Source: Paramarasmius palmivorus
Lineage: Eukaryota > Basidiomycota > Agaricomycetes > Agaricales > Marasmiaceae
Direction: 5' to 3'
Assembly (NCBI GenBank): GCA_037176845.1
Contig: JAYKXP010000031.1
Location: 186,001 to 250,000, forward strand
DNA length: 64,000 nucleotides
Position 1 is the first letter of the stretch; the number at the start of each line of letters is the position of its first letter. The notes beneath the pieces are model-generated. The model was not told the origin of the DNA. It ran no database searches and saw only the letters and a program-made list of their open reading frames with translations. Shown piece by piece: positions 1 to 64,000 of the stretch. Both the position numbers and the translations under genes were made by a program.

Positions 1-440
1 GACAGATGGGTTATTCACGTCGTATGTGTTTCTTGTCCCAGCTGAGTTACGGTGTTCCTGCAATGCTGATTGTGACTCAGTGCAAGGTCTTTCGACGCAT
101 CTGACGGAAAGAGATATACCTGGAAGTTCGAGTCGTCTATTGGACGTGGAGAGGTACGCTATCATCTGAAATTGTTCATTCATCGTCTCTTCTCACGACT
201 CGATCAACACCGTAGTTAAAGAATGCCTCGGGAGAAATCATCGCTCTGTCAGAAAAGTATCCGGCGCAGATGAAACTCACGATAGAAGGAGATGGTTTAA
301 AGATAGCTGACGATATTGTGGCCACATTCGTTATCGCAGACCAGTGGGCCAGGATCACGAATGCAGGATATGGTGCGCCTGTTGGGAAAAGTGATATTGG
401 TTCTGGTATCCTTGGGAGTGCCATAGCGTCTGGTGTATGA
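1..440 (+). CDS. DUF6593-type protein, 3' part (5' end outside window)
   Basis: Last three exons of a gene that starts left of the window. I read exons at 1-18, 81-153 and 216-440, joined by two short GT-AG introns (19-80 and 154-215). The product contains ARSFDASDGKRYTWK, then a segment ending in IADDIVATFVIADQ, and stops at TGA 438-440. The same order (an RSF..SDG.RYTWK strand, then an 'I-D-D/E-I-V-x-T-F-V' strand) occurs in the three genes at 12.2-15.2 kb and is typical of the basidiomycete family I know as DUF6593. Its function is unknown. The protein is small, with no signal peptide or membrane segment in the visible part. The open frame on the opposite strand here is a shadow. Family call fairly sure, function not known. 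Confidence 0.72.
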
Positions 441-579
441 TGTGCGGTGAAGTGTTAAGTATGTGGTTTCATGTTCCTTTGAGCCATGCTAATCATGATA
501 TCGGTGTTTCCAACAAACGAGAGTGTTTCCTACTATTACATTCGGAATACCCAATGCTCTTTCCCCAAACAAAAAACCT

Positions 580-1915
580 TCAATTTCTCGTCAGTGCTGC
601 AATTACAAATCTCATGAAATGCTCTGGGTCTTGTTGATGAATCTGAAAAGCAGAGCATGACAACGAGGCTCGTCACGGTGAAAGTCGGCCTCTAGAATCA
701 CTCACACAATGATTTGCCCCGTCCATTTCCACGAATTCGACATGCCTTATAGGTATGCCAACCTCATCTTTCTTTGCTCGCTTGTCCTCGTATAGCCGTC
801 TCGCCTCCAGATGAGTCCATACAGTAACCCAAAACGCACGGGGAGCGTATAAGTAGGTAAACCTTAGCTCCGGAAGAAATGTGTTTTCGTTTTCCTTTTG
901 AGTCCCATACAGCGCCTTTTTAGTGCAGTTGAGGAGATGGGATGATAGGGTGTAGAACCTGTATATCCCGGATAAGTACAAGCTCCAGATTAGCCTCGTG
1001 TGGAAGAATACGCACATGCCAACATCGGCTGCTAGTCCGCTGGTATCGGGTTCATAGAATCTCTTCGTATCCGCACCGTCCCAGGAGTCGACGAAACATT
1101 CATCTGTCTCTTTGCGGAAATCAAACCCATCAATTGATGTTGGGGATATTGTCTGAGTCTCGTGACTGTAAGAAGACGTTGCCCAGCGTAAAAATTGGTT
1201 TGCTTGAGATTCCGGAGTTGTGAGCTTCGGATCTGTCCATGGGATGTAGGCAAGTGGTGAAGTGAAAGCTTGATGAAGAGGGTATCCGAAGGACATGTAC
1301 GGTGGGTCTATGCGTACATGTCTATGTTATGCGCTATAATGATGCGGAGAAAAAACTTACCATAAATAATAAAGTCTCTTAGGTACTCCCCAAGGAACGC
1401 ATATATCTCCCTATCGTTGTCCGGGTTCAAGGTGAATATCGACATGGTGGTCAAAACACCGATAGACCATCCCATGAGCGCTATACCCCCTCGTAATCCA
1501 TTGCCTTCCCGAGATATCCTTGGTATCGCTTCGTTCTGAACCAAAGTCTTGACGAAATCTATTAGATATAACATAATCCCTCTGAGAGACGACTCTGTGC
1601 CACTATGGAAGCCATTCAGCTCCTCTTCGGTGTATGGTGTAGATCCTTGATATCCGCGACGGTTTAGCGCGACAATTCGGATGTTGTTACTCGACGCTAA
1701 GGATTGGAGTTGTTCAAAGCCAGCTATATGCACGGTAAGCTGGCATCACAAACGATGGCTGAATAAAACCAAGAACTATACTCACTTGCTACAAATCCAA
1801 CACCATGCACTATGACGACCGTCACGTAGTCGCCATTTGAGTTGAGCGGTGCACCACTGTCGGTAAAAGTGATCTTGATGTCGCCGCAGAGGGTGTACGT
1901 TGATTGTGAGGGCAT
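580..1915 (-). CDS. alpha/beta-hydrolase fold protein, tandem copy 1
   Basis: Multi-exon gene read from ATG 1915 to TGA 580. Exon 1 (1915-1786) carries the oxyanion-side motif VVIVHGVGF. Exon 2 (1723-1361) carries RIVALNRRGYQGST and the nucleophile elbow GWSIG (Ser in G-x-S-x-G). Exon 3 starts at 1307 with DPPYMSFGYP. A GTGCGT intron of about 62 nt removes the segment after ADVGM, and the next exon resumes with FYTLSS and runs to GANHC. After a GTGAGT intron, a last short exon supplies IHQQDPEHF. The His of GANHC or of the IHQ segment is the likely catalytic His; the acid residue is not assigned. Substrate unknown; probably a cytosolic ester or amide hydrolase, since no signal peptide is seen. 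The intron plan matches the neighbour copy at 2687-4045, so this is a tandem duplicate. No break was found. Confidence 0.8.
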
Positions 1916-2686
1916 ATCGTGATGAGATGCGTTGAATCTCAGTTTGAAAGGAGTGCCTTTGAATCCATATCGCTATACCATGGTTAAATATGAACATGAA
2001 ACCTTCGGCAGAATTTGACCCCAGTAAGTATAGCTTGAACCTTGAATCAAGGAATTGTGGCGGGTATCTTGACTGACACGAGCGTCATCTTAATTGACGG
2101 GAGCAAAGGGAACGTGTCTATCTTGATGAACAACTCTTTGCTGAGCTTGTCATTATGGGAAGGACTGCGGTACGGTGGTGGAGATATTTGCTGAACTGCT
2201 TCCTGCATTCGTCCTTGGGACGAAATATTTGCCGCATGTCAGTTGGGCTGAAACCTCTCCAATGTAGTATCACTCCATTGAATGCAGAGTGAACAATGTG
2301 AGCCAATAGGTGGGGCTCCGCAAATAATAATCGCGCTGTAGAGGCTTATCAGGAATGCAACTTCAGTGATATCACCTCGGATTCAGTAAGCAGTGTTCAT
2401 GCTCATTCAAATTAGTCCATTTTGAAGACGGAATGAAGACCCTATATAGTTAGGATAAGGAACCCGACTGACATTGCTTTGTCCCGTGTCCACCATAATG
2501 GCTGTCAAGAATATTATGTACCAATTTCACGATCCCAGTTGGGTGGTGCTGGATTTCTGACAATTGTAGTGTATCGATATTAATCACAGCTTAGATTTGT
2601 ACCAAGTACAATGAAACCTTCGCTGCGAAGCAGACGTTAGATTCCAGAATACCGTTGATAACGTTACATACTTAAGTGGGGACAAA
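1916..2686. other. intergenic spacer between the two hydrolase genes
   Basis: No coding region with family similarity or splice structure was seen. It should contain the promoter of copy 1 and the 3' UTR of copy 2. The 62-codon minus-strand frame at 2118-2306 has no recognisable features. Confidence 0.5.
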
Positions 2687-4045
2687 TCAGACTACTGACT
2701 CACTTGTTACCGCCGTAGCTATGTAAGTCATGAAATGCTCCGGGGCTTTTTGATGTACCTGAGAAATGGAATCTGAGTTGTAGTATGGTGCCTGAAACTA
2801 TGCCCTGAGCTCAAACTCACACAATGATTTGCTCCTTTCATTTCCACAAAGCTGATCCGATTCCGGGCTACATCGGCTCCAATCGCTTCGGCACACAGTC
2901 TCTTTGTCTCTAGGAACGCCCACACAGTGATCCATGGACCGTGTGGGGCATACAAGTACGAAAACTTAAGGTTGGGAAGAAATACACTGCTGTTGGAGGT
3001 ATAGTTGCTGTGAACGCGAAAGAGAGCCTTTTCGGTACACTCGCGAAGGTGAGATGATAGAGTGTAGAACCTGGCATTCAATGAGCTACTTTAGTTCATA
3101 TATTGCACATAAGATCAACGCACATAGCTATATCGGCTGCCAGTCCATTTGATCCCGATTCAAAGTACTTGTCTATCTCCTCCGCATTCCACGAGTCGAC
3201 GAAGCATTCGTCCGTGCGATCACGGAAGTCATATCCATCTAAAGAAACCGGACTGATAGTGCTGTGATCATGCATATATGAAGAGGTCGCCCAGTATAAG
3301 AACTTGTTTGCGACGGATTGTGGAGTTACTAGGTTTTGATCCTTCCATGGGAGATATGCTGGCGGAGAAGTAAATGCGGGTTGTAGAGGGTATCCAAAGG
3401 ACAAGTACGGCGGGTCTGCGGCATGAAGTGTGGGTCAGACATTGGATACCAAACGAGACTGCAAAGCCCAGTTATAACATACCATAAACAATGAAATCTC
3501 TCAAATACTCCTCAAGAAATAAATAGGTCTCATTATCCTCGTCTTGGTCTAAGCCGAATAAAGACAAAGCGGTTAGAACACCGATAGACCAACCCATCAG
3601 CGCTATGCCTCCTCGCCGTTCTCCATCACGATTAGATATCTTTTCAATCCTCTCTTTCTCCACGAAAGTCTTTAGGAAGCCCACAAGCACCAACATCATC
3701 TTCCCCAGCGATTCTTTTGTACCAGCTCGGAAACCATTCATCTCCTCCTCGGTGTATGGTGTGGAGCCTTGATACCCGCGACGATTCAGAGTGATGATTC
3801 GGATCTTATTTGCTGGCGCCAGTGTCTGAAGTCTTTCAAAGCCGGCTAGAGGAAAGATAGGTCACCCGGGAAATGGATGAGATAAGAATAAGCGTACCTG
3901 AGACGAATCCAGCCCCATGTAGAATGATAAGGGTGACATAACCGTCATTCGAGTGGGATGGTGCACCACTGTCGGTGAAGGTTATCTTGATGTCGTCAAA
4001 GAGGGTATATGTAGCTTTGGCAAACGATGGTTTGGAGAAGGACAT
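2687..4045 (-). CDS. alpha/beta-hydrolase fold protein, tandem copy 2
   Basis: Read from ATG 4045 (MSFSKPSFAKATYTLFDDI) to TGA 2687. The intron plan is the same as in copy 1. Exon 1 ends after LIILHGAGFVS; exon 2 holds RIITLNRRGYQGST and the nucleophile elbow GWSIG; exon 3 begins DPPYLSFGYP; a GTGCGT intron of about 65 nt follows ADIAM; the next exon is FYTLSS to GANHC; then a GTGAGT intron and a final exon beginning VHQKAPEHF. The family is alpha/beta hydrolases: Ser nucleophile in G-x-S-x-G, His near the C terminus. Its substrate cannot be told from sequence. It lies in the same orientation as copy 1 with about 0.77 kb between them, so the two are transcribed separately. The long frame through the last intron is an artefact of reading the intron. 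No stop or frameshift was seen in the spliced frame. Confidence 0.8.
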
Positions 4046-4639
4046 TTCATGGATGTATGGAGCTAAGATGGAGACAATGTATCCACATTATCCACTCATG
4101 CGTTGAGATACTTATCGGCTCTTCCCATACCCAATAAGTCTAGCTTGGAACCTTGAATACGATTCCTAGTCAGATGAGCACGAAAGACGTAATGGATGGA
4201 CGGAGCATGGCGTAGTGTTTCTGTTAGGCAGCCCAGTGTTGGATCTTAAGGGGTTAATAACCCCCGGCCCCTCACGCGACGAGCAAGCACCTAGTACGTG
4301 ACTTGTCGTCGTCACTAGGGACCGGTTACAGTTCTATGTTTCTGTGCCATGCCAGCTTGAATAGTCTAGGGATCGGAGGATAAGATTGATACGCATAGAT
4401 AGGAGTTCACCCCGTTCGGAACTTGTTCGGGATAAAGCGATTTCACGTGGCCCGAAATCCGAGGTCGGATCAGAAAGGCCCGTGGGTTCATGTGGCTCAG
4501 ACTAGCTCCCACAGAAGCGATACGAATCAATTGGTCACGAAAATCCTGGATGCGGTCGGTTCGACTTCCACGAATGATGAAACATCGAAGGGAGCAAAAG
4601 CGACGGACCCCAGACGAGAACCGTGTAGTCTTTAACGGA
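4046..4639. other. intergenic, upstream of hydrolase copy 2
   Basis: No supported gene. Around 4238-4330 there is a GC-rich stretch with C-runs and short self-complementary segments of no evident meaning. The 70-codon plus-strand frame at 4423-4635 looks random. Confidence 0.4.
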
Positions 4640-6020
4640 AAGTGGTGAGATGGTGTTATGGAGCAAGAATATGCTTACCTCCTAATGCTCTTGAATCTGA
4701 CCAAGTGTCCGCCTTCTTTTCCATCGCCCAAAGTTTTCGCTTGACGTTCTACACGTCCGTCCTATCAAAACGGGTTTTGTTGCATATCTGATAGGCAAGT
4801 GGAAGAGATGAAAGGGCGGGAGCCACGGCGTAGAGCCCACGGAAGATGATGCAAAAGTTTTTGTAGGGAGAAGTATGCTTACGAGCCTTATGTTGATGTG
4901 GGCGTGTGTGAGCGTGGATGCTGAGTTATACGTCGGAGAAGCTATGGCTGCCAGTGATTGGCGCTGGTCAGGGGACGGAGTGGAAGGCGGGGCAAAAGAT
5001 TGTGGGTATTGGTACTAAGGCTGGGTTGAGACTCGGATGAACAATTGTCGGTGTGTAATGGAGTATCATCGATGTCATCGATCATGCGAGGTAGACCTGA
5101 CCGGCCTTTCTGTGACGATGACAAGAATTTGGTCAACCGCTAGGGTTTCAGGAGGAAGGAGTGGAGTCGTTGTCAAGTTCAGCGGCCGTAAAGGGTTACT
5201 AGAGAGATGGTTCCCCAGCCATTCAAGTTAGAGGACAAGTGAGATGTCGAAAGAAAAAAAAGCTTGACTCACGAGATAATGCATCATCCTCCTGGAGATT
5301 CTCCGACCACCCATTCGCCTTGAGATTCTCGGCATGCGTGTCTTTCTCTCATATAACGCCAATCGTAACGTCTTCGGGGTATCGAATTCTAGCGAAATAT
5401 CGATATTGTTGAGGTCGTCGTTGGTGAGGAGGCCCAATTTGTCATACAGCAAGGGTTGGGGTCAAAGAGTCAATTGACGCCGTCGCTTGTCCCATCATAT
5501 CATGATCACTACTTTCCAACACCTATTCATCCTTCGCTAGCTGACCAGCGCGTCTAAGAGCCAAGATAAGTTCTAAACAATAATAATCCTCAATACTATA
5601 GCTTAAGCCTTTCCCGGCTTGTGCCCGCCGCGAAAGCAGGTACAATTTCTCGGAAGCACGGAGATGGACGTTTTCTACGCTGAAAGACAGCGTGGTTATA
5701 AGTAGATTGCGGCATTCGAAGGGTGTAAGGTGCGCCAAGGAATAATCTTTTCCTATGAACTCTGCTGATTCCTTTCTTGATTCCATAGCCTGATTCCTGG
5801 GAACCATGTTGGAATGTATCCACAAAATCAAAACTAATTGTTCTTCAATCTTTCTTTCGAATGTGGTCCATTTGGTGGAAAAGTAGCTTGGTCAGAGCCG
5901 CAATTGCGGCTCTAACGCTAGTTGGCCAAATCCCTGATCTCGTTACATACCTAGTCCGTAAGATGTAACCCTGCAGTTTCCTCACTTTTTGAAATCGATC
6001 TCGAGTCTACACATCCCCGA
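4640..6020 (-). repeat. F-C-G unit, partial decayed copy P4 (F segment)
   Basis: This stretch aligns by eye over most of its length with 26.7-28.2 kb and 48.05-50.9 kb. Its core is a minus-strand first-exon-like segment at about 5460-5265. It reads LLTNDDL, then FDTPKTLRLALYERKTRMPRI, and ends at a GTGAGT donor near 5270. Further minus-strand frame at 5523-5831 (VPRNQAMESRKESAEF...) is similar to frames in the other copies. Downstream (lower coordinates) the supposed second exon has stops, so this copy looks dead. I do not recognise the family. It abuts the hydrolase pair, and no C or G segment is present here. Confidence 0.55.
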
Positions 6021-6659
6021 AACCTGAAGAAAAGCCATGCCTAGAACGCAGCTTTCTCAGAAGCAATGACGAATGTGCCGTCTGATTGCGAGAATATTGG
6101 GGACTGGACGTCGTTCTCCGGTTCATCGATCCTAAATCCGGAATTATAGGCACCAAAAGGACAGGACTACATGTCCTTCATGTAGACGATACCGTATGAA
6201 CAGAAATCCTTGCCATCGTACATGTGGTGCAAAGGTATCAATTCTGCGCGCAAAGTATGTTCGAGGGCGTGAGGTTGATTTGAGGCTGAAGAATAGTGGA
6301 AACTGCTCGGGGAAGACATGCATCACTGCCAGTGTAACTTTTGAGATGCAGCACCTAATATCCATATTATTGCTCACCGCTGTGGAGCACCAACGTCGTC
6401 AATGCAAGTCCCCATGCGCGTAAGAATGCGGAAACCAACGTGTATACCGGATGATCGCAACGGGTTAAACGATGAAAACACGTACTCGTTGACAAGGAAC
6501 ATCAATTCCGCCAGTGAAACGTTCGATCATTGATGTCTTCCCATACACCAGCTAATTGAGAATAGATATAGAACATTGAAAAGGTACCATGATACAAGGT
6601 TGGCAGCTATGATAATATACCCGATTCCCAGTTGACCGTCGCCCATTGACCGATCATTT
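6021..6659. other. spacer with no supported gene
   Basis: Only short random frames on both strands. No splice-joined protein, RNA or element was recognised. Confidence 0.4.
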
Positions 6660-7985
6660 CTTTTCTCTCAGCTTGCGTATCACCGCGAGGGTCTGTGATA
6701 CAGAAACGCAAGGACGAACTTTGTGAAAAGAATCGCGGGAGAAGCTGACGGCTTCTATGCCGGCAGAAACACGATGCAAGAGCATGTTCGGTGCATCCAG
6801 TGCCGCGGATGGTGAAGAGGATCGCATGCTGCGCTGGAACATACAAGGAACATGTATCCGAGTTGATTTTCGCAGGCTGATATACTGGTTGCTGCTGTGT
6901 ATCTACGCGGTATGTATATCGTCGAACGATACGATTCAGTACGGAGTAGTATTACGGTAGGTGTGGTTGCGTAGTATCGGTAGGGATCTAATGTTCTCTT
7001 CCTGAGCGGTGCCATCCCTTCATCCTCTATGAGCCAGGGATGTTATTTCAGCAGCCCTAGAGATTGTGAGCAAGAGATAAAATTACAAACTACAAAACTC
7101 TCACCAGTTGCGTCAGCTCCAGCCAAAGGAAGTCATTTGACAACATTTCACTATCCTCTCCCTATTCATCTTTGACGCTCGTCCGTTCAGGCTACGTGAT
7201 GGGGAAGAAATAGCTACCACCCTAGTCACACATATAATACTCGCGAGGGAGGCTGAGGATTGCTTTGAGGGTGAGTAGAGAACACAACGAGGAGGCGTTG
7301 GATATCGCAGAGGAATGGTGCAAAGTGCAGGGACGGGGCTGCACTGTGCGAAGAGGATATGTCAATGTACGGTGAATTTGGTGCTGGATTGACGTGTGCG
7401 GGGTGCGTTCCAGGTGGTAACCGGTATGGGATAAAGTAGGGTTACGACAGAGCGGTGGAAAATGTCGGATATGCCAATGAATTGGCTGCGGATAGTTGCC
7501 AGGTGTAGCTGCATTGGACGTGTGGGAGTGGGAGTAAAGATGCAAAACCTCAGGGAGGCTCGCAGGAGAGACGGAGAAGTCGTGATGAAAGTGCGAGCCG
7601 GGTCGAAGGAGGAAGATGTTGTAGAGAGTTGGGAGAGAATTCCTGAGTTGAGGACGCACCGGTTGTTGTGTTAGGGGAGAAAGTCTTCCAAACGTGGGAC
7701 CCGGAGTCTTATTATTCCAGGGTGTAGTTTATTTGGCAGACGCACTTTGCTTTCTATGCGGGTCTGGGCACAAATGAGCAATAAATTGAGGCGTAGAAAA
7801 GCTTTACACTCACCGGTACCCATCATGTTTCCACAACAAGTTACATCCATCCAACCTCTACAACACTCTCCAAGTAGCTATATCCTCATCGTAAAAGCAT
7901 GCCCATAGCTCTTGCTTGGGAGGATTGGTTCAGAAACCATCGACTTTGAACAAGCTAAGGTCCCGAGTTGTTTGTTCTTGAGGAG
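6660..7985 (-). repeat. F-C-G unit, diverged copy P2
   Basis: Strongly similar to 16.6-17.85 kb: shared stretches around 6790-7000, 7220-7660 and 7740-7970 keep the same order. Minus-strand frame 7222-7659 (HLYSHSHTSNAAT region) matches frame 17032-17403. It is the diverged form of the F segment seen better in other units. No full open frame survives. Its 5' end touches the inverted-arm element that starts at 7989. Confidence 0.5.
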
Positions 7986-7988
7986 TCC

Positions 7989-8677
7989 ATGTAGCTTCAA
8001 AATATTGAAACCCACGTACCATTCACAAGCGTCGTTATTTTGATATCGCTATATGGTATCACCTTGAGGGTCAATATTTTGACGCGGCTAATTCGGCTAA
8101 GAGCAAAATAACGCGGGCACCAAAAATTGAACGACAAACCTAAAGGTAAGCATCCAGTTAAACTAACCCTATTCCAGTTACCACTGAACTACTAAGGTAC
8201 GAAAAATGCTCAATTCCTAGACCCTAACCCCTAACCGCGGGGCGTTCCCCCCCGCACCCCCCCTTAAAAATACTTTCTTATCCCCTAACCCTAACCACGG
8301 GGCGTTCCCCCCCGTGACCCCCCCCTCTAACCCTAACCCCTAACCAGAGCGCCTGCGGCGCAGTGGGTGGGGCGTACCGTCCCACACCTAACCTAAACCA
8401 CTAACCTAACCTAGGCGCCTTCGGCGCTGCTGACTTTGAAGGTGTAATGGCTCAGTTAGTTGTGCACGTCACTTTGATGCTAGTATTGCGAGGTAATCCA
8501 GAATAATTTTACAGTCCGTAGTTCAATTCAGTCGCGTTGCTTTTAGTAGTTCAATATATTGAGCTTACGAAATAGTGGGACCCGTCAAAATATTGACCCT
8601 CAAGGTGATACCGTATAGTGGTATCAAAATAACGACGCTTGTGATAGCATGTGGGTTTCAAAATATTGAAGCTACAT
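7989..8677. mobile_element. element with ~95-bp inverted arms and telomere-like core
   Basis: The left arm (7989-8085, starting ATGTAGCTTCAA) and the right arm (about 8580-8677, ending TTGAAGCTACAT) are imperfect reverse complements over about 95 bp with only scattered mismatches. Between the arms are about 490 bp with no coding frame, containing CCCTAA-like repeats and GC hairpins (8218-8440). It lies at the 5' end of a decayed F segment on the left and next to module sequence on the right. No convincing target duplication was found. It could be a MITE-type element or a foldback element. The inverted arms are seen directly; mobility is inferred. Confidence 0.6.
8218..8440. repeat. interstitial telomere-like repeats alternating with GC hairpins
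   Basis: CCCTAACCCCTAACC-type runs occur at about 8221-8237, 8282-8296 and 8326-8344, with looser CCTAACCTAA runs to 8415. Between them sit hairpin-forming blocks: GCGGGG...CCCCGC near 8240, CACGGGG...CCCCGTG near 8297, GCGCCTGCGGCGC near 8350 and GCGCCTTCGGCGC near 8415. CCCTAA is the usual telomere repeat of basidiomycetes. Here it is short, degenerate and internal. Confidence 0.75.
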
Positions 8678-8689
8678 CCACTGTTGTGT

Positions 8690-9320
8690 TCTTGGATCTG
8701 TCCAAGTTTCTGCTTTCTTTTTCATTGCCCAAGACCTTCGCCCGGTATGTTCTACACATCCAGCCTACCAAAACAGGATTCGTTGTCGCGTTATGTATCC
8801 GGTGTTATTAAAGAGAGGCGGGAGCCATGCCGTAGAGCCCACGGAGAATGATCCAGAAGTTTATGTCGGCAGAGGTATGCGTACGAGTGTAAGGAGTGGC
8901 CTTCCGTTGATGCGGGTGTGAATAAGCGTGGATGCTGGGTGAAGTGTGGAGGTAGCTATGGCTGATTGACGCGGGGGTTACGGATTGGAGCGGAAGGCGG
9001 GGTCAAGGATGGTATCGTCGATCATGTAGCGGTGAGTGGGGTTGACTAACAACTAGGGCTTTCAGGAGGAGGCAGTGGAGTCATTGTAAAATACAGCGGC
9101 CATTCAGGATGAAGTTTCCTAGGCTGTTAGAGTACAAGTGAGTGAGATGTCGAGGGAAGCAAAAGGCTGGAACTCACCAGATAATACATCACGCTCCCGG
9201 AGAATTTCCAACCACCAATTTGCCTTGAAACTCTCGACATACATATCTTTCTCTCATATACCGCCGCTCGGAAAGTCTTCGGGGTACAAAACCCTTGCGA
9301 AGTATCGATATCGCTGAGGT
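8690..9320 (-). repeat. F-C-G unit copy P3, part 1
   Basis: Aligns with 26.81-27.5 kb and 48.17-48.86 kb. It ends exactly where the 1.5-kb insertion starts; the unit resumes at 10846. The F segment is split by that insertion. Minus-strand frames contain stops, so this is a decayed copy. Confidence 0.55.
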
Positions 9321-10845
9321 TAGTCTACATGATCTTGTACCCTGGATACCGTAGTTAAATTTTGTCATCATGTGCAGGTCACGTTTCGTTACGTTTTTCA
9401 GAATATACCTTAACAGGAAATTTTAATCTTCACCTCGTCGCGCTATCACGCCCGCCTCAAGTGGGTTTTCCATGGCTATTCTTTCGACTCCTCGCCTAGA
9501 TTATGACTCGATACAGGCGCCTTGACTCTCTTGTACCGGAAACTCACCTGGAAACATCTCAAATTCGGTATGCGTCGTGTCTGGAGCCTTCGGCTGGCTA
9601 CGAGGAGACTCGAAGGAGAACGTGTTAGTTAGGGCAACCATTGGGGGAGAAAGGATGGTTGGCTAGTGTGTACTATTACATCGCAGTTTCTACATGCCGC
9701 TGGAGAGCTCATGGGCAGATAAAAGGTACCTGGCGACATGCTCGATGTGCAGAATACTGAGTTCACAGTGTGAGTGATGTCCATGCCTTCAAGTTGTTCT
9801 TGCTCCTTATAAGCCTTCACCAGCTCACAGAACAAATTCGATTGATATAGCCGTCCGTCCATTCAGCAAGCAACCCCATCCTAGTCCATGCACGCACAAA
9901 CGCACCTATACCATCCGAACCATTCTTTTCAACGACTTGGCGGTAACCCTGATAATCCAACGTCCACGTTTATTCGCCGGTCCCTCTTTTATATGCGGCA
10001 AAGCTCGTCTCATCAACTTGCGAGATTTGATTCTGCAACTCGTATGCCGACGAAGTTACAATCTACAGATGGGTACCCTTGGAAGCTCAAACTCTTCGCG
10101 TCACTATACCCTACGAACTCTTTCAAACGACAGGCAGGATCCGGGAAATCATCTGGTCTCTTCGATGGCTTCTACCCCAACGTTCTTCGAGGTGTTATCA
10201 AGGAAACGAACAATCTATCAATAATAACAAAAAGCTAAGGAATGCAGCTGTCGGCAATGGTCCCCCTTGCTCGTTAAGGAACTCGTATGTGGGTAGACCC
10301 TTGCATGAGATTTAGACTCCTGACAAGCTTTCAGTTTCAGTTCCCTTCTTCGCTGGCGCATGGATGTGTTACAGGAGTGGTCCCCGGTCCTTCAATGAGA
10401 ACCAGGGAGTCGTCCGCTGAGTGAGAGAAGAGCATTTAACGGACCCAGAGGCTCATGTTGCGCTCGTACTACGTAGAACAAGTCTGCGACGCTATGACGC
10501 ATCAAGGAACAGGGAAGGGTTCTATATGACCATTGTTCATCTAGAGTGTACAAATATGTGCGCCTTGAACTCATAAGGATCCATAGTGTACTTTCCGAGG
10601 GCAAATTAGGGAAACCACTGCAAGGTGAAGAAAAAACCAATCGTGAATTGGCGAACAAGACGCTCGTGGCTGCTGCTAGCGCTGAGAGACTGGCCGCTGA
10701 TTGGCTGCAGAGTGTGCATGTGCACGTGCAAAAATTTCTATAACGGGTATATTCGGCTAACTTTTTAACTACGGATAACACGCCGCGAGATTCCGCAGAC
10801 TCTATACACGAGGTACGAGTGATTGAGTCTGCCTAGGGGAGACTA
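9321..10845. mobile_element. 1.5-kb insertion with 10-bp target duplication and 6-bp terminal repeats
   Basis: Ends are TAGTCT and AGACTA (6-bp inverted repeat). The flanks are a perfect direct repeat TCGCTGAGGT (9311-9320 and 10846-10855). The host unit reads continuously across this point in other copies (e.g. 27.50 kb and 48.86 kb), so this is a real insertion. A 9-11-bp duplication is usual for Mutator-like elements, but the terminal repeat is very short and no transposase was recognised. Inside are only short frames (plus 9888-10238; minus 10392-10781) without known motifs. Probably a non-autonomous element. Confidence 0.6.
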
Positions 10846-11560
10846 TCGCTGAGGTCGTCATTGGTGAACAGTCCGAAAAGAGTCTCGATTTGTCATAGAG
10901 CAGATTGGGGTTAGGGTCAAATTGAGCACCATCAATTGACGCCGTCTCTTTTCCCATCACATCATGACCTCTACTTTTTTCCACCGCCTATTCCTCCTTC
11001 GCCAGCTGACCAGCGCGTCTTGGAAGCCAAGGTAAAACATGACTCTTGAATACTATAGCTATTTATACCTTTTCCAGGGACATAGTTCGAATGCACGCAG
11101 ACGTTCTCTAGGGCTGCCAATGGACAGCGTGGATAGAAGTAGGTTGAATGCGTTGAAAGGTGTAAGGTGAGCCTCGGGATAATCTTCTCCTATGAACCCC
11201 GCTGAGTCTTTCCTCGTTTCAAACGGATATTCAGGACCCGCTATATTGTACTACTCCAAGTCATCTGTGCGCCAAATCAAAATCATTTATCTTCCATGCA
11301 TTGTCGCGAATACGGACAAGGAAATGACTCTTTGGCCCCAATTGAAATTGTGTTTCCCCGCTGAATGTTTAACACCTAGCCCGCACCCGAAAGAGCACAG
11401 TTGATCTACCGCGCAACCTCTACCTAGCGCAACTAGGAAGCACCGAGAAATCCCCCACAAGATTCCCCTTTCAGGAACGTTTCACCCGCTCAGAGTGAAT
11501 GATTCACCAGGCTCGTTTGTATGAGAAGGCAAGTACTCCAGTTCGCTGGACAGTTTTTCA
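10846..11560 (-). repeat. F-C-G unit copy P3, part 2
   Basis: Continues the unit broken at 9320. It contains TTGGGGTTAGGGTCA near 10907, the CAATTGACGCCG block near 10935, and a tail with CGCTCAGAGTGAATGAT near 11488. All three are also found at 27.56-28.17 kb and 50.14-50.79 kb. No intact coding frame. Confidence 0.55.
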
Positions 11561-12226
11561 TTGGGCTGCTCATACTCAAATACTAACAGGATACCACACC
11601 TGTTTTGTCGTCGACGACCTCTAGGCATACAAGATGCTTCTATAAAAGTGCTCGCAAGCTTTCAATTCGAAGTACCACTGAAAGCACACCATTGATGACT
11701 CGGACTTCCTGGCATCTTCGAAGCCCCTATAGCACATGCGTTTATTCTGACTTGCATGTTCCGAAACCTTTGATGGACCAGATTAGCTCAAACATTACCC
11801 TTTCCAGTTGGATGCATTCTTCTTGCCGTCGAGATCACGAAAGCCGAAACCCCGACAAGGCCTAGAGGTTGGCTGTAAGAATGTAGCTCAGTTGGTAGAG
11901 CGTGTCACTAGTGCTCATACTTACCTGTAACGAGGTCAGTCGTTCAAGTCGGCTAGAGGGAATCCGAAAGCTCTCCTTGCTATTTGAATTTCTCGCTGGC
12001 GGGTACTGGATTGTTGGACGGGAGAGGTGTCTCTACCTCATGTAGAGTAATACAGTAGGTCTAGTTTTTGTCCTCTCCGTGGCATATTTGGAGCTCAGCG
12101 CTCAGCGCTCAGTGCTTGCACATCGCCTATGATATCTCACCAACATCTATTGCAGTGCAACACCAGCGGGTTGATCTTATAACACGGTCATTGCGGAGTT
12201 GCAACCCACAAAATCACCCTTTCCGC
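11561..12226. other. spacer containing a tRNA-like segment
   Basis: No protein-coding gene supported. The stretch holds the tRNA-like sequence at 11877-11965 and, near 12094-12115, a short GCTCAGC repeat. The plus-strand frame from 12068 runs into the DUF6593-type gene, but the better start is the ATG at 12227. Confidence 0.4.
11877..11965 (+). tRNA. tRNA-like sequence, probably a relic
   Basis: TAGCTCAGTTGGTAGAGC (from 11884) is a near-perfect A box / D arm. About 40 nt later, AGTCG-TTCAAGT-CGGCT forms a 5-bp T-arm stem with one G-U pair and resembles a B box. The 7 nt before U8 cannot pair with the bases after the T arm, and no clean anticodon stem could be drawn. It is therefore more likely a tRNA pseudogene or the head of a SINE than a working tRNA. 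Confidence 0.3.
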
Positions 12227-12911
12227 ATGAATCTCCTATTGATCAAAGATTCCGTCCGTAACAGCGCTATTACTTTCTCCAACCAACCCATCTACGACAT
12301 ATCAACTCCATCACGATCCTTCCATATCGATAGCACCACGATTAAGAAGCTTTCAACTTTGGGTCATAAAAGCAGCGGGGTGCATGATATAGCTTTCATC
12401 GAGCTGCACAACTACCGGGATGATATATGTCGAGTCAGAGGAAGAGATATGGTCCCGAAAAGTGATGGATTTTCCTCGACGTAAGCTTTCATTTAGTATG
12501 TAATCTGACAGCGTATTACACCTAACGATTATCCGGTGCAGTGCAAAATCATTCAACGCATACGACGGGCAGAGATATAGCTGGAAGGTAAAATCTCACC
12601 GAGCAACTGTATGTATGTGTTCTTTATCCTTATTCACGCTCCTGACACCACTCCAGCTATACGACCAATCCAAGAATGTAATAGCCTTGTACGGACCAAG
12701 CCGCACCGGATTCATATTCGGGAAATCAACACCAGCCAAACTTTCAATCTCGCAGATGAGTACGGCGATTGCGGATGATATCGTCGTAACGTTTGTGCTC
12801 CTGGAGCAAAAAAGTAGAAATTTGAGGAAAATGCAATATATGGGAGGTGGTGCAGCTGCCGGCAGCGGAGGTGGTGGATGTAATAGCGGTGGAGGAGGCG
12901 GTGGATGTTAG
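12227..12911 (+). CDS. DUF6593-type protein
   Basis: Three exons: 12227-12480, 12542-12608 and 12657-12911, with short GT-AG introns. The protein starts MNLLLIKDSVRNSAITFSNQ, continues with YDISTPS, then AKSFNAYDGQRYSWK, then IADDIVVTFVLLEQ. It ends in a Gly/Cys-rich tail (GGGGCNSGGGGGGC). The order of strands matches DUF6593 (basidiomycete-specific, function unknown). The ATG at 12227 was chosen because 'M-x-L/F-L-L-x-x-D-S-V-R-N' is also the start of the next copy. Gene length and introns match the copy at 13578-14259, and it is in tandem with it. No break seen. The low-complexity C-terminal tail may differ freely between paralogues. Confidence 0.75.
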
Positions 12912-13577
12912 CTCCAAGACCATTACTTACTTTATTCAATGGTAGGGTACCTAATGATTCACAAAGCTATTAGTATGTCCCGTCGACGAATGATACGAAT
13001 CGCGAGATTAATAATATTCATCCACTCTATTGTGATAAAAATCAGCTGGGGCAGTGATATGATCGTTCTCTCGAGTTATGTCGCTAATCACTCGTCGTAG
13101 CCCCGATCTTTTCACCTTGCTTTGGATACCATGATATCGACACTGTATCATTGTCCAGTCAGAGTGAATTCTCAGAAAACATCTCAGTCTCGAACGTTGC
13201 CGAGTGTACTTACCTTCGTTCGAACACTGATCGAAGCGGGACTTGATTGTGATGTGTAGGTGTCTTTTCAAGTCCTAACTAAAACTGTCTTAGGTTCACC
13301 AAGAGTCCCCCGAGGAATTCATGAACTTCGTCATGAAGGCCCTCTTCAACTAATGACTGTGCGCATATCTTAAACGATGATCAAGCACTTTTCTAAGTTC
13401 TCCTACATGACCAACATCGGAGGACGACCCTGGATCAACGGCAGTGAAGTGCACTTACCGATCATTGACGAAGAGTGGGGCTGCTCCACTCGCGGGGTGC
13501 CGACACAATGACGCCAATGTCAGTTTCACTATACTTAAAGGTCATCGTGCTTTTGTAGTCGGATTCAATACTGAGAC
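12912..13577. other. spacer between DUF6593-type genes
   Basis: No supported gene. The plus frame 13444-13674 overlaps the next gene in another phase and is a shadow. Confidence 0.4.
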
Positions 13578-14259
13578 ATGGACTTCCTACTTGACAGAGA
13601 CTCCGTCAGAAATACCACCATCACGCTGCTTACCGGCCAGCCTGTATACCAAGTCTCGACACCAACACGATTAGTCCATACAGAAACTACCACCATCACA
13701 AAAATTCAAGGATATAGGTCGCACAACATGGCAACGGTAGAGGTGCACTTGGACAAAGATGACATATGTCAAGTTTGGGGCAACAATTTAACACCAAATA
13801 CAAGGTGAGTGTCTCTCGACCGCGTTCAAAGGAGTTATTTCATGTTTAATAACGACTCGATAGTGCGAAATCATTCCTATCTTCAAATGGAGAATTATAC
13901 GTCTGGGAGAATAAGCGAGAAAAAGGCAAAGTTGTAAGCTATCGGTCCTCCTGTTGGCACTAAAGAGTTGTATGGCTTACATACTATTCTAGTTGCGGGA
14001 CAGAATCAACAATGTCCTCGCCGTTTTTGAGAAAAGTCACGGAGGCCTATTCAATGGAAGCCCCAAACAGGCCAAGTTGTCTGTATCACCCCTTGGGCTA
14101 CCGATAGTTGATGAAATCATGGCTACCTTCGTACTCACGGAACAGCGAAGGAGAATGGTGGGAGATGCTACAGCCAGTCACGGTACTGTCGAGGAGGCGA
14201 CGACCGAAGTTGCGGCGGCGGCGACCGAAGTTATTCTTCAAAGTGTCATAGGCGCATAA
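13578..14259 (+). CDS. DUF6593-type protein
   Basis: Starts MDFLLDRDSVRNTTITL. The first intron opens with GTGAGT after TPNT; the second exon gives AKSFLSSNGELYVWE; the second intron opens with GTAAGC; the last exon begins LRDRINNVLAVFEKS and contains IVDEIMATFVLTEQ. It stops at 14259 after an Ala/Glu-rich tail. Exon number, intron phase and motif order equal those of 12227-12911. Function unknown; no signal peptide or membrane segment. Intact as far as can be seen. Confidence 0.75.
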
Positions 14260-14308
14260 TGAGGATTTTGTGTATTGACATGTAAATTTATTACTTAGTA
14301 CATGACAC

Positions 14309-14330
14309 CGATAGATAGATAGATAGATAG
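14309..14330. repeat. (GATA)n microsatellite
   Basis: About five GATA units just downstream of the DUF6593-type gene. Confidence 0.9.
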
Positions 14331-14549
14331 TCACACAACTCTGTAATTACCAAGTAATTGTACGGGGTCCCACTAGGGATAACACCGTTTCCTTCTTATT
14401 TCATCTTAATGTCTTCCTACAGTCGGCGATTCCTTCTTGGGCAAGCCCGTCTAGCCCATCAATTGATCACGCTGGAAGCTGTGTCCCGACCGATGGCGCG
14501 TCCAGTTTGCTGGTGCTATTTCAGCACTGTAACGTATCCGCCAACAAGC

Positions 14550-15185
14550 ATCGGACCTCCTCCTTTCAAAAGATTCTGTTCGAAACTGCACTGTCACGCT
14601 CACAGTGACAGGTCATCCTCTTTATCAATTTTCGACACCATCACGAGTGTTCCATAGCGAAACCACCACAATCCAGAGGTTTCAGCGCCATGCCATTTAC
14701 GACATCCCAACCATAGATTTGCACGATTTCCATGATCGGTGATATATGTCGGGTTTGGGGGCGAGATGTCGTGCTAAAGAACGACGGGAGGTATGTCTCA
14801 GACAAGTGTGGCAGTCTATACTGAATAATGAGTTTCCCTAAAAGTGCACGCTCATTTGTCAGTGCATCTGATGGTCAAAGATATACCTGGAAGATGAAAT
14901 CCAGTCATGCTATGGTAGGTACGCAACTGGGTTACAATTGTGAACAAATGCTTTATGGGTTTTCAGTTACGTGGCAAATTTGATAATATTGTAGTCTTCA
15001 AAGAAAGTCACACCGGTATCTTCAGCGGTAACCGTAAGTCAAGCCAAGTTAACAATATCCCAAGCAGCGTTGTCGATCGTTGACATTGTGGCCACATTTG
15101 TTCTCATAAATCAAAAGGAGAGAGAGGCGAGAAGGGCTGCTTCTTCGGTGCTACTGCTGGAGCTGGAGCCGCAGCCGCATCATAA
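14550..15185 (+). pseudogene. DUF6593-type pseudogene
   Basis: Same family as the two upstream copies, but broken. The expected start codon reads ATCGGACCTCC, as if one base was inserted into ATGGACCTCC. The frame then gives LLLSKDSVRNCTVTL and YQFSTPSRVFHSETTTI, hits a stop near 14740, and resumes one base shifted as GDICRVWGRDVVLKNDG. The second exon (ARSFVSASDGQRYTWK) is normal. The last exon needs two more frame changes to read LSIVDIVATFVLINQ and then GCFFGATAGAGAAAAS before the TAA at 15183-15185. Splice sites are kept. It is the third of three tandem genes and clearly the most decayed. A new start or several small introns could in principle rescue it, but I think that unlikely. Confidence 0.72.
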
Positions 15186-15439
15186 GTCATTCGAATTTCC
15201 AGTTATCGTGTTTACAACCTCTAACTGTTGTCTTGTCCCGTCCCATTAGTGTAGAGTGATATAGAAGCCAAGAACTTTGTCGGCGACAAGGCATGTTCGC
15301 TCCGTTTTCTCGACGCTCGAAGAGAAAATCTGAATTGATCCCAAGCTATACACACCCCATCTATTATCTACTAGTATATTTCATGTTAAAGATATCATAT
15401 GCTACTCCCCGCCGAGTAAGTCGACCGAATACTTCTTTA

Positions 15440-18050
15440 CTTTAGGTACATCGATTGAATATTCATACATAGCATTAAGGAGTACTAGTATCACTGTGCC
15501 CCGAAGCGTTCACAGGTACATCTCAGTGACTCGGATATCGGAAGACTGGACACAAGGCAGCGCGAGAAGACTGACGCGTGTATACCTTGTGCTATCTTTT
15601 GGCTTCTTCTAATCCGTATCAAGGTTGACCTGCAGCGACCATGATTCCCGTAAACGTGTGCGTTCTCTGACTATGGCAGTCGGCCGCAATTCTCGTTGCT
15701 CGTTGCTCGCGCTACAGTATATTACTCATACTCTATCGTGTCTAAACATGAAATGACGCCGCGAAAGAGAACAGTATGTATGAAGATTGTCATCCCGGTT
15801 GCTCCAAGTATTGTATATGATTCATTATTTCTATATCGTTCCCTACACTCCAAACATCAAAAATACATTAGCAAATCTCCGTTCCTCGTGCAACCGGAGC
15901 TTTACCGTGAAACTCGACCTAACATGGCCTCTCCTCCGTGCATGGAGCTTTGCGCAGCACTACACCAGTGCGAACACAGTACATTAGATCTCATTTGGAG
16001 ACGTGGGGCCATAGCATATCATAGATCCCATCGCCTTCTCTGTACGCTGGTATGATACTGGGTTAGAACTATGACAATACCGAATAACGTAGCACTTACA
16101 CCGATAGCACAATCTCCAAAGTATATTCTTGAACGAACGGCGTCTGGGCGACATCTCGGGATGCACATGTTGAATGACAAGGGAATGTTCCAGTATTGTG
16201 GGTGTCCGGCTGCCGTACTGAAGCTTGCGTAGGGTACTGAAAGACGAAGAGGCGTAAGAGCAGAGGTACCAATACACTTTGTAGGCTAGGCGTAAGAGAG
16301 GGGGTCAGCACTTGAAGTTCGCCTCATAACGAGGAGTACAAGTAACACACCGTAGTATAAGCCACAACTCTTGATAGAGTCGGGTCAACCGTGGACCACG
16401 CCTCTCTATGTTAATTCGAGCCCCCCACGATCTTAACGATGGCTATCCCATCACAAGGAACGAGACACTGGTCGTTCAATCGTCTCTAAAATGTCAAGGG
16501 TAGTCGTTGAGGCGTTTTGTGCAGGTAATCCGTGTACGACGGGATACTAGGCCAAAATGGCGAAACAAGAAGCTTGGATACGAAGACCACGTAGCTTTCA
16601 ATCGAAAATGAGCTTGAGACAGTGTTATAAGGCTAGAGGATCGGATGCTGCGCTGGACCGTGTATCCGAGTTGGTTTTTGCGAACTGATACGCGGGTTGC
16701 CACTGTTGAGGTCTGGTTTCTGCGCCGCTGTATATCGTTGAGAGACGTGATTCGGTAGGGAGAGGTGTTACAGACGGCAGGTGCGTGGCATCGATAGGGA
16801 TCTAGATGTTCTCTTCCTGTGCGGCGCCATCCCTTCAACCTCTATGAGCTATGGGTGTTGTTCCGGTGGGACTAGAGATCGTGAGCTAGAGACCAAGTTA
16901 CAAACACATAAAAAGTACTCACCACTCGCGTCAGCAACCTTTTCTTCGGCCAAAGGAAGTTTTCTGGACTCATTTCCCCGTGCTCTCCCTTGACGCACGT
17001 CCATTCAGCCTACGCGATGGAGAAGATAGGGCTACAACCTCAGTCGCACATAGAGAAAGGCTGAATACTTGTATATCACAGTACTTCGAAGGCGAGTAGA
17101 AAGAACGACGAGGGAACGTTGGATATCGCAAGAGAACGGTGCGGGGAATGGTGCAAGGGGCAGGAATCGCGCTGTGCTTGTGCGAAGAGGAAAGGTCCGT
17201 GAACGGTAGATTTGATGCTGGATTAACGTATGCAGCGTGTGTTCGAGGGAGACGATGATGTGGGTGGTAAAGGGTATGGGATAAAGCAGAGTTACGACAG
17301 AGCGGTGGAACATGTCGGAATATGCCAACGAATTGGCTGCGGATGTAGTTGCGTTGGAGGTGTGGGAGTGGGAGTAAAGATGAAAAGTCTTAGCGAAGGT
17401 CACAGGAGAGTCGGAGAGGTCGTGATGGAAGTCCGAGCTGGGCCGACGGAGGTAAGATACTGTAGAGTTTCTGGACTTGAGGACGCAGCGGCTGTCGTGC
17501 TAAGGGCGAGAAAAATCTTCCGAAGATGGGGTCCGGAGTCTTATTCTTCCAAGATGTAGTTCATTTGGTAGTCGCACTTGCTTTCTATGCAGGTCTGGGC
17601 ACGAATGAGTGATAGATTGAATTGCAGAAAAAGTCTACTCACCGGTACCCATCGTGTTTCCACAACGTGTTCCAACCATCCAAACACTTCCAAACTCTCC
17701 AAGGAACTATATCTCCATTGTAGAAAGATGCCTGTAGCGCTGAGTCCTTGGGACGATTGGTTCAGAAATCATCGACGTTGAACAAGCTCGTCGCCGGTGA
17801 AGATCCCAAATTATTTGTGGTCACCAAACACGTGCATTTGGGGTTAGGGTCATACTGGGCGTTTGACATTGACACCGGATCACTCCCTTGCTATTCCCCA
17901 TCACCTTGGCTTCAGAATCACCTTTCAAGCCTTGGAATGAATGAAAATAGCGTGAGTAGATATAGAAACTCATATGACTCCATAATATGACATTTCCGCT
18001 TTTTCCATAGGCGTTTCGGTTCCAGGCGTGCAGTAGAAACGGCTTGATGC
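15440..18050 (-). repeat. F-C-G unit copy P1 (F and C segments)
   Basis: 15.44-16.65 kb aligns with 29.98-31.35 kb and 52.78-54.11 kb, with almost every line recognisable. 16.65-17.85 kb aligns with the diverged copy at 6.8-7.97 kb. On the minus strand, the C segment has a donor of the form CTTAGTG|GTAAGTGCT near 16100. The F segment near 17850-17650 reads GIFTGDEL where others read LFTNDDL, and keeps TTGGGGTTAGGGTCA just upstream (17838-17852). Stops interrupt both segments. There is no G segment: the unit ends next to the DUF6593-type pseudogene. Confidence 0.6.
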
Positions 18051-19136
18051 TGAAGCTACCGAAGATATGGGACGGAAATAAGAATGAGATGTAAGATGAC
18101 AGTGAAACTGGGCTCGCAGCGAGCGGCCAATATGTTTGGAGCGTAAGGTACGTACAAGATTTCGTTTCTCCTTTTGTCCGTGTACTCACCCAATCGACAT
18201 CCTAGGAAATTGTCGTAATGTATTTATGGTATATCACAAACGCTTCTTTCCCCTCGTGGTGGTACGTTTGTAAGGGGCCTCGGAATGCTCAGAAGATTAC
18301 TCCCTTACCAGCGTTCTCCAAGAAGCTTCTCTTATCACCTTCGACATCTCCGGCGAGAGCTACACTTGAGCAACTGTCACGAACTCAGGAATACATACAC
18401 CGGATCTGCTTATCTCGTTCAGCTAATCATTCATCAATACCTGAACCACGCAAGAACTTCCGAGTGTCCAGTCCTTGAATCGTTCGAAAGGTCCCGGCCA
18501 CGCCGACTTCATTCTCGCGATCGCACAAATGTTCATGACATAGTACTCCGCATTCCTCGTGTCGAGTACATCATAGGCTCCGAAACACACCGCACACGCA
18601 TTTGATGATTCCTTGTGCCTTTCGTTTATTCTGATACACGCGAAAGGGTGCGCAGGTAGCCTACGAGCAACATGACTCACCATATCGCATGTCAAAAGCA
18701 AACTGCCTCCGCTTACATCGATCGAGGGTCACTTCCTCATGTGTCGCAAGCGTGTTAGGCGGTGGTTACGCGCAAGGATGATTTCCCATTCGGTCTTAGG
18801 AGAAACGTTGGTAGGTAGGTGTATGCTTCGACATGGAGTAGGGCCTCTCATTACTGATAATGCTCAGCTGTAGAGCTGTAGCTCAGTAGAGAGTAGGTCT
18901 ACCTGTTCAAACTCATACTCATCCGTACACTGAACAAGTCAGTGCGGTCGGATGTAGCGCCTGTGCTATCTCGATCATCAACGGTGTGTAGGCCACGAGT
19001 TCAGTGGCAGCCACGGCCACATTCCTGCTGCCTAAGGTACGGCGAAGGCGTGTTCTTGGTTTGCAATCATACGAATAAATAGACCATGACAGCTCATAAA
19101 TCCTTCCTTGCCTCACTCCTTTCACTGCTACCTACG
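18051..19136. other. spacer upstream of NACHT gene 1
   Basis: No supported gene. Around 18868-18915 is a second, weaker tRNA-like stretch (TGTAGCTCAGTAGAG, later TGTTCAAACTC) resembling A and B boxes. The promoter of the NACHT gene should lie at the right end. Confidence 0.35.
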
Positions 19137-22100
19137 ATGTCGCTCATAGAAAGGAACCAAGCCACTAGAAGGTACACCTTGTTTCGTTGTATTTTTTCGC
19201 TAGTTCTTACCGCTAGCAGTAGGGACAGGGACAAACACGCCGAGTCGCTCGAGTTCAGAATCAAAGGCAAGGGCTACGCTTTCCTCTGGCTCGTATTTAA
19301 CTGATACCCCTCAGATCTCAAAATTGGGGGGCTACCAGCGTCAAGGAAGAAGAAACTCGTCATAACCATTCGGGTTCCGAACGAAGCTAACAAAAAAAAG
19401 TACCGCACCGACACGGAAGGGATTAGGGATAATGGATGTCCAATAGATTTACCTGTGTATGTTTCTCCTCATGATACCGTACTAGAGGATCGACTGTTCA
19501 AATCCACGCATCTTTACCTTCAGGCAAATGAAAGCAAACTCGGAGATACTATCTCTCCAGGTTTATCGTCACCATCGATTCTGGATCAACACCCTTTTGG
19601 CCAGTGTTGGGATTCCACTTAATGATTTTTCCGTTGACAGAAATGCTGGTGTGTCATGATGTCTAGCCTTGTACGCTTTGCCTAATGAAAACGACGCGGA
19701 TAGACTTGCAAAGGGAAATGGTGATCCACAGGGAAAAGTACACCAATCACCATTTCAAGCTATCAATAAAGACGGAGCACTCGGCTTTGTCGTCTGATTC
19801 ATCCACACCTACCGTTACACTCTCGGCCACCGTCGATTTACAGCAACATGGTCTTCATAGTGATTCTCAAGAGCGCGTTACGAAGGGAGACGGTGCTCGA
19901 CTCGGCGCGGAACCCGCGACGGAGCGTCTAACAGGACAGGCAGAACTACAACAACAAATGGATCAATCCGCTGCCGGGGTCGACGCGAGACCTGATGATT
20001 CTTCAAGTTCCTCAACATCACCCTTGACCAGGGCACCCTTCGGCACCCAGACAGAACGTCATTCCACTGCGTACACCAACGATGCACTCGATGAAATCTT
20101 GACCTCCGCACCTCCTGAATCACAGATAGACGGCCATAATCCTCGCATTGTCGATGATGATTCCAAACAACTTGTTGCAAAAGGCAATGTTGACCTGGAG
20201 ATGGAGAAGCTCAAGAAACGAACAGAAAAGCGCCAATCTATTTATCAGGTCACCGATACAATCATTGCAGCATTAGACCATCTTGCGGAGGTAAGTTGTT
20301 CCAAATAGTTGTTCGTCACATTTTTGACGCGTACTAGATGCATGAACTTGCTCGCATTGCCTTTATCGTTGTGTCTAAGATTTATGATGTGAGTTAAATT
20401 AACGTTCAGTTGACGGCGCAATTCACATTGAAAATATCTCCACTAGGTCATCAAGGCAAAACATGAACAAAACGAGGCGATAATCGCGCTGCATGGAGTT
20501 ATGGTTGCCACGTACAAGATTGCGGTTGAAAAGGATGCATTGAATGATCAGGGCGATTTTTCGGGATTATTCGATGAAATAGTGCGGCAGTCAGAGGAAT
20601 GTTATGTATTCCTGTCAAATTACATCCTCAAAGGCTGTCTCTGTGTGTATTCCTTTTTGCAAACGATTTGTCCCTGTCCTGATGATTTTTTCAGCCCAGG
20701 TCATGGATTTGTGGAAAACATCGTCAAAAATAGAGGATTTCAATTGTGCCTTTGAGGAGCTCCAGAAACGGTTTTTCAACACTCAAAATGAGGTTACGAC
20801 AGTGACTGTCCTGTATACACAAAGGGTCGTGGAATCCATAGGTAAATCGTCGACAGCATGGTCTATGGTGTGAATTTCTAAAAATATCCCACAGATCGGA
20901 AGATGAGTCTCCGTCCACTCGAGCCTTCTGCTGAGCTGCTGGGACCAAAGTGTCATTGCCTCTTAGGAACCCGTCGATCATCACTTACAAAGATCCTGGA
21001 CTGGTGCTTCTATGGGGAGCAATCCACACTATGGATCTCAGGCATTGCTGGATGTGGCAAAAGCTCACTGATTGGAACCCTTCATAATTCACTGTCGATG
21101 CTGGGCTTTCACAGCCGACTCGCTGCTTTTATCCGTTTCGACCGGAGCTCATATAGGAATGCAAAAGAATTTGTCAAGGCACTTGCGTTTTTGCTTGCAA
21201 ACTTTGATGAGAGATTTGGGAAGCGAATTGTAGAGGTGGTGGAGAAAAGTCCACAGATTGCTCAGATCACAGATCTATCCACACAGGTTCAAAAACTTCT
21301 CATCAATCCTCTCAGAGGTCTGACTGAGGAAGTAGCCAAAGAAGGTCGCATTGTTGTTCTTGTTGATGGGATCGACGAATGTTCACGGGAAGATCAAGCT
21401 GAAACAAGGTTTCGAGAACAATTGTTGGAGCTTTTTGCAAAAAACGCATTTGGATTACTCTCATTCCTGCGCTTTGTCCTTGCCAGTCGCCCTGAGGAAG
21501 ACATCATACGATTCTTGCAGCATTGTAGTCATATTCACCACTTTCCCCTCGACCACACCTCTCCCGAGACTACCAATGACATCCATTATTTCCTCAACAA
21601 ATCCTTTGAACGTTCATGCTTCATCAACCTGACAAATGCTCGAAAACAGACTGCTGTTGAGCGATTGGCAGAGCGTGCCAGTGGCCTGTTTGTTTGGGCT
21701 GCAACTGTTGTCACCTTCATTGGAGAGAACATGGAGCAACGCTTGAAGGTATTCGTAGAGCAGGAGCCACCAAAGAATGCATTACATGCACTCACAGCTC
21801 TGTATGAGATTGCGCTCAAGTCTCTGGTGAGGGAAGGAGATGAGGATATCCAGCAGAACATCTACATGGCTTTAGGTCTTATCATGGCTACCTCTGCACA
21901 ATTCAAGCAATTCCCCATCCATGTTCTCCATGACCTACTTCAATATGTGGATCCTGACAAAGCTCCAGGCATACTCAGTGCCTTCAACAAACTCCGTAGT
22001 CTTGTCATCAAGGAGAATGAGAAGTACCAACTTCTTCACAAATCATTCGATGATTTCTTGACCTGCAAGGATCGAGCTGGCCATTGGTATATCAATATGG

Positions 22101-22984
22101 AGAAGTACGAAGCAATTTTGTATGAAGCTATCATCACATGCACCATGGATCACCTTGATAAGGCTGACAAGGAACTCCCAGAGGCCCTCTCATCTGATCT
22201 ATATCAATATGCAATAGATGGGCCATACTGGGGTGTGGTACAAGACTTATCCCTCTACCAGAGCCTTCAGCAAAAGCTGAAAAGGTTTTTACTGGGATAT
22301 GTGGTACGTTGGCTACGTTCTTTTGATTATCTTGCCAGCTTTGGAGGTTCAGGAGCTCAGAGGATCTTTGGTCAGAGATGTCACTTACAGGTAGCTCCCC
22401 TTACATTCAAGGAGACATTTTCTGACAATGTTTTCAGGCTGAGGAACTCCAGCATGACTCTGAATTCATGCAAAAAGCATGGCTTGGTGCATCTCGACTT
22501 CAACACATCAACACAAGGCTCCTAGTTGTCAAAGACTTTTTCAATATCATGCTATACGACACTGCGCTGGCCGGAAAGGCCACCAAGACAAATGCTGATG
22601 ACCAGCATGCTTTGGAATGGGAGGTAGACAATATCTACATGTCTGTCTTTGTTCAGATGGCTGGTGGATCAAATGTCTATGAGGAAATTGTTGCGGTACT
22701 GGACAAGGTGTGTAAAGTCAGATATTGGGTATGGGATTTTTGCTCATTACCCATGACAGAAACCTATTCCCCCAGTGGTATCATTGAGTGTGGAGATAGA
22801 GATGCTGATAAAGATTGTGAGTGGGGGGAAGATCAGGATGAAGACTGGTTCTGTAGATAAGGGGAAAGAAAGGTCTACGAAGGAGTTCATTGAATGGGGG
22901 AAGTACAAAAGGGGTGTGTGGGTTCCGATCATGGAGCCTAAGGACTACGAGGACTCAGAGGACTCAGAGGACTCAGATTGGTAA
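19137..22984 (+). CDS. NACHT-domain NTPase (NLR-like), copy 1; N-terminal part possibly broken
   Basis: STAND-type NTPase of the fungal NLR-like class. In such proteins the NACHT module binds and hydrolyses NTP and switches an N-terminal effector. The core exon (about 20894-22390; residues counted from its MSLRPLEP) has the P-loop GIAGCGKSS at 47-55, Walker B VVLVDGIDEC at 151-160, ASRPEED near 194-200, and LLHKSFDDFL, a winged-helix-end motif common in fungal NACHT proteins. Introns 22391-22437 and 22708-22759 (GT-AG, frame kept) lead to a C-terminal exon ending in an acidic tail, with the stop at 22984. No ankyrin, WD40 or TPR repeats follow. Upstream exons (19137-19171 and following) give a beta-rich segment, then a Ser/Gln-rich linker and helices. 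There an in-frame TGA lies near 19302 and another frame change near 19600, so the N-terminal part may be damaged or have introns I misread. Confidence 0.75.
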
Positions 22985-24299
22985 TCGTCAGATTAGCAGT
23001 GGTAAAATGACAATAGTAATGGATAGGGCAAGTAAATGTTAACCTGTATATTCTGCATACAAAGCTGTGTACATGTGGTTTGGTCATCCTGGAATTGTAC
23101 CATCTCCCTCATCCTCCATATCCTATGCAACCCCTTATCCTAACCCTCTCTGAAGCCCACCCAACACTCCACGACTTGTATGGTGAATAACTGACTATGA
23201 AAGGTGCCGGCAGCCATAATGACCTAGAAGAGGATGTGTCAGACCTGTAGTTTGACAAAATAACACTGTTCAGTGTTCACTCACCAATATATGCTTATAT
23301 GCCTGTGATACTACCTCTCCTCTTCCATGGATTGCCTGCAAAGAACGTGTTGAACCTTGGTACTTCCTGAGATTCTGTGTGTTGGCAGAACAACTTGTTC
23401 AATTGAGGTTCATTGATTGTGGCGGTAGATAAACCAAGCAGGAGATGGCGATCATTGTGAGAAGTGTGAGGCCAGAGTCTCAATGTCATCTGAGGGCCAT
23501 GTTAAGCAGGAGTGGAAGATATAGTAGGAGTGGGATTGATATCAGGGGAGCTGCCAGGATGTTGAGATTCACAGAGAACCTCATGTAGGAAGGCTGGGTA
23601 CAATCTTGACAGGCTGTTCAGGGAGCCAAGAGCTGCAAAATCAAGGTTGCAGTCATAAGTAATAGACTGCCAGCACAATGGGGCTAATCCACGTACTGTT
23701 CCCCTACAAATAGCTGCTAGCCAGTTATATAGGCTCGGAATATCCTACAAGCCCCTGTGATCCCAGTACTCTCTCTCCTCCAACATTCTTGGTATTTGAG
23801 TGGGTGTGGGGCGAGTTTAGAGGAAAGGATGCCGCAATGGACATATTCAGTGGAAATTGAGAAGAGCGCATTGCAACTTTGGTAGTCAGCAGTGTTGAAA
23901 ATAAGATGCTTGTAGTGGTGCACCATGTCTTTTCCGACCCTGACCGAGGAGCTGTTTGTAGGGAATGAGAGATTGAATTGTTGAGTGAATGCATGACAAA
24001 ATTTTCATCACACCATACCACGTGGCTTGTCTTTTCAACAACGTCCACCATCACTCCACTTTTGTTCACCTCCGCTCGTTCTTTGCCTCCTTTCTGTCTG
24101 TAAGTTTGCCAGCTTGCATCCATTTCTCTACCTGACAAGTATCATCACAGACCTTGCCATTCCGTATTGTCCACAACACCCGTTGCATCGGTTTTGAAGC
24201 ACGCACCATTACGCGTCATGTCAGCTGCAATAGGGCTCATGTAGAAGGATTTTTGGACTACAGCGAGCTTTCGATCCACTTCTCCGGTCTCTGGTGTTA
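22985..24299. repeat. duplicated 3' flank of the NACHT gene, block 1
   Basis: Nearly the same sequence follows NACHT copy 2 at 37333-38700, starting right after the stop codon. Identity is high for about the first 650 bp and lower beyond 23.6 kb. A minus-strand frame here (24138-23725, NKSGVMVDVVEKTSHVVWCD) has a cleaner version in the second copy (38445-38131). It may be a relic gene; no family recognised. Confidence 0.6.
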
Positions 24300-27200
24300 T
24301 TTTTGGATCTTGCTACGACTAAGGCGCTGCGTACAGAGGACCTACTCTAGTGCTCTGATCTGAGGTAGTGGAATTCGTATTGGCTGGTAAAGATGGAAGG
24401 TGCGTACTCTTCATCTTTGCTTTCGGCACATTTTTGACCCACCTATCTAGCCTCCTCCCCAAGACATCCGCCTCTATGGCGTAGTCAGCATAACTCAACC
24501 TTGTCAACCCATATCTGTCCTGCGTGAAACCGGCAGATCTGTCACCTTCCCCTGCTACCAAAACAAAGGACACCCCATAGAAGACCTCGCCATATGAATT
24601 AGCAACACTCAACAACCACAGAAATGCCTTTTCCAGTGCTTTATGAGGCACACTCGCCAAACGTTCCGTGATCCAAACCTACCCACCTATGACTCGCAAC
24701 CTCTGGCAAAGGCGACAACTTGGACGGCTCAACATGGTCAATTCTACTGGGTTGTACCTACACCCTTCTGCACCTCGTATCTCCTTCCCCTTCCGACCCT
24801 TTTGCCCCGTCCACAGTGTCATATTAGCTTCCACGTCACCAATGCCAACTATCAACACCCGAAAGGTAATCGTCCCTTTGACATCCTCGTCCACTAGACA
24901 CATCCTAATACCTCCCTAGATCATCCTCCGGCCGTGTTCAGCACCACCGAACACATTCCACACATATCATCCCTGCCACGCATACCCCCGACCTACCTCC
25001 CGTTTTGATAACTTCGCAATACACTACGACCGGCGGACAGACAGCTAAAGAAGCTCTACACATACCCCAATGAGCTCCTTCAGTTTCATGGATGCACCAG
25101 ATATGGTCACCGATGCCGGTCCATCCGTAGGTTTGACCCTCGAGGAGAAGGTATGTCAACCCTGTTTATCAATTGATTTAATGGTTGCTAAACATTTTTA
25201 GGTGTTCATGGGCTTGGTTCGAGGTTGGGGAAGGGCGTCTTTATGGTGTAGTAGTCAGGAGAATGAAGATGTATGAGGAGTCGTAGGCGGATGAAAGTAG
25301 GATTCCTTTCCGCACAAGGGGTGCGCGTACATTCTGTTTCACAACGATATAGGTCACAAGAAAGACATGTTCCATGATTCCGATAAGTTTGATGACATGG
25401 GTCGAGTACAGCATATATGTTCGTAGTTTCGCATGTAAAAGTACCGGATATGGTGAATATACACAAACTAGCTCTGAACAAAAGACAAATTCGTGCCCAT
25501 CTGCCCTTTCAGATGCCTTCAAAGTCCAAACTCCAGACGTCGGGACAGCTAAGCATCTACGTTGACGAGGTGGCATGAACTGGACAACGATAGGCTATGA
25601 TGGAAAGAGTGCAGGTCATCCACGAGCACGAGCATTGGTATTTGCGAACAGCTCAGGTTGCGAGTGGAGATCTATCAGAGAATAAGTAATTGAGCAATCA
25701 CGAAACAAACTCCTCGTACCTCTGGCTCGAGGTAGTCTCCTTCACTTCAGACGCACAGTTTTCTTTCCCAACCATTCCTATAACACAAATTGATACCCTA
25801 CGCTAGTCATTACGAGACAGCGAACCAAGATTCTTCGGCGTTGAACGGTCGACACCTCCGAGGCAATACAAGCACTTTGAACATGCTGGGTGTGTGGTGA
25901 CGATGGGTGAATCAAAGAGTGTAAAGATGGTATGGTTGTCCGAGGCTCTCCGATACACTCGAGGGGGCGATTGGTTGGAAAACGGTCTTCCGAGCGATGG
26001 TGTGAAAGGGTACGTTCGTGACGTGCTGGGTGAGAACTAGGGCGAAGGTGTGAGGAGAGACCTGTAAGAAGGTGTTGTAGGGTTGCTGACAGGGTGATGT
26101 AGTTGAGGCGTTAAACGAATGACGAGCGTATGTTGTGAATGTGACGTGGGGTAAGCTTTGTAGGGAGCGGTGTCATATAGGGCTGACAGGATAGCATCTC
26201 TGGCCGCAGAGGTACTCCCTTCTATTTCCATGTCAACAACGTTGAGGAATGAGAATAGCTCCGCTCACTTCTTGCGTTGAACCAAGACACCAACTCCCCA
26301 GCCTCTACACACCTCATGATCTCTACTCTTGCTGGCGAAAAACACGGAACCACATGAACGAATGTATCGGGTGTACTGATGCCGATAATGGTCTTTTTGG
26401 ACGTAGTCCGGCTCGTCATGTTAGCTTGCAAGGTGCAGGTCTAGTATTGTGGATATCCCGTGTTACGATGTCGGTTCTGGGGAGTGAGATCTACGAGGGA
26501 AGGAACCACTAGAGCCGATGGGCACAATGGCAAACAGGCAGAAGGCGGAGTGTTGGCTAGGGCTAAGAAAGGTCGGAACTCGAAATTTTCCACGTAAACA
26601 GGTCAACGTACCACGATAGAAGCATATACTTTGACCTCTAATAGAGGCAGCCAGATCGTGAACCACTTCTCCCCTTTGTAGTCGCAGCGGTATCTCTCAA
26701 AAAAAGCAAACGGGACGGATCTCAGATGAGAACCATGTAGGCTTCAACGGAAACTGAGCATCGAGACGGTGTTATGGAGCGAGAACATGCTTACCAGCCG
26801 TTCAAGGTAAAGCTCTTGGATCTGGCCAAGTTTCCACTTTCTTTTTCCTTTGCCCAAATTCTCCGCCCGGCATGTTCTACACCCTCAGCTATCAGAATGG
26901 GATTCGTTCTCGCATTGTATATCTGGAGTTAGAAAGGACAAGGAGGTAGAAGCCATGCCATAGAGCCCACGGAGGATGATGTAGAACATCCCCGTCGGTA
27001 GAGGTATGCGTACGAGTGTAAGGAGTGGCCTCAGGCTGGCGGATGTAGGTGTGTATGGTGGATGCCGAGATATATGTCGAGGTAGCCATGACCGATTGGT
27101 GCTGGGAGGGCATGGAGCGGAAGGCGGGGGAAAGGATGGTTGGTATTTGGACTGGGTTTCGATGAACAAATGTTGGTGTGTGGTGGAATATCATCGTTGA

Positions 27201-28300
27201 CGTACCGGTGCGGAGAAAATGCAATTTTTTCAATAGCATGGGCTTTCTGGCGGAAGGAGTGGGGTCCTTGTCAGCTTCAGCAGGGGTATAGGGCTACCAG
27301 AGTGACGGTTCCTAGGCTGTTAGAGGACGAGTGAGTGAGATGTCGAAAGAAAAAAAAGCGGAGCTCACCAGATAGCACATCACGCCCCCGGAGAATTTCC
27401 AGCCATCCATCCACCTTGAAATTCTCGGCATGCGTATTTTCCTCTCATACGAGGCCAATCGTAAAGTCCTCTGGGTATAAAACCCTTGCAAAATATCGAT
27501 ATTGCCGAGGTCATCGTTGGTGAAGAGTCCAAGAAGAGTCTCGATTTGTCATAGGGCAAGTTGGGGTTAGGGTCAAATTGAGCGCCAATTGACGCCGCTT
27601 GTCCCATGACTACATCATCACAACCTTTTCCTCTGCCTTTCCATCCCTTACTAGCTGGTCAACGCGTCTTGAAAGCCAAGGTAAGCTCTAAATTACAATA
27701 ATCTTCAATGCTATAGCTTCTTACGCCTTTTCCGGTTTGTTCCCGTCGCGCAAGCAGGTACAATTTGTCGGAAGCACGGAGATGGACGTTATCTTGCCTG
27801 ATAGACCAGGGATATAAGCAGATTGCAGGAGTCAAACTTGAAGGGTGTAAGGTGCGTCAGGGAATAATCTTTTCCTACGAACTCCGCTGACTCCTTTCTC
27901 AATTCGATAGCTTCACTGTCAAATAGATCCTCGAGAACCATGTCAACTACTACTGATTTGTCCGTGAAATCAAAACTATTGATGTTCTACTCATCCTCGC
28001 GAATATGGACAGAGTCAATGTCCCGGTCCTCAAAGTCTTCGTTGAAACTGCTTCTCCCTGAGCTCCCCAACACAATACCCAATAGAATGCCGGGCGACAA
28101 CGTATCGCAGAGAAATCACTCACCAAACTCAATTTACAGGAATATTTTGCTCGCTCAGAGTGAATGATCCACCAGGTTCGGTTTTATGAGAAGGAAAATA
28201 CCGATATTCTCTCAACGATTTTTCATTACACTATTCCTACTCCAACAATGACTCTGAGATACCGGTCTCATGTCAGAAGTTGAATCCCCTATAGTACATC
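24300..28300 (-). repeat. F-C-G unit U2 (block 1)
   Basis: Minus-strand unit read from right to left. The F segment is at 27580-27370 (LFTNDDL... then MDGWKFSGGVMCYL and a GTGAGC donor). The C/D segment is at about 26680-25800 (TLQANMTSRTTSKKTIIG...). The G segment is at 25159-24319 (LLLEGQTYGWTGIGDH, KGTITFRVLIVGIGD, later SYADYAIEADVLGRRLDRWV). The matching unit in block 2 is U4. The change pattern between copies (for example SYGEVFYG/SYSENFYG, ADYAIEADVLG/VDYGVEVDVLG) looks protein-like on the minus strand. The G-segment start codon seen in other copies is lost here, and stops occur in the second F exon, so the copy is probably dead. I do not recognise the family. Confidence 0.55.
24319..24660 (-). 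CDS. hypothetical exon of the unrecognised F-C-G family (G segment, 3' part)
   Basis: An open 113-codon frame containing KALEKAFLWLLSVANSYGEV and, further on, YADYAIEADVLGRRL. A related frame lies on the same strand at 38996-38814 in block 2 with conservative changes, which argues for coding on this strand. It is probably the last exon(s) of unit U2 rather than a separate gene. No known domain, signal peptide or membrane helix was recognised. Confidence 0.35.
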   Translation of the reverse strand: MASVPHKALEKAFLWLLSVANSYGEVFYGVSFVLVAGEGDRSAGFTQDRYGLTRLSYADYAIEADVLGRRLDRWVKNVPKAKMKSTHLPSLPANTNSTTSDQSTRVGPLYAAP

Positions 28301-28899
28301 GATCGTGAAGCCTCCCAAAGTGTTCGCTACTTATACAAAGGTATGTCCGCTGCGTTTTCTTTCCGCAAGAAGACAAATTCGGAATCCTTATAGGGGAGTT
28401 GGCGGGCAGGGTGACATCTTACATCAATTCCGAGCCGACAAGTACAGCGGCAGAGGCGCAACGAGGTACGTTCTAGTGACTCAACTCCCGTCGAAGACAT
28501 CAATAAAATACAGGACCAATCTTCCGTTGCGCGTCGTTCATCGTCTCAGTAAACCGGCTTCAGAATTATATGGGCCCCATTTTCGTGATACTCGGTACCG
28601 AAACGTTTGGACGCTCTCTACGAGATTACTGAAGCCCTACATTTCATTTTATACGGAAACTTTGGCTCTGATCATGGTGTTCTTTGTAAGTGATATCATT
28701 TTTTCTTCGTATAGGTCATACTAACGTATCATATACCAAGGCGTAGCACCTGCAGTGGTACAATGCGCTGAGCCAATGTTTAGCCCGTGTGACCGCCACA
28801 AATATATTCATAGATTAACATACTCGGGTACCCCGCATCTCCTCAGCTCGAGAAACGACATGTTTCCTCATCTATTCTAGGTTGAACAGAGATTAAGCA
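28301..28899. other. joint between units U2 and U1
   Basis: Plus-strand frame 28305-28724 (139 codons) contains plausible GT-AG introns and has a related stretch at 50.9-51.25 kb, but the frame is not conserved between the two. No gene is claimed. Confidence 0.35.
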
Positions 28900-31800
28900 G
28901 CTTCTGTGCTTCGCGTTTACTGTGAGCCAACAATGAGGCCGATCTTGATGAAAGGTGAGTTGTTCAAACTTTCATTGGCTATAGGTTGATGATCGTTGAC
29001 ACAAAAGACAATTTGGGACTTCATACGGTCATAAGCGCCAGTACATACTCGCTCCGCTCATTTCTTCAATGCCTCCTGACTTATTCGGCCGCCCACAGTG
29101 ACATGGTAACTTCTACCTCCTGGCTGAAAGCCCGAACAGGTATTTACCTTTTATTATCTTTTTATTTACCCCAAACACATCCTAACACTTTCATAGATTG
29201 TCCTCCAAGCGTCTTCAGCACCCCAGAGTATTTCCTATCCTTTATCATTCCTGCTGCCCGTACCTCTAACGTACCTCCAAGTTCGACGCCTTCCCGATAT
29301 ATTACAAGCGGCGGATAGACGGCAAAGGGGGCCTTAGACGTAGAGGAGCATTCTCCTCTAATTTTATCGTTATCCTGGGTTTCATCGGCGAAACCGGCTG
29401 CTCCGAAGGTTTGACCTTCGAGGAGAAGGTATGTCGAGTCCATTTTACGGGTGATTTCCCGAATGCTAAATACCTTTTAGGTCCAGCCAGGCTTCCCGCG
29501 ATGTCGGGAAATAACTTGTTCAGTTAATTTCAGGCTTTTTTCTCTCTGGGACGGCCGTAGAGGTAAAGGTGTCACTTAGACTTCTTGGCGAGGAGCATGT
29601 TCTAACATGGATCCCAGCATCTATTGCACGTTATATACAACCAAAATCCCTGCTTCAGTCTGTCCCGTACACTGCAAAAACACCGTATACGCCCCGTTGC
29701 TACGAGTACGTGTTTCCCTGTAACGCGCAGCATTTATTTACACATTTTTGACTCAATCTAGGTACCCAGCAACACGCCGATGCAGTATTTCGACACCTCA
29801 GATACACGACCGAAACGATACATTGAGCTGGCTTTCTTGCTGGCTCAGCCGACGTCAATCTAGATACACCTAGCACTGCTCTTGGAAGTGTGAAGTCCAC
29901 CGTCAGCCATCCGCGAACATAAAGCTTTCCTTGGGGGCGTAGTCATTGTAGTACATCCCTCAGTGCTCTCGCGCTATTAGAATGATCTGACGAATACTTC
30001 GTTGCTTTAGGTACATTGATGAATAGAATTCAGGAATACCATTGGTATCACTGCGTCTCGAGGCGTTCACGGGTACATCTCAATGACTCGGATGCCATAA
30101 GACTGAACACAAGGCAGCGCGAGAAGGCTGACGCGTGTATACCTCGTGCTATCTGTTAGCTTCTTTTAATGCCACTCCTGACGTCCGTATCAAGGTTGAC
30201 CTGCAGCCATCATAATTTCCGTAAACGTTCGCATTCTCTGACTATGGCAGTCTGCCGCAATTCTCGTTGCTTGCTGCTCGCGCTACAGTAAGTATACTAC
30301 CCGTCTTTGAACAATCATAAGATGATGCCGCGAAAGAGAACAGTATATATGAAGATCGTCATCCCGGTTGCTCCAAGTATTGTATATGATTCATTATTTC
30401 TACATTGTTCCGTACACTCCAAACATCAAGAACACATCAGCAAATCTCCGTTCCTCGTGCAACTGGAGCTTTACCGTGAAACTCGACCTAACATGCCCTC
30501 TTCTCCGTGCATGGAGCTTTGCGCAGCACTACATCATGCGAACACGGTACGGTCGATCTGATTTGGAGACTTGGGGCCATAGCTTAACATGGATCCCGTC
30601 GCTTTCCATGTAAACTCTACGACACTGGCCACAGTAAGAAGTCAGAACGATGACCATATTGAAGAAGGTAGCACGTACACCAACAACACAATCTCCAAAA
30701 TCAACGCTTCTTCCTTCAACCTGGTGATAGCGCAGGCATCGAGTATGCTCGACATGCATGTTTTGCCGGGTCCGAGTATGAGCGAACGTATATTTTCGAA
30801 CGAACGACGTCTGGGTGATATCTCGGGATGCACATGTTGAAGGGTAAGGTAATGTTTCGTATTGTGGGTGTCCGGCGGCCATACTGAAACCTGCGTAGGG
30901 TACCAAAAGACCAAGAGGCGTAAGAGCAGAGGTACCACTGGAGTTGACGGGTACAAATGCGCTTTGTTCTTCGTAGATACGGTGTAGGCTAGTCATTAAA
31001 GGGAGGATCAGAACTTGAAGTTCGCCTCATAACGAGTGAAAGCAACACACCGTAGTATAAACCATAACTTTTGATAGAGTCGAGTCGACCGTGGACCACG
31101 CCTCTCTATGTTACTTCGACCCCCCCACGATCTTCACGATGGCTATCCCATCGCAAGGAACGAGACACCGGTTGTTCAACCGGCTCCGAAATCTCGAGGG
31201 TAATCGTTGAGGCGTTTTGTACAGGGGATCCGTGGGTGTTCCTGTACGACGGGATACTAAGCCGAAATGACGAAATAGGAAGCTTGGATATGAAGACTAC
31301 GTAGCTGTCAATCGAAGATGAGCTTGAGATAGTATTACAAGGTTAGAACACACGTACAAATCGTCCAAGACACCGTTGGTCGTCCAAAAAAGGTTCTTCC
31401 GTCGTCAATAGCGGCCTATCCTTGACCTGGCGTAATCTACATGCCCAATCGGTCTTCTGCGGGATTCGTTGGACGGAGTGTATTGGTAATCGTTGCAGAA
31501 GTAGCGAGAGATTGGAACCACTCGCGGGAGAAGAAGCAGAATCTTTGATCGAGGAAGTGTTAGGGAGCTATGTCGACGTGGGTGTATGAGCGCAGGGACC
31601 GAGCGCTTTCGGAACAGTGCAAGTTGGCTGCGGATGTCGGATGTCTGTGTTTGAAGTATGTGATGGGCAGGCGGAGCAGAAGGGGGTTTTCAAACCGGAT
31701 CGAGATGAATGGTTCAAGTTGTAGGGGGTAATAAAGCGAGGTGGAGGCGAGTGGGGTTGGTCAACGTTTTGGCGACAGCAATGGGACTCGCGTCAGCCTG

Positions 31801-32300
31801 AGCATTAGGGAGGTACCTCAAAGATGCTGCCTAGAAAATTGGAGGATGAACGAGTGAGGAATCGAGGGGGACGAGGGCGACTCACTAGATAACTGGACAT
31901 CCTCCCAAATAATTTCCAACCATCCGTCTGCCTCGAAACGATGCTGAGGATGATTTTTCTATCGCAGATTTCGTTTGGTAAGGACTTTGGGGTATCAGAG
32001 TTTGCATGAGCTCGGCATCTTTCGAGGTCGTCGTTGGTGAAGGGACCATCGTTGTTTGTTACCGCCAAATACGGCAACTTGGGTTAGGGTCACCGGAAGT
32101 GTTTGTCAATTGACGCCCGCCCTTTGTCCTATCGCTTCTTTGCACGCTCAACAGATTCCTCCTTCGTCACCTATCCTGCAGGGCTCAGATAAATTCAGGC
32201 TCAATAATCAGGCAACTCTCGATTATCAAGGTCATATCCAACTTTTTCTTACAGACGCAGTCCAAGGATAGAGAGACGGGGGCTATTGATTAGAGTGAAA
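28900..32300 (-). repeat. F-C-G unit U1 (block 1)
   Basis: Read from right to left: F segment at 32077-31860 (PFTNDDL, then SLPNEICDRK and QTDGWKLFGRMSSYL before a GTGAGT donor); C segment at about 31000-30640 (SFENIRSLILGPGKTCMSS and AITRLKEEALILEIVLL before a GTGTAC donor); G segment at 29443-28980 (start MDSTYLLLEGQTFGAAGF, then PPLVIYREGVELGG). The GPGKT stretch resembles a P-loop but has no supporting motifs and is lost in the U3 copy. The matching unit in block 2 is U3 (51.77-54.95 kb). Family and function are unknown; several stops make function doubtful. Confidence 0.55.
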
Positions 32301-33906
32301 GAGCTGCATTACACGAGCGTAGACTTGAGGGTATATGGTGCGTTGGTGGCTACCATCTTTATTCCTACGTTACTAGAGACCTCACTAGTTCTCGCATAGA
32401 CTGGCTCGCTTTCGGTGGAAACACACCCATATATCTTACCCGTTTCTATGCATGTCGAAATCGTCATCCGTGTAATTATGCTACTGGACACGCACAAATG
32501 AAACGTTCCTCATTCTCCTCTCGCAAAAGCTCCTTCCCTGAGACAAGCGTTGTTCTTCCCGATTGAACAGTCGGTCCGTCAAACCGAAAATGGCTAGCAT
32601 TCAATAAAGCACACGATAACCAGCCCGTCGACTCCCCAACAGTGGCCCCTCGAAATCCTTTGCTCACTCTCTCACAATCGCACTTTCGAAATAATACTGT
32701 ACAAGTGTGCAGTCGTTCCGCCTCTCGACACTGGTTCGCTGGATCTCTCATATTCATAATCTTTAGATTTTTTTCAGAAGGAGAGCCCCCAAAGTGATAT
32801 CGAGCAATCTCGAAGCTTTCGCGGGTCTTTGCACATCATTGTAATGGAGATTTGTTATATCCCAGGTATGTCGCCCATGCTCTCTTCGTATAAAGCGGAT
32901 AGCTCAATCTATCCTAGATCTCTTCCGTACGATCTCGTCGTTGATATGGTAATGGTTTTCAGATCGACATACTCCTGTTCCCACACGTTTCATGTCAATA
33001 ATTCACCCGCTTCGCCGCCAACGTGTGCCCTCTATCTCCTAGGTTCATTGTCAGCGCCATGAACTCTCGTTGAACCACAAGGGCTCTATAGGATATGAAA
33101 TGGGTATACTGGAGTGGAAAAGGTACGCTCGCACGAAACTTTCTCCGAGGTACGCATGGTTTACGATGTTACAGATCGGCATTGCTACCCTTAGATTTGT
33201 AGCTGAGCCTCAGTTCATTAGGCTCATTGCGGTGTCATTATTCCCAGCACGTCTATTCGTTTCCTATTGACGTTCAGGGGAGACGTCTGCCGAACGAGGA
33301 CAGCTAAACATCTAGACCATGCTACAGCCATTTTCACATTGTCTATGGTCCAACAAGGGAATATGCTCCTGCGTACGAGCTTACGATCAAACCTTTCCTC
33401 GTCGTACAGGACAGCAATCCGCAATCGAAACCCCGAGATTTCCTCAAGTCAAATCACATGCCCATCTTAACTAGGTCTCCGCGGCCCGCCTTACGTCTTG
33501 ACATGCTTCTCGGTGTCATACAGGATGTTGAACGGAGCTTGGGTGGATATCCTGACGTTTCAGGAAAGTTGCGGTGCGCCTGCATGATTCGATTGTTAAC
33601 AGCTCTCCAGGTGGTAGGGCTTCTACGATACCCTTCGAGTAATACTGCTGTTTATTTATCCGATTCCACGCATTGAGGGACGTTCACCACGTCCGAAAGT
33701 GTAGCGTCCATTCCCATTCTATCTCCTCGATCATCAGAAGGACGCGGACCACGGGTTCATCATATTGCATGCTAACTGTCAGCACGAAACAAGGATTTCT
33801 GTTGTAGAATACCGGCTGAAAACGTGTTCTTGGTGTGTGTGTGGGAGCCACAATCAGAGCGAGACCGGTGGTCATTGAGGATCCGCTCTTTCCCCCACGA
33901 CCAACG
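32301..33906. other. end of block 1 and spacer before NACHT gene 2
   Basis: 32.3-33.05 kb is similar to 55.0-55.7 kb (both contain LSSYKAD on the plus strand). 33.06-33.9 kb showed no clear counterpart. No supported gene; short frames only. Confidence 0.4.
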
Positions 33907-36900
33907 ATGGTACTCCCAGAGGGCACTACCTCCCAAGCGTATGCTGTCTCTTTCTCTTCACTCGCATGCGCCTTTGATTGACCTTGGTAACAGGGAAAGA
34001 CGAATGGATGTACTTAATGTCCGAGTTAAAGGCAAGAAATATCGAGCATGCTTCACTGGATTGGACCTAACTGTGAATCAGGACTCAAGATTGTTGGGTT
34101 TCTAGCTTCCGACAAGAAACTAGTTATCCGCACGGGTTCACCCAGCAGAGGCTATGTAAAGTACCGCACTGATACGAAGAAAGTGGGTGAAGATGGGTGT
34201 CCGGTAGATCTCTTTGTGTACGTTCCTCTATTCGGCACATTGCATATTCGCCTCATCAAACTTTCCTTTAGAAAACAAGAGCGACACTCGGAAATGCTAA
34301 TAGTTGAGGTTTCGAGGTTTCACTATATATGGCCCAATAAACTTCTTGCGAGTGTTGGGATCTCAATGGCAGAGCTCAGCAGTGCCAGAGGTGTGTATAC
34401 TGCACCAGATTCTACTGGATTACACTCATGTACACAATACTCAGATATAGGGAAAGAGATGTCGATCCACCGAGGGAAACCTTATTTCCAATCTCTCAGC
34501 CTGTATGTCACAACCGATTCGACCGCAATGAGCTCTTCCCAGGATATGGCTGGAAAATCTGAACTCGCAGCAAAGGTTGAGGAGATAAGGAGAACAGTAG
34601 AGAAGCAAAAGGGGTTCATTGAGCCGGCCGATGCAATACTTGGAAAGCTAAAGGACTTATCAGAGGTCAGTTCTTGCACGATAACGTTTCATACTTCTGA
34701 CGTCCTACCTCCTAGATTCACGACATCGCGCGAACCGCATATATGGTGATATCGAATGTCTATCAGGTAACGTAGTCCATCCTTCTTTCGTCTTGTATAA
34801 TTACTAATAAGTTCCGAAGGTACTAGTCAAATCTCCGCACGAGCATGATGAGGCGATAGTGCAGCTCTATGACAATATGATAGAGACCCATAAGATCGCC
34901 TTGGAAAAGGACGCGATTAATGCGCAGGGTCATTTCTCCCAGCTTTTCAATGACATAGTCAGGCACTCCCAAGAGTGTGAAATGTTTCTTTCCACACAGG
35001 TGTCTCAAAGCCGAGCGGGTGAGCATTGGTCTATCAGCGAAATTGATGATACTCTAATTGTGATCATCAAGGGATCGTTGTTGATGACCGCTCCTCGGAA
35101 TTCGCAAAGTTCAACGATATCTTTGACCAACTAAGGGAGAGGTTCTACCATTTTCAGACCGAAGTTAGCACAGTTACGGTCCTAAACACGAAGAAAATTG
35201 TGCAATCTTTAGGTAAATTCTTCCTCACCACAGTTGGACCACATTGACTGAAAGCCCATCAGCGCTCAGCAATGAGGTTAAAGGTCTCGAGCCTTCCGAG
35301 GCAATACTCCCACCCAAGTCACTTTGCTTGGAGGGTACACGCTGCGAATCACTGGCAAAGATTCTGTATTGGGTTTTTCACGAAGACCAGCCTGTCCTCT
35401 GGATTTCAGGGATTGCTGGCTGCGGAAAAAGCTCGTTGATTGGTACCCTTCAAAAGGAGCTATCAACGTGGGGTCATCATAGTCCACTGGCGGCTTTCAT
35501 TCGGTTTGACCGATCAGCATACAGGAATGCAAGGGAATTTATAAAGGCACTTGCGTTTCTGCTAGCAAAGTTCGACGACAGGCTAGGTCAAAAAATCGCT
35601 AAAGTCATCAGGAACAGCCCTGGTATAGTCGACACGCCCAATTTAGAGTACCAAGCTCAGCAACTTATCGTCAAGCCTCTTATGAATAGCGAAATCGCGA
35701 GTGAAGGTCGGATAGTTGTCCTTGTCGACGGAGTAGACGAATGCTCACGCCCAGACCCAAACGAGACCGATTTCCGGAAACAGCTCTTACGGCTGTTTGA
35801 GCGAAACATATTTGGGGTCCTTCCATTCCTGCGGTTTGCCCTCGCAAGTCGTCCAGAGGAAGATATCAAATGCTTACTAGATCGGGCATATGGCCATATT
35901 CATCACTTTCCCCTCGACCACACTTCATTCGAGACTAAAACCGATATCGTCTACTTCCTTACCACATCATTTCAAGATCAAGCATTTGATAGTCTGGAAG
36001 ACATTTGCAAAAGCTCTGCCGTCGAACAATTGGCAGAGCGCGCCAGTGGCCTGTTTGTCTGGGCTGCCACTGTCGTTGCCTTCATTGGAGAGAACGTGGA
36101 GCAACGTTTGAAGGCCTTCATAGAGCAGGAGCCACCGAAGAACGCGTTACATGCACTCACAGCTCTATACGAGATTGCGCTCAAGTCTCTGGTGAGGGAA
36201 GGAGATGAGGATATCCAGCAGAACATCTGCATGGCTTTAGGTCTTATCATGGCTACTTCTGTGCAATTCAGCCAATTCCCCATCCATGTTCTCCATGACC
36301 TACTTCAATATGTGGATCCTGACAAAGCTCCAGGCATACTTAGTGCCTTCAACAAACTCCGTAGCCTCATCACTGAGGAGAATGAGAAGTACCAACTTCT
36401 ACACAAATCATTCGATGATTTCTTGACCTCCAAGGATCGGGCTGGCCATTGGTATATCAATGGGGAGAAGTACGAAGCAATTTTGTACAAAGCTATGATC
36501 ACATGCACCATGGATCACCTCGATAAGGCCAACAAGGAACTCCCAGAGGCCCTCTCATCTGATCTATATCAATATGCAATACATGGGCTACCCTTGGGTG
36601 CAGGACAAGACTTATTCCTCTACCAGAGCCTTCAGCAAAAGCTGGAAAGGTTTTTACTGGGATATGTGGTACATTGGCTATGTTCTTTTGATCATGATCT
36701 CTCCAAGTATGGAGATTCAGATATTCTGAGATGGTTTGGTGAAGAATGTCATAAACAGGTAGCTTCCCTTACATTCAAGGAGACATTTTCTGACAATGTT
36801 TTCAGGCTTGGAAACTCCAGCATGACTCTGAATTCATGCAAAAAGCATGGCTTGGTGCATCTCGACTTCAACACATCGACACAAGGCCCCTAGTTGTCAA

Positions 36901-37332
36901 AGACTTTTTCAATATCATGCTATACAACACTGCACTGGCTGGAAAGGTCACCAAGACAAATGCTGATGACCAGCATGCTTTGGAATGGGAGGTAGACAAT
37001 ATCTACATGTCTGTCTTTGTTCAGATGGCTGGTGGATCAAATGTCTATGAGGAAATTGTTGCGGTACTGGACAAGGTGCATAAAGTCAGATATTGGGTAT
37101 GGCATTTCTCACTCATTCCTTGTGACAGAAACTTATTCCCCCAGTGGTAACATTGAGTGCAGAGATGGAGATGCTGATAAAGATAGTGAGTGGGGGTAAG
37201 ATCAGGATGGATCCTGAATCTGTAGTGACAGGAAAAGAAGCGTCTACAAAGGAGTTCATTGAATGGGGGGTGTATGAAGGGGGTGTGTGGGTTCCAATTG
37301 CGGAGCCTGAGGACGAGGACTCAGATTGGTAA
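33907..37332 (+). CDS. NACHT-domain NTPase (NLR-like), copy 2
   Basis: Paralogue of the 19.1-kb gene. Exon 1 starts MVLPEGTTSQ at 33907; after a GTATGC...AACAG intron follow ERRMDVLNVRVKGKKY and a beta-rich segment of about 150 residues, possibly C2-like (low confidence). A helical linker with KVEEIRRTVEKQKG and IALEKDAINAQGHFSQLF leads to the NACHT core exon (to 36758). There the P-loop is GIAGCGKSS, Walker B VVLVDGVDEC, then ASRPEEDI and LLHKSFDDFL. Introns at 36759-36805 and near 37077 precede the C-terminal exon, with the stop at 37332. No repeat sensor domain is seen at the C terminus. Near 34085 the frame shifts by one base between LDLTVNQD and LKIVGFLAS; this could be a tiny intron, an assembly error or a real frameshift. 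Otherwise open. A role in non-self recognition is known for fungal relatives; here it is inferred. Confidence 0.78.
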
Positions 37333-38699
37333 TCGTCAGATTAGCAGTGGTAAAATGACAATAGTAGTGGATAGGGTGAGTAAATGTTAACCTGTATATT
37401 CTGCATACAAAGCTGCGTACATGTGGTTTGGTCATCCTGGAATTGTACCATCTCCCTTGCTCTCCATATCCTATGCAACCCCTTATCCTAACCCTCTCTG
37501 AAGCCCACCTGACACTCCACGACTTGTATGGTGAATAACTGACTATGAAAGGTGCCGGCAGCCATAATGACCTAGAAGAGGATGTGTCAGACCTGTAGTT
37601 TGACAAAATAACACTGTTCACTTACCAATATATGCTTGTACACCTGTGATACTATCTCTCCTTTTCACTAGATCACCAGCAAAGAACATTGAACCTCGGT
37701 ACTTCCTGAGATTCTGTGTGTTGGCAGAACAACTTGTTCAATTGAGGTTCATTGATTGTGGCGGTAGATAAACCAAGCAGGAGATGGCGATCATTGTGAG
37801 AAGTGTGAGGCCAGAGTCTCAATGTCATCTGAGGGCCATGTTAAGCAGGAGTGGAAGATATAGTAGGAGTGGGATTGATATCAGGGGAGCTGCCAGGGTG
37901 TCGAGATTTGCAGAGAAATTCATGTAGGGAGGCAGGGTACAATTTTGACAGGCCGTTCAGGGAGTTGAGAGCTGCAAAATTAAGGGTTGCAGTCGTAGCA
38001 ATTGACCACCAGCACAATGGAGCTAATCCATGTACTGTTCCCCTGCAAGTAGCTGCTAACCAGTTACATGGTCTCGGAATATCCTGCAAGCCTCTCTAAT
38101 TCCATTCCTCCCTGATTCCCTCTGGCATTCCTAGTATTTGAGTGGGTGTGGGGCGAGTTTGGAGGAAAGGATGCTGTGATGGACATATTTGGTGGAAGTT
38201 GAGGAGAGCAAGTCGATACTTTGAATGATGGCAGTGTTGAAAATAAGACGCTTGTAGTGGTGCACCGTGTCTTTTCTGACCTTGACCGAGGAACTGTAAG
38301 TAGGGAATGAGAAATTGAATTGTTGAGTGAATGGTTTTGGTTGAACGTTATCAGCGTCAGCGCCTATCGCGACAAAATTTTCATCACACCATATCACGTG
38401 GCTTGTCTTTTCAATAACGTCCACCATCGCTCCACTTTTGTTCACCTCTGCTCGTTCTTTGCCTCCTTTTTATCTGTAAGTTATTCAGTTTGCGTTCCGT
38501 GTTCTCCCTGACAGGTATCATCTCAGACCTCGCCATTCCATGTCGTCCACTACATCCGCCAGATCGATTTTGACGCATGCACCATTAGGCGTCATGTCAG
38601 CTCCAATAGGGCTCACGTAGAAGAGGTTTTGAACCCTGGCACACTTTCAATCTACTCCTCTGGGCTCTGGTGCCATTTTTAGCCCTTGTGTCAACTAAG
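37333..38699. repeat. duplicated 3' flank of the NACHT gene, block 2
   Basis: Counterpart of 22985-24300, nearly identical at first. It includes a minus-strand frame at 38445-38131 with TSHVIWCDENFVAIGADADN that stays open longer than in block 1. Possible relic gene; no family recognised. Confidence 0.6.
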
Positions 38700-39056
38700 C
38701 CGCTCTATCCAGAGAGCTAGTGCGCTGTAGTGGAATTCAAACAATGTGGCCTAGTAAAGCTTGAGGGTGTGTAGTCTTCACCTTCACTTTTGACCCATTT
38801 CTGACCTAGCAAATCAGTGTCCTCCCAAAACATCCACCTCTACGCCGTAATCAACACAGCCTGACCTCCTCGACCCATACATACACGTCCTGTGCTCAAT
38901 ACTAGGCAGATCAATCACTTCCCCCGCTATCTTAGCCAAGGACGACCCATAGAAATTCTCACTGTACGAACCATCAATGTCTATTGGGATACGCAAACAC
39001 CCTGGCCAGTGTTTCCCGATACATGCTCGCTAGACCCTCCATAATGCCGGACCTAC
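38700..39056 (-). repeat. F-C-G unit U4, part left of the Copia insertion
   Basis: Homologous to 24.3-24.66 kb (SYSENFYG, VDYGVEVDVLG on the minus strand). It ends at the CCTAC target duplication of the retrotransposon (39052-39056); the unit resumes at 45499. Confidence 0.6.
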
Positions 39057-39267
39057 TGTTGAACGAGGACAATCGAGTAGGGATAAAAACTTATTGTATT
39101 TCAGCTAGCTACGAGACAGCTTTTATACCTACAGTAATATATCTAGAATATTCTAAGTATTGAGGATGAATAATAGCTAAGAGATAAATGAGTAAGAATA
39201 TAAGTAAGAATATCAAATAGGTTACTGAGTGCTCGAAGAGTCGCTCAGCGACGCGAATATTCCAACA
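39057..39267 (-). repeat. 3' LTR of the Copia element
   Basis: 211 bp, TG...CA on both strands, by eye the same sequence as the LTR at 45288-45498. The plus-strand left flank is the CCTAC duplication. Confidence 0.93.
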
Positions 39268-39279
39268 CTCCCCCTCGAC

Positions 39280-42200
39280 TCAAGAGCGCGAAAGAATTCG
39301 GTCTCGGAGGGACTCGAACTGAGCCTTTGGTAGGGCCTTAGTTAGTAGATCCGTGAGATTGTCCTTGGATGCGCAGTGGGCGAGATTTACCTCGTTAGAG
39401 GCAACTCGTTCACGTACGAAGTGATACCGAATATCGATGTGCTTCGAATGAGCATGGAACACGGCGTTCTCGGCGAACATCATGGCGGCTTGATTGTCGA
39501 CTTTGATGGTTGTCGGACCATCCGGCTGAACTCCAAGTTCAGTGCTAAGTTCTCAAAGCCAGAGAACTTCACAAGTGGCACGTGTGAGTGCCATGAACTC
39601 AGCTTCCATGGTCGATAGAGCAACAGTAGGCTGTTTTCGTGAACTCCAGGAGACTGGACCATTGGAAAAGAAGGTGAGGTAGCCGGAAATTGATCTTCGG
39701 TCTGATGGACTGTTGGCCCAATCGGCATCAGAATAAACGTCGAGATTGCTGGTGCCGTTAAGTTTGATTCCTATGTTGGTTGTGCCACGTAAATATCGAA
39801 AAACTCGCTTAAGGGAGGAAAGGTGTTCAGCACCAGGACGTTGGGAGAACTGTGACAAGTGCTGGACGGCGTAGGCGAGGTCGGGACAAGTAGCAACTGC
39901 GAGATACATGATTTTTCCGAGTCCGGATAGGTACTCACGTCGTAAGTCGGCATTACCAATTTGGGAATCACCATCAGGGAGTGGGGAAAGTTTGACGTTA
40001 GGGTCGAGAGGAGTTGAAACGGGGTTACAACGCGTCATACCGACAGAGTCAAGTACGCGTTCAGCATATTTGGTCTGCGTGAGCATGTAGGAATGATAAT
40101 TTTGGCTGTGTTTTACTTCCATGCCAAGAATATGGGTTAATTCACCCAAGTCAGTGACATTGAACTGGGAGGATAACTCCCCCTTAACTCGGGCAAGTTC
40201 CTCATCAGTCAATGCAAAAATTGACATATCATCAACATGAACAGCTACAATTGTTGGAGAGGGGGAAGGGGTGTTGCGTCGAAGGTAGACGCACTGATCG
40301 GAGATGAGTCGTGTAAATCCGAGTTTTTTGAATGCAGCATCAAGGGTCCGATTCCAATTATGGCCAGCTTGACGCAAGCCGTAAAGTGAAAGCTGTAAAA
40401 GGCAGGCTCGGCCGGATCCGTTGTGAGGCTTATAAAACGCTTGTGAACGAGCGAAATAATATGCCAAGTTGTGCGAGCGGGGTTCGACGTTGTCAAAGGA
40501 TCCGTACAATCGACACAAGAAATCAACTAGCACACTAGTTGAACGTCTACAAATCACTAGGACACAAGGGAAGTGTACGAGCGATGAATGAAACAATGTA
40601 ATATGATAATATAGTCTCGATATGATCAAGACAATGCGAGCCAACCTATAAACCTATCTATAACTATTCCTATACGTTCCTATGACGCAAAATAACCTAT
40701 CGAACCCAACAAGGGTAAAGACCTATTGTTCCTATGAAGGCTATGGTTACACTAGTCGAACTAGCACGACAACCAAAGGCACTGATTACACTAGTCGAAC
40801 TAGCACGACAATCAGGCCACCTATAAGCTAGTGGGGCTCCACACTAAGCTTTAACAATCACTGGTGGGGCTCCACACCAAGTGAAAAGGGATCTAGTGGG
40901 GCTCCACACTAGTCCTGAAACAATCAATCCTATCCAAAGAGTCTAGATGAACTAGCTCTGTCCTATGGGTATCTCAAAGTTCTTAATTTCACGACTCTAG
41001 TTCAATATAGAGAAGGGCTTTTCAAGGTTTTATTTTCTAAGTTATTTTCTAAGCACACGTCGCCTCTATGGTCAACGATAGAAGACAAGAACTCTGCTAT
41101 TGGTGCACTAGGGCTACGTATATAGCGGGGTAATTGCTTGAGAGCTTCCTAGGGGAAACCCTCCTGCTTATATACCCGCGAGCGTACATATTTTACATAT
41201 AAGTGAAAGTGGACACGATAAAGTAATAGTAACTATGCAAGAAATGAGAACGAGGAGAGGATTCTGTCCATATGAAGTAAGTATTTACCAGAAAAGGAAG
41301 GTTTGGATATATATTGGTCGGAATTCGACATTATTTTGCAGGACTGCGAGTCATATTACTTTTTGGTTGCTAGGAAGTGGCGCGCGGAGGCGCTGTTCCG
41401 CGTGGTGCGTTTCGGATATCGGTGCTAGGACATAGTTATCCTGCTCGGAACTTGCTAGGAGTCCGATCTCGACCGAAACGCTTCGGATTCGTATCCGAGG
41501 AAGGTAGGCTCTATGCCCTTGTAGTTCTATATTATATTTTCTATGTCCTAGGACAGTCCTGGCACAGAATCCTATCTGTTTCCTTGTTATAGGACTATAT
41601 GTCCCTCACTAGTGTCTGTACTAGCAGTAGGAACCCCAACTCGAAGCTCGAGGGATATTCCGATCGATATGGAAAGCTGTTAAGCCTCCATATGGTCCTC
41701 GTATCGATGACCCGGTTACTCGGACATTTCTAATCCTGGTAACTCTGCTCTCGAAGGTGACTCGCACCTCCAGCTTCTACCGTATTTGGTATATAGCTCT
41801 GATTCGTCCCCTAGGGTCCTTCTACGCTGTGGTAGTTGGTCCTCGTTCACTATCCCATCTCATATGTCCCATAGCGCGAGTATAGTGTAGCCATATGACC
41901 TACTAGGAAGTCTACCAGGTACAGTAGCATGTCCTCGTAAGGTTCCAGCCTGGTAATAGAGTATAGATACGGTCTACAGGTTTCGACGCGTACCCTAGCG
42001 CAATCATATAGGGCTAACGACAACATCAACGTCTATGCGCGCGCAGCTAGTATTCACTACACAGTGCATGCCTATCTTATTCTTCGTCATATGCGCACTA
42101 CTAGGTTCCTAGCAGTGATACCAAGTCCATATAGTACTTAGTATGATGTACTAGTGCGATTCTGAACACAACAATTAGTGTCAAAATGACTGTTTTTCAG

Positions 42201-45136
42201 CGATTTCGTTCTGGTACCCTCACACCGTCATCAAAACCGTCGGGTTGGCGCATGTAAACAGTTTCATCAAGTTTACTGTTCAAGTAGGCTGCGACGACGT
42301 CCATACCGTGTGCCTTAAGACCATAGCGAGCGGCCAATGCAAAAAGGAAGCGGAAAGTCTCCAGACGGATGGTCGGAGCAAATGTTTCATTGAAATCAAT
42401 GCCGGGAATCTGGGAAAAACCCTTGACAACAAGTCGTGCCTTATGTTTGACGACATTTCCATCAGCGTCGCATTTTCGGCGGAAAACCCATTTACAATCA
42501 ATAGGTTTGCGATTGGCGGGTAATGAGGTGAGTTTCCATGTACCGAGCTTGTTGTGTTGCTCAATTTCTGAGTGCATGGCCTTAAGCCATTGCTGCCAGT
42601 CGGGGGATGAGCGTGCCTCTGCAACAGTTGATGGATCTTCCGTGAAAGAGGAAGGTTCTGCGGCAGCCATGGCAAAATCAGGATTCTGCCGGCGTGTAGG
42701 TTTCCCATCAATAATGTTACTCTGGTCAATTGCACTGGTGATGTCTTGGGGAGCTTTTGCCGGGGAAGATGGTGCTGAAGAAGCTGGGGATGGAATGGGT
42801 GTGAGCTCGGATAAGGCTGATATTGGAGATGGTGGCGGCGTATGTGATGCAGGAATTGCTGTTGGTGATGGAGACGATTCCGGAACTGGCTGCTCATCAA
42901 CACTCTCCCCCTCAGCCAGAGAAGGAAGCGGAGCTGGGACAATATATTCATCATCAATGGTGTCAGGGTCCTGGAAAATAGCATTGCGGGTAACCAAAAC
43001 TTGGCGGATGTGTGGGTTATAGTAACGGTAACCTCGAGACTGCTCGGAAATTCCGACAAACCGGAACTTTTCAGCTTTGGCAGTGAGTTTATGAATTCTC
43101 CCACCCTGCCGAAGTACCCAAACATAGGCACCAAACTCCCGGACATTAGAAACATCTGGTTTTCGCCCCCAGAATGCTTCATAGGGTGTAATATCTCCAT
43201 CCAAAGCACTTGTTGGAGAGATATTCTTAAGATAAAAAGCATAGTTCACAGCCTCAGTCCAAAGGTGCCACGGAAGGTCTGCGCCAATGAGCATAGTACG
43301 AGCGCGCTCAACAATGGTTTGGTTTAGGCGCTCGGCGACTCCATTCTGGGCAGAGGAATAAGGTGCCGTAAATTCGCACTGAATTCCTTCTCCCGAGAGC
43401 CAGCCGAGAACTTCGTCGTTAAGGTACTCTTTTCCGTTGTCGAAACGGAAACGGCGCGGCGTGCGTCCTTTCTGGGTCTTGATAAGAGTGACATAGTCCT
43501 GGATACACTTCCGGACAGTGCTTCCCTCCTTGTTCTTGAGCAAATACACGCGGCTTCGTGAGCTTCTGGCATCAGTGAAAGAAATAAAATAACGATAGCC
43601 GCCGGTGCCTGCAATACGTGCAGGTCCCCATAAATCAGAGTACGTCATGTCACCGACGTTCTCGTACTTGCGTTCAGACCATTTTGGGAAGGGTAAAACA
43701 TGTGCTTTCCCTTCTAGGCAAGCGGAGCATTGATGGGGATTAGATTCCGCATCAACTTCCATGCCCTTGACCATTTCTTTGGTCTTTAGTCGACGAACAG
43801 CGGCATGGTTCAGGTGACCAAAAGCACGATGCCACTCATCCCAAGAGCGTGCAATAAACGCATGAGAGCCTGAATTAGAGGGAGGGGAAGAGGGGGATGT
43901 GAGACGAAGTTTGTATAACCGAGAGATCTTGTCACCGATGGCAAGAAGGGTGCCGTTACGAGATCTGACTTCAACGATGTTGTCGAAAAATATGGCGCAA
44001 TAGCCGGCATCGGTAAGCTGTGACACAGAAACAAGGTTGCAAGGAGCTGATGGGACATGGAGAACATCTTGGAGAATACATTCTCGGGACTGTTTTCCTA
44101 AGGCAAATGAGAGAGGGACAACTCCCCGTCCTAAGCAGGGAGCATCACCGAGTCCTGAAATCTTGTGGCCAGGGGTCGCAGTGTACTGGGTAAAAAGATT
44201 TCTATTACACACTATGTTTCTAGTACACCCAGAATCTAATAGCCAGTCGGCCGCAGAAAGTCCGTGAGTGATAGCGTCCTTGGTTAAAAAACTAAAATCC
44301 TCGCCCTCGTCGTCATCGACGGCGACATGCGCCCTTGATTTCCCACGCCCACGCGAGCGGCGGTGAGGTCGGAAATTGTTGGGACGCGATGAGGGGTCCT
44401 GGGGCTTCTGCTGGTTTCCTCGGGACTTGATATTGCCATTAGCATGGTCACTGGCATAGTGTCCAGTGCCGCCACACTCATAGCAAACGGTGGACTTCGA
44501 TTTCGACTTGTCGAAGGCGGGTAAGGCGGCGGTAGGGTCCTGACTGGGGTTACGGGCTTTGCGACGTGAATCTTCTGCCAAAATCCTGGCAATTAATTTG
44601 TGCGAGTCCTTGGTGGTGTCGTCGCCGATGGCTGAGACAAATTGGTCCCACGACTCGGGTAAGGACTCCAGCAATGTATACGCGAATTCTTCATCCTTGA
44701 TGGCGTGTCCAAGGCGGGAAAGTTCCGCCTGCATCGAGCGCATGATACGAATATGCTCCTCGATGTCGGCATCATCTGGACAGGTGGTGCGGTGAAATTT
44801 CCTACGTGTAAGTGTGATTCCGATCGCACCTTTTGCCTCGTACATATCTCCTAATGATGTCCAAGCCTCCTTTGCTGTAGTAGCACTCGAAACGTATACC
44901 AGTACGGGGTCGGAGACGCGAAGAACGATGGTAGACAAGGCCTTTCGGTCCTTGGCATCCCATCCGGGGCATTGCGCTGGGTCAGATGGCGGATCGGAGG
45001 TGATGAGATCGTGATAGCCGAGGTCAGTGAGAATGTGGGTCATCCTCACTTTCCAGACGGTGTAGTTCTCTGCTCCGCGCAGAGGTTCGATTCGGTAGAC
45101 GGAGGCGTCAGCGTTGGTGGAAGTGGAAGTGGACAT
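39280..45136 (-). pseudogene. Copia gag-pol polyprotein, interrupted
   Basis: Order gag-PR-IN-RT-RH, the Ty1/Copia order. From ATG 45136: a gag region; a zinc knuckle CYECGGTGHYASDH, in which the last Cys is His; a protease site WLLDSGCT; integrase with a His/Cys zinc region (HRAFGHLNH... CSACLEGK) and DDE-type motifs (YSDLWGP, FRFDNGKEY, NGVAERLNQT); and reverse transcriptase with KARLVVKGFSQ. The frame is cut inside RT at GFDDG by the nested insertion (40422-42224) and resumes with SGRACLLQ, SLYGLRQAGHNWN, and HVDD at the catalytic site (often YVDD). RNase H (YSDADWANSPSDRRS) has an in-frame TGA at 39553-39555, then continues in the same frame to 39280. Without the insertion and one target copy, the frame would be 1350 codons including the final stop. 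Not active as it stands. Confidence 0.92.
40422..42224. mobile_element. nested 1.8-kb insertion, probably a solo LTR
   Basis: Starts TGTGAGG and ends CCTCACA (7-bp inverted ends, TG...CA) with CCGT on both sides (40418-40421 and 42225-42228). It interrupts the RT frame of the Copia element; removing it with one CCGT restores the frame. No coding frame inside. It contains short direct repeats: three copies of a TGGGGCTCCACAC motif (about 40830-40910) and two of ACTAGTCGAACTAGCACGACA (about 40751 and 40790). TG...CA ends with a 4-bp duplication fit a long solo LTR; a small non-autonomous DNA element is the alternative. Confidence 0.75.
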
Positions 45137-45287
45137 GGTGGTGGTGGTAAAAGAGAGAAGATTGGAGGATGAGTTAGAAGGTAAAAGCTAAAACGGCGGA
45201 TCGCTATCCGGAGCTACGGCTCAACGGGGATACTACGCAAAAAGGCAAGTGTCGACTCTAGTTCACTGGGCGGCGGGGCCCATAACC
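45137..45287 (-). promoter_or_regulatory. Copia leader with primer-binding site
   Basis: Non-coding leader between the 5' LTR and the gag ATG. The primer site GGTTATGGGCCC sits at 45287-45276 on the minus strand, directly after the LTR. The same site is used by Drosophila copia for priming by an internal fragment of initiator-Met tRNA. Confidence 0.75.
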
Positions 45288-45498
45288 TGTTGAACGAGGA
45301 CAATCGAGTAGGGATAAAAACTTATTGTATTTCAGCTAGCTACGAGACAGCTTTTATACCTACAGTAATATATCTAGAATATTCTAAGTATTGAGGATGA
45401 ATAATAGCTAAGAGATAAATGAGTAAGAATATAAGTAAGAATATCAAATAGGTTACTGAGTGCTCGAAGAGTCGCTCAGCGACGCGAATATTCCAACA
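45288..45498 (-). repeat. 5' LTR of the Copia element
   Basis: 211 bp, by eye the same sequence as the LTR at 39057-39267. It is followed on the plus strand by the CCTAC duplication. Confidence 0.93.
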
Positions 45499-48400
45499 CC
45501 TACCAACCTATGACTTGCAACGTCTGACAGAGACGACCACTTGGGATACTTGAGATTGTTGAATCCACCGGTACGTACCCATCCCTCAGACCTCCTTTGC
45601 CTTCTAACTCTTTTGCCTCATCAACAGTGGCATGGTAGCTTCCACGTCACCAACCCCAGCTATTGACGCCCGAAAGTTAATTGTCCCTTTGCCATTCTCG
45701 TCTGCTAAACACATTCTCATACCTCCCTAGATCCTCTACCGGCCGTGTTCAGCACCACCAAACACATCCCACGCATATCATCCTCACCACGCATACCCCC
45801 GACCTACCTCCCGTTTCGACAACTTCCCGAGACACTACGACCAGCGGATACATGGCTAAAGCAGCTCCACACATACCCCAACGAGCTCCTGCAATCCCAC
45901 GGGCATACGGGATATGGTCGCCGATGCCGGTCCATCCGTAGGTTTGACCTTCAAGGAGAAGGTGTGTCAACTTCATTTTACGGTCGACTTGGCAGCTGCT
46001 AAGCATCTTTTGGGTGTTCATAGCCTTGGTTTGAGGTCGGGAAAGGACATGCTCAGTGTATTTCGGCGTAGCCGTCAGGGTGATGAAGTCCCCGTGGGTA
46101 TTGTTGGCGGCTGTGGACAAAGGAAAGAGGGCTGCTAGCCATGATCTTTCGCAAGAGGAATATATGCATACTCGATTTCCGAACACTAGAAGTTACGAAA
46201 AGATGTTACATGATTGTGATATGTCTATCATAACATGGGTTTAGTACAGCATATGTTTACAACTCCGCGTGTAGAAGTACCGAATATTGTGAATATCGAA
46301 CCATCAACTGAAGACGATCTCGTGTCCATCTAGCTTTTCCTTTCCCTCCAGACTCCAGACGTTGAGACCGCCAAGTGTCAATAGTTGACGCAACGAGGTG
46401 GCACGAACTGAGAGCGGTGATAGGAAGCGTTGTGACAGGTACAGGACCTCAACAACCATGAGGATTGGCATTCGCAAATAGCTCAGGTTGCGAGTGGAGA
46501 TCTATCAGAAATGAGTAATAAAACAATCATGAAACGAAGTAACTCATACCTCTGGCTCGAGTTAGCCTCCTTCAGATGCGCTTTTCCCTTTCCCAGCCAT
46601 AATCATAGTCCTATAACACCATGGCCCCACGCCAGTCATTACGAGACAGCGAACCAAGATTCTTTGGCGTTGAACGGTCGACACCTCTGAGGCAATACAA
46701 GCACTTCGAACATGCTGGGTGTGTGGTGACGATGGGTGAATCAAAGAGCGTAAAGATGGCATGGTTGTTGGAGGCTCTCCGATATGCTCTTGCGAGCGAT
46801 TGGTTAGAAAACGGTCTTCCGAGCAATGGTGTTAAAGGGCTGTTGTCGATCAATCCTACGTTTGCGATAGCTCATATGAAATGGTGCTGGGTGAGAACCA
46901 AGGCGAAGGGGAGAGTGGAGAGCTGTAAGGTTCGATGGAACGGCGCTGTAGAGCTAAGGACAGGGTGATGTAGTTGACGCATTAAACGAATGACGAGCGT
47001 ATGCTGTGAATGGGTGATACGGAGCAAGTTTGGTGAGGAACGGCGTTGGATAGGCTAACAGGATGGCATCTCTGAATGCAGATGCATTCCCGTCTATTTC
47101 AATGTCAACAATGTTGAGGAATGAGAATAGCTACACTTACCCTTGCTCCTCGCACCCTGCCTCTATTGATCCAGTTAAGCGCGACTACGACACTCCAATA
47201 CGAGCTTAGTTTGCTGCCCAATGAAAGGAAGGGTCAGACAAAGGTCGGAAAGTAGGGTAGCATCGAGGACTTACCAGTACCGGGCAGCGATAATATTTCG
47301 ATAATATTGCACCAATCAAATTGCTCTACAAGAGACAACACCGTTTGCAAGCTATAAAAACAACATCAGCGAAGGTAAGTATTGAAAGGAAGGTGAGTCG
47401 ACGTACCTCTTCAACGAGCTCTTGTCCCGGTTTGCGCATGTCTTTGGTAATCCTTGCTGATTCCGTAGGTAGAGAATACTTGAGATGTTTCGATTACAGT
47501 TCCATGGCTTTGGGAAAGCGAAAACAAGGAGCGGACCGATGGGATCCGACCTATACCAATGTAGTGCCCGCGCTGGGTTATTGACACTGAAGAAGTCAGT
47601 ACGATGTCTATACCAAAGAAGACAGGGTTTACATTGAGCCAAACCTTCAACTTCCCAGCCTCTATACGCCCCATGATCACTACTCCCGGAAACACGCAAC
47701 GAATGTATCAGGCATAATGATACCGAGGATGCTCTTTCTGTGATATCTCGGCTTTTCATGTTGGCTTGCAAGGTGCAGGTCTGTTATTGTGCATATCCGC
47801 GTGTTACGGTGCCGTTCCAGAGGGTGGTCTCTGGACCTAGAGGTAAGGATGCAAGAGGAAAGGTATCATTAGAGCTGATAGGCGCAATGGCAAACAGGTA
47901 GAAGGCGGAGCGTTGGCTAAGCAAAGAAAGGTCGGAACTCGAAATTACTCGTATAAACAGGTCGACACACCATGATAGAAGCATGGACTCTGGCCTCCGA
48001 TAGAGGCAGCCCGGTTGTGAAACATACCTCCCACTTGTAGTTGTGGCCATAGCTCTAGCAAGGAGCGAAAGCGACGGCTTTCAGACGAGAACCGTGTAGG
48101 CTTTAACAGAAAGTGAGCATCGAGATGGTGTCATGGAGCGAGTACATGCTTACCAGCTGTTCAATGCAAAGCTCTTGTATCTGGCCAAGCATCCGCCTTC
48201 TTTTCCATTGCCAAAAGCCTTTGCCTGGCACGTCCTATACGCCCAGTCTACCAAAGGGGGATTCGTTGTCGTGTTATGTATCCGGTGTTATTATAGAAGG
48301 GAGAAGGAGGCGGGAGCCATGCCGTAGAGCCCCGCGGGGATGATCCCCGTTGAGAGAGGTATGCGTTTGAGCGTAAGGAATGGTGTTAGGGCGGTGGATG

Positions 48401-48894
48401 TAGGTGTGTATGGTGGATGTGAAGTTATACGTCGAGGTAGCCATGGCTAATTGGTGCTGGGGAGGGCATGGAGTGGAAGGCTGGGAAAAGGGTGGGTGGG
48501 ATTCAGACTTGGTTGAGATAAACCAGTGTTGGTGTGTCACGGAGTATTGTTGATCATGGAGCGGTGCGGAGAGAATGCATTTTTTGCAATATCGAGGGCT
48601 TTCAGAGGAACGGAGCAGAGTTGTCGGCCATAGCAGCTGGATAAGGCTACTAGAGTGACAGCTTCTAGGCTGTTAGAGGACAAGTGAGTGAGATGTGGAA
48701 GGAAGAAAAAGCGGAACTCACCGGATAATGCATCTTGCTCCTGGAGAATTTCCAACCACCCATTCGCCTTGAGATTCTCCATGAATTACTCTTCCTCCTG
48801 CATGATGCAGGCAGTCCTGTCTTCAGGGTATCAAACTCTAGCGAAATATCGATATCGCTGAGGTCATCGTTGGTGGAGAGTCCAAATTTGTCAT
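45499..48894 (-). repeat. F-C-G unit U4, middle part (block 2)
   Basis: Counterpart of 24.66-27.5 kb. The G segment start is at 45978 (MKLTHLLLEGQTYGWTGIGD, open frame to 45749, then broken). The D segment is at about 47770-46560 and is about 0.5 kb longer than in block 1 (47130-47640 has no match there). The F segment starts at about 48890 and is interrupted at 48894 by the hAT-like element. Several stops are present; family unknown. Confidence 0.55.
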
Positions 48895-50128
48895 TAAGGT
48901 TGCACACGGGTATACCGCGGTGCTCCGAAACCAACACCGTACCCTTACCCGCCAATACCGTACCCGTCGCGGGACGGGTCAATACCGACCCGCCAAATAC
49001 CACGGTGTGACTAAAAACCCGCAGGTCTGAATGTACGGTATTACCGCACGGGTATCTGACCTAAAACCACGTCCATCAATGCAACTATTAATGACATTCA
49101 ACTCCCTAAGTTTTTAAGCATCTACCATCTCCACATCCAACTCATCTCTCTCCTCGTCGGTGTCCTTCTTTCGCTTGCATAACGTACGAATAGCAGCCTC
49201 TATATCAGGCATGTGAACCATGTTTTTACGTCCCCAAGAACCAAAGCAAAGAAAGCGGCGAATGGAGGAGCCAGAGAGTCGGTTGCGCATGAAGTTGAGA
49301 AGCTGGCGCCCCGCAGAGAAGACGCGCTCCACGGCCGTTGATGTTGCTAGAACAAGACTATCAAAATCTATATAGTCGGACATGAGAAAAAAGACGGACC
49401 AGGAACACTGTGATAATCCATTGCCATGCAAAAAAGGGTGGAATATGTTTGTCAACGGATCCTTGGCATTTTGGAGGGGTGCGTTCAAGTACTCAGTGAA
49501 TTCATTGCGCTGTGGGGTAGCCTGGCTAGCTGGAACGGAAAAGTTGAAATCACCCTCGCCATCGAACCTGGACGAGCTTTCCTTCAGAATCGGACACCAA
49601 TGGAGGAATTTCGCAGAGAATATGATTTAGCACGACAATATCAGCACAAATGGAGTACGATGTAAATCTAAAACGGCCAGATACCAAGTAAGCGAAAATG
49701 AGTGGTGTCAAGTCGAGCTCGGCGCTCACCTTAACTAGCAAAGAAACAAAGGCTACGCGAACCTGAATTTCTTCTCCTCTTTCCTGTCTACATCCCTGAA
49801 TCCTGCATGTACCAAGACACTGTCTGAGCTGAAGAGGTGTCGGACTTGAATTCCAGCTCCTAGAGTGCGAATTCCGCGGAAAGTAAGGGTAGAGCAGACG
49901 ACCTCATGTGAAGGGAGCAAGAAGGGAGATGGTTGCTCGAACGCTGACGCGTCTGTTTTCCTCCCAAATAGCGGCATACCAAATATGGTAATAGACCCGC
50001 CAAACACCGCGAGACCGCGGGTACGGGTCGCGGTACTGGCGGTGTTGACCAAAGCCAACACCGTACCCTTACCCGCCGTACCCTTCGTCCAAATACCGCG
50101 GTGTCAGTGCGACCCGTGTGCAACCTTA
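48895..50128 (-). mobile_element. hAT-like element, decayed, 1234 bp
   Basis: Terminal inverted repeats TAAGGTTGCACACGGGT (17 bp, perfect) and an 8-bp target duplication TTTGTCAT (48887-48894 and 50129-50136). Subterminal zones are full of ACCCGC / TACCGCGG motifs. An 8-bp duplication is the hAT hallmark, and the internal minus-strand frame carries a hAT C-terminal dimerisation segment. Too short for a full transposase, so this is an internally deleted copy. Confidence 0.9.
49114..49488 (-). pseudogene. hAT transposase C-terminal fragment
   Basis: 124 codons with STAVERVFSAGRQLLNFMRN followed by RLSGSSIRRFLCFGSWG. This is the typical hAT dimerisation region (the S-x-x-x-E-R-x-F-S motif). The rest of the transposase (BED finger, DDE core) is absent. 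The frame ends in an acidic tail. It lies inside the 1234-bp element and cannot encode an active enzyme. Confidence 0.85.
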
Positions 50129-50900
50129 TTTGTCATGCAGCAAGTTGGGGTTAGGGTCACCGGTCACATTAAGCGCCATCAATTGACACTGTCTCTTGTC
50201 CCATCACATCATAACCTCTACGTTTTTCTACCGCCTATTCATCCTTTGCTAGCTGACAAGTGCATCTTGGAGGCCAAGGTAAGCTCCAAATTGCAATACT
50301 CTTCAATACTATAGTGTCTTACGCCTCTCCTGACTTGTTCCCCCCGCGAATTGCCCGCGAAAGCAGATACCAATGTTTCGGAAGCACGGAAATGGACGTT
50401 TTCTAGGCTAATAAGTAGATTAATCAATGGGTGTAAGGTGCGTCAGGGAGTAAAATTTCCCTGTGAACTTCGCTGATTCCCTTCTCGACTCCATAGGCTT
50501 AGGTCCACATAAATACTCAGGAATCATGTCACCGTATCCCACTAATGTATCCGCGCAACATCAAACTATTCATCTTCTACTCATCCTCACGAATATGGAC
50601 AAAGAGTCAACTCCCCGGTCCTTGAAGTCCTTGTTGAAATAGTTTTTCCCCTGAATGTTGCTAAGCCTGAACGCCCCAACCCAATACGAAATGTCTACCC
50701 AGAGAATGTCAGGCGACAATTTAGCACCCAGAAATCAATCACTCACCACACTCGATTTACAGGAACATTTCGCTCGCTCAGAGTGAATGATTTACCAGGC
50801 TCGATTTTACAAGAAGGTCAATACGCTACTCATCAACGACTCGGAGATACTGGTTTCATGTCAGAAGTTGAATCCTCTATAGGACACTGATCGTACAGCT
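50129..50900 (-). repeat. F-C-G unit U4, right part
   Basis: Resumes the F segment after the hAT element: GTTGGGGTTAGGGTCA near 50144, CAATTGACAC block near 50179, then the tail shared with 27.6-28.2 kb and 11.0-11.56 kb. No intact frame. Confidence 0.55.
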
Positions 50901-51769
50901 CGAAGTGTCCGCTACTTGGAAGAAGGTATGTTCACTGCATTTTATTTTGGCACGAAGAGAAATTCTGAACACTTGTAGGCGAGTTGGCGAACAGGACAAC
51001 ATCTCACATTAAACCTTCCTATCTGAGAAGTACAGCGGCGGAAGTACAATGAGGTACGTTCTGGTGAATCAGCTCTCGTCGAATATATCAATAACGTAGT
51101 ACAGGACCAATGTTCCGTTGTGTGTCGTTCATCATTCGGTGCTGACCTTAAATATTTGGGCGCTCACTACGAGAGATTACCAAAGCCAAAAGTTTTGAAT
51201 CCTACAGAAACTATGTCCCAGATGATGGTATTCTTCGTAAGTTCTATCATTTTTCTTGAATATGCTTCGTGAATGCTGATCACGCGTTTCTGCGCAGATA
51301 TTCCGATGACCACTATCGACCTTCGTGCTACTGGCAAGTGACCTGACCATCGCAATTACAAACTCGGCTTTCTGAACGGATACTTTTCAGAGCTCGCAAT
51401 TCGAGGTATTCACATTAGGTCGGCTGCTCGAGAACACAAGACACCTTCCATCACTCTCGCGGAGACAGGAAGAGCTGCATGAAAGGACCTTTATATGTAA
51501 CGTTCTCTCCGACAGAGGCTAATTGATTTTCAGAAATTTAACAGAATTGTAAGCATTGACGTTCGAGGTTCTCTGGTATCATAAAACTCGGCAGGATACG
51601 CTTCTAGCCAGCATCGAGATTTGATGAATGTGGTGCTGGTAAGGTGCGTACTTACGCTCCTTTCCCTCAGACTAGATAGTTACTCAGCAAACATCCCGGC
51701 TCATGCCGTCCAGCACAAACCCACTTAACACGATGCCTACCAACTACCCACCACCACTGGCCCAAAAGA
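50901..51769. other. joint between units U4 and U3
   Basis: Partly similar to 28.3-28.75 kb (plus-strand segments around 50985-51060 and 51100-51240). The rest is without match. No gene supported. Confidence 0.35.
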
Positions 51770-54700
51770 TAATCTGGGGCTTCATGGGGTCATAGGCGCC
51801 AGTACATGCTCATAACTCCGCTCATGTCTTCAACGCCTCCTGACTTATTCGGCCGCCCACAGTGACATGGTAGCTTCTACCTCCTGGCTGAAAGCCCGAA
51901 CAGGTATTTACCTTTTATTATCTTTTTATTTACCCCAAACACATCCTAACGCTTTCATAGATTGTCCTCCGAGCGTCTTCAGCACCCCAGAGCATTTACT
52001 ATCCTTTATCATTCCTGCTGCCCGTACCTCTAACGTACCTCCAAGTTCGACGCCTTCCCGATATATTACAAGCGGCGGATAGACGGCAAAGGGGGCCTTA
52101 GACGTAGAGGAGCATTCTCCTCTAATTTTATCGTTATCCTGGGTTTCATCAGCGAAACCGGCTGCTCTGAAGGTTTGACCTGCGAGGAGAAGGTATGTCG
52201 AGTCCATTTTACGGTCGATTTTCCAAATGCTAAATACCTTTTAGGTCCAGCCAGGCTTCCTGCGATGTCGGGCAATAACATGTTCAGTTCATTTCAGGCT
52301 ATTTTCTCTCTGGGACGGCCGTAGAGGTAAACGTGTCACTTAGACTTCTTGGTGAGGAGCATGTTCTAACATGTGTCCCAGCATAGTCTGTGTGTCAAAT
52401 ACAAGCAAAATCTCCGTGTCAGGTTGTCCTGTACACTGCAAAAACACAGTACTCGAGTATACGCCCCGTTGCTACAAGTAAGTGTTTCCCTGTAACACGC
52501 AGCATTTATTTACACATTTTTGACTCAACCTAGATACCCAGCAACATGCCGATGCTGTATTTTTACACCTCAGATACACTACCAAAACGATACATTGAGC
52601 TGGCTTTCTTGCTGGCTCAGCCGACGTCGATTAAGGTATACCTAGCACTGCTCTTGGAAACGTGAAGTCTCCCGTCAGCCATTCGCGAGCATAAAACTTT
52701 CCTTGGGGGCGTAGTCATTGTAGTACGTCTCTCAGTGCTCTTGCGTTATTAAGATGATCTGACGAATACTTCATTACTTTAGGTACATTGATTGAATGTT
52801 CATGTAAAGTGAGTTAAGGAATGCCAGTATTGATGCGTCTCGAAGCGTTCACAGATACACCTCAATGACTCGGATATCAGAAGACTGAACACAAGGCAGC
52901 GCGAGAAGGCTAACGCGTGTATACCTCGTGCTATCTTTTGGCTTCTTTTTAATGCTACTCCTACATGCGTACTAAGATCAACCTGCCGCCATCAGTAAAC
53001 GTTCGCAATTCTTGTTGCTTGCTGCTCCTACAGTATATTACTTGTCTTTGAACAATTATGCTCCATCGTATTCAATCATGAGATGATGCCGCGAAAGAGA
53101 ACAGTATATATGAAGATCGTCATGCTATTGTATATGATTCATTATATCTACATCGTCCCGTACACTCGAAAACATCAAGAACATCAGCAAATCTCCGTTC
53201 CTCGTAGATCCGGAGCTTTGCGGCAGCCAGACCCCGAAACTTGACCTAACGCACCCTCTCTTCCGTGCATGGAGCTTTGCACTGCACTACAACATGCGAA
53301 CACGGTACGGTAGATCTGATTTGGAGACGTGGGGCCATAGCTTATCGCAGATCCCATCGCCTTCTCTGTACGCTCTGGGTTAGAACTATGACAATACTGA
53401 ATAACGCAGCACTTACACCGACAGCATAACCTCCAAACACAAAGCTCTTTCCTTCAACCTGATGATAGCATGAGTATCGAGCACGCATGGATTGTCGGGT
53501 CCGAGTATGAGCGAGTGTATATTCTTGCACGAAAGATGTCTGGGTGATGGCTTGGGATGCACATGTTGGAGGGTAAGGCAATGTTTCGTATTGTGGGTGT
53601 TCGGCTGCCATCCTGGAACCTGCGTAGGGTAGCTTCCATGACTCTGAAGCGCCCGAAAGGTCAAGAGGCATAAGAGCAGAGGTACCACTGGAGTTGACGG
53701 GTACAAATGCGCCTGTTCTTCGTAGATATGGTGTTGGCTGAGCATAAGAGTCAGAACATGAGGCTCACCACAAAACGGGGGATCAAAGCAACGCACCATA
53801 GTCCATAACTTTCCATCACCTGCCAATCCACGACACGTCTTTCTATGTTTACTTCTAGCTCCCGTATGGTACCCATGGGTATCCAATTACGAGGAGAGAG
53901 GGAATATTTGTTGAAGCATCTTCAAGTCCCCAAAGGTAGGCGTTGAGGTGTTTCGTGTAGGTAATCCGTGGGTGTTTGTGTACGACGGGAGACTAAGCTA
54001 GAATGGTGAAATAGCAAGCCTCGATAAAAGGTCCATATAGCTTTCAATCGAAGATGAGCTTGAGATAGTATTACAAGGTCGAAACACACGTACGAATCGT
54101 CCGCCGAGTTGACACCCTTGACTCTTTATTACCCAAAAAAGATGGCCACGTTCTTCCGTCGTCAATATCCTTAGCCTGGCATAATCTACGTGCTCCAATG
54201 GTCTTCTGCGGGGTTCGTTGGGCGGGGTGTATTGGTGATCACTGCAGAAGTAGCGAGAGTGTGGAACCACTCGCAGGAGAATCTTTGATCGAGGGAGTGG
54301 ATGTATGAGCGCAGGTACTGAGCTCTTTCGGAGCGGTGCAAGTTGGCTGCGGATGGCGGGTGGATGTGGTTGCGGTATGTGACGGGTAGGCGAAGCTGAA
54401 GGGGATTTTCAAACTGGATCAAGATGAATGGTTCAAGTTGTAGGGGGTAATAAAGCGAAGCGGAGGCGAGTGGGGTTGGTCAACGTTTTGGCGGCGGCGA
54501 TGGGACTCGTGGAGTCAGCTTGAGAATTAGGCAGGATGCTGCCTAAAAAATTGGAGCATGAGTGACAGCCTAGAAGCCGAAGAGCACTTGGATAACTGGA
54601 CATCCTCCCAAATACTTTCCAGCCATCCGTCTGCCTCGAGACTCTGCTGAGGATGTTTTTTCTATCGCAGATTTCGTTTGGTAAAACTTTTGAGGTATCA

Positions 54701-54950
54701 GCGGTTGCGTGAGCTTGGCATCCTTTGAGGTCGTCGTTGGTGAAGGGACTATCTTTGTTTGTTACCGCCAAATACGGCAACTTGGGTTAGGGTCACTGGG
54801 AGCGTCTGATCTGACAATTGACGCCGACCTTTTCTCTTGTCTTATCACTTTTGCTCCTTCCTCCCTCGTTAGCCATCCTGCGGCGCTCGGATGAAATTCA
54901 AGCTCAAGAAATCACTTGATTATCAAAGTAAATCCTGGGTTTTTCCTCCA
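51770..54950 (-). repeat. F-C-G unit U3 (block 2)
   Basis: Counterpart of U1. The G segment at 52207-51770 (MDSTYLLLAGQTFRAAGF) is highly similar to 29.0-29.44 kb. The C segment is at about 53740-53400 (the GPGKT of U1 reads GPDNP here). The F segment is at 54780-54590 (PFTNDDL, VLPNEICDRK, QTDGWKVFGRM). The second F exon stays open here as SNFLGSILPNSQADSTS to ALLPPTT, so this copy keeps the longest F frame. The GTGAGT donor seen in U1 is lost at the end of the first F exon. Confidence 0.55.
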
Positions 54951-56109
54951 GACGCAGTCCTTGGTGTCCAAGGCAATAGAGAGACAGTTTCTGGGCTATT
55001 GGCTGGAGTGAAGGATCGCCATGCTCTATGGTACGTTCATAGCTAGCGTCTTTGTTTCTAATCTACTGGAGATCTGACTGTTCCTCGTATAGACAGACTC
55101 GCCTTCGGTGGAAACATACTCATATATCTTACCCATTTCTATGCATGTCGAAATCGTTATCCGTGTAATTATGACACTGGACACGCACAAATGAAACGTA
55201 CCTCATTCTCCTCTCGCAAAAGCTCCTTCCCTCAGCCCTGAGATTTAGCGCTGCTCTTCTCCGATTGAACGGTCGGTTCGTCAAACTGAAAATGGCTAGC
55301 ATTCGGTAAAGCATACGATAATCAGCCCGTCAATTCCGCTCCCAAATGCTCAGTGGTGCCTCGAAATCCTCCAATCACTCTCCCACAATCACCATTCCGA
55401 AATAACTGCACAATTGTGCAGTCGTTCCGTCTCGACGGTGGTTTTCTGGCTCCCTCATTCAATATTCTTTTCGGAAGGAGAACCCCTAAGGGGATGTCGA
55501 GCGATTCCCGAAACTTTTGCGGGTTTTCGCAATTTAGCAAACATGTATCGTTATATGGGAGTTTGGGTATTTCCCAGGTACATGCTCTCTTCGTATAAAG
55601 CGGATATTGGAGGTGATTTGAAGTTTGAGTTCAGCCCATTCACAAGATTTAGACGGGTTCTTATAGCAAACATTGCCTCGATTGCATCCTTGATGTAAAT
55701 CATAATGGTACGCAAGCCCAAGCAATACAGGATCAGCTCAGCCAAACGAATCAGTAGGTTGCGGTCAAGTTCCTGCCTTTCAAATCAGAACAACGGGCCG
55801 CAATCCCACTTTTGGTTGATCAGGAAGCATTTGGATAGTTTTTCATTCTCTGAATACCGTTGACGCAAAATGCTAACATGACTCATGGCTCAAGAGACGA
55901 CTCCATGCAGCTGAACATTTTGTACGGCTATTTGACGGTCGAGACACTTAACTCTAGTTGGTGAATCCCAATGGTTTACTACCGATGCTGACTCGACTAA
56001 TTGATGTGCTACCTTTAGCAAATCCCGCCTCCTCTGCATAGATATGTATATATCCTCCTGAGCGATGCCTCTTTTCCCCTCAGCCCTGCCGCTTGCTTAC
56101 CGTCCCATC
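54951..56109. other. end of block 2 and spacer before the membrane-protein gene
   Basis: 55.0-55.7 kb matches 32.3-33.0 kb (same LSSYKAD frame). 55.75-56.1 kb has no match and should hold the promoter of the next gene. Confidence 0.4.
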
Positions 56110-57452
56110 ATGGCAGCTCGTCCCGATGCTGTCAGTCTTATTGCTCTGCTCATTGAGGGTGTTCTATACGGTAAGCTTGTTCTCGCACGGCTAAAGCAGG
56201 ATATTCACACCCTCATTGATTACAGGCATTCTTGTATCACTTTTTGGGTTTTATCTCTTTGTCATGCTGCAACAACAGAGCAGCATTCACTCACACATCA
56301 CTTCGGGACCTCGATCAAGTATTAGAACCAATATTGGCACCTCCTTGGTAGTATTCTTCATGTTCCTGCTCGGAACCGCAGTAAGTTGGTCTCTTCGTTG
56401 CGTAAAGAGTAACTCTAACATCAGGGATAGCATCTCGGCGTCGACATATTTAGAGCTCTCAATGCCTTCGTTTACCAACAAGGAAGTCAAACACCGAACG
56501 AGGTACTCTTAGTCGCGAATGAAAGCTCATATTTGGCGAAGATCATCATCTACTATCTACAAACCCTTGTCGCAGATGGATTCTGGGTGAGTTCTGGACT
56601 ACAACGTCGAGTGATACTGATCAAAATGCAGTTATACTGTGCATATATTGTCTGGAACAACGATAAACGTGTGGGGGTAATTCTCATCGTGTTCCTACTC
56701 GGGAGTGCAGGTAATCTAAATGCTACTGCTTCAACCACAGCATTGATGATCTGGAACAGTAACGGGAGCTCGGCTCATGGAGCTACTAGCCCACGCAACG
56801 GATCAAGACTTCGTTTTCTCATCTCAATACAACACGTGGACGGTGCTTTTCTTGGTATTCATGCTTGCATCAAACTTGGGAAGCACGGGTCCGCATTCTA
56901 AGTTACTTCTATGCTTCTTCAAGCCACTGACCGATGCCGAGTTTAGGTCTAATAGCAACTCGCATCTGGTATATTCACCGCCAGACCCTGATATTCTCCA
57001 GTGGTACCAAGGATCGCCGGATACCAACTATAGTAATAACAGTAATCGAATCTGGAGCGATACAGGCGGTAGCTTTGGCTGTGATGATTGTTCTGTACCT
57101 GTGCAAGAGCTTTGCTCAATATGTTGTTTATGATGCGGTGAGTTATTAATTACCAGTTCTCTGTCTAATGACACTGATACACCGTCAATCGACCAAGGAC
57201 ACACAGCTCATTGTGAGTAAGACATACTTGGTCAGCGTGGTTCAACGTATTCAGATTCTGTAGGGGATCATATTCATTGTGATTATCTTGCGTTCTACGC
57301 TAGGACTATCGAATTATCGGAAGCCACCAGTCCCGAAAACATTCATGCCGCCTCGAGAAACACAATTAAGGGAGATTCAACATGATCTCGGGGGTTCTGT
57401 CTTCGTGCAAACCACAAAGACATGGTCGTCAAACTCGGAGAATGTACCATAG
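56110..57452 (+). CDS. seven-helix integral membrane protein (basidiomycete family)
   Basis: About eight exons with short GT-AG introns that can be joined without a break. The product starts MAARPDAVSLIALLIEGVLY, with helix 1 continuing GILVSLFGFYLFVML, then SLVVFFMFLLGTA-HLGVDIFRALNAF, YLAKIIIYYLQTLVADGFW-LYCAYIVWN, VGVILIVFLLGSAV, TWTVLFLVFMLASNLGSTG-LIATRIWYIHRQT, ESGAIQAVALAVMIVLYL, then QYVVYDA and GIIFIVIILRSTLG, and ends in a polar tail at TAG 57450-57452. The order 'T-A-H-x-x-x-D', 'Y-x-x-Q-T-L-x-x-D', 'C-x-I-V-W', 'L-I-A-x-R-I-W', 'E-S-G-A' is that of a large basidiomycete seven-helix family with no known ligand. An upstream in-frame ATG lies at 56065; 56110 fits the usual start better. 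It appears functional. Confidence 0.75.
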
Positions 57453-57785
57453 GTTTATTGGCTACTGGGTACTCTGTTGTGCGCCATAGAGGTGATGAAT
57501 GTGTAGTTTTCATATACTATGTATACCTAATTATTAGGCATCACATGCTCTGTTGAACACTCGCGCTGAATACCTAATACCGTCCTGATCCGACAACATG
57601 CGGTCTACGCAGCACCGGGACTCATCAACAGTTTTGTTTAGAATCACTTCGGTATCGACGTAGATCATTGTATGCTATTCGAGGGGTGTACAAGTCAACG
57701 CTGTACACCCGGTCTCAACAACTTTCGGATTACCGATTAGTTACCAACGGTAAGGATTGCGCTATCAAAAATTCGGGATGATGGA

Positions 57786-58200
57786 GTTTAGGTATGCAGT
57801 TCGTCCTGCTCCTCCAAACCAAGGACGCCAGCAATATCATCGCATTTCCAAAATATGGAGACCGGTCAATGACACGCTTGACCGTCTTGGATATCACGAA
57901 TCTGGTCCAAACGGCGCTTAGCTGGAACTTCAAGTTGTCGCTTCAAGTGGTAAGTATGTACTTATCCAACATTTGGAATGATAGAGTTTAGGTACTAGGT
58001 AAGTTGTATCAAGTTCGTCCCGCTTCTCAGTGCACATATACTGATTGAATGGCAAGTCCTGCACCTCCAAAGTAAGGATCCCAGCAATATCATCGCATTT
58101 CAGACGGAGACTGGTCACTGACACGGTTGACTTATCCCGAATTTGGTCTAAACGGCGCTTAGCTGGACCTTGTTGCTTCAAGTGGTAAGTATGTACTTTT
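57786..58200. repeat. diverged tandem direct repeat, two copies
   Basis: 57786-57963 and 57985-58200 share AGCAATATCATCGCATTTC, AAACGGCGCTTAGCTGGA and TTCAAGTGGTAAGTATGTAC in the same order. The second copy has about 35 extra bases near its start. No coding role is clear; GGTAAGTATG would be a good splice donor in both. Confidence 0.8.
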
Positions 58201-59099
58201 ATTAGACAACAACTAATACAAATCATAGAGTGCGATCTCCATTCCATTTAATGTGAACTCTTTGGCCCTATGTTTGTCTGCAAAAAGAAAGAAGTCAGTA
58301 CAAGCTCAGACCGAAGATAACGTGCACATACTCAACGTTACAAGCCTCACCAACTCCTGAATCTCCCTGAAAGTGTCCTTCTACCCATCCCAACGCCAAC
58401 TCTTGTCGGAAAAGACCAACAAATGCTCTCGAGATCCGAGGAACAGTAAACGATCCTAATTTGCGACAACAATCCTGGTTGTATTTACTTGAAGACCTCG
58501 AAGTTACGAATGGATGGCCTCCGCGCGCTACAACGATTGAAGAGGCGTATGTAGATGAAAGGTGCAAGCAGCTAACGACTCGGTCATGGCCTTGGCAGCT
58601 ATAAAAAGGAGTGGCTTCCCGATGAATACAGCATCGGCTAGAGTAGAATATGAGTCGATTCCAGTGTAACGGAAAAGACGAGTAAAGCATCGTGATGTCG
58701 AGCCTGGTGATAAGCGTGCGTCCTTGTTTTCGAATCGAAATCTTTGTGCGTACCAAAGCCGGCGACACGCTAAAGTACCCGCTTCGATGCCAAGGGATGG
58801 CCTTTAGATCCTGGTTGGGTGACGAGCAAGATCTTGGGTCTGGAGCGTGAAAAGAATCGATACAGAGTAGGGATGTTGTGAGCCTACAATGTCCTCACTG
58901 CTCGCTGGGAGACGCAACAATTTGACGCCTATCCTAGGCCTCAGTATTTCATATCCCTTCTTGATATCATGTCGTATCTCCTAAACACCTCGAATGCATT
59001 AACAAGTTTTCATTCTTCATGATACCGAAGCGTTCCTGTACACAACATTATACGTTACGTTGCAGGCGTCTTCTCAACGAATGACGACTTCATTCTGGA
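58201..59099. other. spacer; one unexplained minus-strand frame
   Basis: A 157-codon minus-strand frame (58768-58295) has no recognisable motif and no counterpart in the window. I do not call it a gene. Nothing else was seen. Confidence 0.3.
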
Positions 59100-59851
59100 T
59101 TCTGTAGTATCCTTGGAGGCGGGTATGATAACGATATCAGTGATCACGAATCACTTCGCCTCCCATATGCGCTCCACGACGCTGATCATAGGAAGAAGTC
59201 AGAACTACGGCTATACCGAATAAGGCATCACTTACATTGACAGCCCAAGCTCCGACTCGGCGCTTCGTACGCCCTCTCATTGAGCTTCAAACCCGTTATT
59301 TGGACCCGAATATGTGTGAATATATTGTCTTTAACGAACTGTCATCTAGAGATGATACTTCGGACTGCACATATTGTCCTGTACGGCGATGTTCCGGTGT
59401 TGTAGGTATTCGGGCTTCGTGAAGTGGCTTCTACGGTGTCAAAGGGACCGAATAGCTGGCGAGGGGTATGACCGAGGTATGACAGGAGTTGACAGACGCA
59501 GGGGCAAACGGTCATGTACTTCGGTCTTGACTCTTCGATGGTTTGGCGGCTCTAAGATAAGAGAGGTTAGAACGTGAGATTTTGCGTATAAACAGATAAG
59601 CGCACCACGATGGAAGGGGATACTTGGATCGTGAACTAGCCAACCCAGTCGTGAACTACCTCCTGCTTCTGAATCCCGTAGTCGGATCGATAAGTCCTGC
59701 GAATAACGAGCCAAGGTTCGTTCGATTATGGTTGGTGTCAAAGCTCCATGGAAGCTGATGATCTTGGTATCGGTATGAAGTGCACCGTCCAACGAACCGC
59801 TGCAGCTGTCGATTAAGGTGAGCTTGAGGTAGCGTTACAGAACAAGAACGT
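59100..59851 (-). repeat. F-C-G unit fragment P5, cut by the CACTA-like element
   Basis: 59.18-59.27 kb resembles the C segment at 30.63-30.7 kb (AAGAAGTCAGAAC...). 59.56-59.66 kb resembles the D segment at 26.57-26.68 kb. The last bases (GAGCTTGAGGTAGCGTTACA) match 31.32 kb. The unit stops at the left end of the next element. Confidence 0.5.
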
Positions 59852-60190
59852 CACTGTGAGACCCGGCTTGGTCGACATCCAACCAGAAAAAACGACCAGT
59901 ATTTGGTCGAAAAAAGACCAGAGCCTGGTCGGAAATGAACCATTCAGAGGTTATCGAGGGGATGGTTGATTGTCGCCCATTTTTCGACAAATTCAACCAT
60001 CACCCAGCCGTTCGGTTTGGAACACTTTCCACCAGGCTTTGGTTATTTTGTCTCCATGGCCTGGTCGTTTTCTTTAGTTGCTTGCTAATCAATGGCACAC
60101 ATAGCACCTGCAATTGGTTGAATAGGATAGTCATTTAGATATAGGTATTGTATACAAATCACAGTACTTTAGAATACATGCTGCTGACAG

Positions 60191-60219
60191 GCGGGGACAG
60201 CTGTCCCCGTGCCTGACGT
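60191..60219. repeat. perfect GC palindrome near the accessory gene 3' side
   Basis: CGGGGACAGCTGTCCCCG is an 18-bp perfect palindrome about 115 bp past the stop of the accessory gene, inside the element. It could be a protein-binding site or help terminate transcription. Confidence 0.6.
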
Positions 60220-60332
60220 TACGGGAAAGTCGAAGAATAGAAATGGTGGTCCGTGCGCCATGCCGTTGCTGCTGCCTGAGAACGGTATCAACACGAGGTG
60301 CGAGACGTATCAACAAACACGTACCTTCACTG

Positions 60333-61723
60333 TCAGTCCAGGTCTACCTCCATCTCGTCGTCACCGTCACCCTGATCGACAACCGCGGCCTGCTTGGAAC
60401 GACGAGCTGCTGTAGCTGCAGCTTTGCGGCAGTTTGCTTTCACCACTTTCTTTAGGGCTCGCTTCTTCTCCTTTGGATCAACCCCGGTATAGGCCTTCTT
60501 GACACGAGATGCAGCTGAGGAACGTTTGCTGGCATTGATGGCAAGGTGAGCATATTTGTCTTTCTTTTCGAGTTCTCCCTTCTTGACAGCCGTTTTCCGC
60601 ATATTTCTGAAAGCTTGTTTGACGATTTCTTCGGTTGCCCAGTCGTTGATGAATTGGCCAAGGAAAGGATGGTTAGCACGGCACTAAAATCTTCATTAGT
60701 GGATATATTGGTGAGTGGTACATGTTCACGCACCACTGCAAAAAATTTGACCTTCGAGTCGTTAGGGATATCTTTCCAGTCTAAGGTCCAGTCCAAACAC
60801 GCATTGAGAGCCAATGTCTTGACGTTGCGCTTCAAAGACATAAGCCAGGCATAGTAGCAAACACATGAAAGACATACCGAGAGGGCAAGATAAGTTTCAG
60901 ACGGTTTAGAGCCTTTTGGACCTGCCAGCATCATTTCCTCTTGGAGAGAAAAGCCATTCCCAGCAGAACCCTTGGGACGTGGAACCCATGCAACGACTGG
61001 TTTCAACTTCGCGTTGGATGTATCCTTGCTGGTGTTGGGGGCCTCGTCATCTGCGTCGGCACCCGCATCATGATTATCGGCCATAGCAACATCCTCGTTA
61101 CCCTCTGGTGCTTTGTACAGGTATGTAGTCAGTTGGCCTTCAGATGTGAGAATTGACATAACACGTACCCTTATCATTGTCCATAGGTGTGTCACCGTCA
61201 TCACCATTGCCTGAGAAAGCCACAGTCAGAATCTGGTGAAAGGTCATTGTATCCGTAACATACCGATATTGATCTGAGTCGTGTTTCCATCAGTGTCTAG
61301 TAAGTAATATCATTAGCCAATGTTCTTCTGCCACACGTCTGACTCTTACCAGTTCCGCCCACCATGTCTATGTCCTGGTCACCATCGTCATTGTTGTCTG
61401 CACGAGGGAGGTTAGATCCCTCGGAGATCTTGGCTGGTATAACTGGTGAGTGATACGGTAGTAAAGATGAAGGAGGGAGTTGATGTGCCTTGTACCATAG
61501 CCCACATTACGGCTATCATGGCTGGGTCCATGTTCCCGAGCGTAGTCGTGTTGGTGGCATTTGCTGTCTTGGATGGCGACAAGGGAGTCGGGGCTTGACT
61601 CGCTGCCTTGTGGGCTGTACTGGGCTGAGCGGTGTTTGACGGCTTCTTGCTCGTTCCTTTGACTTGTGCTCTGGGGGCTGTGGTGACAGGCTTGTGAGAG
61701 CGAGGAGGAGCTAAGGTAGACAT
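60333..61723 (-). CDS. accessory protein of the CACTA-like element, unknown function
   Basis: Several exons on the minus strand, from ATG 61723 (MSTLAPPRSHKPVTTAPRAQ) to TGA 60333. The first part is Ser/Thr/Pro/Ala-rich, then acidic (DGDQDIDMVGG; later DVAMADNHDAGADADDEAP). A central folded-looking part follows: FSLQEEMMLAGPKGSKPSET, LNACLDWTLDWKDIP, then NHPFLGQFINDWATEEIVKQ. The last exon is Lys/Arg-rich (RVKKAYTGVDPKEKKRALKK) with an acidic end. Exon borders are partly uncertain, mainly after the first exon. It starts about 250 bp from the divergent transposase gene, which suggests a shared promoter. The basic and acidic stretches suggest a nuclear DNA- or chromatin-binding protein, comparable in position to the second gene of CACTA elements, but I see no known domain. 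Confidence 0.6.
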
Positions 61724-61976
61724 TATGATGGATCACTATACGAGCAAGGGCTAATAATGTGTTGGCGACAGGTGGTGGTTGTTAAGGGAAAAAAGATATG
61801 TTCAACTTTTCCAGAGGCCCGCCGCTTTTATAATCCCGGAGGATAAACGATCGGGCGAACGCGTCAAGCACGGTCACGAGAGCGTGAACTCCCCTATTCT
61901 TTGAAATAACAAGCCGGGCTGCGGCTAAATCCTGTACCCTATCTCAATACTCCTATTGAACATATTCCTTGTCACT
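61724..61976. promoter_or_regulatory. divergent promoter region of the CACTA-like element
   Basis: About 250 bp between the start codons of the accessory gene and the transposase gene. GC-rich, no repeats; presumably holds both promoters. Confidence 0.5.
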
Positions 61977-64000
61977 ATGCCTCCTCGCCAGACTGGTGTC
62001 CTCAGTGGTCAAACTGGAAAGAAGAAGTCTCGCTATGCTGAGCGAATCGAGCGGCAGGAAGCTGCAAGGAGAGCATTTGAAAGTGTACCAACGCCTGCCA
62101 ACACTGCAGGCAATCCTCCTCCTCCCAAGCGCCGTCGAGTTGTTATTCCCATCGACATTGATGACGACTCCACCAGTGACGAGAATGAAGCAGGATCGCA
62201 CCAGCACAGCGCAGGACCTTATCTTACATCCCATGGCCAGTCTCATGTGGAGTCCTTGGCACCTATACCAACGTTCGAAACATTTGACAACGTAGACTAT
62301 GCTGCCGACGAGCTGGACGAAGAAGCTTTGAATCAAGCAGCTGCCGACATTTTGAACCTTCATCTTGATCCCTCCCTACGTCCGCCAAATCCACTCACTC
62401 GCTCTATTGGTGTCGACAACGACGAGGGTGCTGATGCTTCTGACGATGACGGGGATGGACCAGAGGATGAAGCCCTGCCAGCTGAAGACGCTAGTCATCC
62501 AGGACCCGATGATGACGAGGGGCTTTTTAATTGGGATAGGCTCTTTGAGGATGCAGAGCTGTTGGCCGCATTCGACCAACTGAATGACTCTTATGAGGCT
62601 CGTGCAGCTGCATTGGGTAAGTAATCGACTGTCTCTCTTGTTTGACACTTACTGATGCAAGTATTAGCAAATAAACTCAGTGACCTCGACATGGAGATAT
62701 GCCGTGCTTTTGTTTACAAGGTCGAGACGCACACCGCCGACCGTGATTTCGCCAAAATACCGTATGCCTTCTCTCTGAAGAAGCCACTTCCTTCTCTTAA
62801 CAAGATTCGGCGCCGCATTGCCTTCATCTCTGGGCTCAAACCGGAGTTCTACGACTGTTGTCCAAATAGCTGTTGTTGTTATGTTGGTCCCAATGCCACC
62901 CTGGAGATGTGTCCTATATGCAAGGAACGTCGATATCGTGCAGATGGAAAGCCAAGGAAGCGTTTCACCTACATCCCCCTCATTCCTCGACTTATCGCCT
63001 TCTTTCGGAACTCGGAGCACGTGAAGAAACTCGATTATCGTGGCCAGTTTCAGGTGCTGGAAGACGGTATCATCAAGGATATATTTGATGGCTCGTGTTA
63101 TCGTGCACTCTGCCAGGCATATGTTGCAGTCAATGGGAAGTCTATGCCGTACAAGTTCTTCAGTGACCCACGAGACCTTGCGTTGGGTCTTTCAACCGAC
63201 GGATATGGCCCGTTCAACAAGAGGAAGAAAACTGCATGGCCACTCATCATCTTTCTCTACAATCTTCCACCGGAGATTCGATTCCACCTCAAGCACATTC
63301 TCTCCATCGGTGTCATCCCTGGCCCCAAGAAGCCAGTTGACATTGACTCCTTCCTTTATCCCCTTGTACGCGAACTTCTGCGCCTTGCCTTAGGTGTAAA
63401 GGCCTTCGACACTACCACTGGTGCTTCATTCCGCCTCCGAGCATACCTTTTAGCTGTTTTTGGCGATATGCCGGCAGTTTCAATGGTGATGCGAATGAAG
63501 GGCCATAACGGTATCTCACCATGTCGTAGCTGCAAGATCAAAGGAGTCAAGATGCCGAGTGACAAGACATATTATGTCCCACATGATCGCTCCTTTCACC
63601 CAGCGAAAATCCCTTCCGTAGACCCAGCAATCCTTTCACGTCGCGTGCATGATGAATTCCTTCAGCAAGCAGATGCCGTTGACAATGCTTTGGCTCACTC
63701 AAGCAAGGCCGAAGCGGAGAGACTTGCAAAGGATTCCGGAATCAAAGGCCGCTCCATATTATCTCATCTTTCATCGTTATCATTTCCCGACTCTTTTCCG
63801 GAGGACTTTATGCATCTGGTCTTCGAGAACACTCTCACGAACCTTGTCTCTCACTGGTTCGGTGATTTCAAGGGCCTTGGTGATGGAAAAGAGGATTACA
63901 CGCTCGCAAAGGCAGTCATAGAGGGCATAGGGCAGGCAGGAGAGGCCGCTGGTTCTACCATTCCATCTGTATATGGGCCACGAGTACCTGATATCTCCAA
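61977..64000 (+). CDS. Tnp2-type (CACTA) transposase, 5' part
   Basis: Exon 1 runs 61977-62616 from ATG (MPPRQTGVLSGQTGKKKSRY), with an Asp/Glu-rich region near its end. An intron follows at 62617-62667 (GTAAGT...TTAG). Exon 2 (from 62668) is open to the window edge. It shows a Cys-rich segment (CCPNSCCCYVG... CPICKERRY) that may bind zinc, then LGLSTDGYGPF and LLAVFGDMPAVS-MVMRMKGHNGISPCRSCKI, which are the conserved Transposase_21/Tnp2 motifs; the Asp of STDG and of GDMP are candidate catalytic residues. The third acidic residue lies later. No stop or frameshift is present in about 2 kb, so the gene may be intact and the element possibly recent. The C terminus is outside the window. Confidence 0.88.

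Follow-up and report, generated by a model that had tools for sequence, protein, structure and literature searches.

A 64-kb window of the Paramarasmius palmivorus genome (the whole stretch of DNA that was analysed, 64,000 nucleotides, to which all coordinates without a contig name refer) contains two successive blocks, each with a NACHT gene followed by two related units, and raises the question of what is being copied here: whether one block gave rise to the other, and what kind of sequence the units are. Self-comparison of the window bears out the arrangement initially noticed in the sequence, in which the NACHT gene, its 3' flank, unit a, unit b and a tail encoding LSSYKAD follow one another twice in the same orientation, at approximately 19.7-33.0 kb (block 1) and 34.0-55.6 kb (block 2). 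LSSYKAD is encoded at both block ends (32880 and 55585), and five same-strand segments form a collinear chain between the blocks: 21029-24582 against 35397-38954 (81.8% identical), 24672-26268 against 45492-47140 (73.6%), 26277-27532 against 47634-48885 (75.2%), 27544-28542 against 50128-51133 (70.3%), and 29002-32901 against 51763-55606 (78.4%). Two of the chain breaks coincide with transposons, which, as had been proposed, lengthen block 2. The first is a 6.4-kb Copia (Ty1) LTR retrotransposon on the minus strand (39057-45498; 213-bp direct repeats 100% identical; 5-bp target duplication CCTAC), and the second a 1.2-kb hAT-like non-autonomous element (48895-50128; 17-bp terminal inverted repeats; 8-bp target duplication TTTGTCAT) that contig C360 does not carry (contigs are given as C plus a number throughout).

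In block 1, self-comparison places unit a at 24600-28960 and unit b at 29002-32901, up to the LSSYKAD stretch; in block 2, unit a spans 45492-51700 (3' limit approximate, with the hAT-like element inside) and unit b 51763-55606, all on the plus strand. Further fragments of the units lie to the left of block 1 (4.6-5.8, 8.7-11.6 and 15.4-17.9 kb). Within a block the two units resemble each other only distantly (24898-25157 against 29175-29435, 66% over about 265 bp), below the 70.3-81.8% of the between-block chain; the opposite pattern, which would have contradicted the original prediction, was not seen. Because between-block identity runs from 68% to 91% by segment, the split between units a and b predates the copying of the blocks, as that prediction had it.

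The NACHT gene of block 1 occupies 19685-22984 on the plus strand (start uncertain; main exon about 20882-22420; stop codon 22982-22984); it can be aligned with two proteins (P0001 and P0005), and its last exon is open through to TGG TAA. That of block 2 (34048-37329, plus strand) corresponds to the annotated protein VNI00_008881 (P0004, 939 aa), placed by tblastn in six aligned pieces. Pfam matches identify a NACHT- or NB-ARC-type NTPase, with NPHP3_N (PF24883) at 1.8e-18 and 2.1e-19 and NACHT (PF05729) at 6.8e-8 and 1.8e-7, the first value of each pair belonging to the block 1 gene. The block 2 protein likewise matches NPHP3_N, and its predicted model has a STAND-like fold; the fold matches listed include an archaeal Walker-type ATPase, Apaf-1, CED-4, NLRP9, plant resistosomes and ORC ATPases, at E of about 1e-7 to 3e-4 and TM to the query of 0.16-0.25. 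A sequence search found no solved structure at E up to 0.001. As for an N-terminal effector domain, residues 135-288 of the predicted model form a four-helix stretch that has no Pfam match, the confidence of the model being modest (mean pLDDT 70.7, pTM 0.55). Since no C-terminal repeat family was found (no WD40-, ANK- or TPR-type repeats in six annotated homologues, Pfam, E up to 0.01), we describe the protein as a NACHT/STAND NLR-like protein, not a classical tripartite NLR.

Units a and b are not protein genes. Codon periodicity assessed by phase permutation was significant (p<0.01) in 19 of 24 NACHT windows and in none of the 25 flank, 71 unit a and 64 unit b windows, nor did it appear among copies 65-76% identical in their downstream parts. 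Six-frame read-through of the units gave no Pfam domain above cut-off, transposase and integrase included, and sub-threshold matches only, as did the downstream region of the C109 copy; one open frame from the units found no database protein at E up to 1 among 104 candidate proteins. The earlier description of the units as an unknown gene family is therefore unsupported. At the RNA level, no Rfam match reached its gathering score anywhere in the window.

Three short modules, all on the plus strand, nevertheless recur within this noncoding sequence. Module H, a promoter-like island carrying CCACGTGG, a CT-rich tract and GTAAGT, lies at 23958-24113 in block 1 and, by profile search, at 38299-38489 in block 2, where the Copia element is inserted between H and G; no H belonging to unit b was found in this window. 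Module G occurs in every unit (block 1, 24898-25238 in unit a and 29175-29517 in unit b; block 2, 45709-46050 and 51939-52281), as does module F (block 1, 27364-27669 and 31879-32185; block 2, 48716-50267, as two partial matches split by the hAT-like element, and 54590-54887). The main exon of the block 2 NACHT gene follows 3.2 kb after the unit b copy of F in block 1. In unit a of block 1, G contains an exon-like stretch (24920-25150) between an upstream acceptor AG (24918-24919) and a donor GT (25151-25152), followed by a further acceptor AG (25200-25201). Across 19 aligned G copies, near-identical pairs among them, the donor GT is present in 19/19 and the upstream AG in 16/18; the downstream acceptor is found in 16/18 if shifted AGs are counted, with three related copies lacking it at the usual place; in unit a of block 2 it is lost from that place. 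The donor window forms the most conserved 15 columns of the alignment (0.961, against a maximum of 0.956 in 1000 shuffles). The exon-like lengths span all three residues modulo 3, and a common RNA fold of the 19 copies is negligible (RNAalifold, -3.07 kcal/mol, 9 pairs). A minus-strand gene beginning at F was also considered and rejected: the minus strand reads as suggestive, related peptides (MGQ..ASI..AQFDPNPN, FTNDDL), yet most copies are broken in frame and the frame tried found no database protein.

At the scale of the genome, the NACHT subfamily is found in 37 places, with arrays on contigs that include C31 and C13. The expectation of an amplified immune-type (NACHT/NLR) locus is upheld. 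Genome searches with the units (query included, 40 candidates scored for each) yielded 72 matching pieces in the case of unit a and 51 in that of unit b, and a third complete block lies at C31:295-308 kb. Judged by these searches, the two blocks belong to a larger family and do not form a simple pair. The order NACHT, H, G, F recurs along C31 and C13, with H about 3.1 kb from the NACHT main-exon start, G about 1.1 kb beyond H and F about 2.4-2.9 kb beyond G; sometimes a second G-F pair follows, and then about 3.3 kb to the next NACHT main exon, all on one strand. Matching by 20-mers gives 41 G and 46 F matches (0 and 1 in the reversed control); the H pattern is noisier (44 matches, 15 for the control), with G following within 3 kb in 20 of the 44 and at 1.07-1.14 kb in 16 of these. 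A G lies within 7 kb of the NACHT in 21 of 40 subfamily places, leaving 19 without G within that distance and 22 without H, and both modules are missing from a 10-kb stretch at C31:39 kb (NACHT 62%). The NACHT strand is shared by 34 of 35 G matches, the exception lying 125 kb away, and no opposite-strand pair within 12 kb was found for G-NACHT, F-NACHT, G-F or H-G. The distance from NACHT to G is mostly 4.2-4.3 kb; we set this constancy aside as a sign of selection because close paralogues inherit equal spacing by common descent.

How the copies are related to one another was followed through trees of nine segments (contig C360 left aside, 5 to 11 fetched and aligned copies each). The two blocks are each other's nearest relative in 0/9 segments, which speaks against the idea that one was duplicated to give the other, and the nearest relative switches from segment to segment. 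The 5' half of the block 1 NACHT gene is 86.6% identical to C31:295 and 67.8% to block 2, and segment a4 of block 1 is 95.1% identical to C31:295 and 70.3% to block 2. Between the two blocks, third-position mismatch in the NACHT exon falls from 0.559 in the 5' half to 0.132 in the 3' half. The pair, with 82% identity across the 3.7 kb compared, shares a conversion-like tract of 200 identical bp (23359-23558; longest run in 300 shuffles, 63); a second conversion-like tract spans 221 bp (21677-21897). This mosaic identity, together with the lack of reciprocal segments, points to repeated duplication plus gene conversion.

The locus thus shows an ordered array whose parts keep one orientation within 12 kb, a mosaic pattern of identity, and units without coding signal. 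It is probably part of a clustered array of NPHP3_N/NACHT-type NLR genes in which the repeat includes a noncoding cassette, perhaps giving a spliced RNA. The repeating unit is larger than a gene, comprising NACHT, H, G, F, sometimes a second G-F pair, and then the next NACHT. Repeated duplication, both tandem and segmental (unequal exchange), would give rise to the copies, and gene conversion would homogenise them piecewise and mix the 5' halves of NACHT, its 3' halves and the spacers among blocks; the shared spacers may themselves supply homology for recombination within the array.

Conservation of H and G was compared with that of their surroundings at other members of the family. In C12 and C9, where both spacers can be aligned over 0-3% only, differences amount to 0.40 and 0.43 at NACHT third positions, 0.26 and 0.27 in G (aligned part only, 164 and 187 of 234 bases), and 0.22 in H (C12 only; H in C9 was missed by BLAST and found by profile). 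Profile tiles of 160 bp peak at H and G in both loci, with splice and E-box motifs at the centre of the peaks, whereas the tract that blocks 1 and 2 have in common is not conserved there (tile scores 1-14). C12 and C9 are themselves 84.6% identical over 6.2 kb, so for this contrast they count roughly as a single independent case. The other five of the seven comparisons show no clear advantage of G over the aligned spacer; the differences for G, spacer and NACHT third positions are 0.294, 0.276 and 0.313 in C64, 0.236, 0.253 and 0.249 in C109, and 0.154, 0.097 and 0.270 in block 2. H and G thus outlast the surrounding sequence in two related distant loci only, with weak contrast elsewhere. Gene conversion, too, could preserve such islands.

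More tentatively, many NLRs of the subfamily may possess a noncoding transcription unit of their own, with H as an E-box promoter and an RNA spliced through G, the cassette having been multiplied whole. H would then be a candidate promoter and G a candidate exon of a spliced noncoding transcript on the NACHT strand, or alternatively part of a long untranslated leader, both perhaps held by selection while the intervening sequence drifts.

Among other readings, it is rather unlikely that the units descend from an old protein gene with introns that travelled along with the NLRs and decayed, leaving splice signals and short open frames under no present selection. The intron-like signals flanking G and the F minus-strand peptides, their frame lost in most copies, would fit such a history. 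A protein search with one F minus-strand frame, moreover, was stop-free at 73-75% identity in three of the five best places after the query, with a stop in 24 of the 54 matched stretches. However, this reading has to accommodate the missing codon periodicity even at 65-76% identity, the lack of a Pfam domain and the 0/104 candidate proteins, and neutral decay predicts neither a splice donor as the most conserved stretch nor the C12 and C9 islands. We also regard with some doubt a purely neutral account, in which the spacers were simply duplicated and recurrent conversion keeps H and G alike. The two conversion-like tracts, the neutral look of the units at the codon level and the five comparisons in which G fares no better than spacer all agree with it; the C12 and C9 peaks, sited on splice and E-box motifs where the tract shared by the two blocks is not conserved, do not.

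Less probable still is a role for the three modules in the NACHT gene that follows them, either as regulatory DNA or as untranslated exons far upstream, each NLR then having a leader of at least 10 kb that begins beside the NLR before it. The modules do lie on the NACHT strand, and for 11 of the 46 F matches a NACHT main exon follows 2.8-4.0 kb downstream, but H-G pairs also occur on a contig where no NACHT gene was found (C341) or next to NACHT fragments only (C22, C115), and the distance from G to the next NACHT varies (10.1, 14.9, 15.6, 17.9 and 14.5 kb), unlike that from the preceding one. Although copies are spread over many contigs, an origin as cargo or remnant of a mobile element spreading the NLRs is very improbable because of the single orientation relative to NACHT, and six-frame searches of the units gave no domain above cut-off, neither a transposase nor an integrase nor any other. 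Direct tandem duplication of block 1 into block 2 is similarly implausible: it agrees with the collinear chain and with the trees that place block 2 nearest to block 1 (two of nine segments, near ties in b1 and b3), but block 1 is nearest to block 2 in 0/9, no segment is reciprocal, and the block 2 NACHT 5' half is an outlier among the 5 to 11 copies.

If the transcription unit that we tentatively propose is real, its RNA or its transcription could regulate the adjoining receptor or sustain array recombination, and H and G would constitute a regulatory partner of NLRs invisible to protein annotation. The units resemble fungal long noncoding RNAs (PMC8113380, PMC12566771, as far as their available text goes) in lacking coding constraint and in combining promoter-like with spliced-exon-like features; those, however, are defined by RNA, whereas here DNA features alone define a multicopy family tied to NLRs. 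Two-gene cell-death clusters of an NLR and its effector, such as het-S/nwd2 (PMC10197012, available text), likewise place a repeated neighbour beside the NLR, but the neighbour here has no protein detectable in the tests made. We recognised no noncoding cassette beside fungal NLRs in the literature, of which few subscription papers were covered.

The birth-and-death evolution of fungal NLRs described in PMC4986451 (available text) also involves expansion within particular lineages and the combinatorial joining of NLR parts; here, by contrast, exchange appears to run along one DNA segment, with a breakpoint in the NACHT exon and changes in the noncoding spacer. A survey of Sordariales (PMC12258605, available text) likewise reports clustered NACHT receptor genes and defines an NLR cluster as at least two NLRs separated by less than 40 kb and by fewer than eight other genes. 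Consecutive NLRs on C31 (206.9 and 221.3 kb; 276.1 and 295.3 kb) and C13 (96.0, 115.9, 138.1 and 156.9 kb) lie within that spacing, with intervening genes judged from locus-tag numbers alone (VNI00_008881 to 008887). The Sordariales clusters hold two to five NLRs, just 16 of 272 being made up of paralogous copies, and 'non-coding' appears nowhere in that text; the P. palmivorus arrays on C31 and C13 differ in being paralogous, in belonging to one subfamily, and in sharing about 10 kb of noncoding spacer. While paralogous clusters are thus few and small in the survey, here receptor and spacer appear to have been repeated together and recombined piecewise, so that the DNA itself records how the copying proceeded.

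The segment at 21.0–32.9 kb aligns collinearly, on the same strand, with 35.4–55.6 kb, confirming that the two blocks of the original prediction (each a NACHT gene, its 3′ flank, units a and b, and an LSSYKAD tail) are real. Two insertions break this chain: a Copia element at 39057–45498, whose 213-bp direct repeats show 100% identity and whose target-site duplication is CCTAC, and an element at 48895–50128 that we term hAT-like because of its 17-bp terminal inverted repeats and 8-bp duplication (TTTGTCAT), which we take to be traits of the hAT family. The hAT-like element is missing from contig C360, where both flanks are contiguous; C360:13001–22506 (L037), which is 99–100% identical to block 2 from segment a2 of unit a through b3 of unit b and 90.9% identical across a1, represents either the other haplotype of block 2 or a very recent copy.

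The blocks do not form the duplicate pair that had been proposed. In a nearest-neighbour comparison of nine segments, each with 5 to 11 alignable copies, they are reciprocal nearest neighbours in none, and the block 1 NACHT exon is closer to C31:295308 (87% amino acid identity), its closest relative among the matches listed, where the block 2 exon ranks tenth counting the query as first. With C360 set aside, the nearest copy to block 2 is never block 1 (0/9 segments), and the nearest copy to block 1 is block 2 in two of the nine, the 3′ flank and b1; at b3, three copies are almost tied (0.182–0.185). A third complete block lies at C31:295–308 kb, on the contig whose bases 186001–250000 make up the window. 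Similarity shifts abruptly along individual copies: third-position mismatch between the NACHT exons of blocks 1 and 2 is 0.559 from +70 to +790 versus 0.132 from +800 to +1500, the 3′ part of the block 2 exon is 91% identical to block 1, and block 1 and the third block share 95.1% identity at a4 and 75.3% at a3. Identical runs reach 200 bp between blocks 1 and 2 (23359–23558; maximum 63 in shuffles), 221 bp between block 1 and the third block (21677–21897; maximum 94), and 68 bp between block 2 and the third block (maximum 49), with 300 shuffles in each case. Repeated duplication, accompanied by gene conversion or unequal exchange, would be expected to produce such a patchwork of identity. Of the two-level expansion first envisaged, the order stands, the units having split before blocks were copied, but at the second level the copies form a reticulate family. 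Within the block 2 NACHT exon, the 5′ part (35320–36068) is an outlier, with 64–69% identity to the ten copies compared.

Each block carries one receptor gene with NPHP3_N/NACHT domains. The annotated block 2 protein P0004 (VNI00_008881) maps to 34048–37329, with 97–100% identity in five of six pieces and 83% in the first, and its predicted fold, at modest model confidence, resembles STAND-type and ORC-type ATPases including Apaf-1, CED-4, and NLRP9; a Pfam scan of six annotated homologues (E up to 0.01) found no C-terminal repeat family. By comparison with the annotated P0001 and P0005, the block 1 gene seems to stay open between about 19685 and its stop at 22984, across putative exon joints. 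Genome searches covered one assembly (68.3 Mb, 393 contigs) of Paramarasmius palmivorus, a pathogen of oil palm and other crops, and their counts are lower bounds. The block 1 exon, among 80 matches listed, has at least 37 places including its own (at least 50% identity over at least 288 residues), 14 of which contain one or more stops, some possibly intronic because the query extends beyond the exon end.

The units, which had been taken for an unknown gene family, are not protein genes. Codon-position substitution bias, assessed in 120-base windows of multi-copy alignments (p < 0.01; matches above 97% identity excluded), is found in 19 of 24 windows of the NACHT main exon and one of three in its next exon, and in none of 25 for the 3′ flank, 71 for unit a, and 64 for unit b. 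Gap lengths do not discriminate here, since multiples of three are about as frequent in flank and units (21–22%) as in the NACHT main exon (23%). Pfam searches of the units in six frames gave nothing over the cut-off, and for an open frame at the distal module F in C31:291, none of 104 candidate database proteins, restricted to lengths near the query's, proved related at E ≤ 1.

What recurs instead is a set of short modules: promoter-like H, exon-like G, and F. H (about 160–200 bp, upstream of G) contains CCACGTGG, a CT-rich tract, and GTAAGT, and most copies of F contain TTAGGGTCA and CAATTGACGCC. G (about 340 bp) has an exon-like core between acceptor and donor sites, and 12 of the 19 copies have a core of 231 or 232 bases. 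The donor is GT in 19/19 and the upstream acceptor AG in 16/18; these copies are not independent, some being nearly identical. Its most conserved 15 alignment columns surround the donor (0.961; maximum of 1000 shuffles, 0.956), and it shows neither a coding signal nor a common RNA fold. In block 2 the Copia element sits between H and G, and the unit is therefore probably interrupted.

A genome-wide search for the module signatures, allowing two mismatches at most, gave 41 matches for G (control 0), 46 for F (control 1), and 44 for H, whose signature is noisy given 15 control matches; when no more than one mismatch is allowed, 14 H matches remain, 13 of which have a G within the next 3 kb. On contigs having a place of this NACHT subfamily, 34 of 35 G and 35 of 38 F matches lie on the same strand as the nearest such place, and no opposite-strand pair occurs within 12 kb. 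H lies within 7 kb of the NACHT main-exon start at 18 of 40 places (13 of them at 3.06–3.18 kb) and G at 21 of 40, the remaining places in each case lacking that module within 7 kb at this stringency. Isolated matches number 3/41 for G, 8/46 for F, and 17/44 for H. Around 36 places of other NACHT subfamilies, neither H nor G occurs within 9 kb, and F follows within 12 kb at five. Those five F-like modules, found on C91 (four) and C94 (one), lie 6.4–10.1 kb past NACHT genes of about 30% amino acid identity.

For constraint on H and G, the evidence comes from contigs C12 and C9, which hold the most distant module-keeping loci among those read, although at 84.6% identity to each other over 6.2 kb they come close to a single case. 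Against block 1, the spacers flanking H and G align over only 0–3%, and the difference at NACHT third positions is 0.40 and 0.43, yet it is 0.26 and 0.27 for G and 0.22 for H (C12). In a tile scan of C12 and C9 with 160-bp profiles built from blocks 1 and 2, H peaks at 61 and 50 bits and G at 58–82 and 60–83 bits; all tiles clear of both stay at or below 31 bits, even though in spacer tiles blocks 1 and 2 match each other at up to 100% identity. Counting against constraint, in five further comparisons G is not clearly better conserved than still-aligning spacer (for example C64, 0.294 versus 0.276; C109, 0.236 versus 0.253 and, for NACHT third positions, 0.249), and the more distant gene at C31:39 kb shows neither H nor G in the 10 kb read.

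Our best reading of these sequences is that each repeat of the array joins an NLR gene to a noncoding unit downstream on the receptor's strand, in which H resembles a promoter and G a spliced exon, with F as a distal module; H–G may be transcribed. Long shared spacers would allow misalignment, crossing over, and conversion between copies, and such exchange would diversify the receptors. Rival accounts would make the unit a decayed gene, a NACHT leader, neutral spacer, or a mobile element.

Elsewhere in the window, two tandem gene-like stretches on the minus strand (676–4087; 66.8% DNA identity) carry the motif GWSIG, presumably serine-hydrolase-like. An inverted repeat of about 96 bp (7989–8677; 90.6% identity), possibly a small element, adjoins unit remnants. 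Related open frames stand in tandem across 12065–15246, at 12065, 13575, and 14533, the first scoring slightly under the cut-off for DUF6593 (25.6 of 27 bits), and a short tandem duplication (161 bp at 78.9% identity) occupies 57803–58198.
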